Assembly: GCA_024180945.1 (NCBI GenBank)
Contig: JAKSGN010000001.1
Location: 310,001 to 374,000, forward strand
Source of the DNA: Macrophomina tecta
Lineage: Eukaryota > Ascomycota > Dothideomycetes > Botryosphaeriales > Botryosphaeriaceae
Length of the DNA stretch: 64,000 nucleotides
Direction of reading: 5' to 3'
The position numbers were made by a program, and so were the translations under genes. Under the pieces are notes generated by a model that was given only the letters and a program-made list of their open reading frames with translations, made no database searches and was not told the DNA's origin. This document shows, in pieces, positions 1 to 64,000 of this stretch (the stretch's first letter is position 1; the number at the start of each line of letters is the position of its first letter).

Positions 1-1134
1 ATAACTAGAATATATAAAAGTTAATATAGGTTTAATCCGGTAGGTATAATTCCGTTTATTATACGTATAATCTAGTTAAGAAACCTATCTAACGGTCCCT
101 TCTAGTATCTCTATCTAGGAAAGCTATCTAGTTTTTTTAATATAGGCCTTCTCATTATTTTATAGCGGATATATTTATTCTATTTATTTACTAAAATTAG
201 TGTATCTTTCTATTACATTTATCTACTACGTTTAATTAGTCGTCTCTAATAGATCCACCCGTTTCGGACCTAATACTAGAAGATAAGTATATCGTATTTT
301 TCGTAGAGTATCTATTATAAGGTACCCTTATCCCTAGTTACTATACTATACTAATAGAGGGTGTAGGCTATATTATAGAGATACTATAGGTCTTATTATC
401 GTCGCGCTTTCTATACCTCGTCTTTTAGCTAAGATACGAGTTCGTTAGCTATCTCAAGTAGTAATTCCTTCTAGAAGTTCTAGATATTATTTTACTATAC
501 GCGAGCGTATACCTTTCCTTACTATATCTTATATTACTACGTTCCGAAGTTAATTATAGGGCCTAGAATCTAGGTAACTATAGGCTCTAGACTATTAGTA
601 ACATAACGTATCTCTCTATATCGGTTTAGATGCTCGGTTATTCTTATAAGTATAGCTTTATTCTACTATTACTTATTATTAGTCGTGCTTAACTCTAGGG
701 TACTATTATATAATTTCTTCGTATCGCTATCGACTAGGTCCTCGTTATTAGAAAAGGCTTTAATAAGCTCTTTTTCTACTCTTAGAATCGTATTAATATA
801 TTATAGCTTCTTAGAGTACTAGCCTATAGCGTTCTTATTACTCTAGTAAGTAGCGTAGTTATCGTTATAATAGACTATCTAGCTAGGCTTCTAGTACTTA
901 GGGCTCTAGCTTTCTTCGCGTTACTTATTAACTTTAATAAAGGGGTTTTCTTACTTAGTAATTATAGAGACTTCTCGGCTTTTTAGTTTTTATGTTATAG
1001 CCGAGACTTATTTATTCTTCTTAAGGTAGTAGTATATCTTTTTCTAAGTCTTACCGTAGTAGATATATAGTTCTTTTTTAAATCTTTATTTTTACTCTAG
1101 GGTCTATTCTTTGCATTATTTTCTCTTATAGCTA

Positions 1135-1850
1135 TTATTCTTTTTTCTATAGTAGTTGTCCCTTTTAGGTAGGTTATTCTAGCAGTTAATATTATTTAGC
1201 TTTATAGCATCTCCTTCTTTCTAAGTATATCTAGGGCGTACTAGGCGTAAAGTATTAGCTTTATAGTTTACTTTATACTTCTCGGATTAGCGCTCAAAGA
1301 AGTGGTTATTATATTTAATAGCTAGCTTAATAAGTTTATCTAGGGTCTTAGAATCATTTTATATTATAAGTTAGTCTTTAACCCTTTTCTTAAGTCCTCG
1401 GTAGTAGTAGTCTATAAGGGCGCGGTCGGACTAGTTATCTAGATATACTACGGCCTTTTAAAATTCTATAATATAGTCCGCTACTAAGGTCTTCTAGTAG
1501 ATATTTATAACGGCTCGTCGGGCCTTATTAACCTCGTTAAGGTCTCCGAAGCTTTACTTAATCTACGTTATAAAGTACTTATAGCTACTAAAGACTTTCT
1601 TAGTATTCTCTTTACGTACTTCTAGTTCTTTCTCTATTTAGTCTCTAAGGTAGGGCTCGAACTACTATACCGTAATATCGCGGAGATAGGTAGTAGCGAA
1701 TATTACCTTCTTATCGTTAGTAGAAAAGTCTCTAAAGTTAAAAAAAAAGTATAAATCGAGTTATAAGAGAAAGGTCTAGAGCTTCTTTTAGTTATTATAG
1801 AATAGATCTAGCTTAGCCGTCTTCGTACTTCTATTAGAAGATTAAGTCAT
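1135..1850 (-). pseudogene. Gypsy-type gag relic
   Basis: Reading the minus strand from the ATG-like triplet at 1848-1850 through former Gln codons gives a retrotransposon gag pattern: FEPYLRD followed by a charged segment, then FGDLNE, an ADYIIEFQ-like segment and LDKLIKLAIKYNN, as in the retrotransposon gag family of Ty3/Gypsy elements. A zinc-knuckle-like remnant follows near 1130-1200. Many stops are TAG at expected Gln positions, consistent with RIP. The pol part of this minus-strand element should lie toward position 1 and beyond the window edge. The LTR at about 2155-2535 is placed as its 5' LTR. Confidence 0.7.
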
Positions 1851-2154
1851 TATTAATACTAAAGTATAAACGGGTACCGAGTAGAGATTATTAAAATAGC
1901 TTAGTTATAAAGTTCGCCTATTTATTAATAGAGCTAGGTGTTTTCGTTAGTCTACTCCTAGAGTTATCTACGTAGTTCGCCGATCTAGCCTTATATATCT
2001 TAAATAACCTAAAAGAGGTCGGCTATAGTTAGCTATAAAGAACCGTTATTATTTATATTAACGTCGTTTATTATATTACTTAGTTAGTATTAAGTATTAG
2101 GTAATACTATCTTATTATTAAATATTTTTTTTTCGGAACTTCCTTCTCTTATAA

Positions 2155-2535
2155 AAATAGTAGTTAAAGTATAACAGCGGCCTCTTCTACTAGGCTTTAG
2201 AATCGTCTAGTAGAGTTAGGTAGCTAAAGGATTTACCTTAAAAAATAAGAGAAGAGTAAAGAATTAGAACGATAGTAGTAATTACGTAATATATCGGTAC
2301 GCGATACGCGTTAGGCTTATTATCTCTAATAGAATTATATTAGAACTTTAAGTTAACTATAAAGATCGAAAATACTATCTAGCGAGTATATCTATATACT
2401 ATAGAAGAACTATAATAATCTAGATTAATATAGCTAGATAAAAGCAGCTAGATTAATAGTATTAGATTAATATTCTTAGATTAAGTTAATTCTAGTAGGT
2501 TCTTATAGGGCTTACGTAACTTAAGCGCTAACGCC
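2155..2535 (-). repeat. LTR copy A (inverted relative to 4840-5185)
   Basis: The reverse complement of this segment matches 4840-5185 over roughly 350 bp despite RIP. Shared landmarks are the run of AATCTAG/TTAATCT motifs, a TATATAGATATAC-like block, TAATAAGCCTAACGC, and AAAGCCTAGTAGAA near the inner end. It sits just upstream of the minus-strand gag relic, so it is probably that element's 5' LTR. Boundaries are approximate. Confidence 0.65.
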
Positions 2536-3289
2536 TACTTTCTAGAATCTGACTTTTAACTTTTTTCTATGAATAATAGCGATATTTACCTTATTTACTC
2601 TCGCGTAACGTACTTCTTTATTAGTTTTCTAGATTCTGCCTACGGCCTTTACTAAAAAAGTATTATTTCTATAGGCTGTAATTTTTTATACCTCCGTCTA
2701 GCCTTTTCCGTGTGGGCCTTATTCCCTTAAGAAAATTATTTCCCTATAAAATCTAGTAGCGTTACTTATATTTTAACTAAGCTTCTTAAGCGCCGTTTTT
2801 TAGTAGTTTATATTTTCTTATAGAATTTCTTTTCGTAAGGGTTTCCGTCTCTTAGAAAATATTTATCTATATAGAACTATCGCCTATAGGATTCGTAATA
2901 CTTAATAAATAGTATAGCTATCTAAATAAAGTAAATATTAGTTCTCTTAGATATAAGAGCTATAATAATAAAGATATTTTAGTAGTTAATATTAGCGTAG
3001 ACCTTAGCGGAATTATAAGGCCTACTATAGATAAACTAGTATTTATATTAAAATTAGAGATAGTTCTATAAGAGTTCTAGAATATACTAAAAATATTCTA
3101 AGAAAGAGATAAAGAATAACTACTAGAATATTAGCTATAGAATTATAAGATATCTTTACTTTTAAAAATATAATCTATTTTTAAGTCTATTTACTTCTTA
3201 TCTAAAATAGAGGCTAAAGTACTATAAAATATATTAATAAAAATCTAGAATAAGAATATATATAACTCTTATAATCGCTAGTAGAATAT

Positions 3290-3800
3290 TCTATTCTATT
3301 TATTTTTAAGAAGAATAGTAAGCTCCGCCTCTATATTAACTATAGATAGCTAAATAATATTATAGTTAAAAATTAATATCTACTATCTTATATTAATAAA
3401 TTATAAGATAAGCTTTATAATACTAAGTTCTTTATAAAACTAAATCTTTAAGAAGGTTACTATCTAGTTTATATTAAAGAAAAATAAAGAATAAAAAATA
3501 ATATTTTAAATATAATTTAGATATTATAAATATATAGTAATATTTTTTAGACTTACTAACGTACTAGCTATCTTTTAAAGCTTAGTTAATAATACTATAT
3601 ATTTATATTTAGATATATTCGCGTTAGCTTACTTAGATAATATTCTAATATACTCGAAGATACTCGAAGAATATACTAAGTATATAAGAAAAATCTTAAA
3701 GACCTTAGATAAATAAAATCTCTAAGTAGCCCTAGAAAAAAGTAAGTAGTATATATAAAGAATAAAATACTTAGAATTTATTATTACCCTAGAATATATT
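3290..3800 (+). pseudogene. Gypsy-type reverse transcriptase relic
   Basis: With RIP stops read through, the plus strand encodes RT blocks in order: KLRLYINYRQLN near 3310-3350, the YLLSYINKL block, KLNLQEGYY near 3440-3470, FRLTNVPASFQ near 3545-3580, and the active-site block YLDNILIYS near 3630-3660 (canonical YxDD, second Asp now Asn). These are the Ty3/Gypsy RT motifs with correct spacing. Several Gln codons are now TAG. It is non-functional. Confidence 0.8.
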
Positions 3801-4039
3801 AGTATAGACGATAAAAAACTAGATATAATTAAAGATTAGCTAATATTATAAATTATTAAAGAAGTATAATTCTTTCTTAGATTTACTAACTTTTACTAAA
3901 AGTTTATTATAAACTATACTAAAATAGTAGTACCTCTAACCGATATTACTAAGAAAGAATACGGGTTTATATAAAGAGAAAAATAATAATAAGCGTTTAA
4001 CTTACTAAAGTAAATATTTATAGAAGTATTAGTTCTAGG

Positions 4040-4440
4040 GCTCTATAACCTAGATTTATTAATTATAATAGAGACTAATGCTTTAAACTACGCTATAGAA
4101 GCTATACTTAGTTAGCTAAATAAAAAAGATAGACTAGATTCTATTATTTATTACTTAAAAAAAATAATATCTACTAAAAAGAACTATAATATTTATAATA
4201 AAAGCCTCTTAGCTATAGTTATAGCTTTTAAAAAATAGAAATACTACCTTAAAGATGCTAAATACTAGATTATAGTCTACTATAACTATAAAAATCTTTT
4301 ATACTTTACTACTACTAAGAAATTAAACCGCTAATAGATTTAGTAGGCTAAAGAGCTAGTATTTTATAATATAAAGATTATCTATAGAAAGAAATCTAAG
4401 AATACTTTATTATAAACCCTAGAGAAATAAAGGCCTTATA
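4040..4440 (+). pseudogene. Gypsy-type RNase H relic
   Basis: Continuing the RT relic, the frame reads IIETNALNYAIEAILSQ (canonical TDAS replaced by TNAL), YYSKKITSTKKNYNIYNKSL, a YYLKDAKYQI block and NLLYFTTTKKLNR. This is the RNase H-like region found after RT in chromovirus-type Gypsy elements. It is degenerate and RIP-mutated. Confidence 0.75.
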
Positions 4441-4839
4441 ACCCTATAAATAGAAAACCTATATAGGAAAAGATACTATAGGAGCTAAGAATCTATAAGA
4501 ATAGTAGAGCTATAATACTAGTACGCTCGTATAGAAAAAATAGTCTTAAGAGAGAACGGCGCGTATAAGCCTAGATAAGATAATAGCGAAAGCCCGTATA
4601 GAAATAACGTCTATATAATATAGTAAGACTATAAAAATACTAACTATATTAAACTTCTATAAAAAAAGAATATTTCTAAAAAAAAAATTACGAATTCTAA
4701 AAACTAGCTTCGGGCTAAAAAACATAGACGGGAGAAAGTTAAATAACTTATATAATCTAAAAAATAATAGTCTAGCGGTATAATACTTCCTTAACTAATA
4801 TAGAAGTCGAATTTTAGAAAATAGGCTTTAGTATCTAAG

Positions 4840-5185
4840 TTACGTAGAATCTATAGGGCCTACCTAGATTAATCTAATCTAAGATTAATAATCTAATACT
4901 ATTAATCTAGCTATTTTAATCTAGCTATATTAATCTAGATTACTATAACTTTTCTATAGTATATAAATATACTTCTTAGATAGTACTTTAATCTTTATAG
5001 TTAATTTAAAGTTCTAATATACCCCTATTAGAGGTAATAAGCCTAACGCATACTATATATTAATATATTACGTAATTACTACTATTATTCTAATTCTTTA
5101 TCTTTCTCTTATTCTTTAAGGTAAACCCTTTAGCTATCTAACCCTACTAGGTAATTCTAAAGCCTAGTAGAAAAGGCCACCGTTA
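4840..5185 (+). repeat. LTR copy B inside a Gypsy pol relic
   Basis: This segment is the inverted counterpart of 2155-2535. It lies between an RNase H relic (ends about 4440) and an integrase relic (starts about 5400) that read in the same direction, so it looks like a solo LTR or nested insertion within pol. Ends are blurred by RIP and no target duplication is recognisable. Confidence 0.6.
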
Positions 5186-5399
5186 TATATTTATATAAAT
5201 ATACTAAGTAGACGAGCCGACTATATTAAAAAAAAGCTAGGTCTATAATCTATAATACTTAATATGTAGAAGAACGGGCCTTTTATACCCGCTAGCTATA
5301 ATTACTAGATTATAGCTATTTATAGCCTAGAATAAACGTAGCTTAAAAAAGAACTAGATAACTTACTTATTCTAATTAGATTATTTACCTTAGTAATAC

Positions 5400-6243
5400 G
5401 CCTCGAAGGTAATAAATAGAAGTAAAAAATTTAAGAAGCCTACGTAGATAATATAATAACTTAAGAAATTAAAAAGTTTAAAGATAACTCTTAAGTAACT
5501 AGAAATATAGATAGTATAATTTTATTTTTAGAATTAGTCTATATTTTAGTTAAACTACGAAAAGAGCTTATAAAGAATATATAATTATTAAGAAATAGAT
5601 AAGATAATAGAGTAAATTATAAAAGGCTACTACTTTCTAGGGCTAAGAAGAACTATTTAACGAATAGTCTTATAATATAATTTTTATATTAGAAGTAAAG
5701 CTGCGAGATATATATTCTATAAACTACTATAGCTACTACTAGCGCTAAAGTATTTTTAGTAATCTATCTTACTAGACTTTATTATAAATCTATCTAAGTT
5801 AAAAGAACTACTTACTAAGATTAAGTATAACTTAATCTTAGTTATTATAGATAAAATAATAAAGTATATATATTATCTACTATATCTTAAGATAATAAAT
5901 ATAAAAAAACTCGCCTATATATTTCTTAGAATAATTTTTAGTAACTATAAGTTACTAGAAGCGCTTATATTAGATAAAAATTAGCTATTTATATTTTAAT
6001 TCTAGTAGACTTTTATCTATTAGCTTAGAGCTAAGTATAAGTTCTTAATTATAGTATATCCTTAAATAGATAAATAGATAGAACGAATAAATTAGATGCT
6101 AAAATAATACTTATACTACTATCTTAATTATATATAAGATAATTAGGTTAAACTACTATCGCTTATATAGTTCGCGTATAATAGCTTAAAAGCGTTAGCT
6201 ATATAAGAATCCCCGTTTTACGCTAATTATAGTTATAAGCCTA
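5400..6243 (+). pseudogene. Gypsy-type integrase relic
   Basis: Reading through stops gives an HHCC-like zinc region (about 5580-5720, ending in a KAARYIFYKLLQ-like segment) followed by the catalytic core: LLDFIINLSKLKELL near 5755-5800, a degenerate LISDRD-type block near 5950-5990, a PQTDGQTERxNQ-type block near 6060-6100, and DNWVKLLSLIQFAYNSS near 6140-6190. The order matches Ty3/Gypsy integrase. DT1 is inserted at the TA that ends this relic. Confidence 0.75.
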
Positions 6244-6245
6244 TA

Positions 6246-8095
6246 ACGTATCCCACAAGCGAGCGTGCCACATAAGCGAGTGTGCCACCTTACCAAACCC
6301 AACCCACTTTAAGTACAACTAACTCTGCAACGTCCTGCAAAATCGACTATTTCTAATAGGTACGCTATTCTACAGTAGTTTCCGCACCTTTTTGACATGT
6401 ACGAGAATTATGTCCAGTTTCGCCGCACTGCCCACATCGCCGTCGTTTTCTCGCTGGCCCCTCCGATTGCGCACCACTTTGGCGCGTTTCCCGCGAAATC
6501 TGTTGGTTAACAGCAGCTCCATCGATTAAATACTGCCCCTCCTGAACCGTAAGAGTCCCTCGCTTCTGAATCCGCTTTTTCTGCCGCTTTTTACGTCGCG
6601 TTGCGGCCTCGTTTGCCTTTTGAAGATTCGCGACTTCCGCCTGCAGAAGAACAGCCGAATGCGCCATCATTTGAGCCCCCTTAGCAAGCTGGTTCAGCGC
6701 ATCGTTGATTGGCGTTGGTGAGCTGTTCTGATGCTTTGCAATCCGGTTCCTAATAAGCTCAGTCTGAGAGGCTAATTCAGCTGGGTTGTGCGGTGTTTGA
6801 GCGTCCCAAGTTATGGCCTCTGCCTGCGGGCGTGTCGGCGTCCGAAGCTTGACATCGAGCTTGGAAATCACGGCCTCTGGATCGAGCGGGACCAGTCCTG
6901 CGCCTCGGAACCCGCCTACGATATTCTGCTGCGTAAATGCGGCTTCGAACGCCGTTTTGAACGCAGGCAGAAACTCGAGCTTCGTGATGTGGTTGATGTG
7001 AGATCGCATCAGCTCTTCAACCTGCTTTCCGTACGCCTTCTTGAGAGGCGCAAAACAGCCTACATCGAGCGGCTGGAGGAGATGCGATGAATGCGCAGGC
7101 ATGAAGAGCGTGATGATCTTGCGTTCCTGGCAGAACGCGTCGAATTCGGCCGAATTGTGGCTCGCGTGGCCGTCAAGAATCAGAAGTCGCCATGCTCCAG
7201 TTGTGCGATCCTTTGTGTGCTTTTCGAAGTGCTGCAGCCACTGCAGACCAAGCTCGTTCGTCGTCCAGCCGTTTTCGCTTAATGCGATGACCCAATTGCC
7301 TGGTACGTCGTCGCTGTACCAAGCAGAAAGGTGGTGTTGTCCCTTGAAAATCACGAACGGCGGAATCGCCCAGCCCTCGGCGTTGACTCCCTGGATCACC
7401 GTAACCCACTCGCGATTGCCTGGCTGGACTGATTTGGGTCGAGCGCGTCGCTCCAATGCTGTGACAACCATTCCGGCTGCAATCATGCCCATGAGGAAGC
7501 CGGCTTCATCGAAGTTGTAGATGTCACCGTTCACGATCCCATACTTCGTGATAGTGTTCTGGACGAGCTGAAACCATTGCGTGATAAGCTCTGGGTCCTC
7601 GCATTTAGCTCGCTGATAGTCATACTTTCGATTCAGACGTGTTTTTAGCTCGGGAGTCCGTCTTACGAAGTTGGAGGGCCAGTTCTTGCCAACGGTACCT
7701 CCGGCGCGGTCGGCGAGTAGCTTATTTGCCATACCTTCAACAGCACTTAATCGCGGCGGAAATCCTCGCGAATCTAGATCGAGGACACGTTTGACAAGAA
7801 CTGATTCCTCGATATTAGTAAGCTTTCGAGAGTTGGGCGTGCAATCGCGTCGAGAAGGAATCCTGTCGCGTCGTCGCTTAAGGGTCATCCGATTAACGTT
7901 AAACGTCTTTGCAGCGAGCCGATTGCTTTGAATTTGGCCTTGATCGATAGCTTGCTTCGCTAAAGCTATCTGAGCTTCATGTAAGATGGATTGAGCGTGG
8001 GTTGGCTGATGCATTGTTGGTTGAAGCTAGGGTGTCGCGTTTTCTTGGTTGGGTGGCACACTCGCTTGTGTGGCACGCTCGCTTGTGGGATACGT
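6246..8095 (-). mobile_element. Fot1/pogo-like DNA transposon DT1 (complete)
   Basis: The element is 1850 bp and flanked by TA target duplications (6244-6245, 8096-8097). Both ends start ACGTATCC and carry ~44-bp inverted repeats that differ at one base (a C-to-T in CpA context on the left). Each repeat holds two tandem 17-bp units of the type CACAAGCGAGCGTGCCA. One intact transposase gene lies on the minus strand. It sits directly against RIP-saturated DNA yet is itself GC-balanced, so it probably arrived after that DNA was mutated. Confidence 0.95.
6365..8014 (-). CDS. Fot1/pogo-like transposase (intact), DT1
   Basis: A 549-residue transposase that would bind the element's terminal repeats and catalyse cut-and-paste movement into TA sites. 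The N-terminal ~65 residues form a predicted psq/CENP-B-like helix-turn-helix (RLAAKTFNV, then KRRRDRIPSRR). A second helical CENP-B-type region runs to about 130. The DDE superfamily core has Asp169 (YNFDEAGF), Asp281 (LILDGH) and Asp317 (LLQPLDVG), giving the DD35D spacing typical of Fot1. A basic coiled segment precedes a C-terminal zinc knuckle (RCGQCGETGHNSRTC). There is no intron and no stop. The ATG at 8014 lies shortly inside the right terminal repeat. Its nearest relative here is DT9. It is likely functional, although activity cannot be read from sequence. Confidence 0.95.
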   Translation of the reverse strand: MHQPTHAQSILHEAQIALAKQAIDQGQIQSNRLAAKTFNVNRMTLKRRRDRIPSRRDCTPNSRKLTNIEESVLVKRVLDLDSRGFPPRLSAVEGMANKLLADRAGGTVGKNWPSNFVRRTPELKTRLNRKYDYQRAKCEDPELITQWFQLVQNTITKYGIVNGDIYNFDEAGFLMGMIAAGMVVTALERRARPKSVQPGNREWVTVIQGVNAEGWAIPPFVIFKGQHHLSAWYSDDVPGNWVIALSENGWTTNELGLQWLQHFEKHTKDRTTGAWRLLILDGHASHNSAEFDAFCQERKIITLFMPAHSSHLLQPLDVGCFAPLKKAYGKQVEELMRSHINHITKLEFLPAFKTAFEAAFTQQNIVGGFRGAGLVPLDPEAVISKLDVKLRTPTRPQAEAITWDAQTPHNPAELASQTELIRNRIAKHQNSSPTPINDALNQLAKGAQMMAHSAVLLQAEVANLQKANEAATRRKKRQKKRIQKRGTLTVQEGQYLIDGAAVNQQISRETRQSGAQSEGPARKRRRCGQCGETGHNSRTCQKGAETTVE

Positions 8096-8106
8096 TAAAT
8101 AATATA

Positions 8107-9962
8107 ACGTGGTTGATAACCGAGCTGCGCATACAACCGAGCTGCGCACCCCACCAATGCCGCGCGACTTTGCAGGCTAATATCTCAACACTACAACAAG
8201 CTATTGCAATGCAAAAAGTTTATTTAGAATTTTTAGATTCATTAGTATCTAGCTTGCAGGTACGCAAATTGTGTCCTAGCATACCGCGGCGCCCGCAGCG
8301 CCTTTGTTGTGTCGCACCCCCATCCGTGCGCGCCCTCTTCGAAGACTCCCCACCCTCATCCCGCCCACCTACGTTGCTGGGAGCCATCAATTCAGCTGCC
8401 TCCTCTGCCGTCAACGACCCTCCAGTCTGGATATACTTCCTCTTGCCTGATTTTCGCTTGGTTAGAGTCTTATTGGCCTCCCGCAAGTCAGTCATTTCGG
8501 CGCGCAACAACACCAGTTCGTGTGCCATCGCTATGGTGCCTTTTGTCAGCTGAACCACAGCTTCTTTCAAGGAACTTGGCGAAGAACCTGCAGGAGGCGG
8601 AATCTTATTAAGGACAAAGGCTGATTGGGAGTCTACTTCGTGAAGAGTGCGCGGTGTTTTGGGCTCCCAAGGGGTGGTCTCTAGGGCAGGTGGCGTTGGC
8701 GTACGAAGCTTCACATCAAGCTTGGATAGCACCGCGTCTGGGTCTAGTGGGACTAGCCCAGCGCCTCTAAAGCTTGCAAGGATGTTCTCCTTCTTAAAAA
8801 CCCGGGCGTGAGCTGCCCTGAAGGCTGGGAGGAACTCGGTCTTAGAGATATGGGTGACGTGCCTGCGCGCCAAGGCCGAGATCTCATCACCGTACGCGCG
8901 CTTCAACGGCGAATAGCAACCCACATCAAGTGGCTGCAATAGGTGCGACGCGTGTGGGGGCATACAGAGAGCGATAATCCTGTTCTCCGTGCAGAGATCC
9001 TGGAAATCCTGCGAGTTGTGGCTCTCGTGACCGTCGATTATGAGCAGCCGGTGCGTGCCCACGGTACGCGACTTTGTATGCGCGTTAAAATGCTTCAACC
9101 ACGCCACTCCTAGCTCGTTGGTCGTCCAGCCGTTCTCGGTGACTCCATTAGGCCAGTCTTTAGGCATGAGACCGTCCTAGTACCAGGTGGAGATGTGCTT
9201 CTTGCCTGCGAAGATGATGAAGGGGGGGATCACAGAGCCGTCAGCGCAGATGCACTCAATCGCGGTGGTCCACTCGCGATCGCCTGGCTGCACCAGTTTC
9301 CCTTTGCCGCCGCGCTTTTCTGAGCCTGTAACCACGTACTGCGTCGAGATTACACCCATCATAAAGCCAGTCTCGTCAAAGTTGTAGCTGTCTTCATCCA
9401 GGATGCCGTACTTCGCCTTCATGTTGCGCACCAGCTCGAACCACTTGCCAATCACCTCTGGATCTTCGTTCAAGGCTCGCTGACGATCATAGGAACGTGT
9501 CATCCGAACCTTGAGCGCAGGCGATCGCTTAATGAGGTTATCCACCCAGCGCTTGCCTGTTGGCTTGCCACCCCGCTCTGCTAGCAACCTATCGGCCATT
9601 GCTCGCACAGCAAGCTTCGTAGGCGGAAACCCTCTTGAATCCTGGTCCAATATACGCTCAACTATCACTAGCTCCTCTTCCTTGCTGAGCTTTCGTCCGT
9701 TGGCCTCGCAATCGCGTCGGGGGGTCGCTCCACCACGTCGGCTGCGGAGCGTACTTGGGGGAACGGCGTAGAGGGCCGCAGCGCGTCGCTCGCTTAAAGA
9801 CGCGTTTCGTTTACGAGATTGTATAGCTAGCTTAATTCTCGCTTCGTTAGAAGATGTCAGGGTGTGGTGTTGTGGATGCATCGCGTCTGAAGATCGGTAG
9901 GATGGATTTTGGTGGTGGGGTGCGCAGCTCGGTTGTATGCGCAGCTCGGTTATCAACCACGT
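8107..9962 (-). mobile_element. Fot1/pogo-like DNA transposon DT2 (one nonsense mutation)
   Basis: The element is 1856 bp with TA duplications at 8105-8106 and 9963-9964. The terminal repeats begin ACGTGGTTGATAACCGAG, are perfect for ~46 bp, and contain two tandem units of the type TACAACCGAGCTGCGCA. It lies only 9 bp from DT1 and 18 bp from DT3, so this is a transposon cluster. DT5 and DT6 belong to the same family. Confidence 0.95.
8220..9881 (-). pseudogene. Fot1/pogo-like transposase with one premature stop, DT2
   Basis: A 553-codon transposase frame starting at the ATG at 9881 (MHPQHHTL). A single TAG at 9177-9179 replaces the CAG that encodes Gln in the near-identical DT6 copy (ISTWYQDG). 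That is a CpA-to-TpA change, as RIP makes. The stop falls after the first catalytic Asp (YNFDETGF) and before the second (LIIDGH) and third (QPLDVG), so the truncated product cannot be catalytic. The C-terminal knuckle has changed from RCGRCG to RCGRRG, so one of its cysteines is also lost. The frame extends upstream into the terminal repeat without an ATG. The TTG there is not a credible start. Confidence 0.9.
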
Positions 9963-9980
9963 TATTAGCTATTCTATGTA

Positions 9981-11833
9981 ACGTGTTTCACCACCGAGCC
10001 GTCCAAACCACCGAGCCGTCCACTTCCTCACCAAAAACGCATCGGATGAAAACTCAACACGATGCATCACCACAACGCTATGAAATCATCCCAGAAAACT
10101 CAGTATATTAACCTTGCTATCCAATCTATTGATACCCACGCGTCGCACAGCGAAAGAGCTACCTGTCGCGAGTACCTTGCTCCCCGATCAACCGTACGCG
10201 ACCGACGCGCAGGTGCCATACCACGCGTAGAAGCTGTGCCTAACGGCAAGAAGCTTACCAAACATGAAGAAGGCGCGATTGTCGAGCGTATACTGGACCT
10301 GGATTCGAGAGGGTTTCCGCCCTCCAAGGATATACTACGTGATATGGCCAACAAATTGCTGGCAGAGCGCGACGGGGGTACCGTGGGCAAGAACTAGCCA
10401 GACAGGTTCATCAGCCGCAGAGATGAGCTCAAAACGTGCTGGACTCGCGCGTACGATCGCCAGCGAGCCTTGAACGAGGACCCAGTGGTTATCGAGCGGT
10501 GGTTCGACCTCGTTCGCTCTGTGAAGGAGAAGTACGGCATCCTAGACGAGGATACGTACAACTTTGATGAAACTGGCTTTATGATGGGCGTAATAGGCTC
10601 TCTGCTAGTTATTACAGGCTCTGAAAGGCGCGGAAAACGAAAATTTATCCAGCCAGGCAATCGCGAGTGGACTTCAGTTATTAACGCGGTCAGCGCGCTC
10701 GGTTGGACGATCCCACCCTTTACGATCTTCGCCGGCAAGAACCACATTAACACTTGGTACGAAGACACCTCTGGCATGGAGGACTGGGTTGTTGCTGTCA
10801 GCGCCAACGGCTGGACGACAAATGAGCTTGGAGTGAAGTGGTTAGAGCACTTTAACGCGCATACAAAGTCGCGTACTGTGGGGGTGTACCGGCTGCTCAT
10901 AATCGACGGCCACGAGAGCCACAACTCAATTGAGTTCCAGGATCTGTGCAAGGAGGAGAAGATTATTACCGTCTGTATGCCGTCGCATTCGTCGCACCTC
11001 CTGCAGCCGCTTGATGTGGGCATTTTCTCGCCGTTAAAGCGGGCGTACCGCTCTCAGATCTCAGGCTTGGCGCGCTTGATGGCCACAAAAATCGACAAAC
11101 CAGCCTTCATACAGGCGTACAAGGCGGCTTATTACAAGGTGTTCACAAAGGAGAATATCTGTGCAAGCTTCCGAGGAGCTGGCTTGGTGCCGCTCGACCC
11201 GCAGGTTGTGTTATCGAAGGTTGATGTCAGGCTTCGTACGCCTACACCGCCTGCACCAGAGGCTGTCCCATGGGAATCCAAAACGCCCAGCAATATGCGC
11301 GAATTAGAGGCCCAATCAAGGCTACTTTATCAGCAGATAAGGCAGTATTGCAGCTCCTCACCTACAGAGGCGCGTGGATCGCTTCAATCGCTCGTAAAAG
11401 GCGCGTCATTCATGGTGCACTCTGCTGTGTTAGTACGCGACGAACTCTCTGCCCTTCAAAGGGCCACAGAGGCCGCAAACAAGAAGAAACAGCGTAAAAG
11501 AAAGTACGTACAGAATCGGGGCACGCTAACAATGGTAGACAGCGGTCAGCTATCTAATCCTCAGGGCGCTGGGGGGGCAGAGGGCAGCGAACAGCCCTCT
11601 AAGAAGGCTCGCGCAGAGGGCGCGCAGGGGGCTCAACGGCGCTGTGGGAACTGCGGCAAGACCGGGCACAACAGACGGACTTGTACAGAGGAGGTAACAG
11701 GTACTGAGTAATCTAGGATCGCTACTAGTTTATTGAAATTTTTGTGTTGTGTTGAATAACTTGAGTTCAAAGTGTGATGTTGGTGAGGAAGTGGACGGCT
11801 CGGTGGTTTGGACGGCTCGGTGGTGAAATACGT
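9981..11833 (+). mobile_element. Fot1/pogo-like DNA transposon DT3 (one nonsense mutation)
   Basis: The element is 1853 bp with TA duplications at 9979-9980 and 11834-11835. Its ends begin ACGTGTTTC (left) and ACGTATTTC (right). Each end carries two units of the type CACCACCGAGCCGTCCA. It split an older LTR fragment: the sequence before it (TAGCTATTCTATGTA) and after it (TAAGCTAAATCTAATG...) resemble continuous repeat sequence seen elsewhere in the window. Confidence 0.93.
10062..11711 (+). pseudogene. Fot1/pogo-like transposase with one premature stop, DT3
   Basis: A 549-codon frame (MHHHNAMKSS...) collinear with intact DT4. One TAG at 10395-10397 replaces the Trp of GKNWPDRF. TGG-to-TAG is a CpA-to-TpA change on the opposite strand. 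The stop leaves ~111 N-terminal residues containing the DNA-binding domain alone. Downstream the frame keeps the DDE core (YNFDETGF, LIIDGH, LLQPLDVG) and the zinc knuckle RCGNCGKTGHNRRTC. Compared with DT4, most differences fall in the first ~70 residues. If the short product is made, it could act as a DNA-binding competitor, but this is speculation. Confidence 0.9.
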
Positions 11834-12252
11834 TAAGCTAAATCTAATGTACAAACACGTGATATTCCAACAGCGTCTCTTCGACCCTTAACAAGGCAAC
11901 AAGGGGACCACTTTTATATACTAAAGACAGATGTTACGCGGAGCTCAAAGTATCGAGTTTCGATTATTATTAGAGGCTTTGCGTCGACCCTTCGCTGTTT
12001 GACTAGCAGAACGCGTCATTAAACAGGTCTACCTAAAGGTTAATCTTAGCTCAACCGCTCTACAAAGCAATGTACGCTATTATAACAAATAAACTCTACG
12101 TAGACTGACGGAGGTGTCTTCTCTATATACATCTTACGTATCATCCTTACAGCGGTGAGATTCTAAGACAAGAAAGTCGATCAAGATCCACAGTGTAAAG
12201 CATCCCGGCTATCTGTAGATACAGAAGGGTTCCAAGCCATTACGGACGTCTT
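11834..12252. other. Intergenic; inverted LTR end fragment, then nothing recognised
   Basis: 11834-11872 reads, on the minus strand, as the start of an LTR (TGTTGGAATATCACGTG) and resembles 17505-17560. The remainder up to the F-box pseudogene shows no coding signal. Confidence 0.5.
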
Positions 12253-13328
12253 TTAGCATGTTATAGTATCCCAGGCGTCCAGAACTATAATGATTGGTAC
12301 GATATCGCTCTCTTCTAATCTCTCAAACATAATCTCGAGCCCTAGGTAGCTAATAAGACTGTTCCATCCGCCTCGCAAGGACACTCTAGTAAAGGTAATT
12401 TCTCGTAGCGTCTCAATGTGATTTCTAATAAGGGCTAGTAGAACTGCCTCCTCCGTGTGTCCGCCGTCGATGTATAATCTTCTAAGTCGAGTGGAAAAGG
12501 TGCTGCTCCCACTTCCGCTCCCAATTTCGGGACGGCCAGCACGCGCTAAAGCCCGAGATAGAGTTCCTCCAAGTTTATCAGTACGCGGAGAAGACTCATT
12601 AGATTCGTGGACAGGCTCCTGACTACTATATCCGAGCGACCTCCCGGGGTCCAGAGGTTGAGCTGCAGTACACGTAGCTGTCGAAATAGAATAGAAAGAA
12701 GTACCATACCAGGCCGTGTTATTACTATCGCATCGCAATAGGCTCCTATCCCATGTTGACCCAGCAAGGGTTCGTTTCTGACTATGCGCGGTTGGGCCTG
12801 GCTCGAAGCTACTGCGGCCAAGACGATGGAGAGAGTACGCGTTTATTTAAGGATTACTATAGTCCCGGTCTCTTTTTCCAGCTCGAGGACGCCCCAACTT
12901 CGAACCCCACCTTTGGAGCTAAAGCCTGATACAACGATCTCTACAAGAGACCCCTTCATGGCTATCAGCGCGACTGCGAGCAATGCAGTGTCCTGGCCTC
13001 GCTGTCTAAAGTATATCTACTCTTCGCAGAGCTCTTGAAGCCTAAGACTCTACTCTTTCTTTGCTGTTGATCTGCCACAAGCGAGAGCCTCCGACCCGAT
13101 ACGTAGAGTTTCGACGAAACGGCCAAATCGACCCCTTACACGGCTACATAGAGCGTGGAGTCCATCGTAAGATAACATAAACTGCTTTGTACGAAAGCGT
13201 CGACGGCCGAAATACTCTAAAGACATGTGGTCGAACTGTCTGCATGTGGCTCTGAAGCTGGCTAAATCCGAATCATTGAGAAAACACAATACGTGCCATA
13301 TCAGCTCTGTTGGGAGGCCAAGCGTCAT
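12253..13328 (-). pseudogene. F-box protein gene, decayed
   Basis: The minus strand from the ATG at 13328 encodes an N-terminal F-box: LPTELIWHVLCFLNDSDLASFRATCRQF. F-box proteins recruit substrates to SCF ubiquitin ligases through Skp1. The frame is then broken by TAG at 13050-13052, a second TAG about 33 bases on, and a TAA near 12850. It resumes in the same frame (VLLSILFRQLRVLQLNLW ... NLEELYLGL) until a stop and frameshift near 12546. A +/-1 frame then continues (STRLRRLYIDGG..., RNHIETLREITFTRVSLRGGW) to about 12253. The C-terminal part looks like the leucine-rich, fungal-type F-box tail. The stops are of CAG/TGG-to-TAG or CAA-to-TAA type, in line with mild RIP. An intron cannot explain all the breaks. 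Confidence 0.7.
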
Positions 13329-13795
13329 GATGAGCGATCTCCGCACAAAAGCGAGATGTGCGGCGGATATGGAGGAGATTATACACAGACAATGTAGCTT
13401 AAATAGCACGGCTCTTAGCTTGCTCCCAGGGCTCGTAGCAAACAGTTAATAATTCCAACACGGAAAATCACAAGTTGCTCAATACAAACTTAATATCTCG
13501 TCAATCAAAAGGGTGCAACAAGCAAGCACAGTCAACGCGTAAAATTATATACCACTCGCGCCTTGGTAAAAGACAACATTCAAGAGATAGTAAGGCTATA
13601 ATTATTAAGCGCTCGATTGTTGCGACCCCTGCTTGCTCCACTACCTCCCCAGTAGATGTGTCTTAAGACAGTTTACTTTTGGCGGCGGAATTCGCTCGAA
13701 GTGCTGCTCTTAAAGAGCTAGAGGATTTAGCAGATCAGACAATACTAGAGTGGGGCCGAAAATCCTCCGGGAATCATCGTTTAACGTACTTCATA

Positions 13796-15649
13796 ACGTG
13801 GTTCACCACCGAGCGGCCCGCACCACCGAGCGGCCCACCTCCCCACCAACATCACACTTTGATCTCAAGTTACTCAACACAACACAAAAATTTCAATAAA
13901 CTAGCAGCAATCCGAGATTACTCGGTATCTGTTACCTCCTCTGTACAGCTTCGCCTATTGTGTCCTAGCTTGCCGCAGTTCCCACAGCGCCGTTGAGCCC
14001 CCTGCCCACCCTCTGCGCGTACCTTCTTCGAGGGCTGTTTGCTGCCCTCAACACCCTCAGCGCCCTCAGGATTGCCCAGCTGACCGCCATCCCCCATTAC
14101 TAACGAGCCCTGATCCTGCACGTACTTCCTTTTACGCTGTTTCTTCTTGTTTGCAGCCTCTGTGGCCCTTTGAAGGGCAGAGAGTTCGTCGCGTACTAAC
14201 ACAGCAGAGTGCACCATGAATGACGCGCCCTTTACGAGCGATTGAAGCGATCCACGCGCCTCTGTAGGTGAGGAGCTGCAATACTGCCTTACCTGCTGAT
14301 AAAGTAGCGTTGATTGGGCCTCTAATTCGCGTATATTGCTGGGCGTTTTGGATTCCCATGCGGTAGCCTCTGGTGCAGCCGGTGTAGGCGTACGAAGCCT
14401 GACATCAAGCTTCGATAACACCACCTGCGGGTCGAGCGGCACCAAGCCAGCTCCTCGGAAGCTTGCACAGATATTCTCTTTTGTGAACACCTTGTAATAA
14501 GCTGCCTTGTACGTCTGTATGAAGGCTGGTTTGTCGATTTTTGTGGCCATCAAGCGCGCCAAGCCTGAGATCTGAGAGCGGTACGCCCGCTTTAACGGCG
14601 AGAAAATGCCCACATCAAGCGGCTGCAGGAGGTGCGACGAATGCGACGGCATACAGACGGTAATAATCTTCTCCTCCTTGCACAGATCCTGGGACTCGAT
14701 AGAGTTGTGGCTCTCGTGGCCGTCGATTATGAGCAGCCGGTACACCCCCACAGTGCGCGACTTTGTATGCGCGTTAAAGTGCTCTAACCACTTCACTCCA
14801 AGCTTATTTGTCGTCCAGCCGTTGGCGCTGACAGCAACAACCCAGTCCTCCATGCCAGAGGTGTCTTCGTACCAAGTGTTAATGTGGTTCTTGCCGGCGA
14901 AGATCGTGAAGGGTGGGACCGCCCACCCTTGCGCGATGATCGCGTTAACGACCGTAGTCCACTCGCGATTGCCTGGCTGGATCGCTTTTCGTTTCCCGCG
15001 TCTCTCAGAGCCTGTGGTGGCCAGCTCGGAGCCTATTACACCCATCATAAACCCAGTCTCGTCAAAGTTGTACGTATCCTCGTCTAGGATGCCGTACTTC
15101 TCCTTCACAGAGCGAACGAGGTCGAACCACCGCTCGATAACCACTGGGTCCTCATTCAAGGCTCGCTGGCAATCGTACGCTCGAGTCCAGCAGGTTTTGA
15201 GCTCATCTTTGCGTTTGATGAACCTGTCCGGCCAGTTCTTGCCCACAGTACCCGCGCCTCGCTCTGCCAGCAGCTTATTGGCCATATTACGTAGTATATC
15301 CTTCGAGGGCGGAAATCCTCTTGAATCCAGGTCCAGTATACGTTCGACTATCGCGACCTCTTCGAATCCAGTGAGCTTTTTGCAGTTAGGCTCAACTTCT
15401 GCGCGTGGGAGGCGTCCGTTGCGTCGCGCTTGTACGGTCGATCGGGGTGCGAGATGCTCGCGACAAGCAGCTCGTACGCTAGTAGACGCGTGGGTATCGA
15501 TAGCATGTAGGGCAAGGTTGATATACCGAGATTTTTGAGATAATTCAGTACTGTTGTGGTGATGCATCGCGTTGAGTTGTTGTCTGACGCGTGTTTTGGT
15601 GGGGAGGTGGCCCGCTCGCTGGGGTGGCCCGCTCGGTGGTGAACCACGT
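13796..15649 (-). mobile_element. Fot1/pogo-like DNA transposon DT4 (complete)
   Basis: The element is 1854 bp with TA duplications at 13794-13795 and 15650-15651. Its ends are ACGTGGTTCACCACC. Units are CACCACCGAGCGGCCCG and the same ending in A on the left, against GAGCGGGCCA-type units on the right, so the variable half differs slightly between ends. The transposase is intact on the minus strand. It sits inside the coiled-coil ORF. Confidence 0.95.
13918..15567 (-). CDS. Fot1/pogo-like transposase (intact), DT4
   Basis: A 549-residue cut-and-paste transposase. An N-terminal helix-turn-helix (about 1-65) is followed by a CENP-B-like helical region and a DDE core with Asp169 (YNFDETGF), Asp282 (LIIDGH) and Asp318 (LLQPLDVG), again DD35D. 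A basic KKKQRKRK segment and a zinc knuckle RCGNCGKLGHNRRSC close the protein. It is nearly identical to DT3 from about residue 72 on, except for a patch around 180-217, but clearly divergent before residue 70. The ATG at 15567 starts MHHHNSTEL. There are no stops or frameshifts, so it may be a functional copy. Confidence 0.95.
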   Translation of the reverse strand: MHHHNSTELSQKSRYINLALHAIDTHASTSVRAACREHLAPRSTVQARRNGRLPRAEVEPNCKKLTGFEEVAIVERILDLDSRGFPPSKDILRNMANKLLAERGAGTVGKNWPDRFIKRKDELKTCWTRAYDCQRALNEDPVVIERWFDLVRSVKEKYGILDEDTYNFDETGFMMGVIGSELATTGSERRGKRKAIQPGNREWTTVVNAIIAQGWAVPPFTIFAGKNHINTWYEDTSGMEDWVVAVSANGWTTNKLGVKWLEHFNAHTKSRTVGVYRLLIIDGHESHNSIESQDLCKEEKIITVCMPSHSSHLLQPLDVGIFSPLKRAYRSQISGLARLMATKIDKPAFIQTYKAAYYKVFTKENICASFRGAGLVPLDPQVVLSKLDVRLRTPTPAAPEATAWESKTPSNIRELEAQSTLLYQQVRQYCSSSPTEARGSLQSLVKGASFMVHSAVLVRDELSALQRATEAANKKKQRKRKYVQDQGSLVMGDGGQLGNPEGAEGVEGSKQPSKKVRAEGGQGAQRRCGNCGKLGHNRRSCTEEVTDTE

Positions 15650-15708
15650 TATGGGATAAGACTAAGGAACGCCATCGCCTACCAGTCCTTGTGGAGTCTG
15701 TTAATTTG

Positions 15709-15832
15709 TGTTGGAACTTTCGTGTATTTAAGGTTCAGTAGCGTAGCTTGGCCGTAGCACGTATAAGAGGGCCCCCGCCCGCCTGCCACGGCTCATCACC
15801 AAGAATCTCATTCTCAACCTCAAACTCCAACA
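15709..15832 (+). repeat. Solo LTR with target duplication ATTTG
   Basis: The segment begins TGTTGGAACT and ends ACTCCAACA, and is flanked by the 5-bp repeat ATTTG (15704-15708 and 15833-15837). It contains a TATA-like CGTATAAGAGGG. A related copy is at 50072-50228. At 124 bp it is short even for a solo LTR, but the termini and duplication are exact. Confidence 0.85.
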
Positions 15833-16662
15833 ATTTGTCCGCGAAGCGTTTCTTTTTCGAGTGCGAGCTGAACGACGTCGTTCGTAGGGTTATTCCTGGT
15901 CGTGACCGTCGTGGCGCGTGGATCGCGCAAGGGTTTAGGATGTGTGGTGCAAGAGGCTTATCGCTTGCTGGAGGTCCGTTGGTTCCGTTCTCTTTCGGTT
16001 GTTTGCTAATGCTTCGCAGCTCGGAGGCTTCGTCGCGAGCAGGAAAAATTGAAGGTGAAGGAAGCCGAGGCCCATGAGAAGTTCCTTGCTTGCTTGGCTG
16101 AACTGGATCGTCTTGAAGAGGAGAGGGCTCGTTTGCACGCGGAGCAGGAGAGAGCTCGCTTGGATCATGAGGAGATCATTCGTCGTCAGGCAAAAGAGCT
16201 GGGAACTGTGGCTGCTCATTTGGAGCGGTTGCGCAAAAATCAGCGTTTGTTGGGGGAACGTGGTTACCGAGCTCTTCTTGCTGAGTCCAATAACGTCAAT
16301 GCGTTGGACGAGCATGATCATCGTGAGGCGGAGGACCTGTTGGCTGCACTGGCCGCCGACGAGGTGAATGCCTCTGACCCTGAAAAATCCGAGCGTCTGC
16401 CGGCGTCAAAACGGCCACGTCACGAGGCGGCGGGGCCTGGTGTGCCGCGGGTGGCTGAGTCTGCTGATTCTGCCAGCGAGCCTGTGGCTAGTGCGCGGTC
16501 ATTGCATTCTCCCGAGCTAGTGGATTCAGCTCACCTGTCTCTTGACCCTGTAGGTCTTGAGGGTTTCCCGTCGTTCTCTTTCGGGGATGGTCTCGTTTCC
16601 GTGGGAGGTCAGGATTTTGACAGTGAAATTTTGTGATAAGATTTGGGTGTATGTCGTCTTTG

Positions 16663-17072
16663 TGTAATGAGCGGGCCTCTGTCTCTGAGGATCCAAACAC
16701 AAAAGAAGGGGAAAACCTGTCTGTAGTCTTCCTTAAGTAACTCCAAGAAGAGGGTGAGTCGAACATGAGATGAGACTGAGCACTGCGCGCGAAGGCCGTG
16801 TTACGAATAAAAGTCCAAATTCTTTCCTTCAAGTTGACCACGTATGTCAAAAGCTATCGAAGGAGTGTGGAATATATATAAGTAGGAGAGTGTAGAAAAT
16901 CCATGTACTCACTGGGTGTACCTCGTTCAGTTATGGTTCTGTCAGTGAGAATGGTGGTGTTACTAAGCGTGAGGCTCATTGTGGCGCCTTTGCTCATGAC
17001 ATGATGATTCATACGCCTCGTCGGCCTCACAGGAACATAGGGACAAGGCACGCTATTCTATGTTAAGTTACA
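16663..17072 (+). repeat. LTR-X family LTR, copy 1
   Basis: The segment starts TGTAATGAGCGGGCCTC and ends AAGTTACA. Its 5' part matches 40071 onward and 48135 onward. Its 3' part (GATGATTCATACGCCTCGTC...) matches 49905, 56690 (minus) and 62985. A TATA-like ATATATATAAG lies near 16873. The DNA just beyond the end (GTTCATTCAAGGCC) resembles the leader after the other LTR-X copies. No 5-bp duplication is seen, so it is not a simple solo LTR. Confidence 0.6.
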
Positions 17073-18200
17073 ATGAGATCTCGTTCATTCAAGGCCTAGC
17101 ACATTGTATGCAATGAAGCCATTCCTCCTTCCTGTTCAACAATTAATGTCGAAATTTGAGGTCAAAACGAGTGGATTCTATCCTCCCTGCTCTCTGAGAG
17201 CCGTTGAGTGAAGTTCTTTATATACAGTGGATTGAATGATAACCGAGGAAGAAGAATAGATCCGAGGAAGAGCAGAATAACGAGGCGTAGGGGGGAACCG
17301 AGGAAAGAATCAATGTATTGCCTGAAGGAATAATGGATGGAAAATGATGGGCGTAGTGGTCGAGTCGTGGTGAGCTTTCAAGTTGGATGAGACGGGAACT
17401 GGTATGATGGCGTTGGATTCGGTGGTGATACCATCAATTGAGAATAAGTGGCATGAGGACTAAGAGGGCCACTCAGGGAGAGGCCTCTTATCCGTCCTCT
17501 TCCGTAATTAAGCTAACTTTAATGTACAGACACGTGGTGTTCTAACAGATGGTTTGGTGGTGCGGAGAGGGCGGACACAGGCGAGGTCATGAGATGTGTG
17601 CACTTTGTTGTTTGTTTGTTTTTTTAGTTTAACGTCCTTCTAGAGTCAGAGACTATTAAAGACGGGCTTTAAGGGCCGTTTCTAGTAACATGTTTTCGGG
17701 AGGCTCCTCATAAAAGAAGCATGCTAGGAGAGCACAAGTAATAGTAGGCTTAAAAGCCAAAAGAGAGGCAGGCCTCTAAAAGAAAGTACTTTTAAACTAA
17801 GTAAAAACCTCCACAAAAAGGAAGGAAAACCTTAGTAAAAGAGAAAAGGAGAGAGAGGTTCCATATATTTATACACCCTAGTAAGGTGTTAAGAAAGTCA
17901 TAAAGAAAGTAAGAATATAGAGAAGTAATAGAGGAAAGTAGAAAAAAAAAAGAGACCTAGTAAGTTCTACCTCTTTTCTAGTCTTTTCTAAGTATTACTA
18001 ACTCTTTAGGCCTTCGTCGTCCTAGAGGGGGTTCCGGTAGTCCGGTCTATATATTTATACACCTTAGATAGGTGTTTCCGGAAGGCCTTAGAGAGAGAGG
18101 AATCTTAAATAGACTATAGAGAGATAGTCCTAAATAGGGATCTCCTTCCCTTTCCTCTTATAAATTCCTAGCATCCTAGCTCTTTTAGACTTCCTTAAGG
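17073..18200. other. Repeat-derived intergenic DNA without genes
   Basis: 17073-17200 resembles LTR-X leader sequence. 17505-17560 resembles an inverted LTR end (also at 11834). 17580-18200 is purine/pyrimidine-rich, with two similar TATTTATACACC-type stretches near 17872 and 18050, and may be the 3' tail of the minus-strand LINE. No ORF with coding character is seen. Confidence 0.45.
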
Positions 18201-18619
18201 TCAAGGGGGTGTGGTCGAGGGGGGGTGTGGTAGTTATTGGTTTCTTGGTTGCCGAGAGAAGTACGAGTACGGATTTAGTCACAGGACTTTAATCCTGAGT
18301 CGGGAGGGTTGGAGTCGGAGGAGTGGTTTCGGTTATGTGCACGGACGTGCAAATTTTCGCCCACACCAAAGAAGAAAAGGGGAAGTGATGCCTTTGCGGT
18401 TACTGAAGAATAACACGGCAACGAGTAGGCTTACTACGCTGCAAATTCATACAGTTCTGCGCCTAGGCATCCTTTATCCCTCTCTATTATTTGGTGGGGT
18501 TTCGCGTAGAATTCGTAGAGTTATTCTTGTTATAGGGTCGGTGAGAGAGATTCTTACCGGTGCCATTTTCTTCCTCTTACTGCGCGCCAACGCAGGCCTC
18601 CCTGAAGCCAGCTGTCGAG

Positions 18620-21600
18620 CTATAGGCTAAAGGGATCAGCAGGAATCGAATGGCACCGGTCTTGAGGTGCATTTCGAAGTGGTGGTCGAGATCGGGTTTT
18701 CGAGAGGTGTGTTTGTTGTCTTGCCAGGCTTAGTTCCGGACGAGGGCCTTTCGATAGCGTTATTCCGAGGCCCTGATAAGATTCTGGCGCATTCCTCTTC
18801 CACCAGGTTTCGAAGAGCTCGTGTTCTTTTGCCTTCGCGATTCTGCCGATTTTAGCAAGAGTCGCTGTGAGGTTTGTTGGCGGGGGTTGTGCCGCTCCTT
18901 GCTTGGCTAGCCGGTCTGCTTCTTCATTGCCTCTGATCCCTTTATGGCCAGGAATCCAGTGGACCTGGACTGACCCGGGCTGAATGTGCGGTAGGCGTTG
19001 TCTACATGGCCATTGCTTGGCCAGTAGACGGATTTTAAGGACGGTGTTCTGGCTCGAGTCTGTTGGCTGCCCCTGAAGCACCTTGGCCGCGACGGCGTTA
19101 TCGGTGTAGACATGGACATTCGTTGCAGTGCCGGTCTCGGCTCGAGTACGAAGATTTCCTAGCGCTTGCTCGATCGCCATGACTTCCGCGTCGTATACTT
19201 CTGCTGTGTTGCCCAGGCTGCCGCAACCTCTGAGGATCGTGTTATGACCTTGATAGCCAATGAAACCGTAGCCGCTTAGACCCGATTCGTTCTGGGAGCC
19301 GTCCGTAAAGAGAAGGATGTCCCCACCCCGGAGGTCACGTCTGAGCTTGTCCAGATCTTCTGTGGCCTCGGTTGGCCCGTAGGAGGGATTGAGGAGGGCG
19401 GGTCGGCTGCAGTCCGGGAGGAGTGTTGCTAGTTTGTTCAGGCGTGTACGGCCGGGGCCCCATGCCCTTGTAACTAGAGGGTGGTCCTTGTCCAAGGCCT
19501 TGAGCCGTCTGGCTTTTCGGAGGCGAGCTGTTTCTAAGAGGATACTTGCAGGTGGGATTCCTGCCTCCCTATTGAGGGCTGGCGTGGGCGTAGTCTTATA
19601 GACTGGAAGCATAGCCCTGAGAGCCGAGTTTGCTGCTTTGTTTATTCGGCTAGTTAGCTGCTTGTATCTGAAGGGGGCTGCTGTGCCTGTCGGGGTCTCT
19701 GTAAGCCCAGGCCACCAGACCTCTGCACCGAAGAGTAGTGTTGGGAGGATACATCCCTTAACTGCGTGTCTGAGGGCTGAAGCCGGGGCGCCCCTCTGTG
19801 TGTTGCCGAGTCGGCGGAGGTGGCACGTAATCAAGTTTGCTTTGTTTAGCCATTTATCTGTATGCTCCTTGAATGTAAGCCGTTCGTCTAGCCAGACTCC
19901 GAGCCACCTCGTGGCTTTGTTTGGTTTTACTCTGAAGCGTCCAAGATTGATTTGTGGAGCTGCTCCTGGTGTCTTTCTTCTCGTGAAGTGCTGGAGCTCG
20001 CACTTCTCAGGATCGAAGGATATTCCGTTTTCCCTTCCCCACTCCAGTGAGGCGGCTAGTTCCCTAGCGAGCTTGGCAGTAGACTCCTCAGGGTCGGAGC
20101 CACTGCGTAAGATTGCAACGTCGTCTGCATAGCCGAAGCGGGTGCGGAGACTGCCCAACTTGAAGAGCGGCTCGATGTAGAGCATAAAAAGAATGGGGGA
20201 GGCCGGTGAGCCTTGTGGTAGGCCGCAGGCGAGAGGCCTCATCTCGGTCGTGGTGCCTTCTAGACGGACTCGCGCTTGGCGCCTGTCCATAAAGGAGCGG
20301 GTCCATTTGATGACTTCTTCTGGCCAGCCTTGCTCCCGCATTCTTACTTGCAGGCGTCCTGGTAGCACTGCGTCAAAGGCCCCTTTAACGTCAAGGGTGA
20401 GTAGTGAAGCAACTTTGCCGCTGTCCCAGGTTTGCTCTACATCATGGACGAGGCAGCTAACAAGGTCTGTTGCTGCCCTTTTTGGAAGGGCTCCGAATTG
20501 CTGGGGATTGAGTACTTTTTGTATGACGGCTGCATAGCTGAGTCTCTTTGCTACGAGTCTTTCAAGGCCCTTTCCAAGGCAAGAAAGAAGGGAGATAGGA
20601 CGCCATGAGCGTGGGCTCGTTAAGTCTCGTTTTCCAGGTTTAGGGAGCATGACTACTTCGGCTTGTTTGAAGGGGGAAGGGTGGTGTCCAGTTCGAAGGC
20701 ATAGATCAAACAGCTGCGTGACGTAATCTCCAATAGTGTTCCAGAGGGTCTTGAGTAGGGTGACCGTTATGCCGTCTGTGCCAGGGGAAGTGCTGGGGTT
20801 GTTGACAACCATGTGCTCTACCTCTTCTTTAGTCGTGCCCCAGGGGAGTCGGATTGCCCTTCTTGGAGCTAGAGCCACTTGTTTAGGGTCTATATCGTCG
20901 GCCGCGGAGCGTCTTTCTAGCGTAGCTTTCCGTAGTACTTCGGCCTTTTCTTCCGGGTCAACAATTTCGCCTTCCTGTCCAGCTAAGGGCGGGCTCTTGA
21001 ATGGGCTTGTTCGTTTCCGCCACCTCGTGATTTTGAAGATAGCCCTCGCGTCCTTTGCATTGCAGATTTGTTCCTGCCAGTAGGTGCGCTTTGCAGAGCG
21101 TACCGCTTTCCGTAAAGCGTGTTTTTCCTCGGTGGCTGGGCCTAGCCTCCGGGCTCTGCGGTGTGCTTTGGCGGCTGCCTCGCAGTCTTGGGTCCACCAA
21201 GGCACTCCTTTATCCTTGGTAAGTGTTCTGCGCGCGTTACGGACTAGGTTCTGCTGGATAATAGAAACTAGAGTTGTCGTGGCTTGGTCGAGCGTGAGTG
21301 GGTTGATCCATTCCGTTGGAGGGAGGGATTCAGCTACTCCTGCTACTAGTCTTGGAACGGCCTCATCATTAAGGCGGAGTTGCCGCGTTCTCATGCTTGG
21401 TTCCTTAAGATCCGCCCAGGGGAGAGTGGTGACTAGAGTCTCGTGGTCTGAGGTGGTGTGCAGATGCTCTTCCACCCACGTGATGACTCCCGGAGTATTT
21501 GAAAAAGCCAGGTCTAGCGTGTGTCCCTCTGAGTGAGTGCTGACTCCTTGAGGAGAGGTGAGAGTGAGGTTGTGGGTTTGGAGCCACTCTACCAGTTGTT

Positions 21601-22081
21601 CAGCGCCTAGGGATGGGCGGGCTCCTGGTTCCCATAGCTGATGTCGGGTGTTAAAGTCTCCTGCAACTAGGCAGCGTGTAGGTGGTGTACTGTTCAGAAG
21701 GATGTCGAGCGTGCCTCCATCGAGTGGGTCTCGTGGAGGCCTGTAGACGTTAATAAGCGTCAACTTCTGTCCATGCCCTTTAAGCGTCACCCAGGTGATG
21801 TCAGAAGTATTTCTAGGCCGAAGCTGGATTGCTGTTAACCCTCGGCCTTTTCGGATATAGGTAAGCGTCCTTGGTCTTGTATCCCATTCCGCGTTAGGGC
21901 AAAAGACGTCGTAGCACGGGTGTGTCTTAGTCCGTTTTACGTCTTCGCTAATGAGTGTCCAGGGTTCCTGTATTAGGATAGCGTCTGCATTGTCCTTGTA
22001 GGCTAGGCTGAGGGCAATGTCGTGGTTGGATTGCCCTCTTCCTACGTTAGCCTGGAAGACACGGAGCTGACTAGTTATATC
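18620..22081 (-). CDS. LINE1 ORF2: endonuclease, reverse transcriptase, RNase H (Tad1-like)
   Basis: The open frame runs from 22081, overlapping the ORF1 stop by 11 nt, to 18620. Domains in order: an AP-type endonuclease (FQANVGRGQSNHDIALSL, LIQEPW, LVAGDFN, TSDHETL); RT (STSPGTDGI, WRPISLLSCLGKGLE, LDVKGAFDAV, GLPQGSPASPILF, active-site GYADD); and RNase H with all acidic residues (FTDGS, DAEVMAIEQAL, VYTDN, GNEEADRLAK). The enzyme nicks target DNA and primes reverse transcription there. No in-frame ATG occurs for the first ~229 codons, so translation must depend on ORF1 (frameshift, reinitiation or non-AUG start). The C-terminus looks shortened: a decayed Cys-rich tail (near CGRKFARPC) seems to continue out of frame toward 18350. 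Confidence 0.88.
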   Translation of the reverse strand, partial: DITSQLRVFQANVGRGQSNHDIALSLAYKDNADAILIQEPWTLISEDVKRTKTHPCYDVFCPNAEWDTRPRTLTYIRKGRGLTAIQLRPRNTSDITWVTLKGHGQKLTLINVYRPPRDPLDGGTLDILLNSTPPTRCLVAGDFNTRHQLWEPGARPSLGAEQLVEWLQTHNLTLTSPQGVSTHSEGHTLDLAFSNTPGVITWVEEHLHTTSDHETLVTTLPWADLKEPSMRTRQLRLNDEAVPRLVAGVAESLPPTEWINPLTLDQATTTLVSIIQQNLVRNARRTLTKDKGVPWWTQDCEAAAKAHRRARRLGPATEEKHALRKAVRSAKRTYWQEQICNAKDARAIFKITRWRKRTSPFKSPPLAGQEGEIVDPEEKAEVLRKATLERRSAADDIDPKQVALAPRRAIRLPWGTTKEEVEHMVVNNPSTSPGTDGITVTLLKTLWNTIGDYVTQLFDLCLRTGHHPSPFKQAEVVMLPKPGKRDLTSPRSWRPISLLSCLGKGLERLVAKRLSYAAVIQKVLNPQQFGALPKRAATDLVSCLVHDVEQTWDSGKVASLLTLDVKGAFDAVLPGRLQVRMREQGWPEEVIKWTRSFMDRRQARVRLEGTTTEMRPLACGLPQGSPASPILFMLYIEPLFKLGSLRTRFGYADDVAILRSGSDPEESTAKLARELAASLEWGRENGISFDPEKCELQHFTRRKTPGAAPQINLGRFRVKPNKATRWLGVWLDERLTFKEHTDKWLNKANLITCHLRRLGNTQRGAPASALRHAVKGCILPTLLFGAEVWWPGLTETPTGTAAPFRYKQLTSRINKAANSALRAMLPVYKTTPTPALNREAGIPPASILLETARLRKARRLKALDKDHPLVTRAWGPGRTRLNKLATLLPDCSRPALLNPSYGPTEATEDLDKLRRDLRGGDILLFTDGSQNESGLSGYGFIGYQGHNTILRGCGSLGNTAEVYDAEVMAIEQALGNLRTRAETGTATNVHVYTDNAVAAKVLQGQPTDSSQNTVLKIRLLAKQWPCRQRLPHIQPGSVQVHWIPGHKGIRGNEEADRLAKQGAAQPPPTNLTATLAKIGRIAKAKEHELFETWWKRNAPESYQGLGITLSKGPRPELSLARQQTHLSKTRSRPPLRNAPQDRCHSIPADPFSL

Positions 22082-23408
22082 CTAACGGGAGAGGGTTTTC
22101 TTGGCTTGCTGCACATGTCTGTGAATGGAAGGGTGCAGAGGGGTCTAGGTTATTAGTCCTGGCGGCGTTTCTAGCATTTATGCCTGCTCTCCTAATGGTC
22201 CTAAGAGCAGCCTTCGAGAGCCTTGAGATGGCTCCGTTCTTGATGGTTGGTCTGGCTGGGCATAGCTTATCTGTTGCTTCGTGTGCTCCCTCGCAGTTGC
22301 AGCATCTAGGCTGTTCTTCACAGTTAGTGTGTTCTCTAGAGCCGCAGCGGGCACATCTCGGGCTTCCTCTACAACTGCGTGTGTCATGGAATCCATGGCA
22401 CTGGCCGCATTGAAGGATGCTGGCTTTACGGCGAATTTGCCTAGAGCGGGCACTAACGCCAAAGAGCTTGAATGGGGCTACTGGTTTTGTAAAGGAGATG
22501 ATTAGAGTTCCCTCTGCTTCTCCCTCGCTGGTGCGCCTGGACCAGGCGGCTCTGACTGGGGTAAGGCCTGCCTGTGCCTCTGCCTCTTCAGCGACTAGCT
22601 GTGGGGTTACCAGGTACTTTTCCCCGTCTAGGCTGTAAATAAATTTCGGGGTCCCGTCTACTACATATGTGTGCCAGGTTTCGGCGAACTCCGCCTTACC
22701 GCCGATTAGAGCGGCTATCTCCGCTGCCTTCCCCTGAATGGGTGACGTGGCCTGTTCCCCGTTTGGGACGATCGCGATGCCTGAGTTAACATGCTGGACA
22801 TCGCGGATGATGTCCTTGCCGAGGTTGAGTTTCGACATGATGGCTGCCTTGATCGCGAAGGGTTGGTGCTTTCTAGCTGGGTGGTCAGGAGTGAGGCGGA
22901 TAAAGAGTCTGTTGTCCTCTTTAGCCTGGGCCTCCGGGGGCCGTTTGGTGGTCCTCGGCTTGTGGGAGGGTGTTGGCTCCTTGGGTCCTGACTTGGCTGC
23001 TTGGGCGTAGGTCTGCTGGGCTCTGGAGCCCTCTCCCGCGGCTTGGGGGTTTCCGATCAGATGCCTTTTGATGGTGTCAAGTAGGTCCGTTGTTAGAGAG
23101 CGGGCAATTTCGGCCTGGATCCCAGTGGGGAAGCTTGCTAGCTGTTGGTCTAGAGTCTTTGCGAAGGCCTTGAGGACTTCTTCGCGTGCCTTGGCTTTGT
23201 TCTTTTCAATTTGGAGGGCTCCTCTGAGTGAGGTTGACAGAGGTCCAGTGTTCGCGTCCGGGTCCCATTGAAGGGGGATTGGATCCAGCCTGAGCTGCTT
23301 GGTTCTGTTTACTGGCTCTCTAGTGGCTCCATCTGTTTCTGGAATTGGGATTGCCTCGGGGGTAGAGGCGCGCTCGCGGTATCGTCGGGGGACGGGAAGT
23401 GCTCGGGG
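22071..23408 (-). CDS. LINE1 ORF1: gag-like RNA-binding protein
   Basis: The open frame covers 22071-23408, with the only prominent ATG at 22838. The upstream in-frame part, which includes a helical EKNKAKAREEVLKAFAK segment, looks coding and makes the length (~445 residues) match LINE2 ORF1 (432). The C-terminal half holds zinc knuckles (CGQCHGFHDTRSC, CARCGSREHTNC, CCNCEGAHEATDKLC), the usual nucleic-acid-binding part of Tad1/I-clade ORF1 proteins. It would coat LINE RNA for retrotransposition. The true start is unclear: a TGA at 23409-23411 bounds the frame and an ATG nearby is out of frame, so a small indel or non-AUG start is possible. Confidence 0.75.
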   Translation of the reverse strand, partial: PRALPVPRRYRERASTPEAIPIPETDGATREPVNRTKQLRLDPIPLQWDPDANTGPLSTSLRGALQIEKNKAKAREEVLKAFAKTLDQQLASFPTGIQAEIARSLTTDLLDTIKRHLIGNPQAAGEGSRAQQTYAQAAKSGPKEPTPSHKPRTTKRPPEAQAKEDNRLFIRLTPDHPARKHQPFAIKAAIMSKLNLGKDIIRDVQHVNSGIAIVPNGEQATSPIQGKAAEIAALIGGKAEFAETWHTYVVDGTPKFIYSLDGEKYLVTPQLVAEEAEAQAGLTPVRAAWSRRTSEGEAEGTLIISFTKPVAPFKLFGVSARSRQIRRKASILQCGQCHGFHDTRSCRGSPRCARCGSREHTNCEEQPRCCNCEGAHEATDKLCPARPTIKNGAISRLSKAALRTIRRAGINARNAARTNNLDPSAPFHSQTCAASQENPLPLGYN

Positions 23409-23514
23409 TCATGGCCTCCGTCCACGACGGGTCTGATGGGTCGGGAGCCATCTAAATGCCCTAAGAGGGTGTTTTTGGGGAGGAATCTGGAGATTGGACG
23501 TGTAATGATCACCG

Positions 23515-23628
23515 AAGGTCGTATGGAGAAGAAGAGAGAGAAGATCAACTTAAATACATAAGGGAAGGAACGTCACGTGACCGCCGAGGATTCTTCTGAG
23601 GCTTCTCCATCACTGGGCTTCCAGACCA
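23515..23628 (-). repeat. Dispersed repeat / possible LINE 5' promoter region
   Basis: On the minus strand this begins TGTTATGGTCTGGAAGCCCA, contains GGTCACGTGACGTTCC and a TATTTAAG TATA-like box, and matches 57165-57280 on the plus strand. Being just upstream of LINE1 ORF1 it may be that element's promoter-bearing 5' end, or an LTR fragment into which LINE1 inserted. Confidence 0.55.
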
Positions 23629-23980
23629 TAACACGGACCTCTTTTAGAAAGAGTATCGGCGTAATATTTTTCTTAGAAAGTTTTTATAGAATATTCTTTT
23701 CTTTCTTTATTTTCTATACTATAGAGGCTGCGTTATAATAGTTATATAATAGGGGAAGAAACAACATGCACACTCTTGGCGTGCAATGTAACACTTTGCA
23801 CACTTGCGTAGCGAAATACACACTGTTTTTTTCACCCCTGGTCTTAAACAGTAACCATCTTAACTATTCCTTGTAATATTCTAATATTCTATCTAAATCT
23901 ATATAACCTAAATATCCCGAACCTAAAAGAGACTCTAGGAAATTTTAGAGGGGTAATTAACCGGGGATAAATCCCCTATA
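23629..23980. repeat. AT-rich spacer containing a ~60-bp dispersed repeat
   Basis: 23762-23822 (from ATGCACACTCTTGGCGTGCA to GCGAAATACACAC) is almost identical to 28841-28901. Inside, TGCACACT-type motifs recur. The rest is AT-rich without coding signal. Confidence 0.7.
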
Positions 23981-25829
23981 ACGTGGTTGATAACCGAGCT
24001 GCGCATACAACCGAGCTGCGCACCCCACCACCAAAATCCATCCTACCTACCTTCAAACGCGATGCATCCACAACACCACACACTGACATCTTCTAACGAA
24101 GCGAGAATTAAGCTAGCTATACAATCTCGTAAACGAAACGCGTCTTTAAGCGAGCGACGCGCTGCGGCCCTCTACGCCGTTCCCCCAAGTACGCTCCGCA
24201 GCCGACGCGGTGGAGCGACCCCCCGACGCGATTGCGAGGCCAACGGGCGAAAGCTCAGCAAGGAAGAGGAGCTAGTGATAGTTGAGCGTATATTGGACCA
24301 GGATTTAAGAGGGTTTCCGCCTACGAAGCTTGCTGTGCGAGCAATGGCCGATAGGTTGCTAGCAGAGCGGGGTGGCAAGCCAACAGGCAAGCGCTGGGTG
24401 GATAACCTCATTAAGCGATCGCCTGCGCTCAGGGTTCGGATGACACGTTCCTATGATCGCCAGCGAGCCTTGAACGAAGATCCAGAGGTGATTGGCAGGT
24501 GGTTCGAGCTGGTGCGCAATATAAAGGCGAAGTATGGCATCCTTGATGAAGACAGCTACAACTTTGACGAGACTGGCTTTATGATGGGTGTAATCTCGAC
24601 GCGGTACGTGGTTACAGGCTCAGAAGAACGCTGCGGCAAAGCGAAATTAGTGCAGCCAGGCGATCGCGAGTGGACCACCGCGATTGAGTGTATCTGTGCC
24701 GACGGCTCTGTGATTCCCCCCTTCATCATCTTCGCAGGCAAGAAGCACATCTCCACCTGGTACCAGGACGGCCTCGTGCCCGAGGATTGGCCTATTGGAG
24801 TCACCGAGAACGGCTGGACGACCAACGAGCTCAGGTCAGTGGTTAAAGCATTTTTAACGCGCATACAAAGTCGTACCGTGGGCACGCACCGGCTGCTCAT
24901 AATCGACGATCACGAGAGCCACAACTCCAGGATTTCCAGGATCTCTGTAGGGAGAACAGGATTATCGCTCTGTGCCCCCACTACGCGTCACCTATTGCAG
25001 CCACTTGATGTGGGTTGCTATTCGCCGTTAGCGAAGCGCGTACGGTGATGAGATCTCGGCAACGGCGCGCAGGCACGTCACCCATATCTCTAAGACCGAG
25101 TTCCTCCCAGCCTTCAGTCAGGGCAGCTCACGCCCAGGTTTTTAAGAAGGAGAACATCCTTGCAAGCTTTTAGAGGCGCTGGGCTGAATCACTGAACCCA
25201 GACGCGGTGCTATCAAGCTTGATGAAGCTTCGTACGCCAACGCCACCTGCCCTAGAGACCACCCCTTGGGAGCCCAAAACACCGCGCACTCTTCACGAAG
25301 TAGACTTCCAATCAGCCTTTGTCCTTAATAAGATTCCGCCTCCTGCAGGTTCTTCGCCAAGTTTCTTGAAAGAAGCTGTGGTTCAGCTAACAAAAGGCAC
25401 TATAGCGATGGCACACGAACTGGTGTTGTTGCGCGCCGAAATCACAGACTTGCGGGAGGCCAATAAGACTCTAACCAAGCGGAAATCAGGCAAGAGGAAG
25501 TATATCCAGACTAGAGGGTCGTTGACGGCAGAGGAGGCAGCTGAATTGATGGCTCCTAGCAACGTAGGTGGGCGGGATGAGGGTGGGGAGTCTTCGAAGA
25601 GGGCGCGCACGGGTGGGGATGCGACACAACAAAGGCGCTGCGGGCGCTGCGGTATGCTAGGACACAATTTGCGTACCTGCAAGCTAGATACTAATGAATT
25701 TAAAAATTCTAAATAAACTTGTTGCATTGCAATAGCTTGTTGTAGTGTTGAGATATTAGCCTGCAAAGTCGCGCGGCATTGGTAGGGTGCGCAGCTCGGT
25801 TGTATGCGCAGCTCGGTTATCAACCACGT
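23981..25829 (+). mobile_element. Fot1/pogo-like DNA transposon DT5 (DT2 family, broken)
   Basis: The element has TA duplications at 23979-23980 and 25830-25831, and terminal repeats identical in type to DT2 and DT6 (ACGTGGTTGATAACCGAG, units TACAACCGAGCTGCGCA). At 1849 bp it is 7 bp shorter than DT6, all from small indels in the middle. Confidence 0.93.
24062..25716 (+). pseudogene. Fot1/pogo-like transposase with clustered indels, DT5
   Basis: The frame starts at the ATG at 24062 (MHPQHHTL) and matches DT6 almost perfectly to about 24830 and again from about 25240 to the stop at 25714-25716. Between these points at least ten 1-4 base insertions, deletions and substitutions break the second and third catalytic blocks (LIIDDHESHNS, LLQPLDVGCYSPLAK). 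The first catalytic Asp (YNFDETGF) and the zinc knuckle RCGRCGMLGHNLRTC are intact. RIP does not make indels, so either this is a recombination or repair scar or it is a low-quality stretch of consensus. Confidence 0.88.
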
Positions 25830-26314
25830 TATTCGAGGAATTATATAAATAGCTTATAATTTAAGCTTAAAACACCTAGAATTAGGTATATAATTAATTT
25901 TATATAGATGTGAATTACTTTATTATAATTCGTAACTTTTAACAGCTTTATAACGCTAAGAATTAGTTAAATACTTAAGCATATATAGCTGCGAATAGCC
26001 TTAAGAGTTTGGTGTTGCGACCTCTATAAGCCTATTTGGCACTAAAACTCTCTACTAAACGAACCGGCATCTACTCTACGAGCACATAAGGAGACCTTGA
26101 AACACGGAATATCCAATAGGTAGGGAATTTATGATTGTAATTGACTACAAAGGTCTTATCTACTTATAACGAACATGACTTATACATAAAAGGATTGGCC
26201 AACGGTTGTCCAGACGAGTGTGGTGGTTTGACCGTTAGGGTGGCGCGAGATACTTAGTGCGGTCATCGCCTGAAGTTGCTGCGCCGCTCCCTCCTCTCCT
26301 CCGCGTCGTAACCA
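25830..26314. other. AT-rich intergenic DNA
   Basis: No coding signal or recognised repeat. It forms the 3' flank of the monooxygenase gene. Confidence 0.5.
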
Positions 26315-28192
26315 CTATCCCTTAATCTCAAACTTATCCAGGGTGTTCTTCGCCATGTATTCCTGCGCAATTCTCCAATACTCGATTGGGCCACCACCCC
26401 ATGAAGCTTTTGAAGCTGCCTGTACGGCTTTCTTTGGATCTAATCCGAATATTTCGCCTTCCGCGTTAAAGTAACTTGGTGTGCATGTTTGCGACACAGA
26501 AAACCATAAAGCCCTCCTCCGCACCTCACGGCTATATTCCTCCTCTGCTTCTTTCGTTGCTTCAATAGTCAACCGCTGCGTATCTTCCGCACGTTCGGAG
26601 GCCGTTGCCACGATATGTGCCACTAATTTCGCAAGCATATCAAAAGTGGAGGTAAGATTTGGAGACATCGGCGCTCCTCCACCTGTGCTGCAGAAAAACA
26701 TATTCGGGAATCCATTCGTGGTGATTCCGAAAACATTCCCCCAATCTCCAGAATCAAACTTCTCAGACAGCAATGCACCACCGCGGCCGATGGTTGGGCA
26801 AGGGGCGGGCCCTCGAGGGACCGAGAATCCAGTGGCGAAGACTAACACATCTAAGTCATACTCAATCCCGTTCACCACGACTCCATTTTCCGAGTAGCGC
26901 TCTACACCTCTGCCGTCCGTGTCTACGAGTGTAACGTTCGGTTTGTTGAATGCCTGGAGGTAATGATCATGGAAGGTCGGGCGCTTGCACCAGCCGGGGT
27001 ACCATGGCTTCAACTTCTTTGCCACAGCCGGGTCCTTGACGATACGATCGATATGGGCGCGGATCCGCTCTGCTCGGGGGACGTCCAGCTTGAACATTGC
27101 GGCGATATGTTCCTCGACCAGATCAGGGGTTAATTCCGCCGCCTTCGCATTACCTGCCACGCCCGCAAAAGCCTGCGTCTCGGTCCAGCCATCGTTCACC
27201 AGATCCACGTCCACCGGGTCCGCTGTAATAAAATGGTTGAAGTTCTCCTGCCTCTCAAATTGCCAGCCGGGCTTATAGGCAACCCGGGTTCTCCATTCGT
27301 TGAAATCAGTGGGCCGTTGGTTGCGAGGGCCACAATAGGATGGCGTTCGCTGGAAGACGTACAGCTGGTCGGCCCACTTGGCCAGTTCCGGGACGATCTG
27401 TACGGCAGTGGCTCCAGTTCCGATTATGCCAACCCTTTTCCCTTTCAGGTTGATCAGTTCGGGGTTCTCTTGCGTTCCGCCAGTTACATTATAGTTCCAG
27501 CGAGCAGAATGGAAAAGCTGTTTCGAACCGCGAAAGTCGGCCAAACCCGGGAGTTTTGGTATATGAGGCGTAGGAAGTATACCCGCTGCATTAATAAGGA
27601 ATTGGGCGTGGACAGTTAGAGCAAGCGGCTCCCGTCCGTGCCCACGATTTTTTGCCAACACCACACTCCATCGTCCTGTGTCCTCATCCCAGCGTTGATG
27701 ATTGACCTGCGTGGAGAAGAGGGCCCGGTTACTAAGACCCCACTTTCTAGTAATATGCTCGGCATTGGCACGGATCTCGTATCCGTACGAATATCTGTTC
27801 TTCGGCACGAATCCGCTCTCCTCGAGTAAAGGAAGATAGACGTATCCTTCCACGTCACACATAAGCCCTGGGTAGCGGTTCCAGTACCACGTGCCTCCGA
27901 AGCCACCGGCGACGTCGACGATACAGATATCCTCGGGCTTAAAGCCCGCTTGAATTAGGCGAACCGCGAAGAGGATTCCACTATGGCCCGCGCCAACGAC
28001 TAAAAATTTGACGTCGCCCCCGTCCTGGATAGGCACCTGCTGGGACTCCGGGGCGTCGTAGTCGACGAAGGGATCCTCCGCTAAATCGGTGCCGATTAGA
28101 TCAGCATACTGCTTTAGGCCATCCTGGCGAAGACGTTTGCTGCGCTCCTCAGCGTACTTCTGCTGCAGATCCGAGAGACTGGGTCCTAACAT
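26315..28192 (-). CDS. Type I Baeyer-Villiger monooxygenase (flavin-dependent)
   Basis: An intact, intronless 625-residue enzyme that uses FAD, NADPH and O2 to insert oxygen next to a ketone, giving esters or lactones. Such genes often tailor secondary metabolites or degrade cyclic ketones. Visible motifs: FAD Rossmann GAGHSG (67-72), GGFGGTWYWNRYPG (96-109), the family fingerprint FxGxxxHxxxW as FRGSKQLFHSARW (220-232), the NADPH Rossmann GIIGTGATAVQ (255-265) and the FATGF block (452-456). Length fits fungal members of the cyclopentadecanone-monooxygenase-like group, which have an N-terminal extension before the first Rossmann fold. The ATG at 28192 is the first in frame. It stands alone between transposons with no pathway neighbours visible. 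It carries no RIP-type stops, which suggests selection or recent arrival. The substrate cannot be told from sequence. Confidence 0.93.
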   Translation of the reverse strand: MLGPSLSDLQQKYAEERSKRLRQDGLKQYADLIGTDLAEDPFVDYDAPESQQVPIQDGGDVKFLVVGAGHSGILFAVRLIQAGFKPEDICIVDVAGGFGGTWYWNRYPGLMCDVEGYVYLPLLEESGFVPKNRYSYGYEIRANAEHITRKWGLSNRALFSTQVNHQRWDEDTGRWSVVLAKNRGHGREPLALTVHAQFLINAAGILPTPHIPKLPGLADFRGSKQLFHSARWNYNVTGGTQENPELINLKGKRVGIIGTGATAVQIVPELAKWADQLYVFQRTPSYCGPRNQRPTDFNEWRTRVAYKPGWQFERQENFNHFITADPVDVDLVNDGWTETQAFAGVAGNAKAAELTPDLVEEHIAAMFKLDVPRAERIRAHIDRIVKDPAVAKKLKPWYPGWCKRPTFHDHYLQAFNKPNVTLVDTDGRGVERYSENGVVVNGIEYDLDVLVFATGFSVPRGPAPCPTIGRGGALLSEKFDSGDWGNVFGITTNGFPNMFFCSTGGGAPMSPNLTSTFDMLAKLVAHIVATASERAEDTQRLTIEATKEAEEEYSREVRRRALWFSVSQTCTPSYFNAEGEIFGLDPKKAVQAASKASWGGGPIEYWRIAQEYMAKNTLDKFEIKG

Positions 28193-29060
28193 GATTGGTA
28201 ATGGCGTGTGCGGATGAAGTTGAGAAACAAGAGTTATATGCTTACTTTTGCTACGAATCTTCTTCTGCTGCGAGCAAGTAATATATATACGTAGGAAGTC
28301 TTACTATCACACTGTCTTAGTTCTCTTAGTACAGTGCATTGTCTGACGGTTTTACTACCATCAATAATGAACCCTCTTCGATTCCGGCTCTTAACGGACG
28401 CACCCGGACAAATCCGGGTATAACCAAGTATTGTCTGGTCTGTGAGACTTACGCACGGACGAGATCCACTTACGAGTCTCCTATTGCGGACAAGGCCCAG
28501 TATTTTAGGCATACAAACTCGTAGGCCCGTGCTCGTTAGGCCGAAGACCCGTCTTAGAAGGGAGAAACCCTGTTCCCAACCGTAGGCGGCAATCCTTAAT
28601 TTACCGGCGAAGTCAACAATTTAACCGTCATTACCCCTTATACGCCTGTGGGGCGCTGATTTGCCGGCAAAATCACCTTAATCAGGAGGCCTTTTTTACA
28701 ATAATAGAGAATTAAGTTATATTATTCCATACTATTAAGTATTACGGCGTAGCCTCTATAGTAGAGATAAGAAAAATTAGAAAGAAAAAAAAAATTAGAA
28801 AGAATTAAATAGAAAAAGTTATTATATACGGGATAATACAGCATGCACACTCTTGGCGTGCAATGTAACACTTTGCACACTTGCGTAGCGAAATACACAC
28901 CTATTTTACCAAGATATTACTTTCCCTTAAAAATCTTAACCATGGTAATAAATCATAATAAAATACCTTCCGGAATATTAAATTTATACCTTGCTCTATG
29001 GTTAGAAGGGTTAGTGGTTACTAGTTAGATAGGTTAGGGTTAGTATTTTAGGTAGGAGTA
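28193..29060. other. Upstream region of the monooxygenase, then AT-rich repeat DNA
   Basis: 28193-28690 has no recognised gene and includes short self-complementary stretches (for example CCGGACAAATCCGG). 28690-29060 is AT-rich and contains the second copy (28841-28901) of the ~60-bp repeat found at 23762-23822. Confidence 0.55.
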
Positions 29061-30916
29061 ACGTGGTTGATAACCGAGCTGCGCATACAACCGAGCTGCG
29101 CACCCTACCAATGCCGCGCGACTTTGCAGGCTAATATCTCAACACTACAACAAGCTATTGCAATGCAACAAGTTTATTTAGAATTTTTAAATTCATTAGT
29201 ATCTAGCTTGCAGGTACGCAAATTGTGTCCTAGCATACCGCAGCGCCCGCAGCGCCTTTGTTGTGTCGCATCCCCACCCGTGCGCGCCCTCTTCGAAGAC
29301 TCCCCACCCTCATCCCGCCCACCTACGTTGCTAGGAGCCATCAATTCAGCTGCCTCCTCTGCCGTCAACGACCCTCTAGTCTGGATATACTTCCTCTTGC
29401 CTGATTTCCGCTTGGTTAGAGTCTTATTGGCCTCCCGCAAGTCTGTGATTTCGGCGCGCAACAACACCAGTTCGTGTGCCATCGCTATAGTGCCTTTTGT
29501 TAGCTGAACCACAGCTTCTTTCAAGGAACTTGGCGAAGAACCTGCAGGAGGCGGAATCTTATTAAGGACAAAGGCTGATTGGAAGTCTACTTCGTGAAGA
29601 GTGCGCGGTGTTTTGGGCTCCCAAGGGGTGGTCTCTAGGGCAGGTGGCGTTGGCGTACGAAGCTTCACATCAAGCTTGGATAGCACCGCGTCTGGGTCTA
29701 GTGGGACTAGCCCAGCGCCTCTAAAGCTTGCAAGGATGTTCTCCTTCTTAAAAACCCGGTCGTGAGCTGCCCTGAAGGCTGGGAGGAACTCGGTCTTAGA
29801 GATATGGGTGACGTGCCTGCGCGCCAAGGCCGAGATCTCATCACCGTACGCGCGCTTCAACGGCGAATAGCAACCCACATCAAGTGGCTGCAATAGGTGC
29901 GACGCGTGTGGGGGCATACAGAGAGCGATAATCCTGTTCTCCCTACAGAGATCCTGGAAATCCTGCGAGTTGTGGCTCTCGTGACCGTCGATTATGAGCA
30001 GCCGGTGCGTGCCCACGGTACGCGACTTTGTATGCGCGTTAAAATGCTTTAACCACTCGACTCCGAGCTCGTTGGTCGTCCAGCCGTTCTCGGTGACTCC
30101 AATAGGCCAATCCTCGGGCACGAGGCCGTCCTGGTACCAGGTGGAGATGTGCTTCTTGCCTGCGAAGATGATGAAGGGGGGAATCACAGAGCCGTCGGCA
30201 CAGATACACTCAATCGCGGTGGTCCACTCGCGATCGCCTGGCTGCACTAATTTCGCTTTGCCGCAGCGTTCTTCTGAGCCTGTAACCACGTACCGCGTCG
30301 AGATTACACCCATCATAAAGCCAGTCTCGTCAAAGTTGTAGCTGTCTTCATCAAGGATGCCATACTTCGCCTTTATATTGCGCACCAGCTCGAACCACCT
30401 GCCAATCACCTCTGGATCTTCGTTCAAGGCTCGCTGGCGATCATAGGAACGTGTCATCCGAACCCTGAGCGCAGGCGATCGCTTAATGAGGTTATCCACC
30501 CAGCGCTTGCCTGTTGGCTTGCCACCCCGCTCTGCTAGCAACCTATCGGCCATTGCTCGCACAGCAAGCTTCGTAGGCGGAAACCCTCTTAAATCCTGGT
30601 CCAATATACGCTCAACTATCACTAGCTCCTCTTCCTTGCTGAGCTTTCGCCCGTTGGCCTCGCAATCGCGTCGGGGGGTCGCTCCACCGCGTCGGCTGCG
30701 GAGCGCACTTGGGGGAACGGCGTAGAGGGCCGCAGCGCGTCGCTCGCTTAAAGACGCGTTTCGTTTACGAGATTGTATAGCTAGCTTAATTCTCGCTTCG
30801 TTAGAAGATGTCAGTGTGTGGTGTTGTGGATGCATCGCGTTTGAAGGTAGGTAGGATGGATTTTGGTGGTGGGGTGCGCAGCTCGGTTGTATGCGCAGCT
30901 CGGTTATCAACCACGT
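29061..30916 (-). mobile_element. Fot1/pogo-like DNA transposon DT6 (complete, DT2 family)
   Basis: The element is 1856 bp with TA at 29059-29060 and 30917-30918. Its terminal repeats are as in DT2 and perfect. The right-hand TA also serves as the left-hand TA of DT7, so the two elements abut exactly. The transposase is intact on the minus strand. Confidence 0.95.
29174..30835 (-). CDS. Fot1/pogo-like transposase (intact), DT6
   Basis: A 553-residue transposase starting at the ATG at 30835 (MHPQHHTL). The helix-turn-helix N-terminus includes RRAAALYAVPPS and a basic RSRRGGATPRR. The DDE core has Asp169 (YNFDETGF), Asp283 (LIIDGH) and Asp319 (LLQPLDVG). A KRKSGKRKYIQ basic stretch precedes the zinc knuckle RCGRCGMLGHNLRTC. 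It is the only uninterrupted member of the DT2/DT5/DT6 family here and so could mobilise the other two, whose terminal repeats are the same. Open frame upstream of 30835 runs into the terminal repeat without an ATG. Confidence 0.95.
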   Translation of the reverse strand: MHPQHHTLTSSNEARIKLAIQSRKRNASLSERRAAALYAVPPSALRSRRGGATPRRDCEANGRKLSKEEELVIVERILDQDLRGFPPTKLAVRAMADRLLAERGGKPTGKRWVDNLIKRSPALRVRMTRSYDRQRALNEDPEVIGRWFELVRNIKAKYGILDEDSYNFDETGFMMGVISTRYVVTGSEERCGKAKLVQPGDREWTTAIECICADGSVIPPFIIFAGKKHISTWYQDGLVPEDWPIGVTENGWTTNELGVEWLKHFNAHTKSRTVGTHRLLIIDGHESHNSQDFQDLCRENRIIALCMPPHASHLLQPLDVGCYSPLKRAYGDEISALARRHVTHISKTEFLPAFRAAHDRVFKKENILASFRGAGLVPLDPDAVLSKLDVKLRTPTPPALETTPWEPKTPRTLHEVDFQSAFVLNKIPPPAGSSPSSLKEAVVQLTKGTIAMAHELVLLRAEITDLREANKTLTKRKSGKRKYIQTRGSLTAEEAAELMAPSNVGGRDEGGESSKRARTGGDATQQRRCGRCGMLGHNLRTCKLDTNEFKNSK

Positions 30917-30918
30917 TA

Positions 30919-32397
30919 ACGTGGTTTATCAGTGAGCGACGCATATCAGTAAGCGACGCACTTTTCCTTGGCGCTACCACCCTTCATCTTCCACACGCGT
31001 TTTTTCCACAACAAAGCATGCAAGTCCAAACAACCGAAGCACGAATTATCTTAGCCATCGAAGCTATCCGAACATCCCGAAAACTCAGCCGCCGAGCCGC
31101 CGCAAAGGTCTATAACGTGCCCGAAGCAGCGCTCCGCCATAGAATGAACGGCAGAACCGCAAAAACCGATTCCCGGCCCGCTATTCAGAATTTGACCGAG
31201 ATCGAGGAAGATGTGATCGTTCAATATATCTTAGACCTAGATTCGCGAGGATTTCCACCCTCGATCGAAGACCTGCGTGCAATGGCTGATCACATCCTCG
31301 CGTCGCGGGGCGCGCGACGCGTCGGAAAACTCTGGCCAAACCGCTTCATTAAGCGACGAGAAGAGCTGCGCACGCGTTTTTCTCGCGCCTACGACTTCCA
31401 GCGAGCCCTTTGCGAAGATCCCCAGCCTATAAGCGAATGGTTCAGCCTGTTCTCGAACATGCGGGCCAAATACGGCATCCAGGACTGCGATTTATACAAC
31501 TTCGACGAGACCGGCTTTATGATGGGCATGATCTGCTCTTCTATGGTTGTTACCCGTGCCGATCGACGCGGAAAAAGCAAGACAATTCAGCCTGGCAATC
31601 GAGAATGGGCGACCGCCATTACCTGTGTCAGTGGTGACGGCTTTGACGTGCCCCCGTTTTTGCTAGTTCAAGGCCAGTACCACCAAGGTCGAGTTCTTTT
31701 TGGCATTTCGCACAGCATATAATGCTACAATGACCAAAGGAAACATTGCCGGTGGTTTTCAGGGTGCCGGATTTATTCCATTCGACCCGGAAGCAGTCAC
31801 TTCTAAGCTAGATGTCAAGTTACGGACGCCAACACCCATAGGCGCCCTAAACACCAACGCCGACCTTTGGGTCTCCCAGACGCCACACAACCCGACCGAG
31901 GCTATTTCGCAGTCCGAGCTAGTTAAATCTCGGATTAGTGGTCACCAAGGAAGCTCCCCGACGCCTATTTTTTCCGCTGTCAAGCATATGGCGAAGGGTT
32001 TGGAGGGAATGGCCCATACGGTAACCCTTTTGACCGAGGAGAACCGCGCGCTTCGAAAGGCAAATGAGGCACTTAGCAAGCGCCGGAGGGCTAAAAAAAC
32101 ACGTGTTCGTAATGGAGGCGCACTAACCACGGAAGATGCGCGAGATATTCTAGCTCAGAAGAATGCTAAGGAGCAGGTAGCACGCGATAAGCGCGAAAAT
32201 CGGGATGGCGGCGGAGAGAGGCCGGCGAGTATACGGCGATGCGGCACCTGCGGCGAGGTCGGGCATAATGCACGAACATGCCAGGTCGAAGAAGTAATGT
32301 CCGATGTCCATAGTTCCGACTAATTTTAATTAATTTAAGCGATGTTGGCTGCGCAATTCGGGTGAAGAGTGGTGGCGCCAAGGAAAAGTGCGTCGCT
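30919..32397 (+). mobile_element. Fot1/pogo-like DNA transposon DT7 (internally deleted, right end truncated)
   Basis: The left end ACGTGGTTTATCAGTGAGCG starts right after the TA shared with DT6. Its two units are TATCAGTGAGCGACGCA and the same with AGTAAGC. The right inverted repeat is cut after its inner unit (GGAAAAGTGCGTCGCT, near 32397), exactly at a TA where DT8 begins. The outer ~30 bp expected beyond was not found on the far side of DT8. The interior lacks roughly 350 bp compared with relatives. Confidence 0.85.
31018..32323 (+). pseudogene. Fot1/pogo-like transposase with internal deletion, DT7
   Basis: Frame 1 starts at the ATG at 31018 (MQVQTTEARII) and keeps the helix-turn-helix, CENP-B-like region and first catalytic Asp (YNFDETGF). 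Near 31675-31690 it jumps, out of frame, to sequence matching the region after the third catalytic Asp (FRTAYNATMTKGNIAGG...), which ends with the zinc knuckle RCGTCGEVGHNARTC at 32323. The missing part would contain LILDGH and QPLDVG, so the element is non-autonomous. It is a distinct subfamily from DT1-DT6. No RIP-type stop is evident. Confidence 0.88.
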
Positions 32398-32510
32398 TAA
32401 CGTAGTTAAGCTGCGCACCCTAGAAGCTGCGCACCCCTAGTAGCTGCGCACCCCACCAAAATCAACATAGTTTCTTCAACTCACGATATCTCAACAACCT
32501 ATCACCAAAA

Positions 32511-32847
32511 TGGCTAATCGTGAAGCTGCAATTGAAAGCGCAATCACCGATCTTCGTTCAAACGTTTACCCATCTATCCGAGCTGCTGGGAAGGCGTACA
32601 GAATCCCTGAAAGCACCCTTCGCTCACGCGTCAATGGAACCGCGTCACGACGCGATAAAAGCCACGAACACCAACAAAGACTCATATAGTTGTAGGAGGA
32701 GTTTCTTGCTGACTAGATACTTGAAGAAGATGCACGCGGATACCCTTCTTCGCACGCGCGTGCACGAGAAATGGCCTCACGAATCCTACACTTAAATGGT
32801 AATAACTAACCTCTCGGACGAAAATGGATATCCAGCTTTATAACGCG
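32511..32847 (+). pseudogene. Transposase N-terminus, RIP-mutated, DT8
   Basis: From the ATG at 32511 the frame reads MANREAAIESAITDLRSNV, then a helix-turn-helix (AGKAYRIPESTLRSRVNG). It then meets stops TAG, TAG, TAG and TAA at positions where relatives would have Gln or Trp (LI*L*EEFLAD*ILEEDARGYP). The reading continues to KWISSFITRN, where DT9 is inserted. This is the CENP-B-like N-terminal half of a different Fot1/pogo subfamily. No catalytic domain follows on the other side of DT9. Confidence 0.75.
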
Positions 32848-32849
32848 TA

Positions 32850-34732
32850 ACGTATCCCACAAGCGAGCGGTGCACACAAGCGAGCGGTGCACACAAGCGA
32901 GCGGTGCACACAAGCGAGCGGTGCACCTCATTAACAAAACGCGTCTCCTCAGCTTTTACCACTATGCAACAACCACAACATGTTCAATCTTCTTTATATG
33001 AAGCTCACCTACTCCTAGCATCACAAGCCATCGATCAAACCCACATTCAAAGCACTCGGGGTGCTGCGAGGGCGTATCGCGTCGCCGCAATAACGCTTAC
33101 GCGACGACGCGACGGGATCCTCTCGCGACGTGATTGCACGCCTAATTCTCGAAAACTCACGCCTACCGAGGAATCTGTGATTGTTCAACGCATTCTTGAC
33201 CTAGATTCGCGAGGATTTCCGCCGCGATTGAGTGCTGTTAAAGATATGGCAAATAAGCTACTCGCCGACCGCGCCGAAGGTACCGTTGGTAAGAACTGGC
33301 CCTCCAACTTCGTGAAACGGACCCCCGGGCTTAAAACGCGTCTGAATCGCAAGTACGACTACTAGCGAGCGAAATGCGAGGACCCAGAGCTTATCGCGCA
33401 ATGGTTCGAGCTCGTCCGGAACACTATCGCGAAGTACGGGATCGTGGACGGAGACATGTACAACTTCGACGAAGCTGGCTTTCTTATGGGCATGATCGCA
33501 GCTGGAATGGTTGTCACGGCATCGGAGCGACGCGCTAGACCCAAATCAGTCCAGCCAGGCAATCGCGAGTGGGTTACGGTGGTCTAGGGAGTTAACGCCG
33601 AGGGCTGGGCGATTCCGCCGTTCGTGATTTTCAAGGGACAACACCACCTTTCTGCCTGGTACAGCGACGACGTACCACGCGATTGGGTCATCGCACTGAG
33701 CGAAAACGGCTGGACGACAAATGAGCTTGGTCTGCAATGGCTGCAGCACTTCGAAAAGCACACAAAGAATCGCACAACTGGAGTATGGCGACTTTTGATT
33801 CTTGACGGCCACGCGAGCCACAATTCGGCCGAATTCGACGCGTTCTGCCAGGAACGCAAGATCATTACGCTCTGCATGCCTGCGCATTTATCGCATCTCC
33901 TTTAGCCGCTCGATGTAGGCTGTTTTGCGCCTCTTAAGAAGGCGTACGGAAAGCAGGTTGAAGAGCTAATGCGATCCCACATCAACCACATCACGAAGCT
34001 CGAGTTTCTGCCTGCGTTTAAAACGGCGTTCGAAGCCGCATTCACGCAGCAGAATATCGTAGGCGGGTTCCGAGGCGCAGGACTGGTTCCGCTCGATCCA
34101 GAGGCCGTGATTTCCAAGCTCGATGTCAAGCTTCGGACGCCGACACGCCCGCAGGCAGAGGCCATAACTTGGGACGCTCAAACACCGCACAACCCAGCTG
34201 AATTAGCCTCTCAGACTGAGCTTATTAGGAACCGGATTGCAAAGCATCAGAACAGCTCACCAACGCCAATCAACGATGCGCTGAACCAGCTTGCTAAGGG
34301 GGCTTAAATGATGGCGCATTCGGCTGTTCTTCTGCAGGCGGAAGTCGCGAATCTTCAAAAGGCAAACGAGGCCGCAACGCGACGTAAAAAGCGGCAGAAA
34401 AAGCGGATTCAGAAGCGAGGGACTCTTACGGTTCAGGAGGGGCAGTATTTAATCGATGGAGCTGCTGTTAACCAGCAGATTTCGCAGGAAACGCGCCAAA
34501 GTGGTGCGCGATCGTATGGGGCTGCGACGAAGAAACGGCGATGTGGGCAATGCGGCGAGGCTGGACACAATTCTCGCACATGTCAAAAAGATGCGGAAAA
34601 CGCTGTAGAGTAGAATGTATATTATAGATAGTCGACTTTATAAGGCGTTGGAGAGTTATTCGTCCTTTAAGCGATTAAGGTTTAATGGGGTGCACCGCTC
34701 GCTTGTGTGCACCGCTCGCTTGTGGGATACGT
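32850..34732 (+). mobile_element. Fot1/pogo-like DNA transposon DT9 (DT1 relative, RIP-mutated, nested in DT8)
   Basis: The element is 1883 bp with TA at 32848-32849 and 34733-34734. It begins ACGTATCCCACAAGCGAGC. The left end has four tandem copies of CACAAGCGAGCGGTGCA while the right end has two, which accounts for the extra ~34 bp over DT1. It is inserted into the transposase remnant of DT8. Confidence 0.95.
32964..34613 (+). pseudogene. Fot1/pogo-like transposase with four RIP-type stops, DT9
   Basis: A 549-codon frame (MQQPQHVQSS...) collinear with DT1. Stops lie at 33363-33365, 33585-33587 and 33903-33905 (TAG) and 34305-34307 (TAA). DT1 has Gln at all four positions, so each is CAG-to-TAG or CAA-to-TAA in CpA context. 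From residue ~66 to the end the reading is about 95% identical to DT1 by eye. In the first 60 residues it differs at about 23 positions. All three catalytic Asp and the knuckle RCGQCGEAGHNSRTC remain readable. It is inactive as written. Confidence 0.93.
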
Positions 34733-35015
34733 TATGTAATTTCGGACCCCAAAATCTGCTCCAATTCTTGCATGTCAACACTCACCTTGTCAATTACTCT
34801 AAAAATGAGAAAGAGAACACATTGCACGTATAAAAGCTTAACAATAGAATTTTGGCGGTTTTTATGAAGTGAGTGTTGAGATATCGTGCTGCCAAATTTA
34901 CGATTTTTGGTGAAAAACGCGGTGCGCAGCTCACTGGGGTGCGCAGCTCACTGGTGAAACACGTTAGTTGCAAATAGTCTCTAGTTACTCAAGAATTCAG
35001 TCATTCATTCACTTA

Positions 35016-35318
35016 TTATGATTGATTCACCCATTTTATTTCATCAAATAGGTCCGTAAGATTAAGAATAGGTTTCTTCAGAGCGTCTTTTATAGAGAGT
35101 CTTTCAGCTCTATATAAGTAACAGTCTAAGAGGAGATGTCTCGGTGTTTGTTTTGCCGTACCAGAGCAGTAGCATCTATCATCCTCTACATGGTTCATGG
35201 CTCTCATCTTCGGGCAAGTTAGCTCAACCCAGTAAGAACTATATGATGGCATACTTTTGTGTACATCAGTCCCCCCATTCTCGAGGTGGAGGACTCTTGG
35301 AGGAACAGGAGAGTTCAT
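35016..35318 (-). pseudogene. LINE ORF2 C-terminal fragment
   Basis: A 100-residue open frame with the Cys-rich tail typical of Tad1-like ORF2 proteins: CYCSGTAKQTPRHLLLDC, followed by YRAERLSIKDALKK. It is comparable to CGCGAERETVKHFLLEC in LINE2. No RT or RNase H is seen upstream, so it is a 3' relic of a third, distinct LINE. Confidence 0.6.
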
Positions 35319-36354
35319 CTTGAGGCCTGCTTTGGACTTGAGGAGTGGAAAGACGATATCTGGCCTGATGGCAGTGGGCAGTTTGCTCGAGCATTAATGC
35401 ATAGTTATGGAGTTTATATATGCATCTTTAACAGCCTCGAAGCAGCGCATAGCCATTGCTGGTAGATTCCGCAGCTGCATCATCAGTAGCTCCACTATGA
35501 ACCTTGCAGGGTAGGCATCGGGTGAACTTCAGGAATGAGGCAGCAGTCCCCGATATCGAATGGATACATGCGCTCGCCCACCTGGCCAGCCCCTCCAGCC
35601 ACAGGACCGTGACTTGCAGTAGTTCGACAGGGTAAGTAACCATTGCATATACCTCCACAAATAGTCACACCGCTAACAAGAAAGCGATAAAGATAAGAAA
35701 ATGAAGGCAATCATATGCCGATTGGGTCTGCAGATCGAACGGAGATACCAATCATTTTATGAGACATTGTGTGAGAAATTAGCAAGGGAGCATATAGCCA
35801 GCAGAGTTGACTGACTTCCGCCAGAATATTTACGCCGGGGTGGGGATGCCTGGGGCTGCAATAGAACGGAGCTTCGCTGAGGCTTTGTCGCCTAGCCATT
35901 TTATGCAGGTTTGCTAAAGTTTCGGAAAAAGTTCGAATGGCCCAGGCAGATAACTCGGTCGGCTAGTGTCAATTTCTCCGAACTTTTAGCGAAATCGCGC
36001 TAGGAGTGGGGTAACCTCATTCCCTCATTCTCTCTCAGGCTCTTTTCGCACCAGCCGTTCCTAATCATTATCGCTCAGACAGTCAATCTGCTCAATAAAG
36101 GTAAGTACATCAACTTTCTCATTCGTTATCTGCTTTTGTGCGACTCTTATCCAGCAAAAATCTCTCAACGCTACTTCGTAGCCTCTCAATCAGTAGGTCT
36201 GCGAATCTCCGCCAGTATCCCATTATCGAATCTAGACGTTATGTAGGCTTAGCAATTACTGATACTCTAGTAGATCGCTTCGTTTCCTCTTCATCAACCC
36301 CGTAATCGACCGTTGCGGCACTTCCTTCCCTCTCCTCCCACCGTGCTGCTTCAT
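35319..36354. other. Intergenic, no supported gene
   Basis: Short ORFs lack coding character. A GGTAAGTACATC string near 36101 could be a 5' splice site of an untranslated exon for the gene at 36355, but this is only a possibility. Confidence 0.4.
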
Positions 36355-36756
36355 ATGAACTCCGTAACAAAAGACGGGCCGGACATAATTTCAGTTGATG
36401 ATATCGCGAATGATGACCAGAAACTAAAGGAAAAGGCTATGGAATTGGTAGGCGGACTATGTTCTCAGAGTAATAATGGCGTCACCTTACTGAATACTAC
36501 GCAGTGCGGGGAGGCTCTAGAGGCCGGCCCAGAGAGAGTCGGGGCAGATTTTGAGGGAGTAGACTTATCTGTCCGGGCCATACTCGTCCAGAAAGATAGT
36601 AACAAGGGGGCTGTGCATGTGTATGGGGATAAATTAAAGATTGTACAGACCGGATTTGGAGAGAAAGGTTATGTTTTGGTTATTGTAAGAGCTAATGAGA
36701 CTGGAGTATTACTTGGGACCCCTTCAGTGCGGTACTTCCGCAGTATTAGACATTAG
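36355..36756 (+). CDS. Small hypothetical protein
   Basis: A 133-residue ORF starting at the ATG at 36355 (MNSVTKDGPDIISVDDIAND). Composition looks like a soluble globular protein with an N-terminal acidic helix and a beta-rich C-terminal half (KIVQTGFGEKGYVLVIVRAN). No signal peptide, membrane segment or known motif. It converges tail-to-tail with the gene at 36724-37928, overlapping by about 30 bp if the spliced model there is right. Family unrecognised. Confidence 0.4.
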   Translation: MNSVTKDGPDIISVDDIANDDQKLKEKAMELVGGLCSQSNNGVTLLNTTQCGEALEAGPERVGADFEGVDLSVRAILVQKDSNKGAVHVYGDKLKIVQTGFGEKGYVLVIVRANETGVLLGTPSVRYFRSIRH

Positions 36757-37928
36757 CGCTAGCATATATCGTAACAGCACCCCGCTTAATTCAAAGGAAA
36801 GTTCAATCCTCGCACTATACTGGCGAGTTGATCCCCACGTAAGGTGAATGAATGGCAAGCGCTCTCCTCCCCATGAGCATATCATGCGCACTTCGGAGAT
36901 TTCGTTTTGGTATTGCCGGAAGAAAGTGAGAAGCTCAGTAAATTTAAGGTTGAAAACGGATTCGTAGTCTGCTAGACGAGATTGCACGGGTGATCCCAGC
37001 GGAATAGAGCGCTCTATAATGAATAAGTAAATAGCGGTCGGAGAAGGGAGTCGTGAATACCAAATGACCAGATAGGATCCTGAATACTCCAGGATCGATG
37101 CACGTCTGTTGGCTGAGCATGGGTATCACCCGTGTGTGCTGGCTGCTGGGGTTTTTGGGGTCGGTCAATTTCTTGGGTAACCACACAGTCATCTTCCACG
37201 CGCCTACGCTTTCTACGGCGTCCTGAGTACTGCTCTTGGCTTAGCGGATTATCGATAGCTAGCTTGCTTATTAGTCCATTCGCGTCCATTAGGGAGTCAA
37301 CAAAAGACCAACCTTGAAGAAACTTGCCATACTCAGGAGACGTGCGTAGATAGGCCTCGTCATCCTTAAGTTTGTGCAAAGTTTCTTGTATCACCGGTGG
37401 CCACGTCTGGACCACATCGGGCTCGATGTCGCTGGTAAGGCAGTCGAACACGTCCGATGCCATTGCGCCTGCAGCCCACAGGGTTGGAGCGAACGCGATT
37501 GCCCACGAAATTATTCCGTCAGGGTTCAAGTTACGGATGACGTTGCATCTCTTGCGTGTGGACTCCTTCCTCGTCCTCATATCCTCTGGATCAAACGTGG
37601 AGTTTCTTGGACCTTCGAAAATGATGACGATGTTTCTCCGAAAAACGGCCGACTGTTTCAACCTTCCGGTCGCGAAAAGTTCACCGCTTAAGGAGCGTGC
37701 TTGGGATCTGTGTTTCTCGCTTTCCTTCAAAGCCCGTTCCGTACGAGAATTTTTCAAAATCTTGATTTTTTGTTGAAGCTGCGATGCAGCATTTGCAAGG
37801 TGGAGACTGGAGTCGATAAGAGAGTTCCATTGGTCGTCAGTCGGAGAGATTTTGTCCAGTTTACTCTTTAATTTTTCCGCCTTTTCTGCTAGCCCTCTTA
37901 ATTGCGAGAGCACAACTGTGGATGACAT
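36724..37928 (-). CDS. Hypothetical nuclear-type protein, probable two-exon gene
   Basis: Exon 1 runs from the ATG at 37928 (MSSTVVLSQLRGL; an in-frame ATG also exists at 37991). It encodes an N-terminal helical/coiled segment (LAEKAEKLKSKLDK), a central LxRNIVIIFEGP block and a basic nuclear-localisation-like GRRRKRRRVEDD. The unspliced frame ends at 37014. A GT...TAG intron (37087 down to 36972, 116 bp) would instead join in phase to exon 2 (36971-36724: DYESVFNLKFTELLTFFRQY..., VRMICSWGGERLPFIHLTWGS), giving 362 residues. The exon 2 reading looks protein-like, which favours splicing. Function unknown. Confidence 0.5.
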
Positions 37929-39206
37929 GCTGCTGGTAGACGGAGTAGCCAATGTGTAAGTGGATGGGGAACAGATGTGGGTGGAACCCACGGATAAGGC
38001 TTAATTATCAAGCCGGCCTACGCTCAAGCTAGGCGCCCACTGTATTTCTGCAGGCTCGCATAACTTCAGCGTGCTGGTCGGACCTCGAAATGGGTAACTC
38101 CACGGCCAATAGACGCGCCTTCATCTCGTTTGTGCGGACCACTTCCCCACTTCTCCCGGCGCCACCCCGCCGCTCTAAATTGGTCCCGTGTTTCTACGTG
38201 ACGCCAGCCATCCAATCACCAGTTACTATCGGAGATTTGGGTTCGTCCGAAGATTGCACGAGCCCACGTACAAGCAGCCCTCGCCGCTGGATTTATGGGC
38301 CCTACCATGGCGGAGCCCAGTGCCGGCTGATCCTATCTGTGCGTTTTAGGACTAACGTTCGACATGTCTTCGCTCTCGCGACCGTTGACCCGGTAGAGCG
38401 CTTGACTGGCAGGTTCATTTCTCGGCTAGCAGGCAAAAGGATCGCCAAGCCTCTGGATGCCGCCAATCGCTTCGAGCTTCAGCGAAACGCCCGACAGTAC
38501 GGAGCTTCATCCGGTTGGCCGGTGCACAATCCCCGCTTTACGTTCTGCACACGACTCCAGGTACGATCATTTCAACATACTCGCCTCGGGCCATCAACCC
38601 TACGCTGGCGCCAACGATGCCACCATCAAAAATCGATATCGCTATTCAAGTGGGACGCAAGGATGCTAATAGCAACGGTTGCGAAACCATCCGCTCTCCC
38701 ATCTCATGGTCTCATTCGACCCGGCCGCACTCAACATTACCAAGCGATAAATGGCGGGACATCAATATTGAGGGGCCAACGCAACTCGTACACGAGATCA
38801 TGTTTCGGGTGCAACGCCCGAGTGGACCCAAAAGGCGCATCCATGATCATAGGCCTGTGCTGGCTACGGGATGCACTGTGCCACACGACGTGGTAGTCCG
38901 CCCTTTCCTTATTCTTCCCTTAGACTAAGTAGGGAACGGAATCGCCCTCTGACATGCCGTCTCCCAACGCCTGACCTGGCGAACTCTTTGCGCGTACGAG
39001 TACCGGTGAGACCAGCGCACGATTGACATGCTTAGGTTCTGAGGCAGAGTTCGTCGTATTGTTGTGGAGTCCATAGAGACACGCTGGCTGCCATTCTGCA
39101 CGGTGTGCGTGTACTTTTGTGCATATCCGCCATTGGGCTACAAATAGTATGCTAACTGGGACCGGGAGACCAAGGACCAACAAGACTCTCCACCCCAATT
39201 GCGGCC
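37929..39206. other. No supported gene
   Basis: An 807-nt open frame at 38090-38896 exists, but its translation lacks domain character and is judged spurious. Nothing else is recognised. Confidence 0.35.
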
Positions 39207-39931
39207 ATGTCAAACCGCCCGCCAATTCCTTTTGCCGTCCCGACGAATCCTTGGGATGTACCTATCCAGAGTGTAGAGGATCCACTTAATGGTTAGTCTC
39301 TCTCATTGCCAGGAGAACGTCTTGGCTAACTAGTCCAGATCAACCAGACAGTTCTCGAGGAACTAACCGAAGTGACGTATGCCACCTCGATCAACTCCTC
39401 CATTCTTCAGAACCTCAGGAACCGGTGCAAGGGATAAGGCCTCCGGAATGGAGTCCAGGTTCCACTGTTCGGGTCCCTACGGAAGAAATGAACGAGTTGA
39501 TCACGGAAGAGAAACGCAAGAGAACAGAAGCCTCTAATATCAGGCGTCGGAATTGGAATGGTGGAGACATCAGCAGACCGGCCCGTCGTTCCAGACGAAG
39601 GAAGGGCTCGCTAGAATTGTCGGAGAGGGTCCTGCAGTTCTCGAGAGAGATGAAGGAGTTACAGAAAAGTATGGAAGGGATGGAGATCAGCAAATTACTG
39701 GACAGTATGGAACGGAGGGTTCGGCAGTTCTTGGAGGAGAGAACTTTAACATCAGAACGCCGCGAAATTAAGGAATTATTGATAAGTATGGAAGGAAGAG
39801 CATTACGGCCATTGAGTAGAAGGGCCCTGCGGCCATTGGGAGGGAGTAGGGCGATAGCAGAACTTCCCGGGATTGTGGTGTCAATGATACCTTTGCGAGA
39901 TTTGATCCTCGCCGGTAACGATATAATATGA
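39207..39931 (+). CDS. Hypothetical charged helical protein, two exons
   Basis: Exon 1 39207-39291 (MSNRPPIPFAVPTNPWDV...) is followed by an intron 39292-39338 (GTTAGT...CTAACTAGTCCAG, 47 bp) that joins in phase to exon 2 39339-39931, giving 225 residues. The product has a Pro-rich start, a Lys/Arg-rich middle (RRRNWNGG, RPARRSRRRKG) and amphipathic repeats (LQFSREMKELQKSMEGM, ERREIKELLISMEGR). The clean phase and branch-like CTAAC support the model. No domain recognised. An LTR-X copy begins 140 bp downstream. Confidence 0.55.
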
Positions 39932-40070
39932 CTAAGGCTCCCTCCAGAATTCTCCTCCATTTACCCCGTGACATGATACCAGCCCTGTTTAAATGTCTTG
40001 GTTGCATGTCCTTCCGCCACTCATCACATATCTCTGAACCCCTTCCTGAGCCCAATACTGATTGTCCCGA

Positions 40071-40260
40071 TGTAACGGCGGGCCTCTTCCTCTGAGGACC
40101 CAAACACCAACGAGGACGGAAAGCCGTGGGCACAAGAAGAGGGTGGCAACAAGCGACAAGAGGTATGTGACTGAGTGCTGCCTGTGAAGGTCGTCTTACC
40201 AGTAATGGTATGGACTGCTACTTTTAGGTCGACCACTAAGGTCCGGTCCGCCACCGTCAG
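40071..40260 (+). repeat. LTR-X family fragment, copy 2
   Basis: It starts TGTAACGGCGGGCCTCTTCC and follows copies 1 and 3 through AGGACCCAAACACCAA and the GAAGAGGGTG/CTGAGTGCTGC blocks to about 40260, where similarity is lost. Confidence 0.6.
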
Positions 40261-40748
40261 CCACCAGCGTCACGCGCGCCGGCAACGCCCACGATTGATG
40301 CCACCAAGCACTGAAGAGGCCAGTCCAGTGGAGGATGCACAGGCTCTCTCTCTCAGACCGCACTAACTTCCGTCGGTTCAGCAGCCGAAGCCCCCTCGCG
40401 CTCTGTGTCAGGAACCCCCACTCTGGATGATGTCCAGGACTATCCGGCCATCGTTGCAGGCTGCGGCACAGCAGCTCTGAGGGCGCCCCGACGCCACGGG
40501 TGCAACAATACCGGCGTCTCCGGATGGCCATCGAGGCGAAGGAGCGATTCATGCGCCTGCGGATCCACGCCCCTGAACTCTCGCATGCAGTGATTGAAGC
40601 TGCTCTCGTCGGTTAGCTCGACCAGTTGAGTTTGGGGAAATGGACGTAATGGTTCCAGTCCGCGAGATCTGTGCGCAATATTAGACTTGCCGACATCACC
40701 GACCTGGGCGACAAGCGGTGGCAGCATCGCCCTGGCTGATCATTCGCC
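40261..40748 (+). other. Possible exon traces, gene not resolved
   Basis: Two stretches read like protein: 40360-40460 (SVGSAAEAPSRSVSGTPTLD) and, in another frame, 40480-40615 (VQQYRRLRMAIEAKERFMRL), the latter ending at a GGTTAGCT that could be a 5' splice site. No consistent full model was found. Confidence 0.25.
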
Positions 40749-41427
40749 ATGGCTGAGCGGGCCCACCACATCTCAGTTGCCCATCGGATTTCGGCTGCCC
40801 CATCATGTCTAAGCGTCCCGTCATATTTGAGCCGCCCGGCAATCGGCATCTCATCTCCTCGTTTGCCCAAAACTTCTCCCTCAACATCACAACCTCCGCC
40901 TTGCTCCCCATCCGCGGCTCTATTCTTCTGCTCAGTGACTTTGAAAATGCTTCTCCCACTTACCTCTCACCAAGCCCCTTCCTTCCACACCTCCAGCGGC
41001 CCTAAGCGCATTCGAGTAAACTACATCTCCAAGCCGTCTTGGAGGCTTCGCCGCAGGGCTTCTGACTCTCCAATCGCGCAGGTGTGTATTATCCTCGCCT
41101 GCAAGGGCGTTCGCACACCGCTGATACAGAACACAGAGACACGAGCTGCAGCGATCTCGCTGTTCCAGCACAGAAACGATATCGACATCTGAGGGGCCAG
41201 AAGGTGGAACGAAATCCAGGGTGTCCAGTCCGGAAGGCCTTGCTCTTTTGGACAGGCGGATCTATCAACTGGAGAAGAGGATGCGTGTGACAGACCTTAG
41301 GACCATGAAGCTTTTGAGAAAGGCTGAAAACTGCGAGATCGACCTGGAGAGGAAGATGGCGATGCTGGAAACAAAGGCCTATCAATCATGCCGCACCAGG
41401 ACCCGAATGACCCAAATCGGCTGGTGA
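40749..41427 (+). CDS. Hypothetical coiled-coil protein, two exons
   Basis: Exon 1 40749-41081 ends ...RRRASDSPIAQ. A 55-bp intron (41082-41136, GTGTGT...ACACAG) joins at a codon boundary to exon 2 41137-41427, whose C-terminal part is a coiled coil (LALLDRRIYQLEKRMRV, LRKAENCEIDLERKMAMLE). Total 207 residues. The N-terminus is Pro/Ser-rich, and an in-frame ATG farther in (near 40948) or an upstream exon may be the true start. Family unrecognised. Confidence 0.4.
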
Positions 41428-42044
41428 GCCAATATAAGAGATTATAAACGCAATGTACATCACAAACATGATTTTACCTGCCATGGTTTCGTCGGACGTC
41501 TCTGTACGCCTTACCACGTGTTGTCGTTGCTCTGTGTTGGCCAACCGAACCTCATCGTCTCCTGTGCCGCATTGGTGCTAATTATAACACGCCGCTGGAA
41601 AGACCGGATTCACCCCGAGAGACAGCCAGCACTGTAGAGGCCAATCGACTGCTGCGGGGGAAGAACATACGGCCAAGAGGTGTCAGCACTAACGCTTATC
41701 CCTGGGCACAGATGACCGGTTCAATGGCACAATGACCCACCTGCCCCCTCCTCCATAACTCCCCTGCCTCCCGCATGGTGGGTCTGGTACCGTGTCGGGC
41801 AGTTCAATCCCGTACCTACTTCTTCCAAGCGTGCCGGCGTTGGGGATGCCTCATTTTTGCAGGTCTACCGGTGTGGCGCGTTGGGGGAAGAGGCACATGC
41901 CTTGGCTGCGTGCAGCAGTACCACATATCGAAGTGACGGGACGGACTTGCGCCACGTCACAAGGCCTTTCCCACAAGATTTTGTCTATCTTTTAATCCTC
42001 ACTTGGTACCGTGATAGCAGTCCGTCAACTCCCAAATCCACATC
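41428..42044. other. Intergenic, nothing recognised
   Basis: Normal base composition. Short ORFs only. Confidence 0.4.
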
Positions 42045-42712
42045 ATGGCTTCCTCTGCCAGTTCTTTCAGTGGCGTCAGTGACACCATCGCGGACGCTCT
42101 AATGTATAGTGTCCTTGTGCCCCCTCGACGACTCTGCTGACTCGAAGTAGGAATGATTTTTTGTTGGACGAGAAGCACCCACACAACGATCCTCGGGTTC
42201 TCTGGGACGTATATTGCAGCTGGTGCATGGATAGAATCATACACTGGATGGGCGGAAAAGAGAACCCAGTATCTCCCCGCTTTGAGCGGGACCTCCTACT
42301 CGAGTCTTACTTCTACGGAGTCGGAAAGGGCGACACCAACTTTCAAGATACCGTCGTCAATGCGATTTTTCAGCAATCCACCAAGCATCCTCAACTCCTT
42401 CTGGGGAAGAATCACGTCGACCGAGTTTACAACCACACGAGGAAAGGAGACAGATTGCGCAATGGTTTCATCACGATCAACATATTTCGCCTGCCCCTGG
42501 GCTCTCTGGAGAAACTGTTGGCAAGTGCCCAGCCAGAACAGTTCCGCGACGAACTCAGGGCGGCATGTCAATTAAGTGACACGGAGAGGGAAGAGATACA
42601 TCAGGCAGATCCTGATCTCTTGCTGGAAGTAAATCCCAGGCTGGCTAGTACTGATAGTGTTCGTCTGAAGAGAGGATGGCGGAAGCCGTACCCGTGGGTG
42701 GTTAATCCGTGA
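42045..42712 (+). CDS. Hypothetical protein, two exons, resembles the helical tail of fungal BTB-like proteins
   Basis: Exon 1 42045-42103 (MASSASSFSGVSDTIADAL) is followed by a 47-bp intron 42104-42150 (GTATAG...CTGAC...TAG) that joins in phase to exon 2 42151-42712, giving 206 residues. The segment DLLLESYFYGVGKGDTNFQD and the following helices resemble the region after the BTB fold in fungal BTB/POZ-like proteins (pattern: L..LY.FG.......FQ..V..A). The BTB fold itself is not evident. The C-terminus is basic (LKRGWRKPYPW). The splice phase is convincing and the family assignment weak. Confidence 0.6.
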
Positions 42713-43152
42713 CAGTTTCACCAGCATGGACAGGGGTTCTTGTCCAGTGGGTTTATCACGCCGACCAAGGAGCCCCTGACAGTTCTACGAGCAGCACAGC
42801 TTCAATTTCTTTTTTAGGTAGTTCGCACAATCAATTGGATAATTATCATGGCAATTAGTTGCAAGATACCGGTTAGCGCAAGTGCCCTGGGACGCAATGA
42901 CACGTTGTTCGATCAAGCGAGTGATCAACGAGTCACCGCATTTGCCGCCCGCATGCAGAGTCAGGATACGTCCAGAGATTTCCGAAGGAGGCGACGTCCA
43001 GAGATTTCCGAAGGAGGCGGCGAAGCATCTCAAGCATGGGGTGTGCTCGATGGACCCGCAGAGTCCCGGACCGGGTCGTAGTACGTTGAGGCTTGCGAGT
43101 CAGGCGCCAGCGCATCAGCTGTTGCGTTTACGTCCCCACGTTCTACAGGGTA

Positions 43153-43544
43153 TTAGTGAGTCTTGCCAATGCGCATTGTCTGAAACGTACTTTGCAGTCT
43201 GTAGTATAACGCCTTCTTCATCCGCCAGTCAAAGACGTCGTCGGTGACCTTTGCTAGCTCGTTCTCTACGAGCTGATCATTTACGTTCCTGTGCGCACTT
43301 TTCCAAACGGGCTGTGGCACGTCTTTCCACGACTTTAACTCGCGCTTCCGTACGCCTGCCCATAGGTTCTCGTCAAACGAAGCGATCTTTTCGGCTTCTT
43401 TATTCGTGAAATCCTACACGCAATTAAGTAATGATACTTCTCGTAGATTGTATTTAGCTTACCAAAAACCTGCCCCATTCTCGATTGCCCCAATCCATTG
43501 TTTGTTTGACATATTGCTGTGGAGTTTTAGAAGTTACGGGTTCC
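43153..43544 (-). CDS. Small hypothetical protein, two exons
   Basis: Exon 2 (43413-43153) is a clean 87-codon reading with coding character: NKEAEKIASFDENLWAGVRK, then SWKDVPQPVWKSAHRN and VTDDVFDWRMKKALYYRLQ, ending TAA. It is preceded by a TAG acceptor and a 56-bp intron (43469-43414, GTTTTTGGTAAG...). Exon 1 (43544-43470) begins MEPVTSKTPQQYV and joins in phase, total 111 residues. The 5' splice site GTTTTT is atypical, so exon 1 is less certain. Trp-rich, soluble, no known motif. Confidence 0.42.
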
Positions 43545-46108
43545 ATGACCGATAACGTCTTGGAAGCTTGAGCGACGGGTGAGAAAGTCAGAAGAAAGAA
43601 GCGAGTTTTCTATCTTAATGCAGCGCTAGTGGAGCATTTGGATGCACCCGCAGCGAGCCAAGCGCCTACGGCTGGGCCCATAGGAGGCCTTATCCGCTGT
43701 GCCAAGAATGTGGACCCGCTCAAAATGCCGGGACAAACCGGAACAAATGGTCAAAATCGGAAAAAGAGGCTTGAAATTCCAGTGAACGCCGCAGCACCAT
43801 GCTATTCCAGGCGGCTTCTCCGTACATGCCCCCTTCGGCAAGCATCTGGCTGGGTCCGTTCGTTCCCCACTTCTGTTAGTACGTGTTGGTCGGGACTGCA
43901 TGGCCGCAGCTTTGTACCAGCTGTTACTTTACCAACATGCATACGAGCTGATCTTCCCGGTAGCAACAATCCGGGGGCCCACCTCACATCCGAGTCTAGC
44001 CTCTGGACGACAACCCACACGCGCTCGTCTCGTGTCGCTAACACCTTCCTCTCTTCCTTTAACCTCCCCTCCCGTTTCAGCTCTACATCGCGCTCAGACC
44101 TCAAAGTTCACGAAAATGCTCCATGTTGCAAGACCTTCGAGATGTGCCGCACGTCCAACTTGCTTTTGGCAAAGTTTTCCTTAGATTTACACCGAGATTC
44201 TATACCGCCTTTTGAAGTTCGTACCCAGTCGCCGAGGCCTGACTTGTTGGCCTCGTGCTGGTCCGCCGTGCTTTCGTCCTCAGGCTCTGCGGCCGCAGTG
44301 GATCTCTTTTGAGCATCGACGCGGATGATCACACCAATTTGATTGCAGCTCCGTGCCCTGCGCGAACCGTCGGAATTGACGCTCCCCTGAGCTAACAATG
44401 TGCCCTACGATCAGGTCAGTGCATGGTTTTCACCACCAAGCACACTGCATACCGGCACAACGACGGGCTAATGAGTTCCTTCGTCAGAAGCAGATCCTCC
44501 ATTCAGGATGTGTCTTACAAGAGCTTGAAGAGGGGAAGGAGAGATAGAGCGGCGTCTGCGATTCATGCTAGCAGTTAGTAGGTCTTCTGCCGTCTGTACA
44601 ATGCCGCTCTTTTTATGCACGCCACGGCGTGACGCTATGAACAGCTCCCCGGAGCCCACATGCTGCTGGTGCGCGCTGAAGCAGCTCGCGTGACTGCACG
44701 AAAGTGATAGGTGATCAGACCTGCGTCGTAAACGAGGCTTTCGAATGAAGCCGCTCTTGTCAAGGCACCCGAAGAGGCAGACGTGCGTCATGCGGGCAAT
44801 TTGCTCCGTGGCTGGATATTGGCCAGCATCCGACCGCGGACGAGGCCCCGTTTCTACTCTACTCAGCCGGTGCTTTCACTGTCCCCAGGAGATATTTGCG
44901 GCGTGCCGCTTTTTGCCAGCTGTCATGGGTGACGGAGATGCTGATGGTCTGGCCACTCTTACTTCGCCATTCACTTGCTATAGTTCTGTATGGCAACAAT
45001 ATTTCAAGGATAAGGCTTTGGATTTCTATAGACCGTAGAATATCAGGCTCCTGTCTCACTGCCTCCAGCCGAGTCCATCACCGCCGAAGAGGTCTGAAAT
45101 GAGTACCCGCTCAACAAACGAGCACGACTGCGGTCACCGGATAGGGCGCTTCGTGTTAGCGATGATTCGGAATATCCACTTGATGTTGCCGCTCTTTACC
45201 GTCGATGATCTTGTTTCGCAGCGGCCGCCTGTTCCTCGGTGGCTCTGGCGTGCCCGTCGTATCGTAGCCGCCGCGGCCTTGATCAGACTCCTGTGGGTCG
45301 AGCTAGTATCAAGTCAGTATTTCATCAATGGAAGATCCATCCAAGAGTACTAACTGGTTTTGCCATGTTTAAGTGTAGATGAGTCCAACTGTAGATCGGG
45401 TTATGGGGATAGCGAGCTACTCGTCAGACTGTGATATCAGTTATGCGTGGCGCGTATTTATACTAAAGACACATCCGTTGAAGAAAGTCACAGGATGCTT
45501 AGGTGGAGCTCTTGTGCAATTGGGTAGTGCTCCAGAGTACACGCCTAGTATTTCCAGCGCCAGGCGGCTTTGCCGCAGCACTCTCTTCACCATCCATATT
45601 CTGTGCCAAGCGAGGGTCTTCGACTCAGAGGACTACGCGTGGCCTATGAGAAGCGGCGGCGCGCAAGGATATGATGGGATTACATGCCATTCATGTTATC
45701 CGACGAACAAGGGGACTACATTAGCTGCATGAGAACCAGCGCCTCTTTAAGACCATGCTCTTCCTGGGGCGTGGCACTCCATGTGGGCCCTTTTCGAGCG
45801 CTTTCTGCGGGATCGTTGGTGGGGCCTCACATAATGCTCCCTGTTAATCTACAACCAGCCAGAGCCATTTTAGGAGACGAGCAGTGTGCCATCCTCGTTC
45901 CGCGTGCAACTCCCTTTGCTCTGTAATACCGAGATTAGCTCTCCAGTTCCGGTCATGCGATCGCAAGTGACACGGACGTGATGTTTTCCTTGGAAGCGCG
46001 CCCCCTCGTGCTGCGAGACGACATATAAGCCCCCAACTCCTGTGCCGGTACGTCACGTCAAGCTCCTGCGCCGACACACTCAGCCAACTCAAACTACAAG
46101 CAGACAAG
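43545..46108. other. Long stretch with no resolved gene
   Basis: Overlapping ORFs on both strands (43629-44312 plus; 44108-44398 minus; 45099-45353 plus; 45379-45732 plus) have no domains or consistent splice models. A TATA-like ACATATAAGCCCCC near 46021 precedes the next gene. Confidence 0.35.
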
Positions 46109-46942
46109 ATGATTGTTCCTACGCACCGAACCTGTGAAGTCCAAAACACGGGCGATTATGTGCACAGTAAGTCCCAATGCAGGACTTACAGTTCGCAATG
46201 ACTTAAGGTTGCCTGCAGAAAACCCCGACTACATGCTGCAGGGGAATCTCTCCTGGCTTCGGCTTGAAAGCGATGCGACTACCATCGATACTTCCTCGGA
46301 CACCGACGACTCGAACGAGGGCGCAGGGGCCCCACATGGGGTTAGAGTCGACGATGATCCCGATAGGCTGCCACGGGCATGGTGCCATGAAGCCGAAAGA
46401 GAGACCCCTGAGCCAGAGAAGCATCTGAATGGTAATTTCGTCGGGTGGAAAATGGACCATCTACTTACGGTTAAATAGTTCGTGCACACCTTTCAACCCA
46501 AGCCCATGGGGCTACACTCGGTACAGGGCTTTCAAACCATGCTCCGTCAGCAGCCCATGAAAGTGTTCAGCAGGACCCGTTCCACATGTTTGCGAGCCTG
46601 TCGGACATTGCCTGTGGTCTCGAGGTTGGACGTGATATTTTGACAGGAGAGATGATATACCGGAAGAGAGTCCTCGAACTCCAGGGAGTCAATCAGCGGA
46701 CTTTCTGCCAAATGATTGACCGAAAATGTGTCCATGCGGTATTTTACCTTGGCAAGCCAGCAACTGATGAGTTGGTGCACCTCTTATACGATGGCAGTGT
46801 TGTTCTGCGCGTTGAGGGTCTTGAGGTGGTAGCGCCTGCCGCGGAGTGGTCTGACTGGAATTCTTGGGAGAGTTACAAGGCCGATGAGGCCTCCTACACC
46901 TACTACCAGACGGTACTGAAGACGGGGGGATCTTTTTGCTGA
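46109..46942 (+). CDS. Hypothetical protein, three exons
   Basis: Exon 1 46109-46166 (MIVPTHRTCEVQNTGDYVH), intron 46167-46218 (GTAAGT...CCTGCAG), exon 2 46219-46431 (NPDYMLQGNLSWLRLESDAT, then a Ser/Asp-rich acidic stretch), intron 46432-46478 (GTAATT...AATAG), exon 3 46479-46942. All phases match and the product is 244 residues. Exon 3 looks like a compact domain (IACGLEVGRDILTGEMIYRK, VHAVFYLGKPATDELVHLLY, GLEVVAPAAEW). A TATA-like box lies ~85 bp upstream. No family recognised. Two consensus introns in phase make this the best supported gene of the 36-50 kb island. Confidence 0.65.
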
Positions 46943-47822
46943 AGCAAATGGTTTTAATACCTCAGATATGGTGTGAGAGGATAGTGTTAATCTTAGCTTT
47001 CGGCTTCATATGCGTAGAACTTGCTTTGCTTCTGTGAAGTAAGAGCTGGTTTGCTAAGAGATAGGCTCGCAACAATTGCCTGGAGAAAGGGTCACTGGAG
47101 CGAGCCGGCGCTCAGCGGTTAGCGGCGCTAGTCTTTAATGGTAAAGGCAACTGAAACAAACTTCCCGAAAGCGCATGTTAGCTGCCAGAGTGCGCCAGAT
47201 GTTGCTGGTTGCCTACTGGATCGAACGGGCCAACGTACCGCTTGAGTACGTGGGCTGCAGACCGGAACGTTCGCTGCACACGTGCCGAATAACCAAGGTA
47301 TCGGTGTAGCATTTCGGCATTGACAGCGCGGTTTCCCGCTCCCCATCTTCGAATGTGGAGCTCCTGCATGATACAGGGCTTCGGGTGGGAGGTGCCACCG
47401 TGAAAGGCAGGGGCGTTGGTGGAGCCACAGGGATGCGACGGAGGTGCACGTATGGTGCGATGCATGTGCTTATTCCAGTGGATCTTGTGTAGGATACGCT
47501 TGGATGGTCTCGGAAGCATCGAGCCTCGGCGCTGATCCGGACTACGCCGCGTCAACTCAATCACGACATGCCCCCACGTCTCCCTGCCTCGCCTCGCCTT
47601 CGCGCCGCATTTCGTAGCGAGGCATGGGGCGGAGATGCGGTGAGACTACTACCTTGAGATGAAAATCAACCGGCTGGGCGAACGCGACACTCTGGTAACT
47701 GCACATGACTTACCATGGTGGGCATATAAGGAGCCCTTGGAAGCATCCGTCAACTCCCAACCACAACGCTTCTTCGTCCCATCTCCTACTCCATCTCCTC
47801 GAAGTTCTGCCCAGCCTTCACA
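46943..47822. other. Intergenic; promoter-like TATA only
   Basis: The minus ORF 47178-47564 is judged spurious. GGCATATAAGGAGCCC near 47721 is a plausible TATA box for the gene starting at 47823. Confidence 0.4.
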
Positions 47823-48287
47823 ATGGAAGCCCATGCCACTTACGCTGATGCTCGCCGTTCTGCTGCATCCAGCAGCATCTATGCTGCTGCCATTTCCGAG
47901 AGCTCTCAGGTGGCCTTGCATGCGGTCCCAGAGAGTTGGCCTAAGGATGAGTTTCCACTGACAGGTACGTCGCTTACTGTGTATTGACTTCAGCATGTAG
48001 AAGACCTTAATTTCTTTTCTTGCTTAGGTTTAATAGAGACTGGAAAGCATGCCTTCAACCGAAGCAACAGCAACGAAAATGCTGAGGGTCACTGTGCTGC
48101 CTTTCCCCAAGCCACGACCGATGCGGTGGCAGATTGTAACGAGCGGGCCTCTGCCTCTAAGGATCCAAACACCAAAGAGGGAGAAAACCTGTCGAGGGGG
48201 TTTTCCTTGAGTGGGTACAAGAAGAGGGTGAGAGCAAGTCGAGCACGTGATGAGACTGAGCACTGCGTGCGAAGGCCGTGTTACTAA
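47823..48287 (+). CDS. Small hypothetical gene whose 3' end runs into an LTR-X insertion
   Basis: Exon 1 47823-47964 (MEAHATYADARRSAASSSIY...) is followed by a 63-bp intron 47965-48027 (GTACGT...TTGCTTAG) that joins in phase to exon 2, which reads LIETGKHAFNRSNSNENAEG... to 48134. There the LTR-X sequence TGTAACGAGCGGGCC begins, and the frame continues through it for ~50 codons (ending RRPCY) to TAA at 48285-48287. The last third of the predicted protein is therefore repeat-derived, or the original gene continued past the insertion, perhaps into the exons at 48499-49819. Function unknown. Confidence 0.5.
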
Positions 48288-48400
48288 CAATGTGCTGAAT
48301 TGTTATTGAAGTTGACCACGAAGGTCAAGGCTATCTAAGGAGTGTGGTTTATATACAAGTAAGAAAGTGTATACAATCTGTATGCTCAGTGAAGGTGTTG
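48135..48400 (+). repeat. LTR-X family, copy 3
   Basis: It starts TGTAACGAGCGGGCCTCTGC and shares with copy 1 the AAGAAGAGGGTGAG, GAGACTGAGCACTGCG and AGTTGACCACG blocks and a TATA-like TTTATATACAAG near 48347. The 3' end is not clear. A CACGTGACCC motif near 48489 may be part of it. Confidence 0.65.
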
Positions 48401-48498
48401 CGCTCAGTGACTGATCGCGACCCTCCTACTGATCGGTTGGGTTGGTCTGCTCAATTTCTTGGCGAGTGGGTCTGACTGATCGCGGGGTCACGTGACCC

Positions 48499-49819
48499 TT
48501 GGCCCACATTTCTTTGGTTCTGCCCGCCTCTGGTGGGGTTGCTCCCCTCTTCATCAACCCGTGCAGGCTGCGCCGTAACACAGATACCCCTGTCCCATTT
48601 GAATGGGATTTTATAACGGCAGGGCTTAAGCTTCCGCATTATGAAATGGACTGCTTTGAAAGTATTTCATATTGTGGACAGGAGGTCCGACGAGAAAATC
48701 CGCTGATTAAAGCACTGTTCGGTCTCGCCAAGCGCTTATTTGAAGAAGTCCAAAACTTGGAACCGGGGCTTGTTCTTGAGGGCCTACCGAGGCTCAAAAT
48801 AATCCCATCAAAGAAGGGTCAGGAAGCTATGGCTCAAGCCGGTATGTCCATGCAAACCGTTAGCGGGTAACGTACTAATCTTATACGGTCAGGCAAACAG
48901 CTTACGGATCACCATCACGTCGATGATGCGAGAGCTGAGGATTGCTCTACGGATCCTCATAACATTGATGCTAAGTCGCTGCTAGATACCGAGGCTGTTC
49001 GTCAAGATGAAAGGAAGGAGGCGCCTGGGGCTGAGACGCATACGAGGAAGCATCAAGCAGGTAGTACGTATTTGGAGATCAAGCGTTGCTTGGGTATGCA
49101 CTTACGAAGAAGCAGATTTCGGCAGCCACTTCCGCACTTCATTCTCCGAAAGCAACACTCAGACAACTTCAATCGAGATCAATCCGTCCGCCGACTATGA
49201 GCTCCGCACCATTATTGTGCCTATCAAATGTTTTCCAACGTTCTGGACGGGTTATAAATCGAGGACAGTTAGGATCGGAGATGGGCAGCATGAGTTCTTC
49301 CGAGATCAACTCCCTCGCGCAGCAGAGTATCTCCAGATGCTCCTAGAGCTTCGCGACCTGGCCGACCGGCACTACGCAGGCTGCAACTACGAGCTGCATG
49401 CCAAATTCCCGGAACAGCTTGTGGTCACCTTTTTGCTCGATCCCAACGGGTACTGGGCAGAAACAGAGGCTGACGCGGATGTGGAAGAGCTTCGTGCTGA
49501 CCCAAACCGTTCCATGGGATCCCTGAGCCCATACCAGCCTACGCGAGTCACGGAAGTTGTTTTACCTGGGGGACCTATCTCTTCCGATTCTTTGGTACAG
49601 CGTCAGCGGCAAGGGACGCCATACCCTGGGTGCGAAAATAGCGACAGTAATGAAGAAAATCGGAGTGGTCTCACACGATCAAGGAAGCGACAGTCAGAGA
49701 CATCGGGCTCTGATCAGGACAGGAAGAGAAGGAAAATGCAGATGGGCGCATCTCTGGAAGACCCTGTAGACCTCACTGGAGATGGTGGATCTGATTCGAA
49801 TGGAAATGAAGCAGCCTGA
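48499..49819 (+). CDS. Hypothetical nuclear-type protein, three exons (5' end uncertain)
   Basis: Exon A up to 48841, intron 48842-48892 (GTATGT...TACTAAT...CAG), exon B 48893-49060, intron 49061-49115 (GTAGTA...GCAG), exon C 49116-49819. Phases match throughout and the open reading spans ~404 codons from 48499. Exon C holds a globular region (YELRTIIVPIKCFPTFW, LQMLLELRDLADRHYAG) and a Ser/acidic tail with a nuclear-localisation-like RKRQ...DRKRRKMQ. No ATG marks the start. The acceptor-like GTGCAG near 48571 suggests an upstream exon, possibly the gene at 47823. Family unrecognised. Confidence 0.55.
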
Positions 49820-49899
49820 AAATATAAGCAGTCTCACAATTGATACAAGATTTTTGGTCGGAATACCTGTTCGATCCATGGCGTTACCTTCGCAAGCAT

Positions 49900-49904
49900 G
49901 TCAG

Positions 49905-49948
<44 letters not shown>

Positions 49949-50066
49949 CATATACCCCGTCGGCCTCCACGGGCCATAGGCAAGAGCTAACGCTAAGTAA
50001 CTTAGACGTTTACGTACAGTACATTGCTTCCCGGTTCATTCAAAACGCTCACTACAAAAACAGAGC
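49900..50066 (+). repeat. LTR-X 3' fragment with (GAT)n microsatellite, copy 4
   Basis: A run of about 13 GAT trinucleotides is followed by TCATATACCCCGTCGGCCTC, GCCATAGG and, after the LTR end, CCCGGTTCATTCAAAACGC, in the same order as copies at 16995, 56690 (minus) and 62985. The trinucleotide run creates a poly-Asp ORF that is not a gene. Confidence 0.7.
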
Positions 50067-50071
50067 ACATG

Positions 50072-50228
50072 TGTTGGAATAGCGGTTCCACGAGCGTTAT
50101 AACTATACTAGTTAGCTTCACGAGTGTCTCAGTAGTATAGCTAGCGTTAGTGGCACGGATATAAGAGGGCACCCCCTCTTACTCCTGTCTATCACCGAGA
50201 ATCTCATTTTTTTTCAGCAAGTTCAACA
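50072..50228 (+). repeat. Solo LTR, relative of 15709-15832
   Basis: It begins TGTTGGAATAGCGG and ends AAGTTCAACA. Flanks ACATG (50067-50071) and ACCTG (50229-50233) match at 4 of 5 bases. It shares GGCACGGATATAAGAGGG and CACCGAGAATCTCATT with the copy at 15709. Confidence 0.7.
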
Positions 50229-50457
50229 ACCTGAAAGTTACGTTTAGCACGCATTTTAGTAGAGAAGGAAAATAGAGCGAAGGTAGGAACCAAAAAAAAA
50301 TTGGTGCAAAAAAAAAAAAAAAAAACAAGTAACAAGCCTACCTACCTCCCTCTCAGGACACAGGCAGAATCTACTCTCTTTCTGACCTCACTGCTCTTCA
50401 CTTTAAAATCCAACACTAGAGTATAGCGTATCCGCCTGTTACGAACATGCCTCTAAA
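50229..50457. other. Retroelement leader-like DNA
   Basis: CAAGCCTACC...GACACAGGCAGAATC and TTCTGACCTCAC recur at 58590-58670. A 19-base A run is at about 50306-50324. No gene. Confidence 0.4.
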
Positions 50458-50459
50458 TA

Positions 50460-50998
50460 ACGTACTTCACAAGCGAGCGGGTCACACAAGCGAGTGGGTC
50501 ACCCCAACACCAAAACTCCTGATCAAACCACTTTAAATATAAATTTCTTAACAACGCCAAAAGCAATCAATTAGAGTCTTTAGAACTCTCGCCTTCTACT
50601 TCTGCTAATCGCGCTAGACATGTCTCGATGCGATGACCTGGCTCTCTGCAGTATCCACACCGTCGCTGGCGCGGCGCGTCGCCATCGCGTCGCGACCGCG
50701 ACCGAGATGTTTCTTGCTGAATTTGCCCATTAACATCAGCCTGATCAATTAATTGCGATCCTTCGTCCTTCGTGACGGTTCCTCGTTTCTGAATCTGTCG
50801 TTTTTGGCGTCTTTTTCGCTTCGTTGCGGCTTCGTTTGCCTTTCGAAGCGTCGCGACCTCTGCCTTGAGAAGTTCGTTCTGCGTCGCAATCCGAAGCGCC
50901 CCTTTCAGGATCTGATTAACCGCGTCTGTGATTGGTGTCGGGCTTGAACCTTGATGCTGATCAATCTTATGCTTAATAAGATCCGTTTGAGATACAAA
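50460..50998 (-). mobile_element. Fot1/pogo-like transposon DT10, 3' fragment
   Basis: The end ACGTACTTCACAAGCG follows TA (50458-50459) and carries two units, CACAAGCGAGCGGGTCA and a variant ending GAGTGGGTCA. The inside is cut at about 50998 where LINE2 begins. The other end is not found beyond LINE2. It is DT1/DT9-related by unit and by protein. Confidence 0.85.
50567..50998 (-). pseudogene. Fot1/pogo-like transposase C-terminal fragment, DT10
   Basis: The minus strand from 50998 reads VSQTDLIKHKIDQHQGSSPT, a coiled-coil KGALRIATQNELLKAEVATL, a basic TKRKRRQKRQIQKRG stretch and a zinc knuckle RCGYCREPGHRIETC, stopping at TGA 50567-50569. This corresponds to the last ~140 residues of DT1/DT9-type transposases. 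The DDE core is absent. Confidence 0.85.
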
Positions 50999-51075
50999 AT
51001 GTTACGGCGCAGCCTGCACAGGGTGGAGTCTGAAGAAAGAACGCTCAGAACTCACCCTCACAGAAAGGAAACTTG

Positions 51076-51100
51076 GGGGTCACGTGAATCACGTGACCCC
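51076..51100. promoter_or_regulatory. CACGTG palindrome in the LINE2 5' region
   Basis: GGGGTCACGTG, AAT, then CACGTGACCCC form an inverted repeat with 11-bp arms and two E-box-type CACGTG cores. It lies ~115 bp upstream of ORF1 and could bind a bHLH factor. Position suggests a promoter element; the role is inferred. Confidence 0.45.
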
Positions 51101-51215
51101 AAGCATTGATCTGCCGGAGCAGGCGCAGCAGACCCACTCCACTCAATCAGAGCAAACTTTTTGACCCATCACTCGTTTAGCAAGCAGGGTACTTTAAAAC
51201 AATCACTCGTAAAAA

Positions 51216-52514
51216 ATGCCGGCCGACGAGGACGATGGGGGCGGGTACACCACCGTTGGCGCGTCGCGACGCGCTACGCGTCGCCAGGCCCAACAACCCG
51301 ACTATCGCGCCCTCCACACCGGTAAACCAACGCGGCAGCGTAGAAGTCACGCAGAGACAATACCCGAACTGCCAACCGAATCGAGCGAAGCGACCCTAGA
51401 CGACGTGATTGGCCTACTCAACCTCATTGTCGCGCAGAATGACCAGCTTACCGAGCGGAACGAAGCGCTTACGGAGCAGGTGGCCAGGAACGAAGACGAG
51501 ATCAGGCGCCTGCGCAGCGTACTCGAGACGTCCGAGGAAACGCAGGCTAAGATGGAGGAGCGCATGGCGAAGATGGAGAAGCAGATTGCCGCGCTCGTGG
51601 AGTCGACGCGCAGGAATCTGAGCTCACAGTCCCAGATCAACGCCACGTACGCGAACGTGCTCCGAGGGGGACCGCCGACACCTGCGAACAGCAGTCCGTC
51701 GTCCACCGCCGCTGTCCCAGTACGCGCGAACCAAGCGACCGTCTCCACGACTCGAATGATGCCGCCCGTGATCGAGCTCGATCTCACGAATGCCAACGTC
51801 GAAACCGCAAGCCCCGGGGATATCCGCGCACGGCTGCAGACGGCGCTGGAGAGTCAGGAAGCCACAAAAGAAGTCAAGTGCTGCGGAATAACAAGAAACC
51901 CGAGCGATGCGGCCAAGGTGCGCGCTTTCTTTAGGACGGAAGAGGACGAAGAGCTCGTTAGGTCGAACCTCGGATGGCTGGAGACGGCCTTCCGGGGGGC
52001 GAGGATCCGGGGTCGCCAGTGGCACCCAGTCAAGGTAGACAATGTAAACAAGTTGGCTATTCTAAACGATGACCGCACCACGGTGCGCGCCGATGCGGGC
52101 CAGAAAATCGGCACGGAAAACGACGTCGAAGTAACGCAGGTCCGTTGGTTAAGCAAGCCGAGCAGCCGTCTCTACGGGTCGGCGGTAATTTACCTTGCCA
52201 AGAAGAGCGAGGCCGACGCACTTCTCGCTAGGAGAGTGATCGATGTAGGCGGAGAGGCGGCGTATACTAACGTGTTTGAGCACCGCCCGCGGCCAAGGCG
52301 CTGCTTCAAGTGCCAGAGCTACGACCACCTGCAGTTCCGCTGCCGGGGAGAGGAAAGATGCGTGAAATGCGCGGGCATTGGCCATAGAGAGGACGGCTGC
52401 TCGTCGACGACGGTAAAGTGCGCCGCTTGCGGTGGTCCGCACAGAGCAGACGATAGAGGCTGCCCAGAGTATGACAAGCTCTTGCGCGAAATGCTACGCC
52501 AGCGGAATGAGTAG
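51216..52514 (+). CDS. LINE2 ORF1: gag-like RNA-binding protein
   Basis: A 432-residue protein starting at the ATG at 51216 (MPADEDDGGGYTTV). A Ser/Arg-rich start is followed by a coiled coil (LTERNEALTEQVARNEDEIR..., LETSEETQAKMEERMAKMEK). A middle domain (EVKCCGITRNPSDAAKVRAF...) precedes three C-terminal zinc knuckles: CFKCQSYDHLQFRC, CVKCAGIGHREDGC and CAACGGPHRADDRGC. It is expected to bind the LINE transcript in a ribonucleoprotein. Its stop overlaps the ORF2 start as ATGAGTAG (52507-52514). Intact. Confidence 0.9.
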   Translation: MPADEDDGGGYTTVGASRRATRRQAQQPDYRALHTGKPTRQRRSHAETIPELPTESSEATLDDVIGLLNLIVAQNDQLTERNEALTEQVARNEDEIRRLRSVLETSEETQAKMEERMAKMEKQIAALVESTRRNLSSQSQINATYANVLRGGPPTPANSSPSSTAAVPVRANQATVSTTRMMPPVIELDLTNANVETASPGDIRARLQTALESQEATKEVKCCGITRNPSDAAKVRAFFRTEEDEELVRSNLGWLETAFRGARIRGRQWHPVKVDNVNKLAILNDDRTTVRADAGQKIGTENDVEVTQVRWLSKPSSRLYGSAVIYLAKKSEADALLARRVIDVGGEAAYTNVFEHRPRPRRCFKCQSYDHLQFRCRGEERCVKCAGIGHREDGCSSTTVKCAACGGPHRADDRGCPEYDKLLREMLRQRNE

Positions 52515-55500
52515 ACCGTTAAAAGTAATTCACGCGAACTTAGGAAAGAGCGGGACAGCGCAGTACAGCCTACTAAACGACGAAGACCTGAGCGACTTTA
52601 GTGTTATTTTCATCTCAGAACCAAACTGTTTTCGCGAGTCTGGCGGCGAGACCGTGGCAGCACCCATTACCCTTCCATATTAGAAGCAACTGCTACCCAC
52701 GATATCGCGGCATAGTCGCTATCCCGTCCGTTCAATGTTGTGGATCCGTAAAGACACGCAAGCCAGGCAGATCGCAGTACCCTCTGCCGACATCACAGCC
52801 GCAGTCGTTACGCTGCGGGACCGGATCGTGTTCGTAGCAGCCGTGTACGTCGCCAAAAAGGAGAACGTGGACGATCCGGAACTCACCAGCGCGCTTGAGC
52901 ACCTGAGAACGGCAATCACACAGATAGGAGGCCAAACTAACGGGGTTCTGGAGCTCCTCATCTGCGGTGACTTTAACAGACACGATCAATTATGGGGAGG
53001 CGATCTAGTATACAGCTCGCCGCGCAACGGAGAAGGCGCGCCGATAATCGACTTTATGGAGGACTTTCACCTACAGAGCCTGCTGCCTAGAGGCACGGTC
53101 ACGTATGAATCAGCCGGCCAGAGCTCTACAATCGATCTTATCCTGGCGTCGCCCCGACTAGCGGAAGAGATGAGCGATTGTGGTCCTTCCAGTACGGCAT
53201 ACGGACATGATCATCTAGCCATCGAAGCCCATTTTGAGACTGACGTGCCTTATCAAGAACTAGAGGCGCGATACACGTTCCGTAGCGTCAACTGGGAGGC
53301 CGTTAGAAGTGATGTGAGAAAGAAGCTCACTGAGCAGCCACCTCCCGAAGCCCAAGACATTGAAAGCTTCACCAACTGCCTCTCGGAAACGGTATCGGCA
53401 GCAATCCAGCGCTGCACCCCCAAAGCAAGACCGTCACCATACGTGAAGAGGTGGTGGACAGCGGACCTTAGTCAACTACGGAGGTCGTTTACCTACTTTA
53501 GAAACCAAGCGAGGGGACGGCGAAGGTGGGGAGTGCCAGATATCTGGTTAGAATCACAGGCAAGAGAAGCGGCGAAGAGACTCCATGACACCATGAGACG
53601 CCAAAGGCGCAGATGCTGGAAGGACTTTCTCGCAGAGCCGACTAACATTTGGAAAGCGGCCAAGTATCTCAACGAGCGAGGAAGCAGCGGCTTCGCTCAT
53701 ATTGCACGCCTTCAGCACCAGGATGGCTACGCGGAGTCCTGCGAGGAGATCTCGGAGACACTAATTAGGAACTTCTTCCCGGAACTCCCAGAAGTGCAGA
53801 GTACTCTGATCGAGGCGGCTCAGAGCTTTGGTGAGCCGATCGAACACGCACCGCTAACCGTAGAGGAAGTAAAAGAAGCCATTTTCCGGGCCAGTCCATT
53901 CAAAGCACCTGGATCAGACGGAATTCCCGCAATTGTGTGGCGCGAGCTTTGGCCAGTGGTGGGCAAGTATATCTATCAGCTGTTCAACGAATCGTTACTT
54001 CAGGGCCGCTTACCTAGCCGTTGGAGAATTGCGAGAATCATTCCGCTGCGCAAGACAGGAAAGTCAGCGGAGATACCGCAAGGATACAGGCCAATCTCGC
54101 TGTTGTCGACGCTGGGGAAAGCGCTGGAGTCAGTGGTGGCAGAGAGGATCTCTGCTCTGGCGGAGGAACACTCTCTACTACCTAAGAACCACTTTGGCGG
54201 TAGGAAGCAACGATCCACAGTGCAGGCACTAACCATCCTGCAGCAACGCATCTATGACGCGTGGCGCGAAGGCAAGGTTCTCTCGCTCCTGTCGTTCGAT
54301 GTCAAGGGAGCCTACAACGGCGTTGCCCGAGACGTGCTCCTCCAGCGGCTCCGACAAAGAAGGATTCCGGAAGTGCTAGTCAAATGGGTGGAAGCGTTCT
54401 GTTCTAACAGGAGTGCCTCTGTGGTGGTAAACGGCAAGACGTCCAAGGTCATGGACCTACCGCAGGCAGGACTCCCACAGGGCTCGCCTCTCTCGCCGAT
54501 ACTATTCCTATTCTTCAACGCCGACTTGGTGCAGTCCGTAACCAACAGGAACAAAGGAGCCATCGCGTTTATTGATGACTACAGCACCTGGGTGACCGGC
54601 CCTTCCGCAAGCGACAATGTTGCGAAGCTTCAAAGAACGGTGGTGGCTCGAGCCGAAGAGTGGGAAGCGACGAGCGGAGCGACGTTTGAAGCAGAGAAGA
54701 CGACGCTCGTCCACTTTACACGGAACGAGCAAAGACGGTCCGACCAGCCGATAGTGGTCAAGGGAAGAGAGGTGCACCCAAAGGCTGAAGCAAAGATTCT
54801 AGGCGTCGTCTTCGACCAGGGACTACGGTTTAAGGCTCACGCGGGGAGGATCGCCAAAAGGGGCGTCCAGGCAGCCCTAGCGCTGAAGCGACTTCAGGGC
54901 CTCCGGCCGAGCAGTGTGCGCCAGCTCTTCTCAGCCACCGTAGCCCCGGCGGTCGACTATGCGGCTCCAATATGGGCGCCAGCCATCACGGCACCACTGA
55001 TGAAATCACTTGAGGCAGTGCAGAGAATCGCGGGCAGAGCAATAACCGGAGCTTTCAGGACGGTGGCACTACCCATCCTCGAAGCCGAGGCAGCGATCCT
55101 ACCTATCGAGATCCGCCTCCACCAGCAACTGCTTCGATTTTGGGTCAACTGCCACACGCTGCCGCAGAAACACCCGTTCTGGAAGCTAAAGCGTGCAATC
55201 GACCCGGCCAACAAGAGGTTCGTGTCCCCGCTGCAGCGAATAATGCTGACGGCTAGAGAGATTGACGCTGAACGTCTCGAAACAATCCGCCCATTTGTAA
55301 GAATGCCGTGGGCCGACAGGCCCGTTGTTCAGATCGAGTCTCTAGAGGCAGCGAAGCTCCGAGCCAGCTCTCCGCCACGGTCAGAGGTGGCTATCTTCAC
55401 GGGTGGCGTACAAAGAAACGGAAAGCTCGGAACCGGCGTCTTTTGCGTGGATAGTAGGGGCACGACCATCGTCGCTCACTCATGTCCGGTCGGCAAGTCC

Positions 55501-56367
55501 AACTCAGTCGATGCCGTGTTCGCAGAACTCCAGGCGATTCACCAAGCAGTAGAACTAATACATGGCACGTGGTCGACCGCGATGGTGGCTGACTATCCCG
55601 ATGCAGCCAAGGTAAAACACGCTATCTACAGCGATAGCAAGACAACCCTCCGTCTCCTCCGTAAGCCTCGACAGATGCTACGTCAGGAAGTTGTTGGAAG
55701 CATTCTCCGCCTATTAGACCAGATCAGACGCAACAAGGGGCCGCCGGTCGAGTTCAGATGGGTGCCGGCGCACGAGGGGATTGCAGGCAACGAGAAGGCG
55801 CATAGCTTGGCACTACACGCCACGAAGAGCAACCAAGAGCCTCCTACAGGCAATCTGCTACGGCCGCTAGCACTGGCTCGGTGTAAGGAAATTGCCATGA
55901 GACAGTGGAGGGAAACGCTCGAAGCTTCTAAGGTCGGCGAGTCGATCCGCAAGCTCGATCGCGCGTTGGCGCACTTCCACACCAAGAAGCTCTATGACCA
56001 ACTGAACTATAGAGAAGCAGTGGCAATCACGCAGCTAAGGACGTCGAAAGCGAACCTGAACGAGCCGCTGTACAAAATCAAGCGAGTAGATTCACCCTCG
56101 TGCGGGTGCGGAGCAGAGAGGGAAACAGTTAAGCACTTCCTCCTAGAGTGTCCACGCTGGATGGACCGCCGGGCTCAACTACAGACCGACCTGGGTAGTA
56201 GATTCGGAGACCTTGCGTTCATGCTAGGCGGATGGTCGGGCACGAAAAGACCCGACGGTAGGTATGTGGATGGCCCACCGGAGAAGTGGCGAGCAGACAC
56301 GCGAGCAGTCAAAGCAACGGCGGCATTTGCTCTGGCCACGGGAAGACTAGTCGCAACTAGAGACTGA
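52507..56367 (+). pseudogene. LINE2 ORF2: endonuclease, RT, RNase H, one premature stop
   Basis: A 1286-codon frame from ATG 52507 (MSRPLKVIHANLGKSG). TAG at 52681-52683 interrupts the endonuclease where Trp is expected (LPY*KQLLPT), a TGG-to-TAG change of RIP type. Downstream are LLICGDFNRHDQLWGG and YGHDHLAIE (endonuclease), FKAPGSDGIPAIVW, GYRPISLLSTLGKALE, SFDVKGAYNGV, GLPQGSPLSPILF and active-site AFIDDY (RT, near 54570). In RNase H (55385-55830) the first catalytic Asp is Gly (IFTGGVQ) and the last is His (NEKAHSLAL). A Cys-rich tail CGCGAERETVKHFLLEC closes the protein. It is related to but distinct from LINE1. Confidence 0.9.
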
Positions 56368-56641
56368 GAGCTTAATCCTTCTTAAAGCAAATTTATCCCT
56401 TCTCCAACTAGCCGTCACGCCGCTACAGGGACTGACGGCACTCGGGAAGTGGTCTCGAGGGGATGGTATGAGGGGTGCATGGAGGATGGCTCTACGTTTA
56501 TATTTTCCTTTACTTATTCTGGTGTTTTGCTTAGCGTCATTTGTTTGTGCTTTTGTCCGTATATTTTCAGATTGCTAAACAGGAGGAGAAAGGGTTTCTT
56601 CGCATACAGCGTGCTGGGCTTTGAATGAACCGGGGTCCTAA

Positions 56642-56969
56642 TGTAGCTTAGCGTAGAATAGCGCTCGTTGTCCCTATGGTCTACTAAGGCCGACGGGGTG
56701 TATGAATCATCATCATCATCATCGACCCTGGATCACTCGGCTCACTGGATCACGGTGAGCCAGCCAGTGATCAACCGTGATCCGACCAAACACCCTGTGT
56801 ATATAGGCCACACTCGTTTACAGTAGATAGGACCCTCGTGGTCAACTTGCCAATTGATTCTCACCCTAAACTTGTGCACAAACCTCCCCTGCCTACTGCA
56901 CGGCCCCTAGAAAACCTGAGCCACCCGACGATACGCCCGACCTCCCCCAGAAAGAGTAACGGCGTAACA
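56642..56969 (-). repeat. LTR-X family LTR, copy 5
   Basis: On the minus strand it starts TGTTACGCCGTTACTC and ends G CTAAGCTACA, followed by leader CCCCGGTTCATTCAAAGCCC. It contains TATA-like TGTATATAGG (plus-strand reading near 56806) and (ATC)5. It is the inverted counterpart of 62749-63204. Just outside its 5' end lies a small palindrome GGATAAC-ATTTT-GTTATCC (56970-56988). Confidence 0.75.
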
Positions 56970-57164
56970 GGATAACATTTTGTTATCCTTATATCAATCA
57001 CTACGCCAATTGTGTTTTCGATCAATTCCTGAGATACTATATTGGTCCCGTAGTTTCCCTATGTGACTCAGTAGTTTATTTTCCCTTGGATCTATTGTTT
57101 CTTTGGTTGTGTTTGGAGTGTATATGATGGCGCATGGTCCTGCGAGCCTCAAAATGGGAACCTG

Positions 57165-57370
57165 TGTTATGGTCTGGAAGCCCAGTAATGGAGAAGCCTC
57201 GGAGGAATCCTCGGCGGCCACGTGACGTTCCTTTTCTTATGTATTTAAGGCGATCTTCTTCTTCTTTCTCTTCTTCTTCTTCTTTCCTTAAGTTCTAGCT
57301 TCTTGTACGTAGCGCAATAAACCTTTCAGCGATCATCCTGAGATTGAGCCTTGACACACGGGCATGAACA
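57165..57370 (+). repeat. Dispersed repeat, same family as 23515-23628
   Basis: TGTTATGGTCTGGAAGCCCA, GGCCACGTGACGTTCC, TATGTATTTAAG and a long CTT tract are shared with the inverted copy next to LINE1 ORF1. It may be a 5'-end fragment of a LINE1-like element or an LTR. No target duplication was found. Confidence 0.6.
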
Positions 57371-58945
57371 ATACTTTTGGTAGGAACCTCCGTAGTATGG
57401 CGAGCAATCTAAAAATAGAGAGAGTTGTAGATATGCGTCTAGAACGCTGTCTTATATCTTATAGTTAAGTTTCGCTCTAAGTTTTACTTTAAGATTCACG
57501 ATATAATATAATTTATAAACTTTTAAAAGGTTAAGTGTTTAAAAGTACGTTATTATCTTTATTAAACATTTGCAATGAGAATCTTTAGCTCGAATTTAGA
57601 ATTCATAAGTCATGTCTAGATTTTTAATGGTTAGGCTATTTTTATGGCTATATTTTAGGCTAGACGTATAAAGATTTATCCTCGATTAGTTGCTATCTCT
57701 AAGATGTTCCTGAGTCTATCTTACTTTTAGGAAATTTAAATAAAGGATAATTTAGAAGAGTACTATGACATTAACGAAGATTTAGTTAGACAAAAAAAAA
57801 GAAAAAGAAAAGAGAAAGCGTGGCGCCGCTCTTAGATTCTAAGCTGGTAGGTATTAATTGTATCTAAAAGAGTTTTATAACATAATGCGGGCTGAGACCT
57901 AGATAGAATAGGTAGTATATATTTCGTGACGAAGTATGCAGACTGCTCTATGGTACTGCGTTTAGTGTGCATCCTGTTTTATCCCCTATCCGCGGGCGGC
58001 TACCGATAGCACTGGAAAGTTAGGAACCTATAAACGAGGCCAAAGCGCCGCGAAATTATACTATACCCGGATAGTTCCATGAAAGTGTGTGTTTCCTTTA
58101 GAATAGAAGAGGATAAAGAGCTCGTCAAGTCGAACCTTAAATTGCAAAAACAGCATGGTGTTGGGATATAACTCAATCAATTCGCACTGAATAACAGTGC
58201 GGCGCCGTGCTTTTTTCGGTCCAACACATGGTTTTTGGGTCAAACAAATCAAGATAAATAAATATCAACGCTGAGCTAAACAGGAAATTTGAGTCAGTAG
58301 CAAACTGGGGATGGTAGAGAGGTGCATTTAAATTCTATGAGTTAAAATCCGTCGCGCGAGTGTTTCCGGAGCGGTGAAAATCCTAGAGATATTGTCAACC
58401 AAAATCCCCTGTTCTAGGCAACACTCCTTTTCTGATGTCAGACTTTCTTGCCTTACTACCTCAGGCATCTCCTTTATCTCGAATATTCTATCCTTTAGGC
58501 AACAACACTCCTTAGTGTCCAACCCCGCATCGGCACTCTTTCTCGGATCTTTGGTATCCTCGGTTATGTAGCTATCACTCACATATATAAGCAAGCCTAC
58601 CGGCCTTCCTCTTGGGAGACAGGCAGAAACACACAGGCAGAAATTCGATTCTCTCTTCTGACCTCACCGAGTTCGGGCCTGAGGCCCACCCAAATTCGAC
58701 AGATATAATAAGGTTTCTATCAATGACTCACATCTCACGGAAAGATTCGTCATAATAAATAAAATTTTTCGCTCTCCGCATGCGCCTAATATGCCTGACG
58801 TGCGGAAATAACATGGGTAAGCCCCAAAGGACTTGCGAACAAGACTCAGACATAAATACATACAGCCTAGCATCTGCTGTACGTCTGTACCAATTTCTTT
58901 ACATCAACCAATACGTATACTCTTTTTTATCTTCTCATCGCTGCC
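57371..58945. repeat. Degenerate AT-rich repeats with a LINE ORF1 relic
   Basis: 57400-57960 is AT-rich and RIP-like. 58065-58150 encodes KVCVSFRIEEDKELVKSNLK, matching KVRAFFRTEEDEELVRSNLG of LINE2 ORF1, a small decayed LINE fragment. 58590-58670 resembles the leader at 50330-50400. No intact gene is seen. Confidence 0.6.
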
Positions 58946-59455
58946 ATGCGCATTGTTCTTGCTACGGTGGCTTTCTTCGTTGCAGCAGGCGCTGCTGCGC
59001 CGGCACCTCAAACCCCTAGTCGGAATTCGGGTTTATCAACATCCAGCAACAATCCATCGGTCCTGAATTCCCCGAGCTCCAGTACCGATAATAACAGATG
59101 TTCTCTTCAGCTACAAATCCTTCTTTTGCTGGCCATACAATCGGATCCACAACTCTCATCGAACACGCAACTTCAAAATGAGATATCCTCGGACCCAGAC
59201 TCCGTCATCCAATCCGTCCTTCAGAGTAAAGGGTTCGGCATTAGCAGCAGCAGCAACAACAACGACAATCTTAACAATAACAATCTTAACAACAATCTTA
59301 ACAACAATCTGAACAACAATAATCTGAACGACAACAACCTGGACGACAACAATCTGAACGACAATAGTCTGAACAACAACAATCTGGACAACACCAATCT
59401 CCTCAATAATCTCATTACCCGTCTTTATGGCACCAATAACAATGGCCTGTCTTAA
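58946..59455 (+). CDS. Predicted small secreted protein with Asn/Leu repeats
   Basis: A 169-residue protein. The N-terminus MRIVLATVAFFVAAGAAAPA is a classical signal peptide with cleavage expected near residues 18-20. A Ser/Pro/Asn linker and a short helical region (CSLQLQILLLLAIQSDPQL) follow. The C-terminal ~60 residues are a tandem array of 4-5-residue units of the type LNNN(N) or LDDNN (about 59270-59405), then LLNNLITRLYG. The regular Leu spacing resembles pentapeptide-type or low-complexity repeats. It could be a cell-wall or effector-like protein. No family recognised. The antisense Leu-rich ORF over the repeats is a shadow. Confidence 0.6.
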   Translation: MRIVLATVAFFVAAGAAAPAPQTPSRNSGLSTSSNNPSVLNSPSSSTDNNRCSLQLQILLLLAIQSDPQLSSNTQLQNEISSDPDSVIQSVLQSKGFGISSSSNNNDNLNNNNLNNNLNNNLNNNNLNDNNLDDNNLNDNSLNNNNLDNTNLLNNLITRLYGTNNNGLS

Positions 59456-59945
59456 TAGAGCGATATTCAATCCGTAGCACGAAGTGTCTAAGCTAGACTG
59501 CTTTCTCTGCCATAGAGGATTTAGCAACACTCGCCGCTCAACTATCGCTTGCTTGCTTGCTTGCTTGCTTGCTTGTTTCTTTGCTTATTTATGTATTTCC
59601 ACAATTCGTACATTCGCTCTCTTACCCTTAACACTCAAGCGACCATGCGCTTCACACTCATTACAAGCCCGCACTGCCCCATTAAGTAATACTATGTGTT
59701 GGAATATTGGTTATCATGTGTTTGTAAGGATTTGTCGAAAGGCAAAAGTACGACGCCGCACTGTTACCAGTGCAAGCTACTAAACCTTATATTGTGACAG
59801 GATTACTAAATGTAGGCAGTCACATCGCGTGAGGATAACAGGTGCCTCCCGTGCCTTTCAAGTCTAGCCTCTTATTACCTAAAGGACTGTCACTACACAA
59901 TATAATGCTTCTTTCATGCTCTATATTTGGCTATCAACAGTTATA
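59456..59945. other. 3' flank with short repeats
   Basis: (CTTG)n microsatellite near 59548-59576. TGTTGGAATATTGG at 59697 is an LTR-start fragment. No gene. Confidence 0.5.
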
Positions 59946-60115
59946 CTGTGGTCGGAGGGTAAAATATTGTTATTCGGTGGGCCCAGTGACAAGGGGTCAA
60001 GTGACTTATGCGAGCAGAACCGTGACAGCTGGTTGGCTTAAATGGCCTCGCAAAGGCGACTTGACCCCCTTGTCACTGGGCCCACCGATAACAATATTTT
60101 ACTCTCCGACCACAG
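59946..60115. mobile_element. Foldback MITE with TA target duplication
   Basis: A 170-bp element flanked by TA (59944-59945, 60116-60117). It starts CTGTGGTCGGAG and ends CTCCGACCACAG. Arms of ~57 bp are inverted copies with one mismatch and two single-base indels, leaving a loop of ~55 bp. There is no coding capacity. The TA duplication fits Tc1/mariner/pogo-type mobilisation, but its ends differ from those of DT1-DT10. Confidence 0.9.
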
Positions 60116-60117
60116 TA

Positions 60118-61246
60118 CAATCAAGATGAATAGCGGTGTTCAACTTTATCGTACCGTCTAGCACTAACGTCAACTGTAAGCAGTGAGGCCAACAATTAAA
60201 TTAAACAAATATTTAGTAAATATTCGTCGGAACTTTAGATGAGGCCCCTCGGCCTCACATCAAGTGAGGTTAGAAAGAAGTCTAAATTTTCTACCTGTCT
60301 CTTCTAAGAGCGATGAAAGAGTGTCTTCCTCGGATACTCTCAACTCCAGATTTATCTGACTTGCGCGTAGTAGAGGCTTGAAAAGGAGGCTTGGAAAGGA
60401 GCTTGGCCATATGCAACTTTTTACTTTTTCAGAGAGGATGTACCATCTGAGTTTATAATGAAAGCTGTTCTATATTATTTGAGAAAGCGTTCGCGAAGCT
60501 TGGAGAGCGTCTAGACCGTTTAGGCTCAAGCTCTTCACGCGTTTACACTTGTAAAGACTAAGACTAGCGGTATGTTAAATAGTATTCTAGTGTTTTGGGC
60601 ATCAACGGATTAAACTATCCAGAAGTGGTCGGGGAAGAGTCTGGACTTCAGGTAGGTTCTCGGTCCTCGCTAGTATTAGCTTATTAAGTCACCGTGTGAG
60701 TATGGCATCTTTTCTCTACAAGCATGATCTTATCCCCGAGGAAGCCCTCCAACTACTGAAACGAAGCGGAGGATCTCCTATTAATAGCTTTATACTATTG
60801 AGTATCCCTTAGCTTAAAATCAATGTTTAGCTGACAAATAAAGGGCTTTTTTAGCGTGGGGTCAGTCCAGCACGTATCTTAACTTAAATATATTACGGAG
60901 GTTGCTACTACTGTGATAGAACTAGCGCTAAGAAACGTTTATACAGAGGTATATAGAATAGATAGAAAGTAGGCCGGACTCCGCCGCCTCAATTAGGCTT
61001 AAACGGGTCTAGCGAGCGTAGAAAAGCCGGCCGTATCCGCATAGCTGCTATCGGCGGCTGGGACGGTCTATGAATTCATCGCCATCATTATCTTCCTGAC
61101 CCATGTAAAGGATGCGCTATAACACCTAGGGCAAAAAAAAATAAGCTATCTAACGATATGCCTGTGCTCCCTAGAAAGAGTTTTGGCGTAATATAATATT
61201 TTTTAACTTCTGTTACGACCAGCACCCATGCACAATTAAGGTGGAC
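60118..61246. other. Gene-free, partly RIP-like DNA with a decayed LTR-X relic
   Basis: About 61020-61200 resembles minus-strand LTR-X copy 5 (GGGACGGTCTATGAATTCAT..., CCCTAGAAAGAGTTTTGGCG) but is heavily mutated. The rest shows nothing recognisable. Confidence 0.45.
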
Positions 61247-61251
61247 AAATG

Positions 61252-61454
61252 TTACGGATTTTCCCTGTAGATGCCCTTAGGCAGGCCTAAGGCATCTTCA
61301 CATCAGATAGGTTAGATAGCGAGGCCACCCGCAGGGTGATCGCACGGCTGTCAGGCACGTGGGATCTTGCCATGTGACCTGCATCCGGGTATATCACCGC
61401 CTGCTCAAGCATCCTCGACCGATCAACTATCTTCTTTCTCCGCATTCTATAACA
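61252..61454 (+). repeat. Solo LTR with target duplication ACAAA
   Basis: TGTTACGGATTTTCC ... CTATAACA is flanked by perfect 5-bp repeats ACAAA (61247-61251, 61455-61459). Inside are a palindrome ATGCCTTAGG-type (GATGCCCTTAGGC / GGCCTAAGGCATC) and a TATA-like GGTATATCACC. At 203 bp the length fits a Copia-type LTR. Confidence 0.88.
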
Positions 61455-61459
61455 ACAAA

Positions 61460-61996
61460 GGTGTTGAAAGGCGACGCCGCCTCTAAGAGGCAGCCTGTAA
61501 GGCTCTATATATTAATAGAACGTTAATAAGTTTCTAAGCTAAAGAGAGAAAGGAAGAAACAGAAAGATTAAAATTCATAGTATTGGATTCCTTTCGCTTG
61601 CCCCTGTTCTCGTTGTTGCTTCTTTCCACTTCCTATTTCGGTAAGAAAACTTCTGCGGCGTAGGAGTTTCTATGCATTCTAGTTAAATCGTAACGACTTT
61701 CTAGATTAGGATTTAGAAGGAAAGAAAAAGAAAAAGTTATTTGATAAATTTCTTTTTAGAAAGCTTTTTAGAGTAGTTAATTTATGAGCGTTTAGCGAGG
61801 ATCATTTCGAGTTAAATTCTAAATATACCACATCGATCAGTAGTATAAAGGGAAACCATTTAGTATGGCCTTTCTCTCCTTCTCTATTTCTCTACCTGCC
61901 GCGCCCAGATCTCTATAGTTAATCCTACCTTCTATACAATAACAATATGAAGATCGCGACGTCGTCTCGTAAGATATACTTACAAATCTATCTAGC
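61460..61996. other. Upstream flank of the secreted-protein gene
   Basis: AT-rich, without ORFs or clear repeats. No obvious TATA box within 100 bp of the start codon. Confidence 0.4.
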
Positions 61997-62722
61997 ATGC
62001 TGCTAATATTATTAGGTTGTGTATTAGCATTTCTCCTCTTTGTCCAGCATACCCTAGCTGTTCCGACCATCGACAAACGTCTAGACTTGGCACCGCTCGC
62101 CAACGATGAACCCACTACTGTCAATGACCTCCTCAAGCGCGATGTGGTTGACATCATCATACCGGATTTCAATGTTATTTGCCAGCGGAAGGCAGGTGAA
62201 TGGGTTGCTGGAAGCAGAACAAAGTGCACGGGCTCGACTACTTTCGAGCTCAGCTGTAGCTTTAACGGCGCAATAAGGCCAGAGGAAGGCGAATGTCCTA
62301 CGGACTATTATTGCGAAGATACCGATGTGTTTGGAAGCATCAAAGAGAACGATCCGAAGACGAAAGTCCGCTGTGTTCATCAAGATTATAGGGCTCTCTT
62401 AAAGGTGCCTAGTGGTCAAGAGACTGAGAGTTCCTCCTACTGCACTGGGCCGCGTAAAGGAGGTGGTGTTTCTAGGTCAATTCATGCGCGGCTAGAGACG
62501 TACGCGACGTATGGGAAGAAGGGCCTCTTTAGGTTGCTTACCTGGACTAAATCCGAAAGCTGGCATGAGGTTGGGAGGAAGGATGTCAATGGTGGCAAAA
62601 GTGTCGAGTCCTATGAGTGGTCCTACGATGCACAAGGGGAGTACAGATGCTTTAAGGCCGAAGTACAGTCATTTTCTGGTGTACTTGATACTATTCTAAG
62701 GGTTGCCATGATCGCGGGTTAG
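61997..62722 (+). CDS. Predicted secreted cysteine-containing protein (241 aa)
   Basis: The N-terminus MLLILLGCVLAFLLFVQHTL is a signal peptide with cleavage near residue 20-22. Two dibasic Lys-Arg sites (27-28, 47-48) suggest Kex2-type pro-peptide processing. The mature part has eight cysteines (62, 77, 87, 100, 106, 126, 149, 218), enough for four disulfides, with the first six between 62 and 126. The C-terminal region is basic and Trp/Tyr-containing (LFRLLTWTKSESWHEVGRK). No intron and no stop. It could be an effector or a defence protein, but no family is recognised. An LTR-X LTR begins 26 bp after its stop. Confidence 0.7.
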   Translation: MLLILLGCVLAFLLFVQHTLAVPTIDKRLDLAPLANDEPTTVNDLLKRDVVDIIIPDFNVICQRKAGEWVAGSRTKCTGSTTFELSCSFNGAIRPEEGECPTDYYCEDTDVFGSIKENDPKTKVRCVHQDYRALLKVPSGQETESSSYCTGPRKGGGVSRSIHARLETYATYGKKGLFRLLTWTKSESWHEVGRKDVNGGKSVESYEWSYDAQGEYRCFKAEVQSFSGVLDTILRVAMIAG

Positions 62723-62748
62723 TGGCTTTTGTGGTGACCTAGTTAAAT

Positions 62749-63204
62749 TGTTACGCCGTTACTCTTTCTTGGGGAGGTCAGGCGTATCGTCGGGTAGCGT
62801 GGGCTTTCTGGGGGCCGTGGCAATAGGCAGGGGAGGTTCGCATACAATGTTGGGGTAAGAATCAATTGACAAGTTGACCACGAGGGTCCTATCTACTGTA
62901 AACGAGTGAAGGCTATATACTAAGAAATGGTGGTCGAGACCGCTGGTCATGACCGCGACGATTCTGCTGGTCAAGTTGGGTGGTGATGATGATAATTCAT
63001 ACACCCCGTCGGCCTCAGCAGACCATAGGGAAAAGACGCACTACAGAATACTTTTAAAATACATGATGTCAAACATTAAGCGTTACAGGACTATCCGCGG
63101 CTTACTAGCCCGACACTGTAGTATAAAGGGGATCCTCCCCCACCACTCGTTACACTCTTCAGTAGCATCGTCAATTCATTCTCTACTCATTACAAAGTCT
63201 TACA
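62749..63204 (+). repeat. LTR-X family LTR, copy 6
   Basis: TGTTACGCCGTTACTCTTTC ... AAAGTCTTACA, 456 bp. It shares with copy 5 the promoter-side block (TTGACCACGAGGGTCCTATC, GGCTATATAC), a (GAT)n stretch and CATACACCCCGTCGGCCTC. A TAGTATAAAGGGG box is at 63119. After the end comes CCCGGTTCATCCAAAGCCC, the same leader as in copies 1 and 5. No duplication flanks it, so it may be the 5' LTR of an element running right. Confidence 0.75.
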
Positions 63205-63671
63205 CATGAAGATCCCGGTTCATCCAAAGCCCAAAAACTGAGAGAACAACAGTGGGATACAAGCAGTCACTCAGCAAGGAAGAAGAGGAGAAAACGAGAA
63301 ATCCCTAAGATATATGCTCCAGTCCAGTCTACCTCTTGACTCCAGTCTACATGGGTCTTTCCGCCTTGGTGCAAGTCCTCCCGCGGTCCTACCGCCTCTT
63401 CGCCTCACCAAAATTCTGCCGCTCATCTTTCCAGTCTTGCCTCCCCGAAAAGGCGCTCCAAATAAGGAGTAGATAGTGCAGATAAACCGAAATTAAACCT
63501 TATCTAGACGCGCTAAGAACGCGTTATAACACGCGTGCAGAAAGAAAATAAAACCGAATAGACATAACGCGTTTATTAAGCTATATCCCTCTTCGACTCT
63601 ACCTCCTACATCTCTCCTGTCATCAAGAAAGAATAGCCAAGTTCTTTTAACGAATCTCCTAAGGAACAAAA

Positions 63672-64000
63672 ATGACGCGGTCAAGCAGATACTTCAACTA
63701 TCTTCCCGAATACCGGTTGCTCGTATGCAAAGACTGCAAGTACGCCGTCTGTCTAGACCAGGTCAGGATCCATCTACGAGGCAAGCACCACGAACTGGGC
63801 CCAAAAGAGACGGCCGCAGCTCTAGCTGACGTACAGCGCGAATGGACGGATCCGGCTAAGAACGTCTCCGAGGTCTATATTCCGGCCCGCGTGAGCCAAC
63901 CGATTGCGCACTTGCCGTTGTATGAAGACGGGTTGCTATGCCAGCTCGACTCTCCAAAGTGCCGCTACATATGTCGGGACATGAAAACTTTAAAGGAACA
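63672..64000 (+). CDS. OrsD-like (DUF3505) protein, N-terminal part, cut by window edge
   Basis: Open from the ATG at 63672 (MTRSSRYFNYLPEYRLLVCK) to the last base, 109 codons visible, no stop. It shows the Cys/His pattern of the OrsD/DUF3505 family: YLPEYRLLVCKDCKYAVCLD, HLRGKHH, the IPARVSQPIAHLPLYEDGLL block, and CQLDSPKCRYICRDMKTLKE (atypical C2H2 fingers). Such proteins are numerous in fungal genomes and named after orsD of the orsellinic-acid cluster. Their biochemical role is not known. It lies ~470 bp downstream of an LTR-X LTR and could be carried by, or merely adjacent to, that element. Confidence 0.75.
   Translation, partial: MTRSSRYFNYLPEYRLLVCKDCKYAVCLDQVRIHLRGKHHELGPKETAAALADVQREWTDPAKNVSEVYIPARVSQPIAHLPLYEDGLLCQLDSPKCRYICRDMKTLKE

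Follow-up and report, generated by a model that had tools for sequence, protein, structure and literature searches.

CENP-B, a domesticated protein with a single specificity, places a tandem pair of helix-turn-helix units on a single 17-bp site, and in the 434 and lambda repressors bases are read by recognition-helix positions 1, 2, and 6 together with the start of helix 2. Transposases pose an old open question, i.e., how the protein and its terminal repeats shift specificity jointly, given that a change on one side only should halt movement. For the Fot family, PMC7386202 gives DD35D spacing for almost all Fot and Fot-like elements, terminal inverted repeats (TIRs) of 40-60 bp, and a target duplication that is mostly TAA, with TA only in FotC and FotD.

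Here, we analyzed a window (i.e., the whole stretch of 64,000 nucleotides, in whose positions all coordinates are given) of the 54 Mb genome of Macrophomina tecta, in which the Fot-type (pogo) transposons include the two pairs DT1/DT9 and DT3/DT4. We consider it highly probable that a Fot-type recognition code, in which the first helix-turn-helix reads the terminal unit, and an exchanged gene middle together explain how these pairs differ.

Fot-type elements of the window

DT1 lies at 6246..8095 on the minus strand (edges counted by hand, as for DT3 and DT9), with the tip ACGTATCC and, at each end, two 17-bp units of the GTGCCA type; the element is flanked by TA. Its left units (8054..8087, minus) read CGTGCCA (outer) and TGTGCCA (inner), and its right units (6254..6287, plus) CGTGCCA and TGTGCCA. 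All 25 near-identical DT1 copies, the C4 duplicate counted, have TA on both flanks. The transposase reading frame (6365..8014, minus; 549 aa) comprises a helix-turn-helix head, a Tc5-type helix-turn-helix, DDE_1, and a CCHC knuckle; 22 of the 79 scored genome matches are full-length with top score, DT1 itself and the C4 duplicate included. The head (codons 1-65; 7820..8014, minus) holds the first helix-turn-helix as placed by AF2 model helices. Within it are the Arg codons 42 (7889..7891, minus) and 47 (7874..7876, minus), whose partners by covariation are the unit bases n5 (C) and n2 (G), respectively.

Three further elements carry units of the CTGCGCA type: DT2 (8115..9954, minus; Pro42, Ser47), DT5 (23989..25821, plus), and DT6 (29069..30908, minus), the last with an intact transposase. 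DT3 (9981..11833, plus) is of the CCGTCCA type with core CACCGAG, Arg42, and Asp47, and its reading frame, from 10062 (plus), has one in-frame stop. DT4 (13804..15641, minus; reading frame 13918-15567, minus; Arg42, Ala47) has two unlike ends, CGGGCCA on the left and CGGCCCG/CGGCCCA on the right, and appears to combine a 5′ part resembling L059 with a 3′ part resembling L058. DT7 (30927..32400, plus, right limit approximate) is the left part of a CGACGCA-type element with Glu42, His47, and core CAGTGAG/CAGTAAG. DT8 (32408..32849, plus), the left part of a CTGCGCA-type element with Glu42 and Ser47, is broken by DT9, and its right units follow beyond DT9 at 34921-34956. DT9 itself (32850..34732, plus) is of the CGGTGCA type with Ala42 and Arg47; its units, four left and two right, span 32858-34724, and its reading frame, from 32964 (plus), has four in-frame stops.

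The aspartates D281 and D317 are invariant in 14 aligned rows with 35 residues between them, which is the DD35D spacing of Fot elements, and the DDE_1 domain expected of the family was found in three of the four proteins profiled, the fourth being the N-terminal fragment DT7. DT4 and DT7 exceeded the HTH_Tnp_Tc5 cutoff, DT1 scored below it, and DT6 lacked the domain; HTH_psq was above cutoff in DT7 only among these four. The inverted ends, an 8-bp tip plus two inverted 17-bp units, amount to 42 bp or more, and the flanking TA could belong to the DT1 end rather than to a target duplication. Related proteins number 3716, and the named ones among the 120 listed are fungal.

Divergence along the transposase gene

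An earlier note on this DNA had described the head as a divergence hotspot on otherwise well-conserved transposases. Over residues 1-65 the heads do differ, at 23 positions in DT1/DT9 (put earlier at about 23 of 60) and at 22 in DT3/DT4 (about a third of the first 70). The terminal units are likewise unlike within pairs (DT1 GTGCCA and DT9 GGTGCA; DT3 CGTCCA and the DT4 right end GGCCCA), DT2, DT5, and DT6 share one unit type and almost the same head, and the patch noticed around residues 180-217 of DT3/DT4 appears as DNA identities of 80 and 84% in windows at nt 525-675. The bodies are less alike than was thought: beyond codon 65, identity is 93% in DT1/DT9 rather than about 95% (34 differences in 474 compared residues) and 90% in DT3/DT4 (46 in 476), which had been called nearly identical. 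The last 49 residues have diverged as well (10 of 49 in DT1/DT9, 8 of 48 in DT3/DT4), and the 3′ non-coding tails are 69% and 88% identical, respectively.

Synonymous divergence (dS) in DT1/DT9 is 0.78 over codons 1-65, 0.01 over 371-500, and 0.38 over 501-549, and in DT3/DT4 it is 0.63 over codons 1-65, 0.04 over 301-370, and then 0.46 at the C-terminal end. Third-position differences are uneven along the gene in both pairs (p=0.00005, the lowest value attainable with 20,000 permutations, for regions whose edges were chosen after viewing windowed identities), and the same permutation test gave p values of 0.07, 0.25, and 0.46 for the same-clade controls DT1-L041, DT1-L039, and DT1-L046. A longest-run test was significant for DT1-DT9 (p 0.0004) and not for DT3-DT4 (p 0.083). 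Uniform synonymous divergence, the outcome that the earlier note had said would count against it, was found in neither pair. Because synonymous sites diverge at the head, nearly cease to differ mid-gene, and diverge again C-terminally, the pattern is mostly mosaicism: for the most part, the catalytic middle has been homogenised across subfamilies, and the head with the left end and the C-terminus with the right end keep their identity. At synonymous sites, the head is no hotspot when set against the original divergence.

Module swapping is thus borne out as exchange, mostly in the reverse sense, with the middle exchanged while the ends keep their identity. The form given most weight previously, in which a foreign head module sits on a common catalytic body with one junction near codon 65-70, is unlikely: DT1 and DT9 do differ at 31 of 65 third positions in codons 1-75 and at 25 of 98 in codons 76-200, and L048 is a recombinant of two parents, one like L041 (5′) and one like L034 (3′), but its junction lies far from codon 70, breakpoints occur at several places along the gene, divergence drops stepwise until about codon 371 and climbs again at 501-549 and in the DT1/DT9 tail, and both ends, not the head alone, keep their identity. 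Genome matches starting only at residue 34-91 were also considered as head swaps, and on this evidence they reflect frameshifts or an interruption instead: the reading frame is shifted in L065, L066, L068, and L042, extra sequence interrupts L050, and L048 and L049, which are chimeras on other grounds, change frame at about codon 87-89.

Slightly less likely still is a history in which the head evolved under positive selection and the rest of the gene was inherited in the usual way. In pairs without visible recombination, head dN/dS (0.30 in DT1-L041, 0.34 in DT1-L039, and 0.45 in DT1-L046) exceeds that of most of the gene, and alignment columns 41, 42, 43, 46, and 47 vary where 44, 45, 48, and 51 are almost fixed; dN/dS nevertheless stays below 1, and such selection leaves dS values of 0.78 and 0.01 within a single gene unexplained. 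The rapid selection suggested before is, as such, unsupported, the head ratios being raised yet below 1. Homogenisation of the middle between ends that keep their identity remains the reading we prefer.

Covariation between head residues and unit bases

Across 28 element types with 17-bp units and 418 variable protein columns, residue 47, in the modelled recognition helix of the first helix-turn-helix, fully determines n2 (Arg, His, or Ala with G; Asp with C; Ser or Asn with T), and residue 42 fully determines n5 (Arg with C; Glu, Pro, or Ala with G; His or Ile with A; Tyr or Asn with T). Both rank first of 418, residue 47 carrying 1.41 of 1.41 bits on n2 (z 12.2; runner-up column 6.7) and residue 42 carrying 1.58 of 1.58 bits on n5 (z 11.0; runner-up 4.4). 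Leave-one-out prediction was correct for 26 of 26 types at n2 and 24 of 24 at n5, counting those of the 28 whose residue recurs in another type. With right-end units only, the same residues again rank first, of 416 columns, with full information. The code and its residue groupings (R/H/A, S/N, E/P/A, H/I, and Y/N) were both drawn from one data set, in which only Arg42-C, Arg47-G, and Asp47-C are backed by many types. Residue 32 is a tentative partner of n6: it carried full information in the main scan (z 8.0) with three of three independent pairs agreeing, ranked fourth with right ends only (z 3.0), and fails in L102. No single column of the 418 accounts for n1, n3, or n4.

On a tree of residues 131-500, a control built from recombining genes, n5 and residue 42 change ten times each and n2 and residue 47 seven times each. 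Independent pairs agreed in eight of eight cases for n5=C with Arg42 (p 0.008) and in five of five for n2=C with Asp47 (p 0.06, the minimum possible with five). Arg47 alone against n2=G agreed in three of five and showed no difference in two, because His and Ala too pair with G. The rule for n2 and n5 was kept in three types outside the derivation set (DT8, L055, and L103, the last from another organism); in a distant fourth, L102, n2 fits by analogy only and n6 is missed. Single-copy exceptions occur at n2 (L078), at n5 (L038, L054, and L096), and at n6 (L053, L073, L075, and L090), and L047 has an uncoded Pro32.

In an IMG/VR search with a 14-base unit doublet, only L102 and L103 among the 122 stretches listed encoded a relative (E 1e-5). 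Both also came up in other searches, and a second alignment scan again returned the contig of L102. A TIR tip pattern search gave no match, and neither did plasmids or phages.

Least probable of all is shared ancestry or linkage alone, by which head type and unit type would correlate without contact because the head is no more than ~200 bp from the left unit and the two are passed on jointly: the head does adjoin the left units, and the chimeras L048 and L049 carry TGAGCCA-type right units as in L034/L038, with which their 3′ segments group, but n2 and n5 are each fully explained by one column of 418 where neighboring head columns fail, the same two columns come top for right ends 1.7 kb off, and identical residue-base pairs recur in distinct catalytic clades (L060, L056, L082, and L100, for example, all pair Asp47 with C). 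The coupling of head and binding site put forward in the earlier note is therefore strongly supported, right ends alone included, and narrowed to individual residues and individual bases; head type and unit type, whose independence the note had named as contrary evidence, are not independent. On these sequences, the coupling appears stronger than had been guessed.

The proposed code and known DNA readers

An AF2 model of the DT1 head has helices at residues 5-24, 31-37, and 42-49, with a block of pLDDT >90 for residues 11-50, which makes residues 42 and 47 positions 1 and 6 of the modelled recognition helix. Under the code that we favor, the transposase would bind the tandem 17-bp units at each end, with the first helix-turn-helix reading the variable part (n1-n7, after a core such as AAGCGAG), residue 47 setting n2, and residue 42 setting n5, and with the second helix-turn-helix probably reading the core. 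Residues 42 and 47 may contact the bases directly. Subfamilies with different codes would live side by side, recombination or gene conversion among them would homogenise the gene middle, and products with matched head, left units, and right units would be those that persist, so that two members come to resemble one catalytic body with different heads. Mismatched chimeras would be expected to move poorly, and the code may keep subfamilies independent of each other; against full immobility, chimeras of the L049 and L073 types are each present twice. A wider reading, to which we give about even weight, is that the first helix-turn-helix of Fot elements holds a compact, evolvable code, that new subfamilies arise by joint change of head residues and of unit bases at both ends, and that conversion spreads the catalytic middle among subfamilies no longer cross-mobilising, so that one genome would hold many independent transposons with one evolving enzyme body.

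The elements have in common with the Fot family (IS630-Tc1-mariner, pogo superfamily), as far as the available part of PMC7386202 describes it, DD35D, HTH_Tnp_Tc5, HTH_psq, DDE_1, and fungal relatives, and differ in flanks of TA rather than mostly TAA; tandem 17-bp units, subfamily-specific unit bases, and residue-to-base coupling go unmentioned in that part. Literature titles and abstract openings, a weak test of absence, announced no residue-to-base code for Fot/pogo transposases. In a single genome, two residues name two bases across more than two dozen naturally occurring combinations of head and unit, and the question of joint specificity becomes testable by simple binding assays. The code also provides a rule by which a non-autonomous element can be matched with its transposase, and suggests how transposon subfamilies gain mutual independence.

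CENP-B on its box (1hlv) ranked first in both structure searches with the modelled head (E 0.11, not significant, with a large rmsd), and it was not found when the PDB was searched by sequence profile; two matches to AVR3A11 in that database, at E 1.1-1.2, are put down to chance. Any likeness to the CENP-B DNA-binding domain would lie in two tandem helix-turn-helix units and a 17-bp site, the head side being modelled, and CENP-B, as a domesticated protein, differs from the Fot heads here in having one specificity. With the 434 and lambda repressors, the heads would share base-reading residues at matching helix positions (42, 47, and perhaps 32); unlike those repressors, they would offer many specificities within one genome, on self-propagating DNA that carries both protein and site in each copy.

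Elements and their copies

DT1 to DT9 are transposons that share one transposase type of ~549 amino acids, with complete copies of ~1.85 kb, in an assembly of 54.1 Mb and 37 contigs. The transposase carries, in order, an N-terminal helix-turn-helix (HTH) head, a Tc5-type HTH, a DDE_1 domain, and a C-terminal CCHC knuckle. Each element end usually holds a tandem pair of 17-bp units (NNN-core-n1..n7), where the core varies by subfamily (AAGCGAG, CACCGAG, AACCGAG, CAGTGAG/CAGTAAG, or AAGCATG) and n1 to n7 are the variable part. The tip ACGTATCC, with TA at both sides, was found in 25/25 fetched near-identical DT1 copies (including the window's own DT1 and its duplicate on contig C4), and core doublets numbered 303 + 283 genome-wide vs 6 + 10 for the reversed pattern.

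Contig C4 (50,234 bases) matches DT1–DT6 and DT9 in the order of the window's region on contig C1 and is a duplicated or alternative contig of that region; the flanks past the right end of DT1 are not alike. Its copies of DT1 and DT9 (L024 and L037) were counted only among the 25 DT1 copies or left out. DT9 sits within DT8 (window 32408–34956), with the left units and head of DT8 before it and the right units after. In the copies at L078, C31:2241679, C9:45175, and C37:427380, in-frame stops number 28 to 44 and almost all are TAG or TAA, which resembles repeat-induced point mutation. Paired CGGCGCA ends ~1.1 kb apart at C21:133618–134723 and three similar places on C21 probably represent non-autonomous members of the L050 subfamily. 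At window 50468–50502, a unit doublet (CGGGTCA/TGGGTCA) is followed by 830 bases without a recognised transposase head. On the IMG/VR contig L102, classed as viral, lie two Fot-like transposase matches of opposite orientation.

Head residues and terminal-unit bases

Each variable protein column was scanned against each unit base across 28 element types (27 from fetched loci or window elements, plus DT8), each head-and-unit combination being represented once, with positions where the listed units of a type differ dropped from the scan of that position; the chimeras L048, L054, L073, L075, and L090 were not representatives, and L049 was used with its left unit. The tie between unit type and head type proposed in the earlier note was strongly supported, with residue 47 accounting for the full 1.41 bits in n2 (z 12.2, against 6.7 for the next column) and residue 42 for the full 1.58 bits in n5 (z 11.0, against 4.4). 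Each ranked first of 418 columns, and rank is its own control because all columns share one phylogeny. Among types sharing their residue with another, leave-one-out prediction was correct in 26/26 (n2) and 24/24 (n5). At residue 47, Arg/His/Ala correspond to G at n2, Asp to C, and Ser/Asn to T, while at residue 42, Arg corresponds to C at n5, Glu/Pro/Ala to G, His/Ile to A, and Tyr/Asn to T, these groups being drawn from the data in which the code was found and nearly all types coming from one genome.

With right-end units alone, 1.7 kb from the head (26 types, L091 being taken from the chimeric L090), residues 47 and 42 were once more the top columns of 416 and carried full information; the highest z values in the neighbouring C-terminal region were 5.4 and 2.7. 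On a tree of residues 131–500 (27 types), n2 and residue 47 each changed 7 times, and n5 and residue 42 each 10 times. Independent pairs agreed for n2 = C with Asp47 (5/5), n5 = C with Arg42 (8/8), and n5 = G with Glu, Pro, or Ala42 (5/5); for Arg47 alone with n2 = G, 3/5 agreed and 2 showed no difference. In the main scan, n6 was explained by residue 32 (z 8.0; 3/3 pairs agreeing), a link that is tentative because it ranked only fourth with right ends (z 3.0). Judged from sequence, head and ends thus appear matched so regularly that two residues would name two bases, a code of which a limited literature search found no description. L056 and L060, from distant clades, both have unit CCGTCCA and similar helices (PRTTLRDRRAG and PRSTVRDRRAG) with different cores, through convergence or a small conversion patch.

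DT8 already served as a check when the n2/n5 code was written down. This remnant, which DT9 splits (Glu42, Ser47, unit CTGCGCA), and L055 (Arg42, Arg47, unit CGGTCCA, first overlooked owing to its core AAGCATG) match prediction; both later joined the 28-type scan, where the n6 link first appeared. Two further elements were read with head and upstream frames viewed together, i.e., not blind. L103 (57% identical), whose contig belongs to a bacterial bin of other origin, has Glu42, Asp47, and Arg32 with units TCACGCA and TCGCGCA and obeys predictions at n2, n5, and n6. L102 (42% identity) pairs Thr47, uncoded but fitting Ser/Asn, with T at n2 and Leu42, outside the code, with C; at n6 the code fails, as Asn32 predicts A but the base is C. 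Strict predictions, from residues already coded, were correct in 3/3 cases at n2, 3/3 at n5, and 1/2 at n6. Unit type TCGGACA (C12:405498, C14:747253, and C14:782937) is not one of the 28; by the code, its transposase would have Asp47 together with His42 or Ile42.

Single copies and unequal ends

A machine pick of units covered 72 elements whose head could be read, leaving out other DT1 copies, C4 copies, L101, and L069, which lacks a readable head. Full agreement was reached at left ends in 65/70 (n2), 64/70 (n5), and 63/70 (n6), and at right ends in 57/66, 55/66, and 56/66. Of twenty flagged rows, 12 held, by eye, a stray pick or a damaged one: a register artefact (DT7, L079–L081), unrelated matches (L053, one right unit of which is also off at n6, L058, L070, L076, L092, and L093), a neighbour's unit (L067), and a unit lacking one base (L055). 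The 8 real cases comprise disagreements at n2 (the stop-rich L078), n5 (L038, L054, and L096, the last with units far upstream, perhaps another element's), and n6 (L073, L075, and L090), and L047, with Pro32, a residue outside the code.

Where units were picked at both ends (65 elements), n2–n6 were alike in 54; the other 11 comprise stray picks (L058, L092, and L093), L096, DT4, and six chimeras (L048, L049, L054, L073, L075, and L090), of which L048 and L049 agree at n2, n5, and n6 despite unequal ends. Among the matches listed, ends were matched in the large groups with inspected representatives (DT1, L061, and DT6 types), and two copies of equal score were present for each of the chimeras L049 and L073. 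Both L073-type copies adjoin the same neighbour and are perhaps a segmental duplication.

Exchange of the gene middle

The earlier note read the N-terminus as a divergence hotspot in DT1/DT9 and DT3/DT4, which stands, with corrections, at the protein level, but the synonymous-site picture differs. By region, dS was 0.78 (codons 1–65), 0.33, 0.40, 0.14, 0.16, 0.01 (371–500), and 0.38 (501–549) in DT1/DT9, and 0.63, 0.49, 0.34, 0.13, 0.04, 0.11, and 0.46 in DT3/DT4; third-position differences in DT1/DT9 were, in gene order, 31/65, 25/98, 6/65, 7/51, 1/85, and 10/21. Far from being uniform, both pairs were heterogeneous at third positions at p = 0.00005 (the floor of 20,000 permutations), as were DT1-L035, L041-L048, L034-L048, DT4-L059, and L060-DT4, with region edges set after identity windows were viewed; three same-clade pairs were uniform (p 0.07, 0.25, and 0.46). 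A longest-run test gave p of 0.0006 or less for DT1 with DT9, L035, L042, L034, and L054, and for L034-L048 and DT4-L059, weaker values for L041-L048 (0.017), DT3-L059 (0.023), and L039-L041 (0.032), and no significance for L034-L049 (0.075), DT3-DT4 (0.083), or the three same-clade controls (0.90 to 0.98).

Trees of four gene segments conflict. L048 groups with L041 (nt 0–225), the L039/L041 clade (nt 225–1050), and L034 (nt 1050–1500 and 1500–1740), and L038 groups with L034 in nt 0–225 and with L049 in both segments from nt 1050 on. Together with the third-position and longest-run heterogeneity, these conflicts indicate that the middle of the transposase genes is exchanged between subfamilies. 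DT4 is near L059 up to ~nt 1200 and near L058 past that, and its right units match the left units of L058, in keeping with the unequal ends of DT4; for L058 itself, no right units were found.

Positive selection on the head was not borne out. In pairs without visible recombination, head dN/dS was 0.30 (DT1-L041), 0.34 (DT1-L039), and 0.45 (DT1-L046), against mostly 0.09–0.20 elsewhere, except in the C-terminal tail (0.20–0.42) and codons 66–130 of DT1-L046 (0.33); the raised head values reflect either a weaker constraint or changes confined to a few sites. DT1/DT9 and DT3/DT4 do not represent rapid head evolution on an otherwise quiet body. They are old subfamilies, head and ends matched in each, whose bodies were made alike by recombination. 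A limited literature search found no description of this pattern of kept ends and shuffled middle.

The element family itself is already known. Transposase relatives with an organism name are fungi (among 120 listed of 3716), by which the assembly looks fungal, and the transposase has DD35D spacing from Asp 281 and Asp 317, as do almost all Fot and Fot-like elements according to a published account (PMC7386202).
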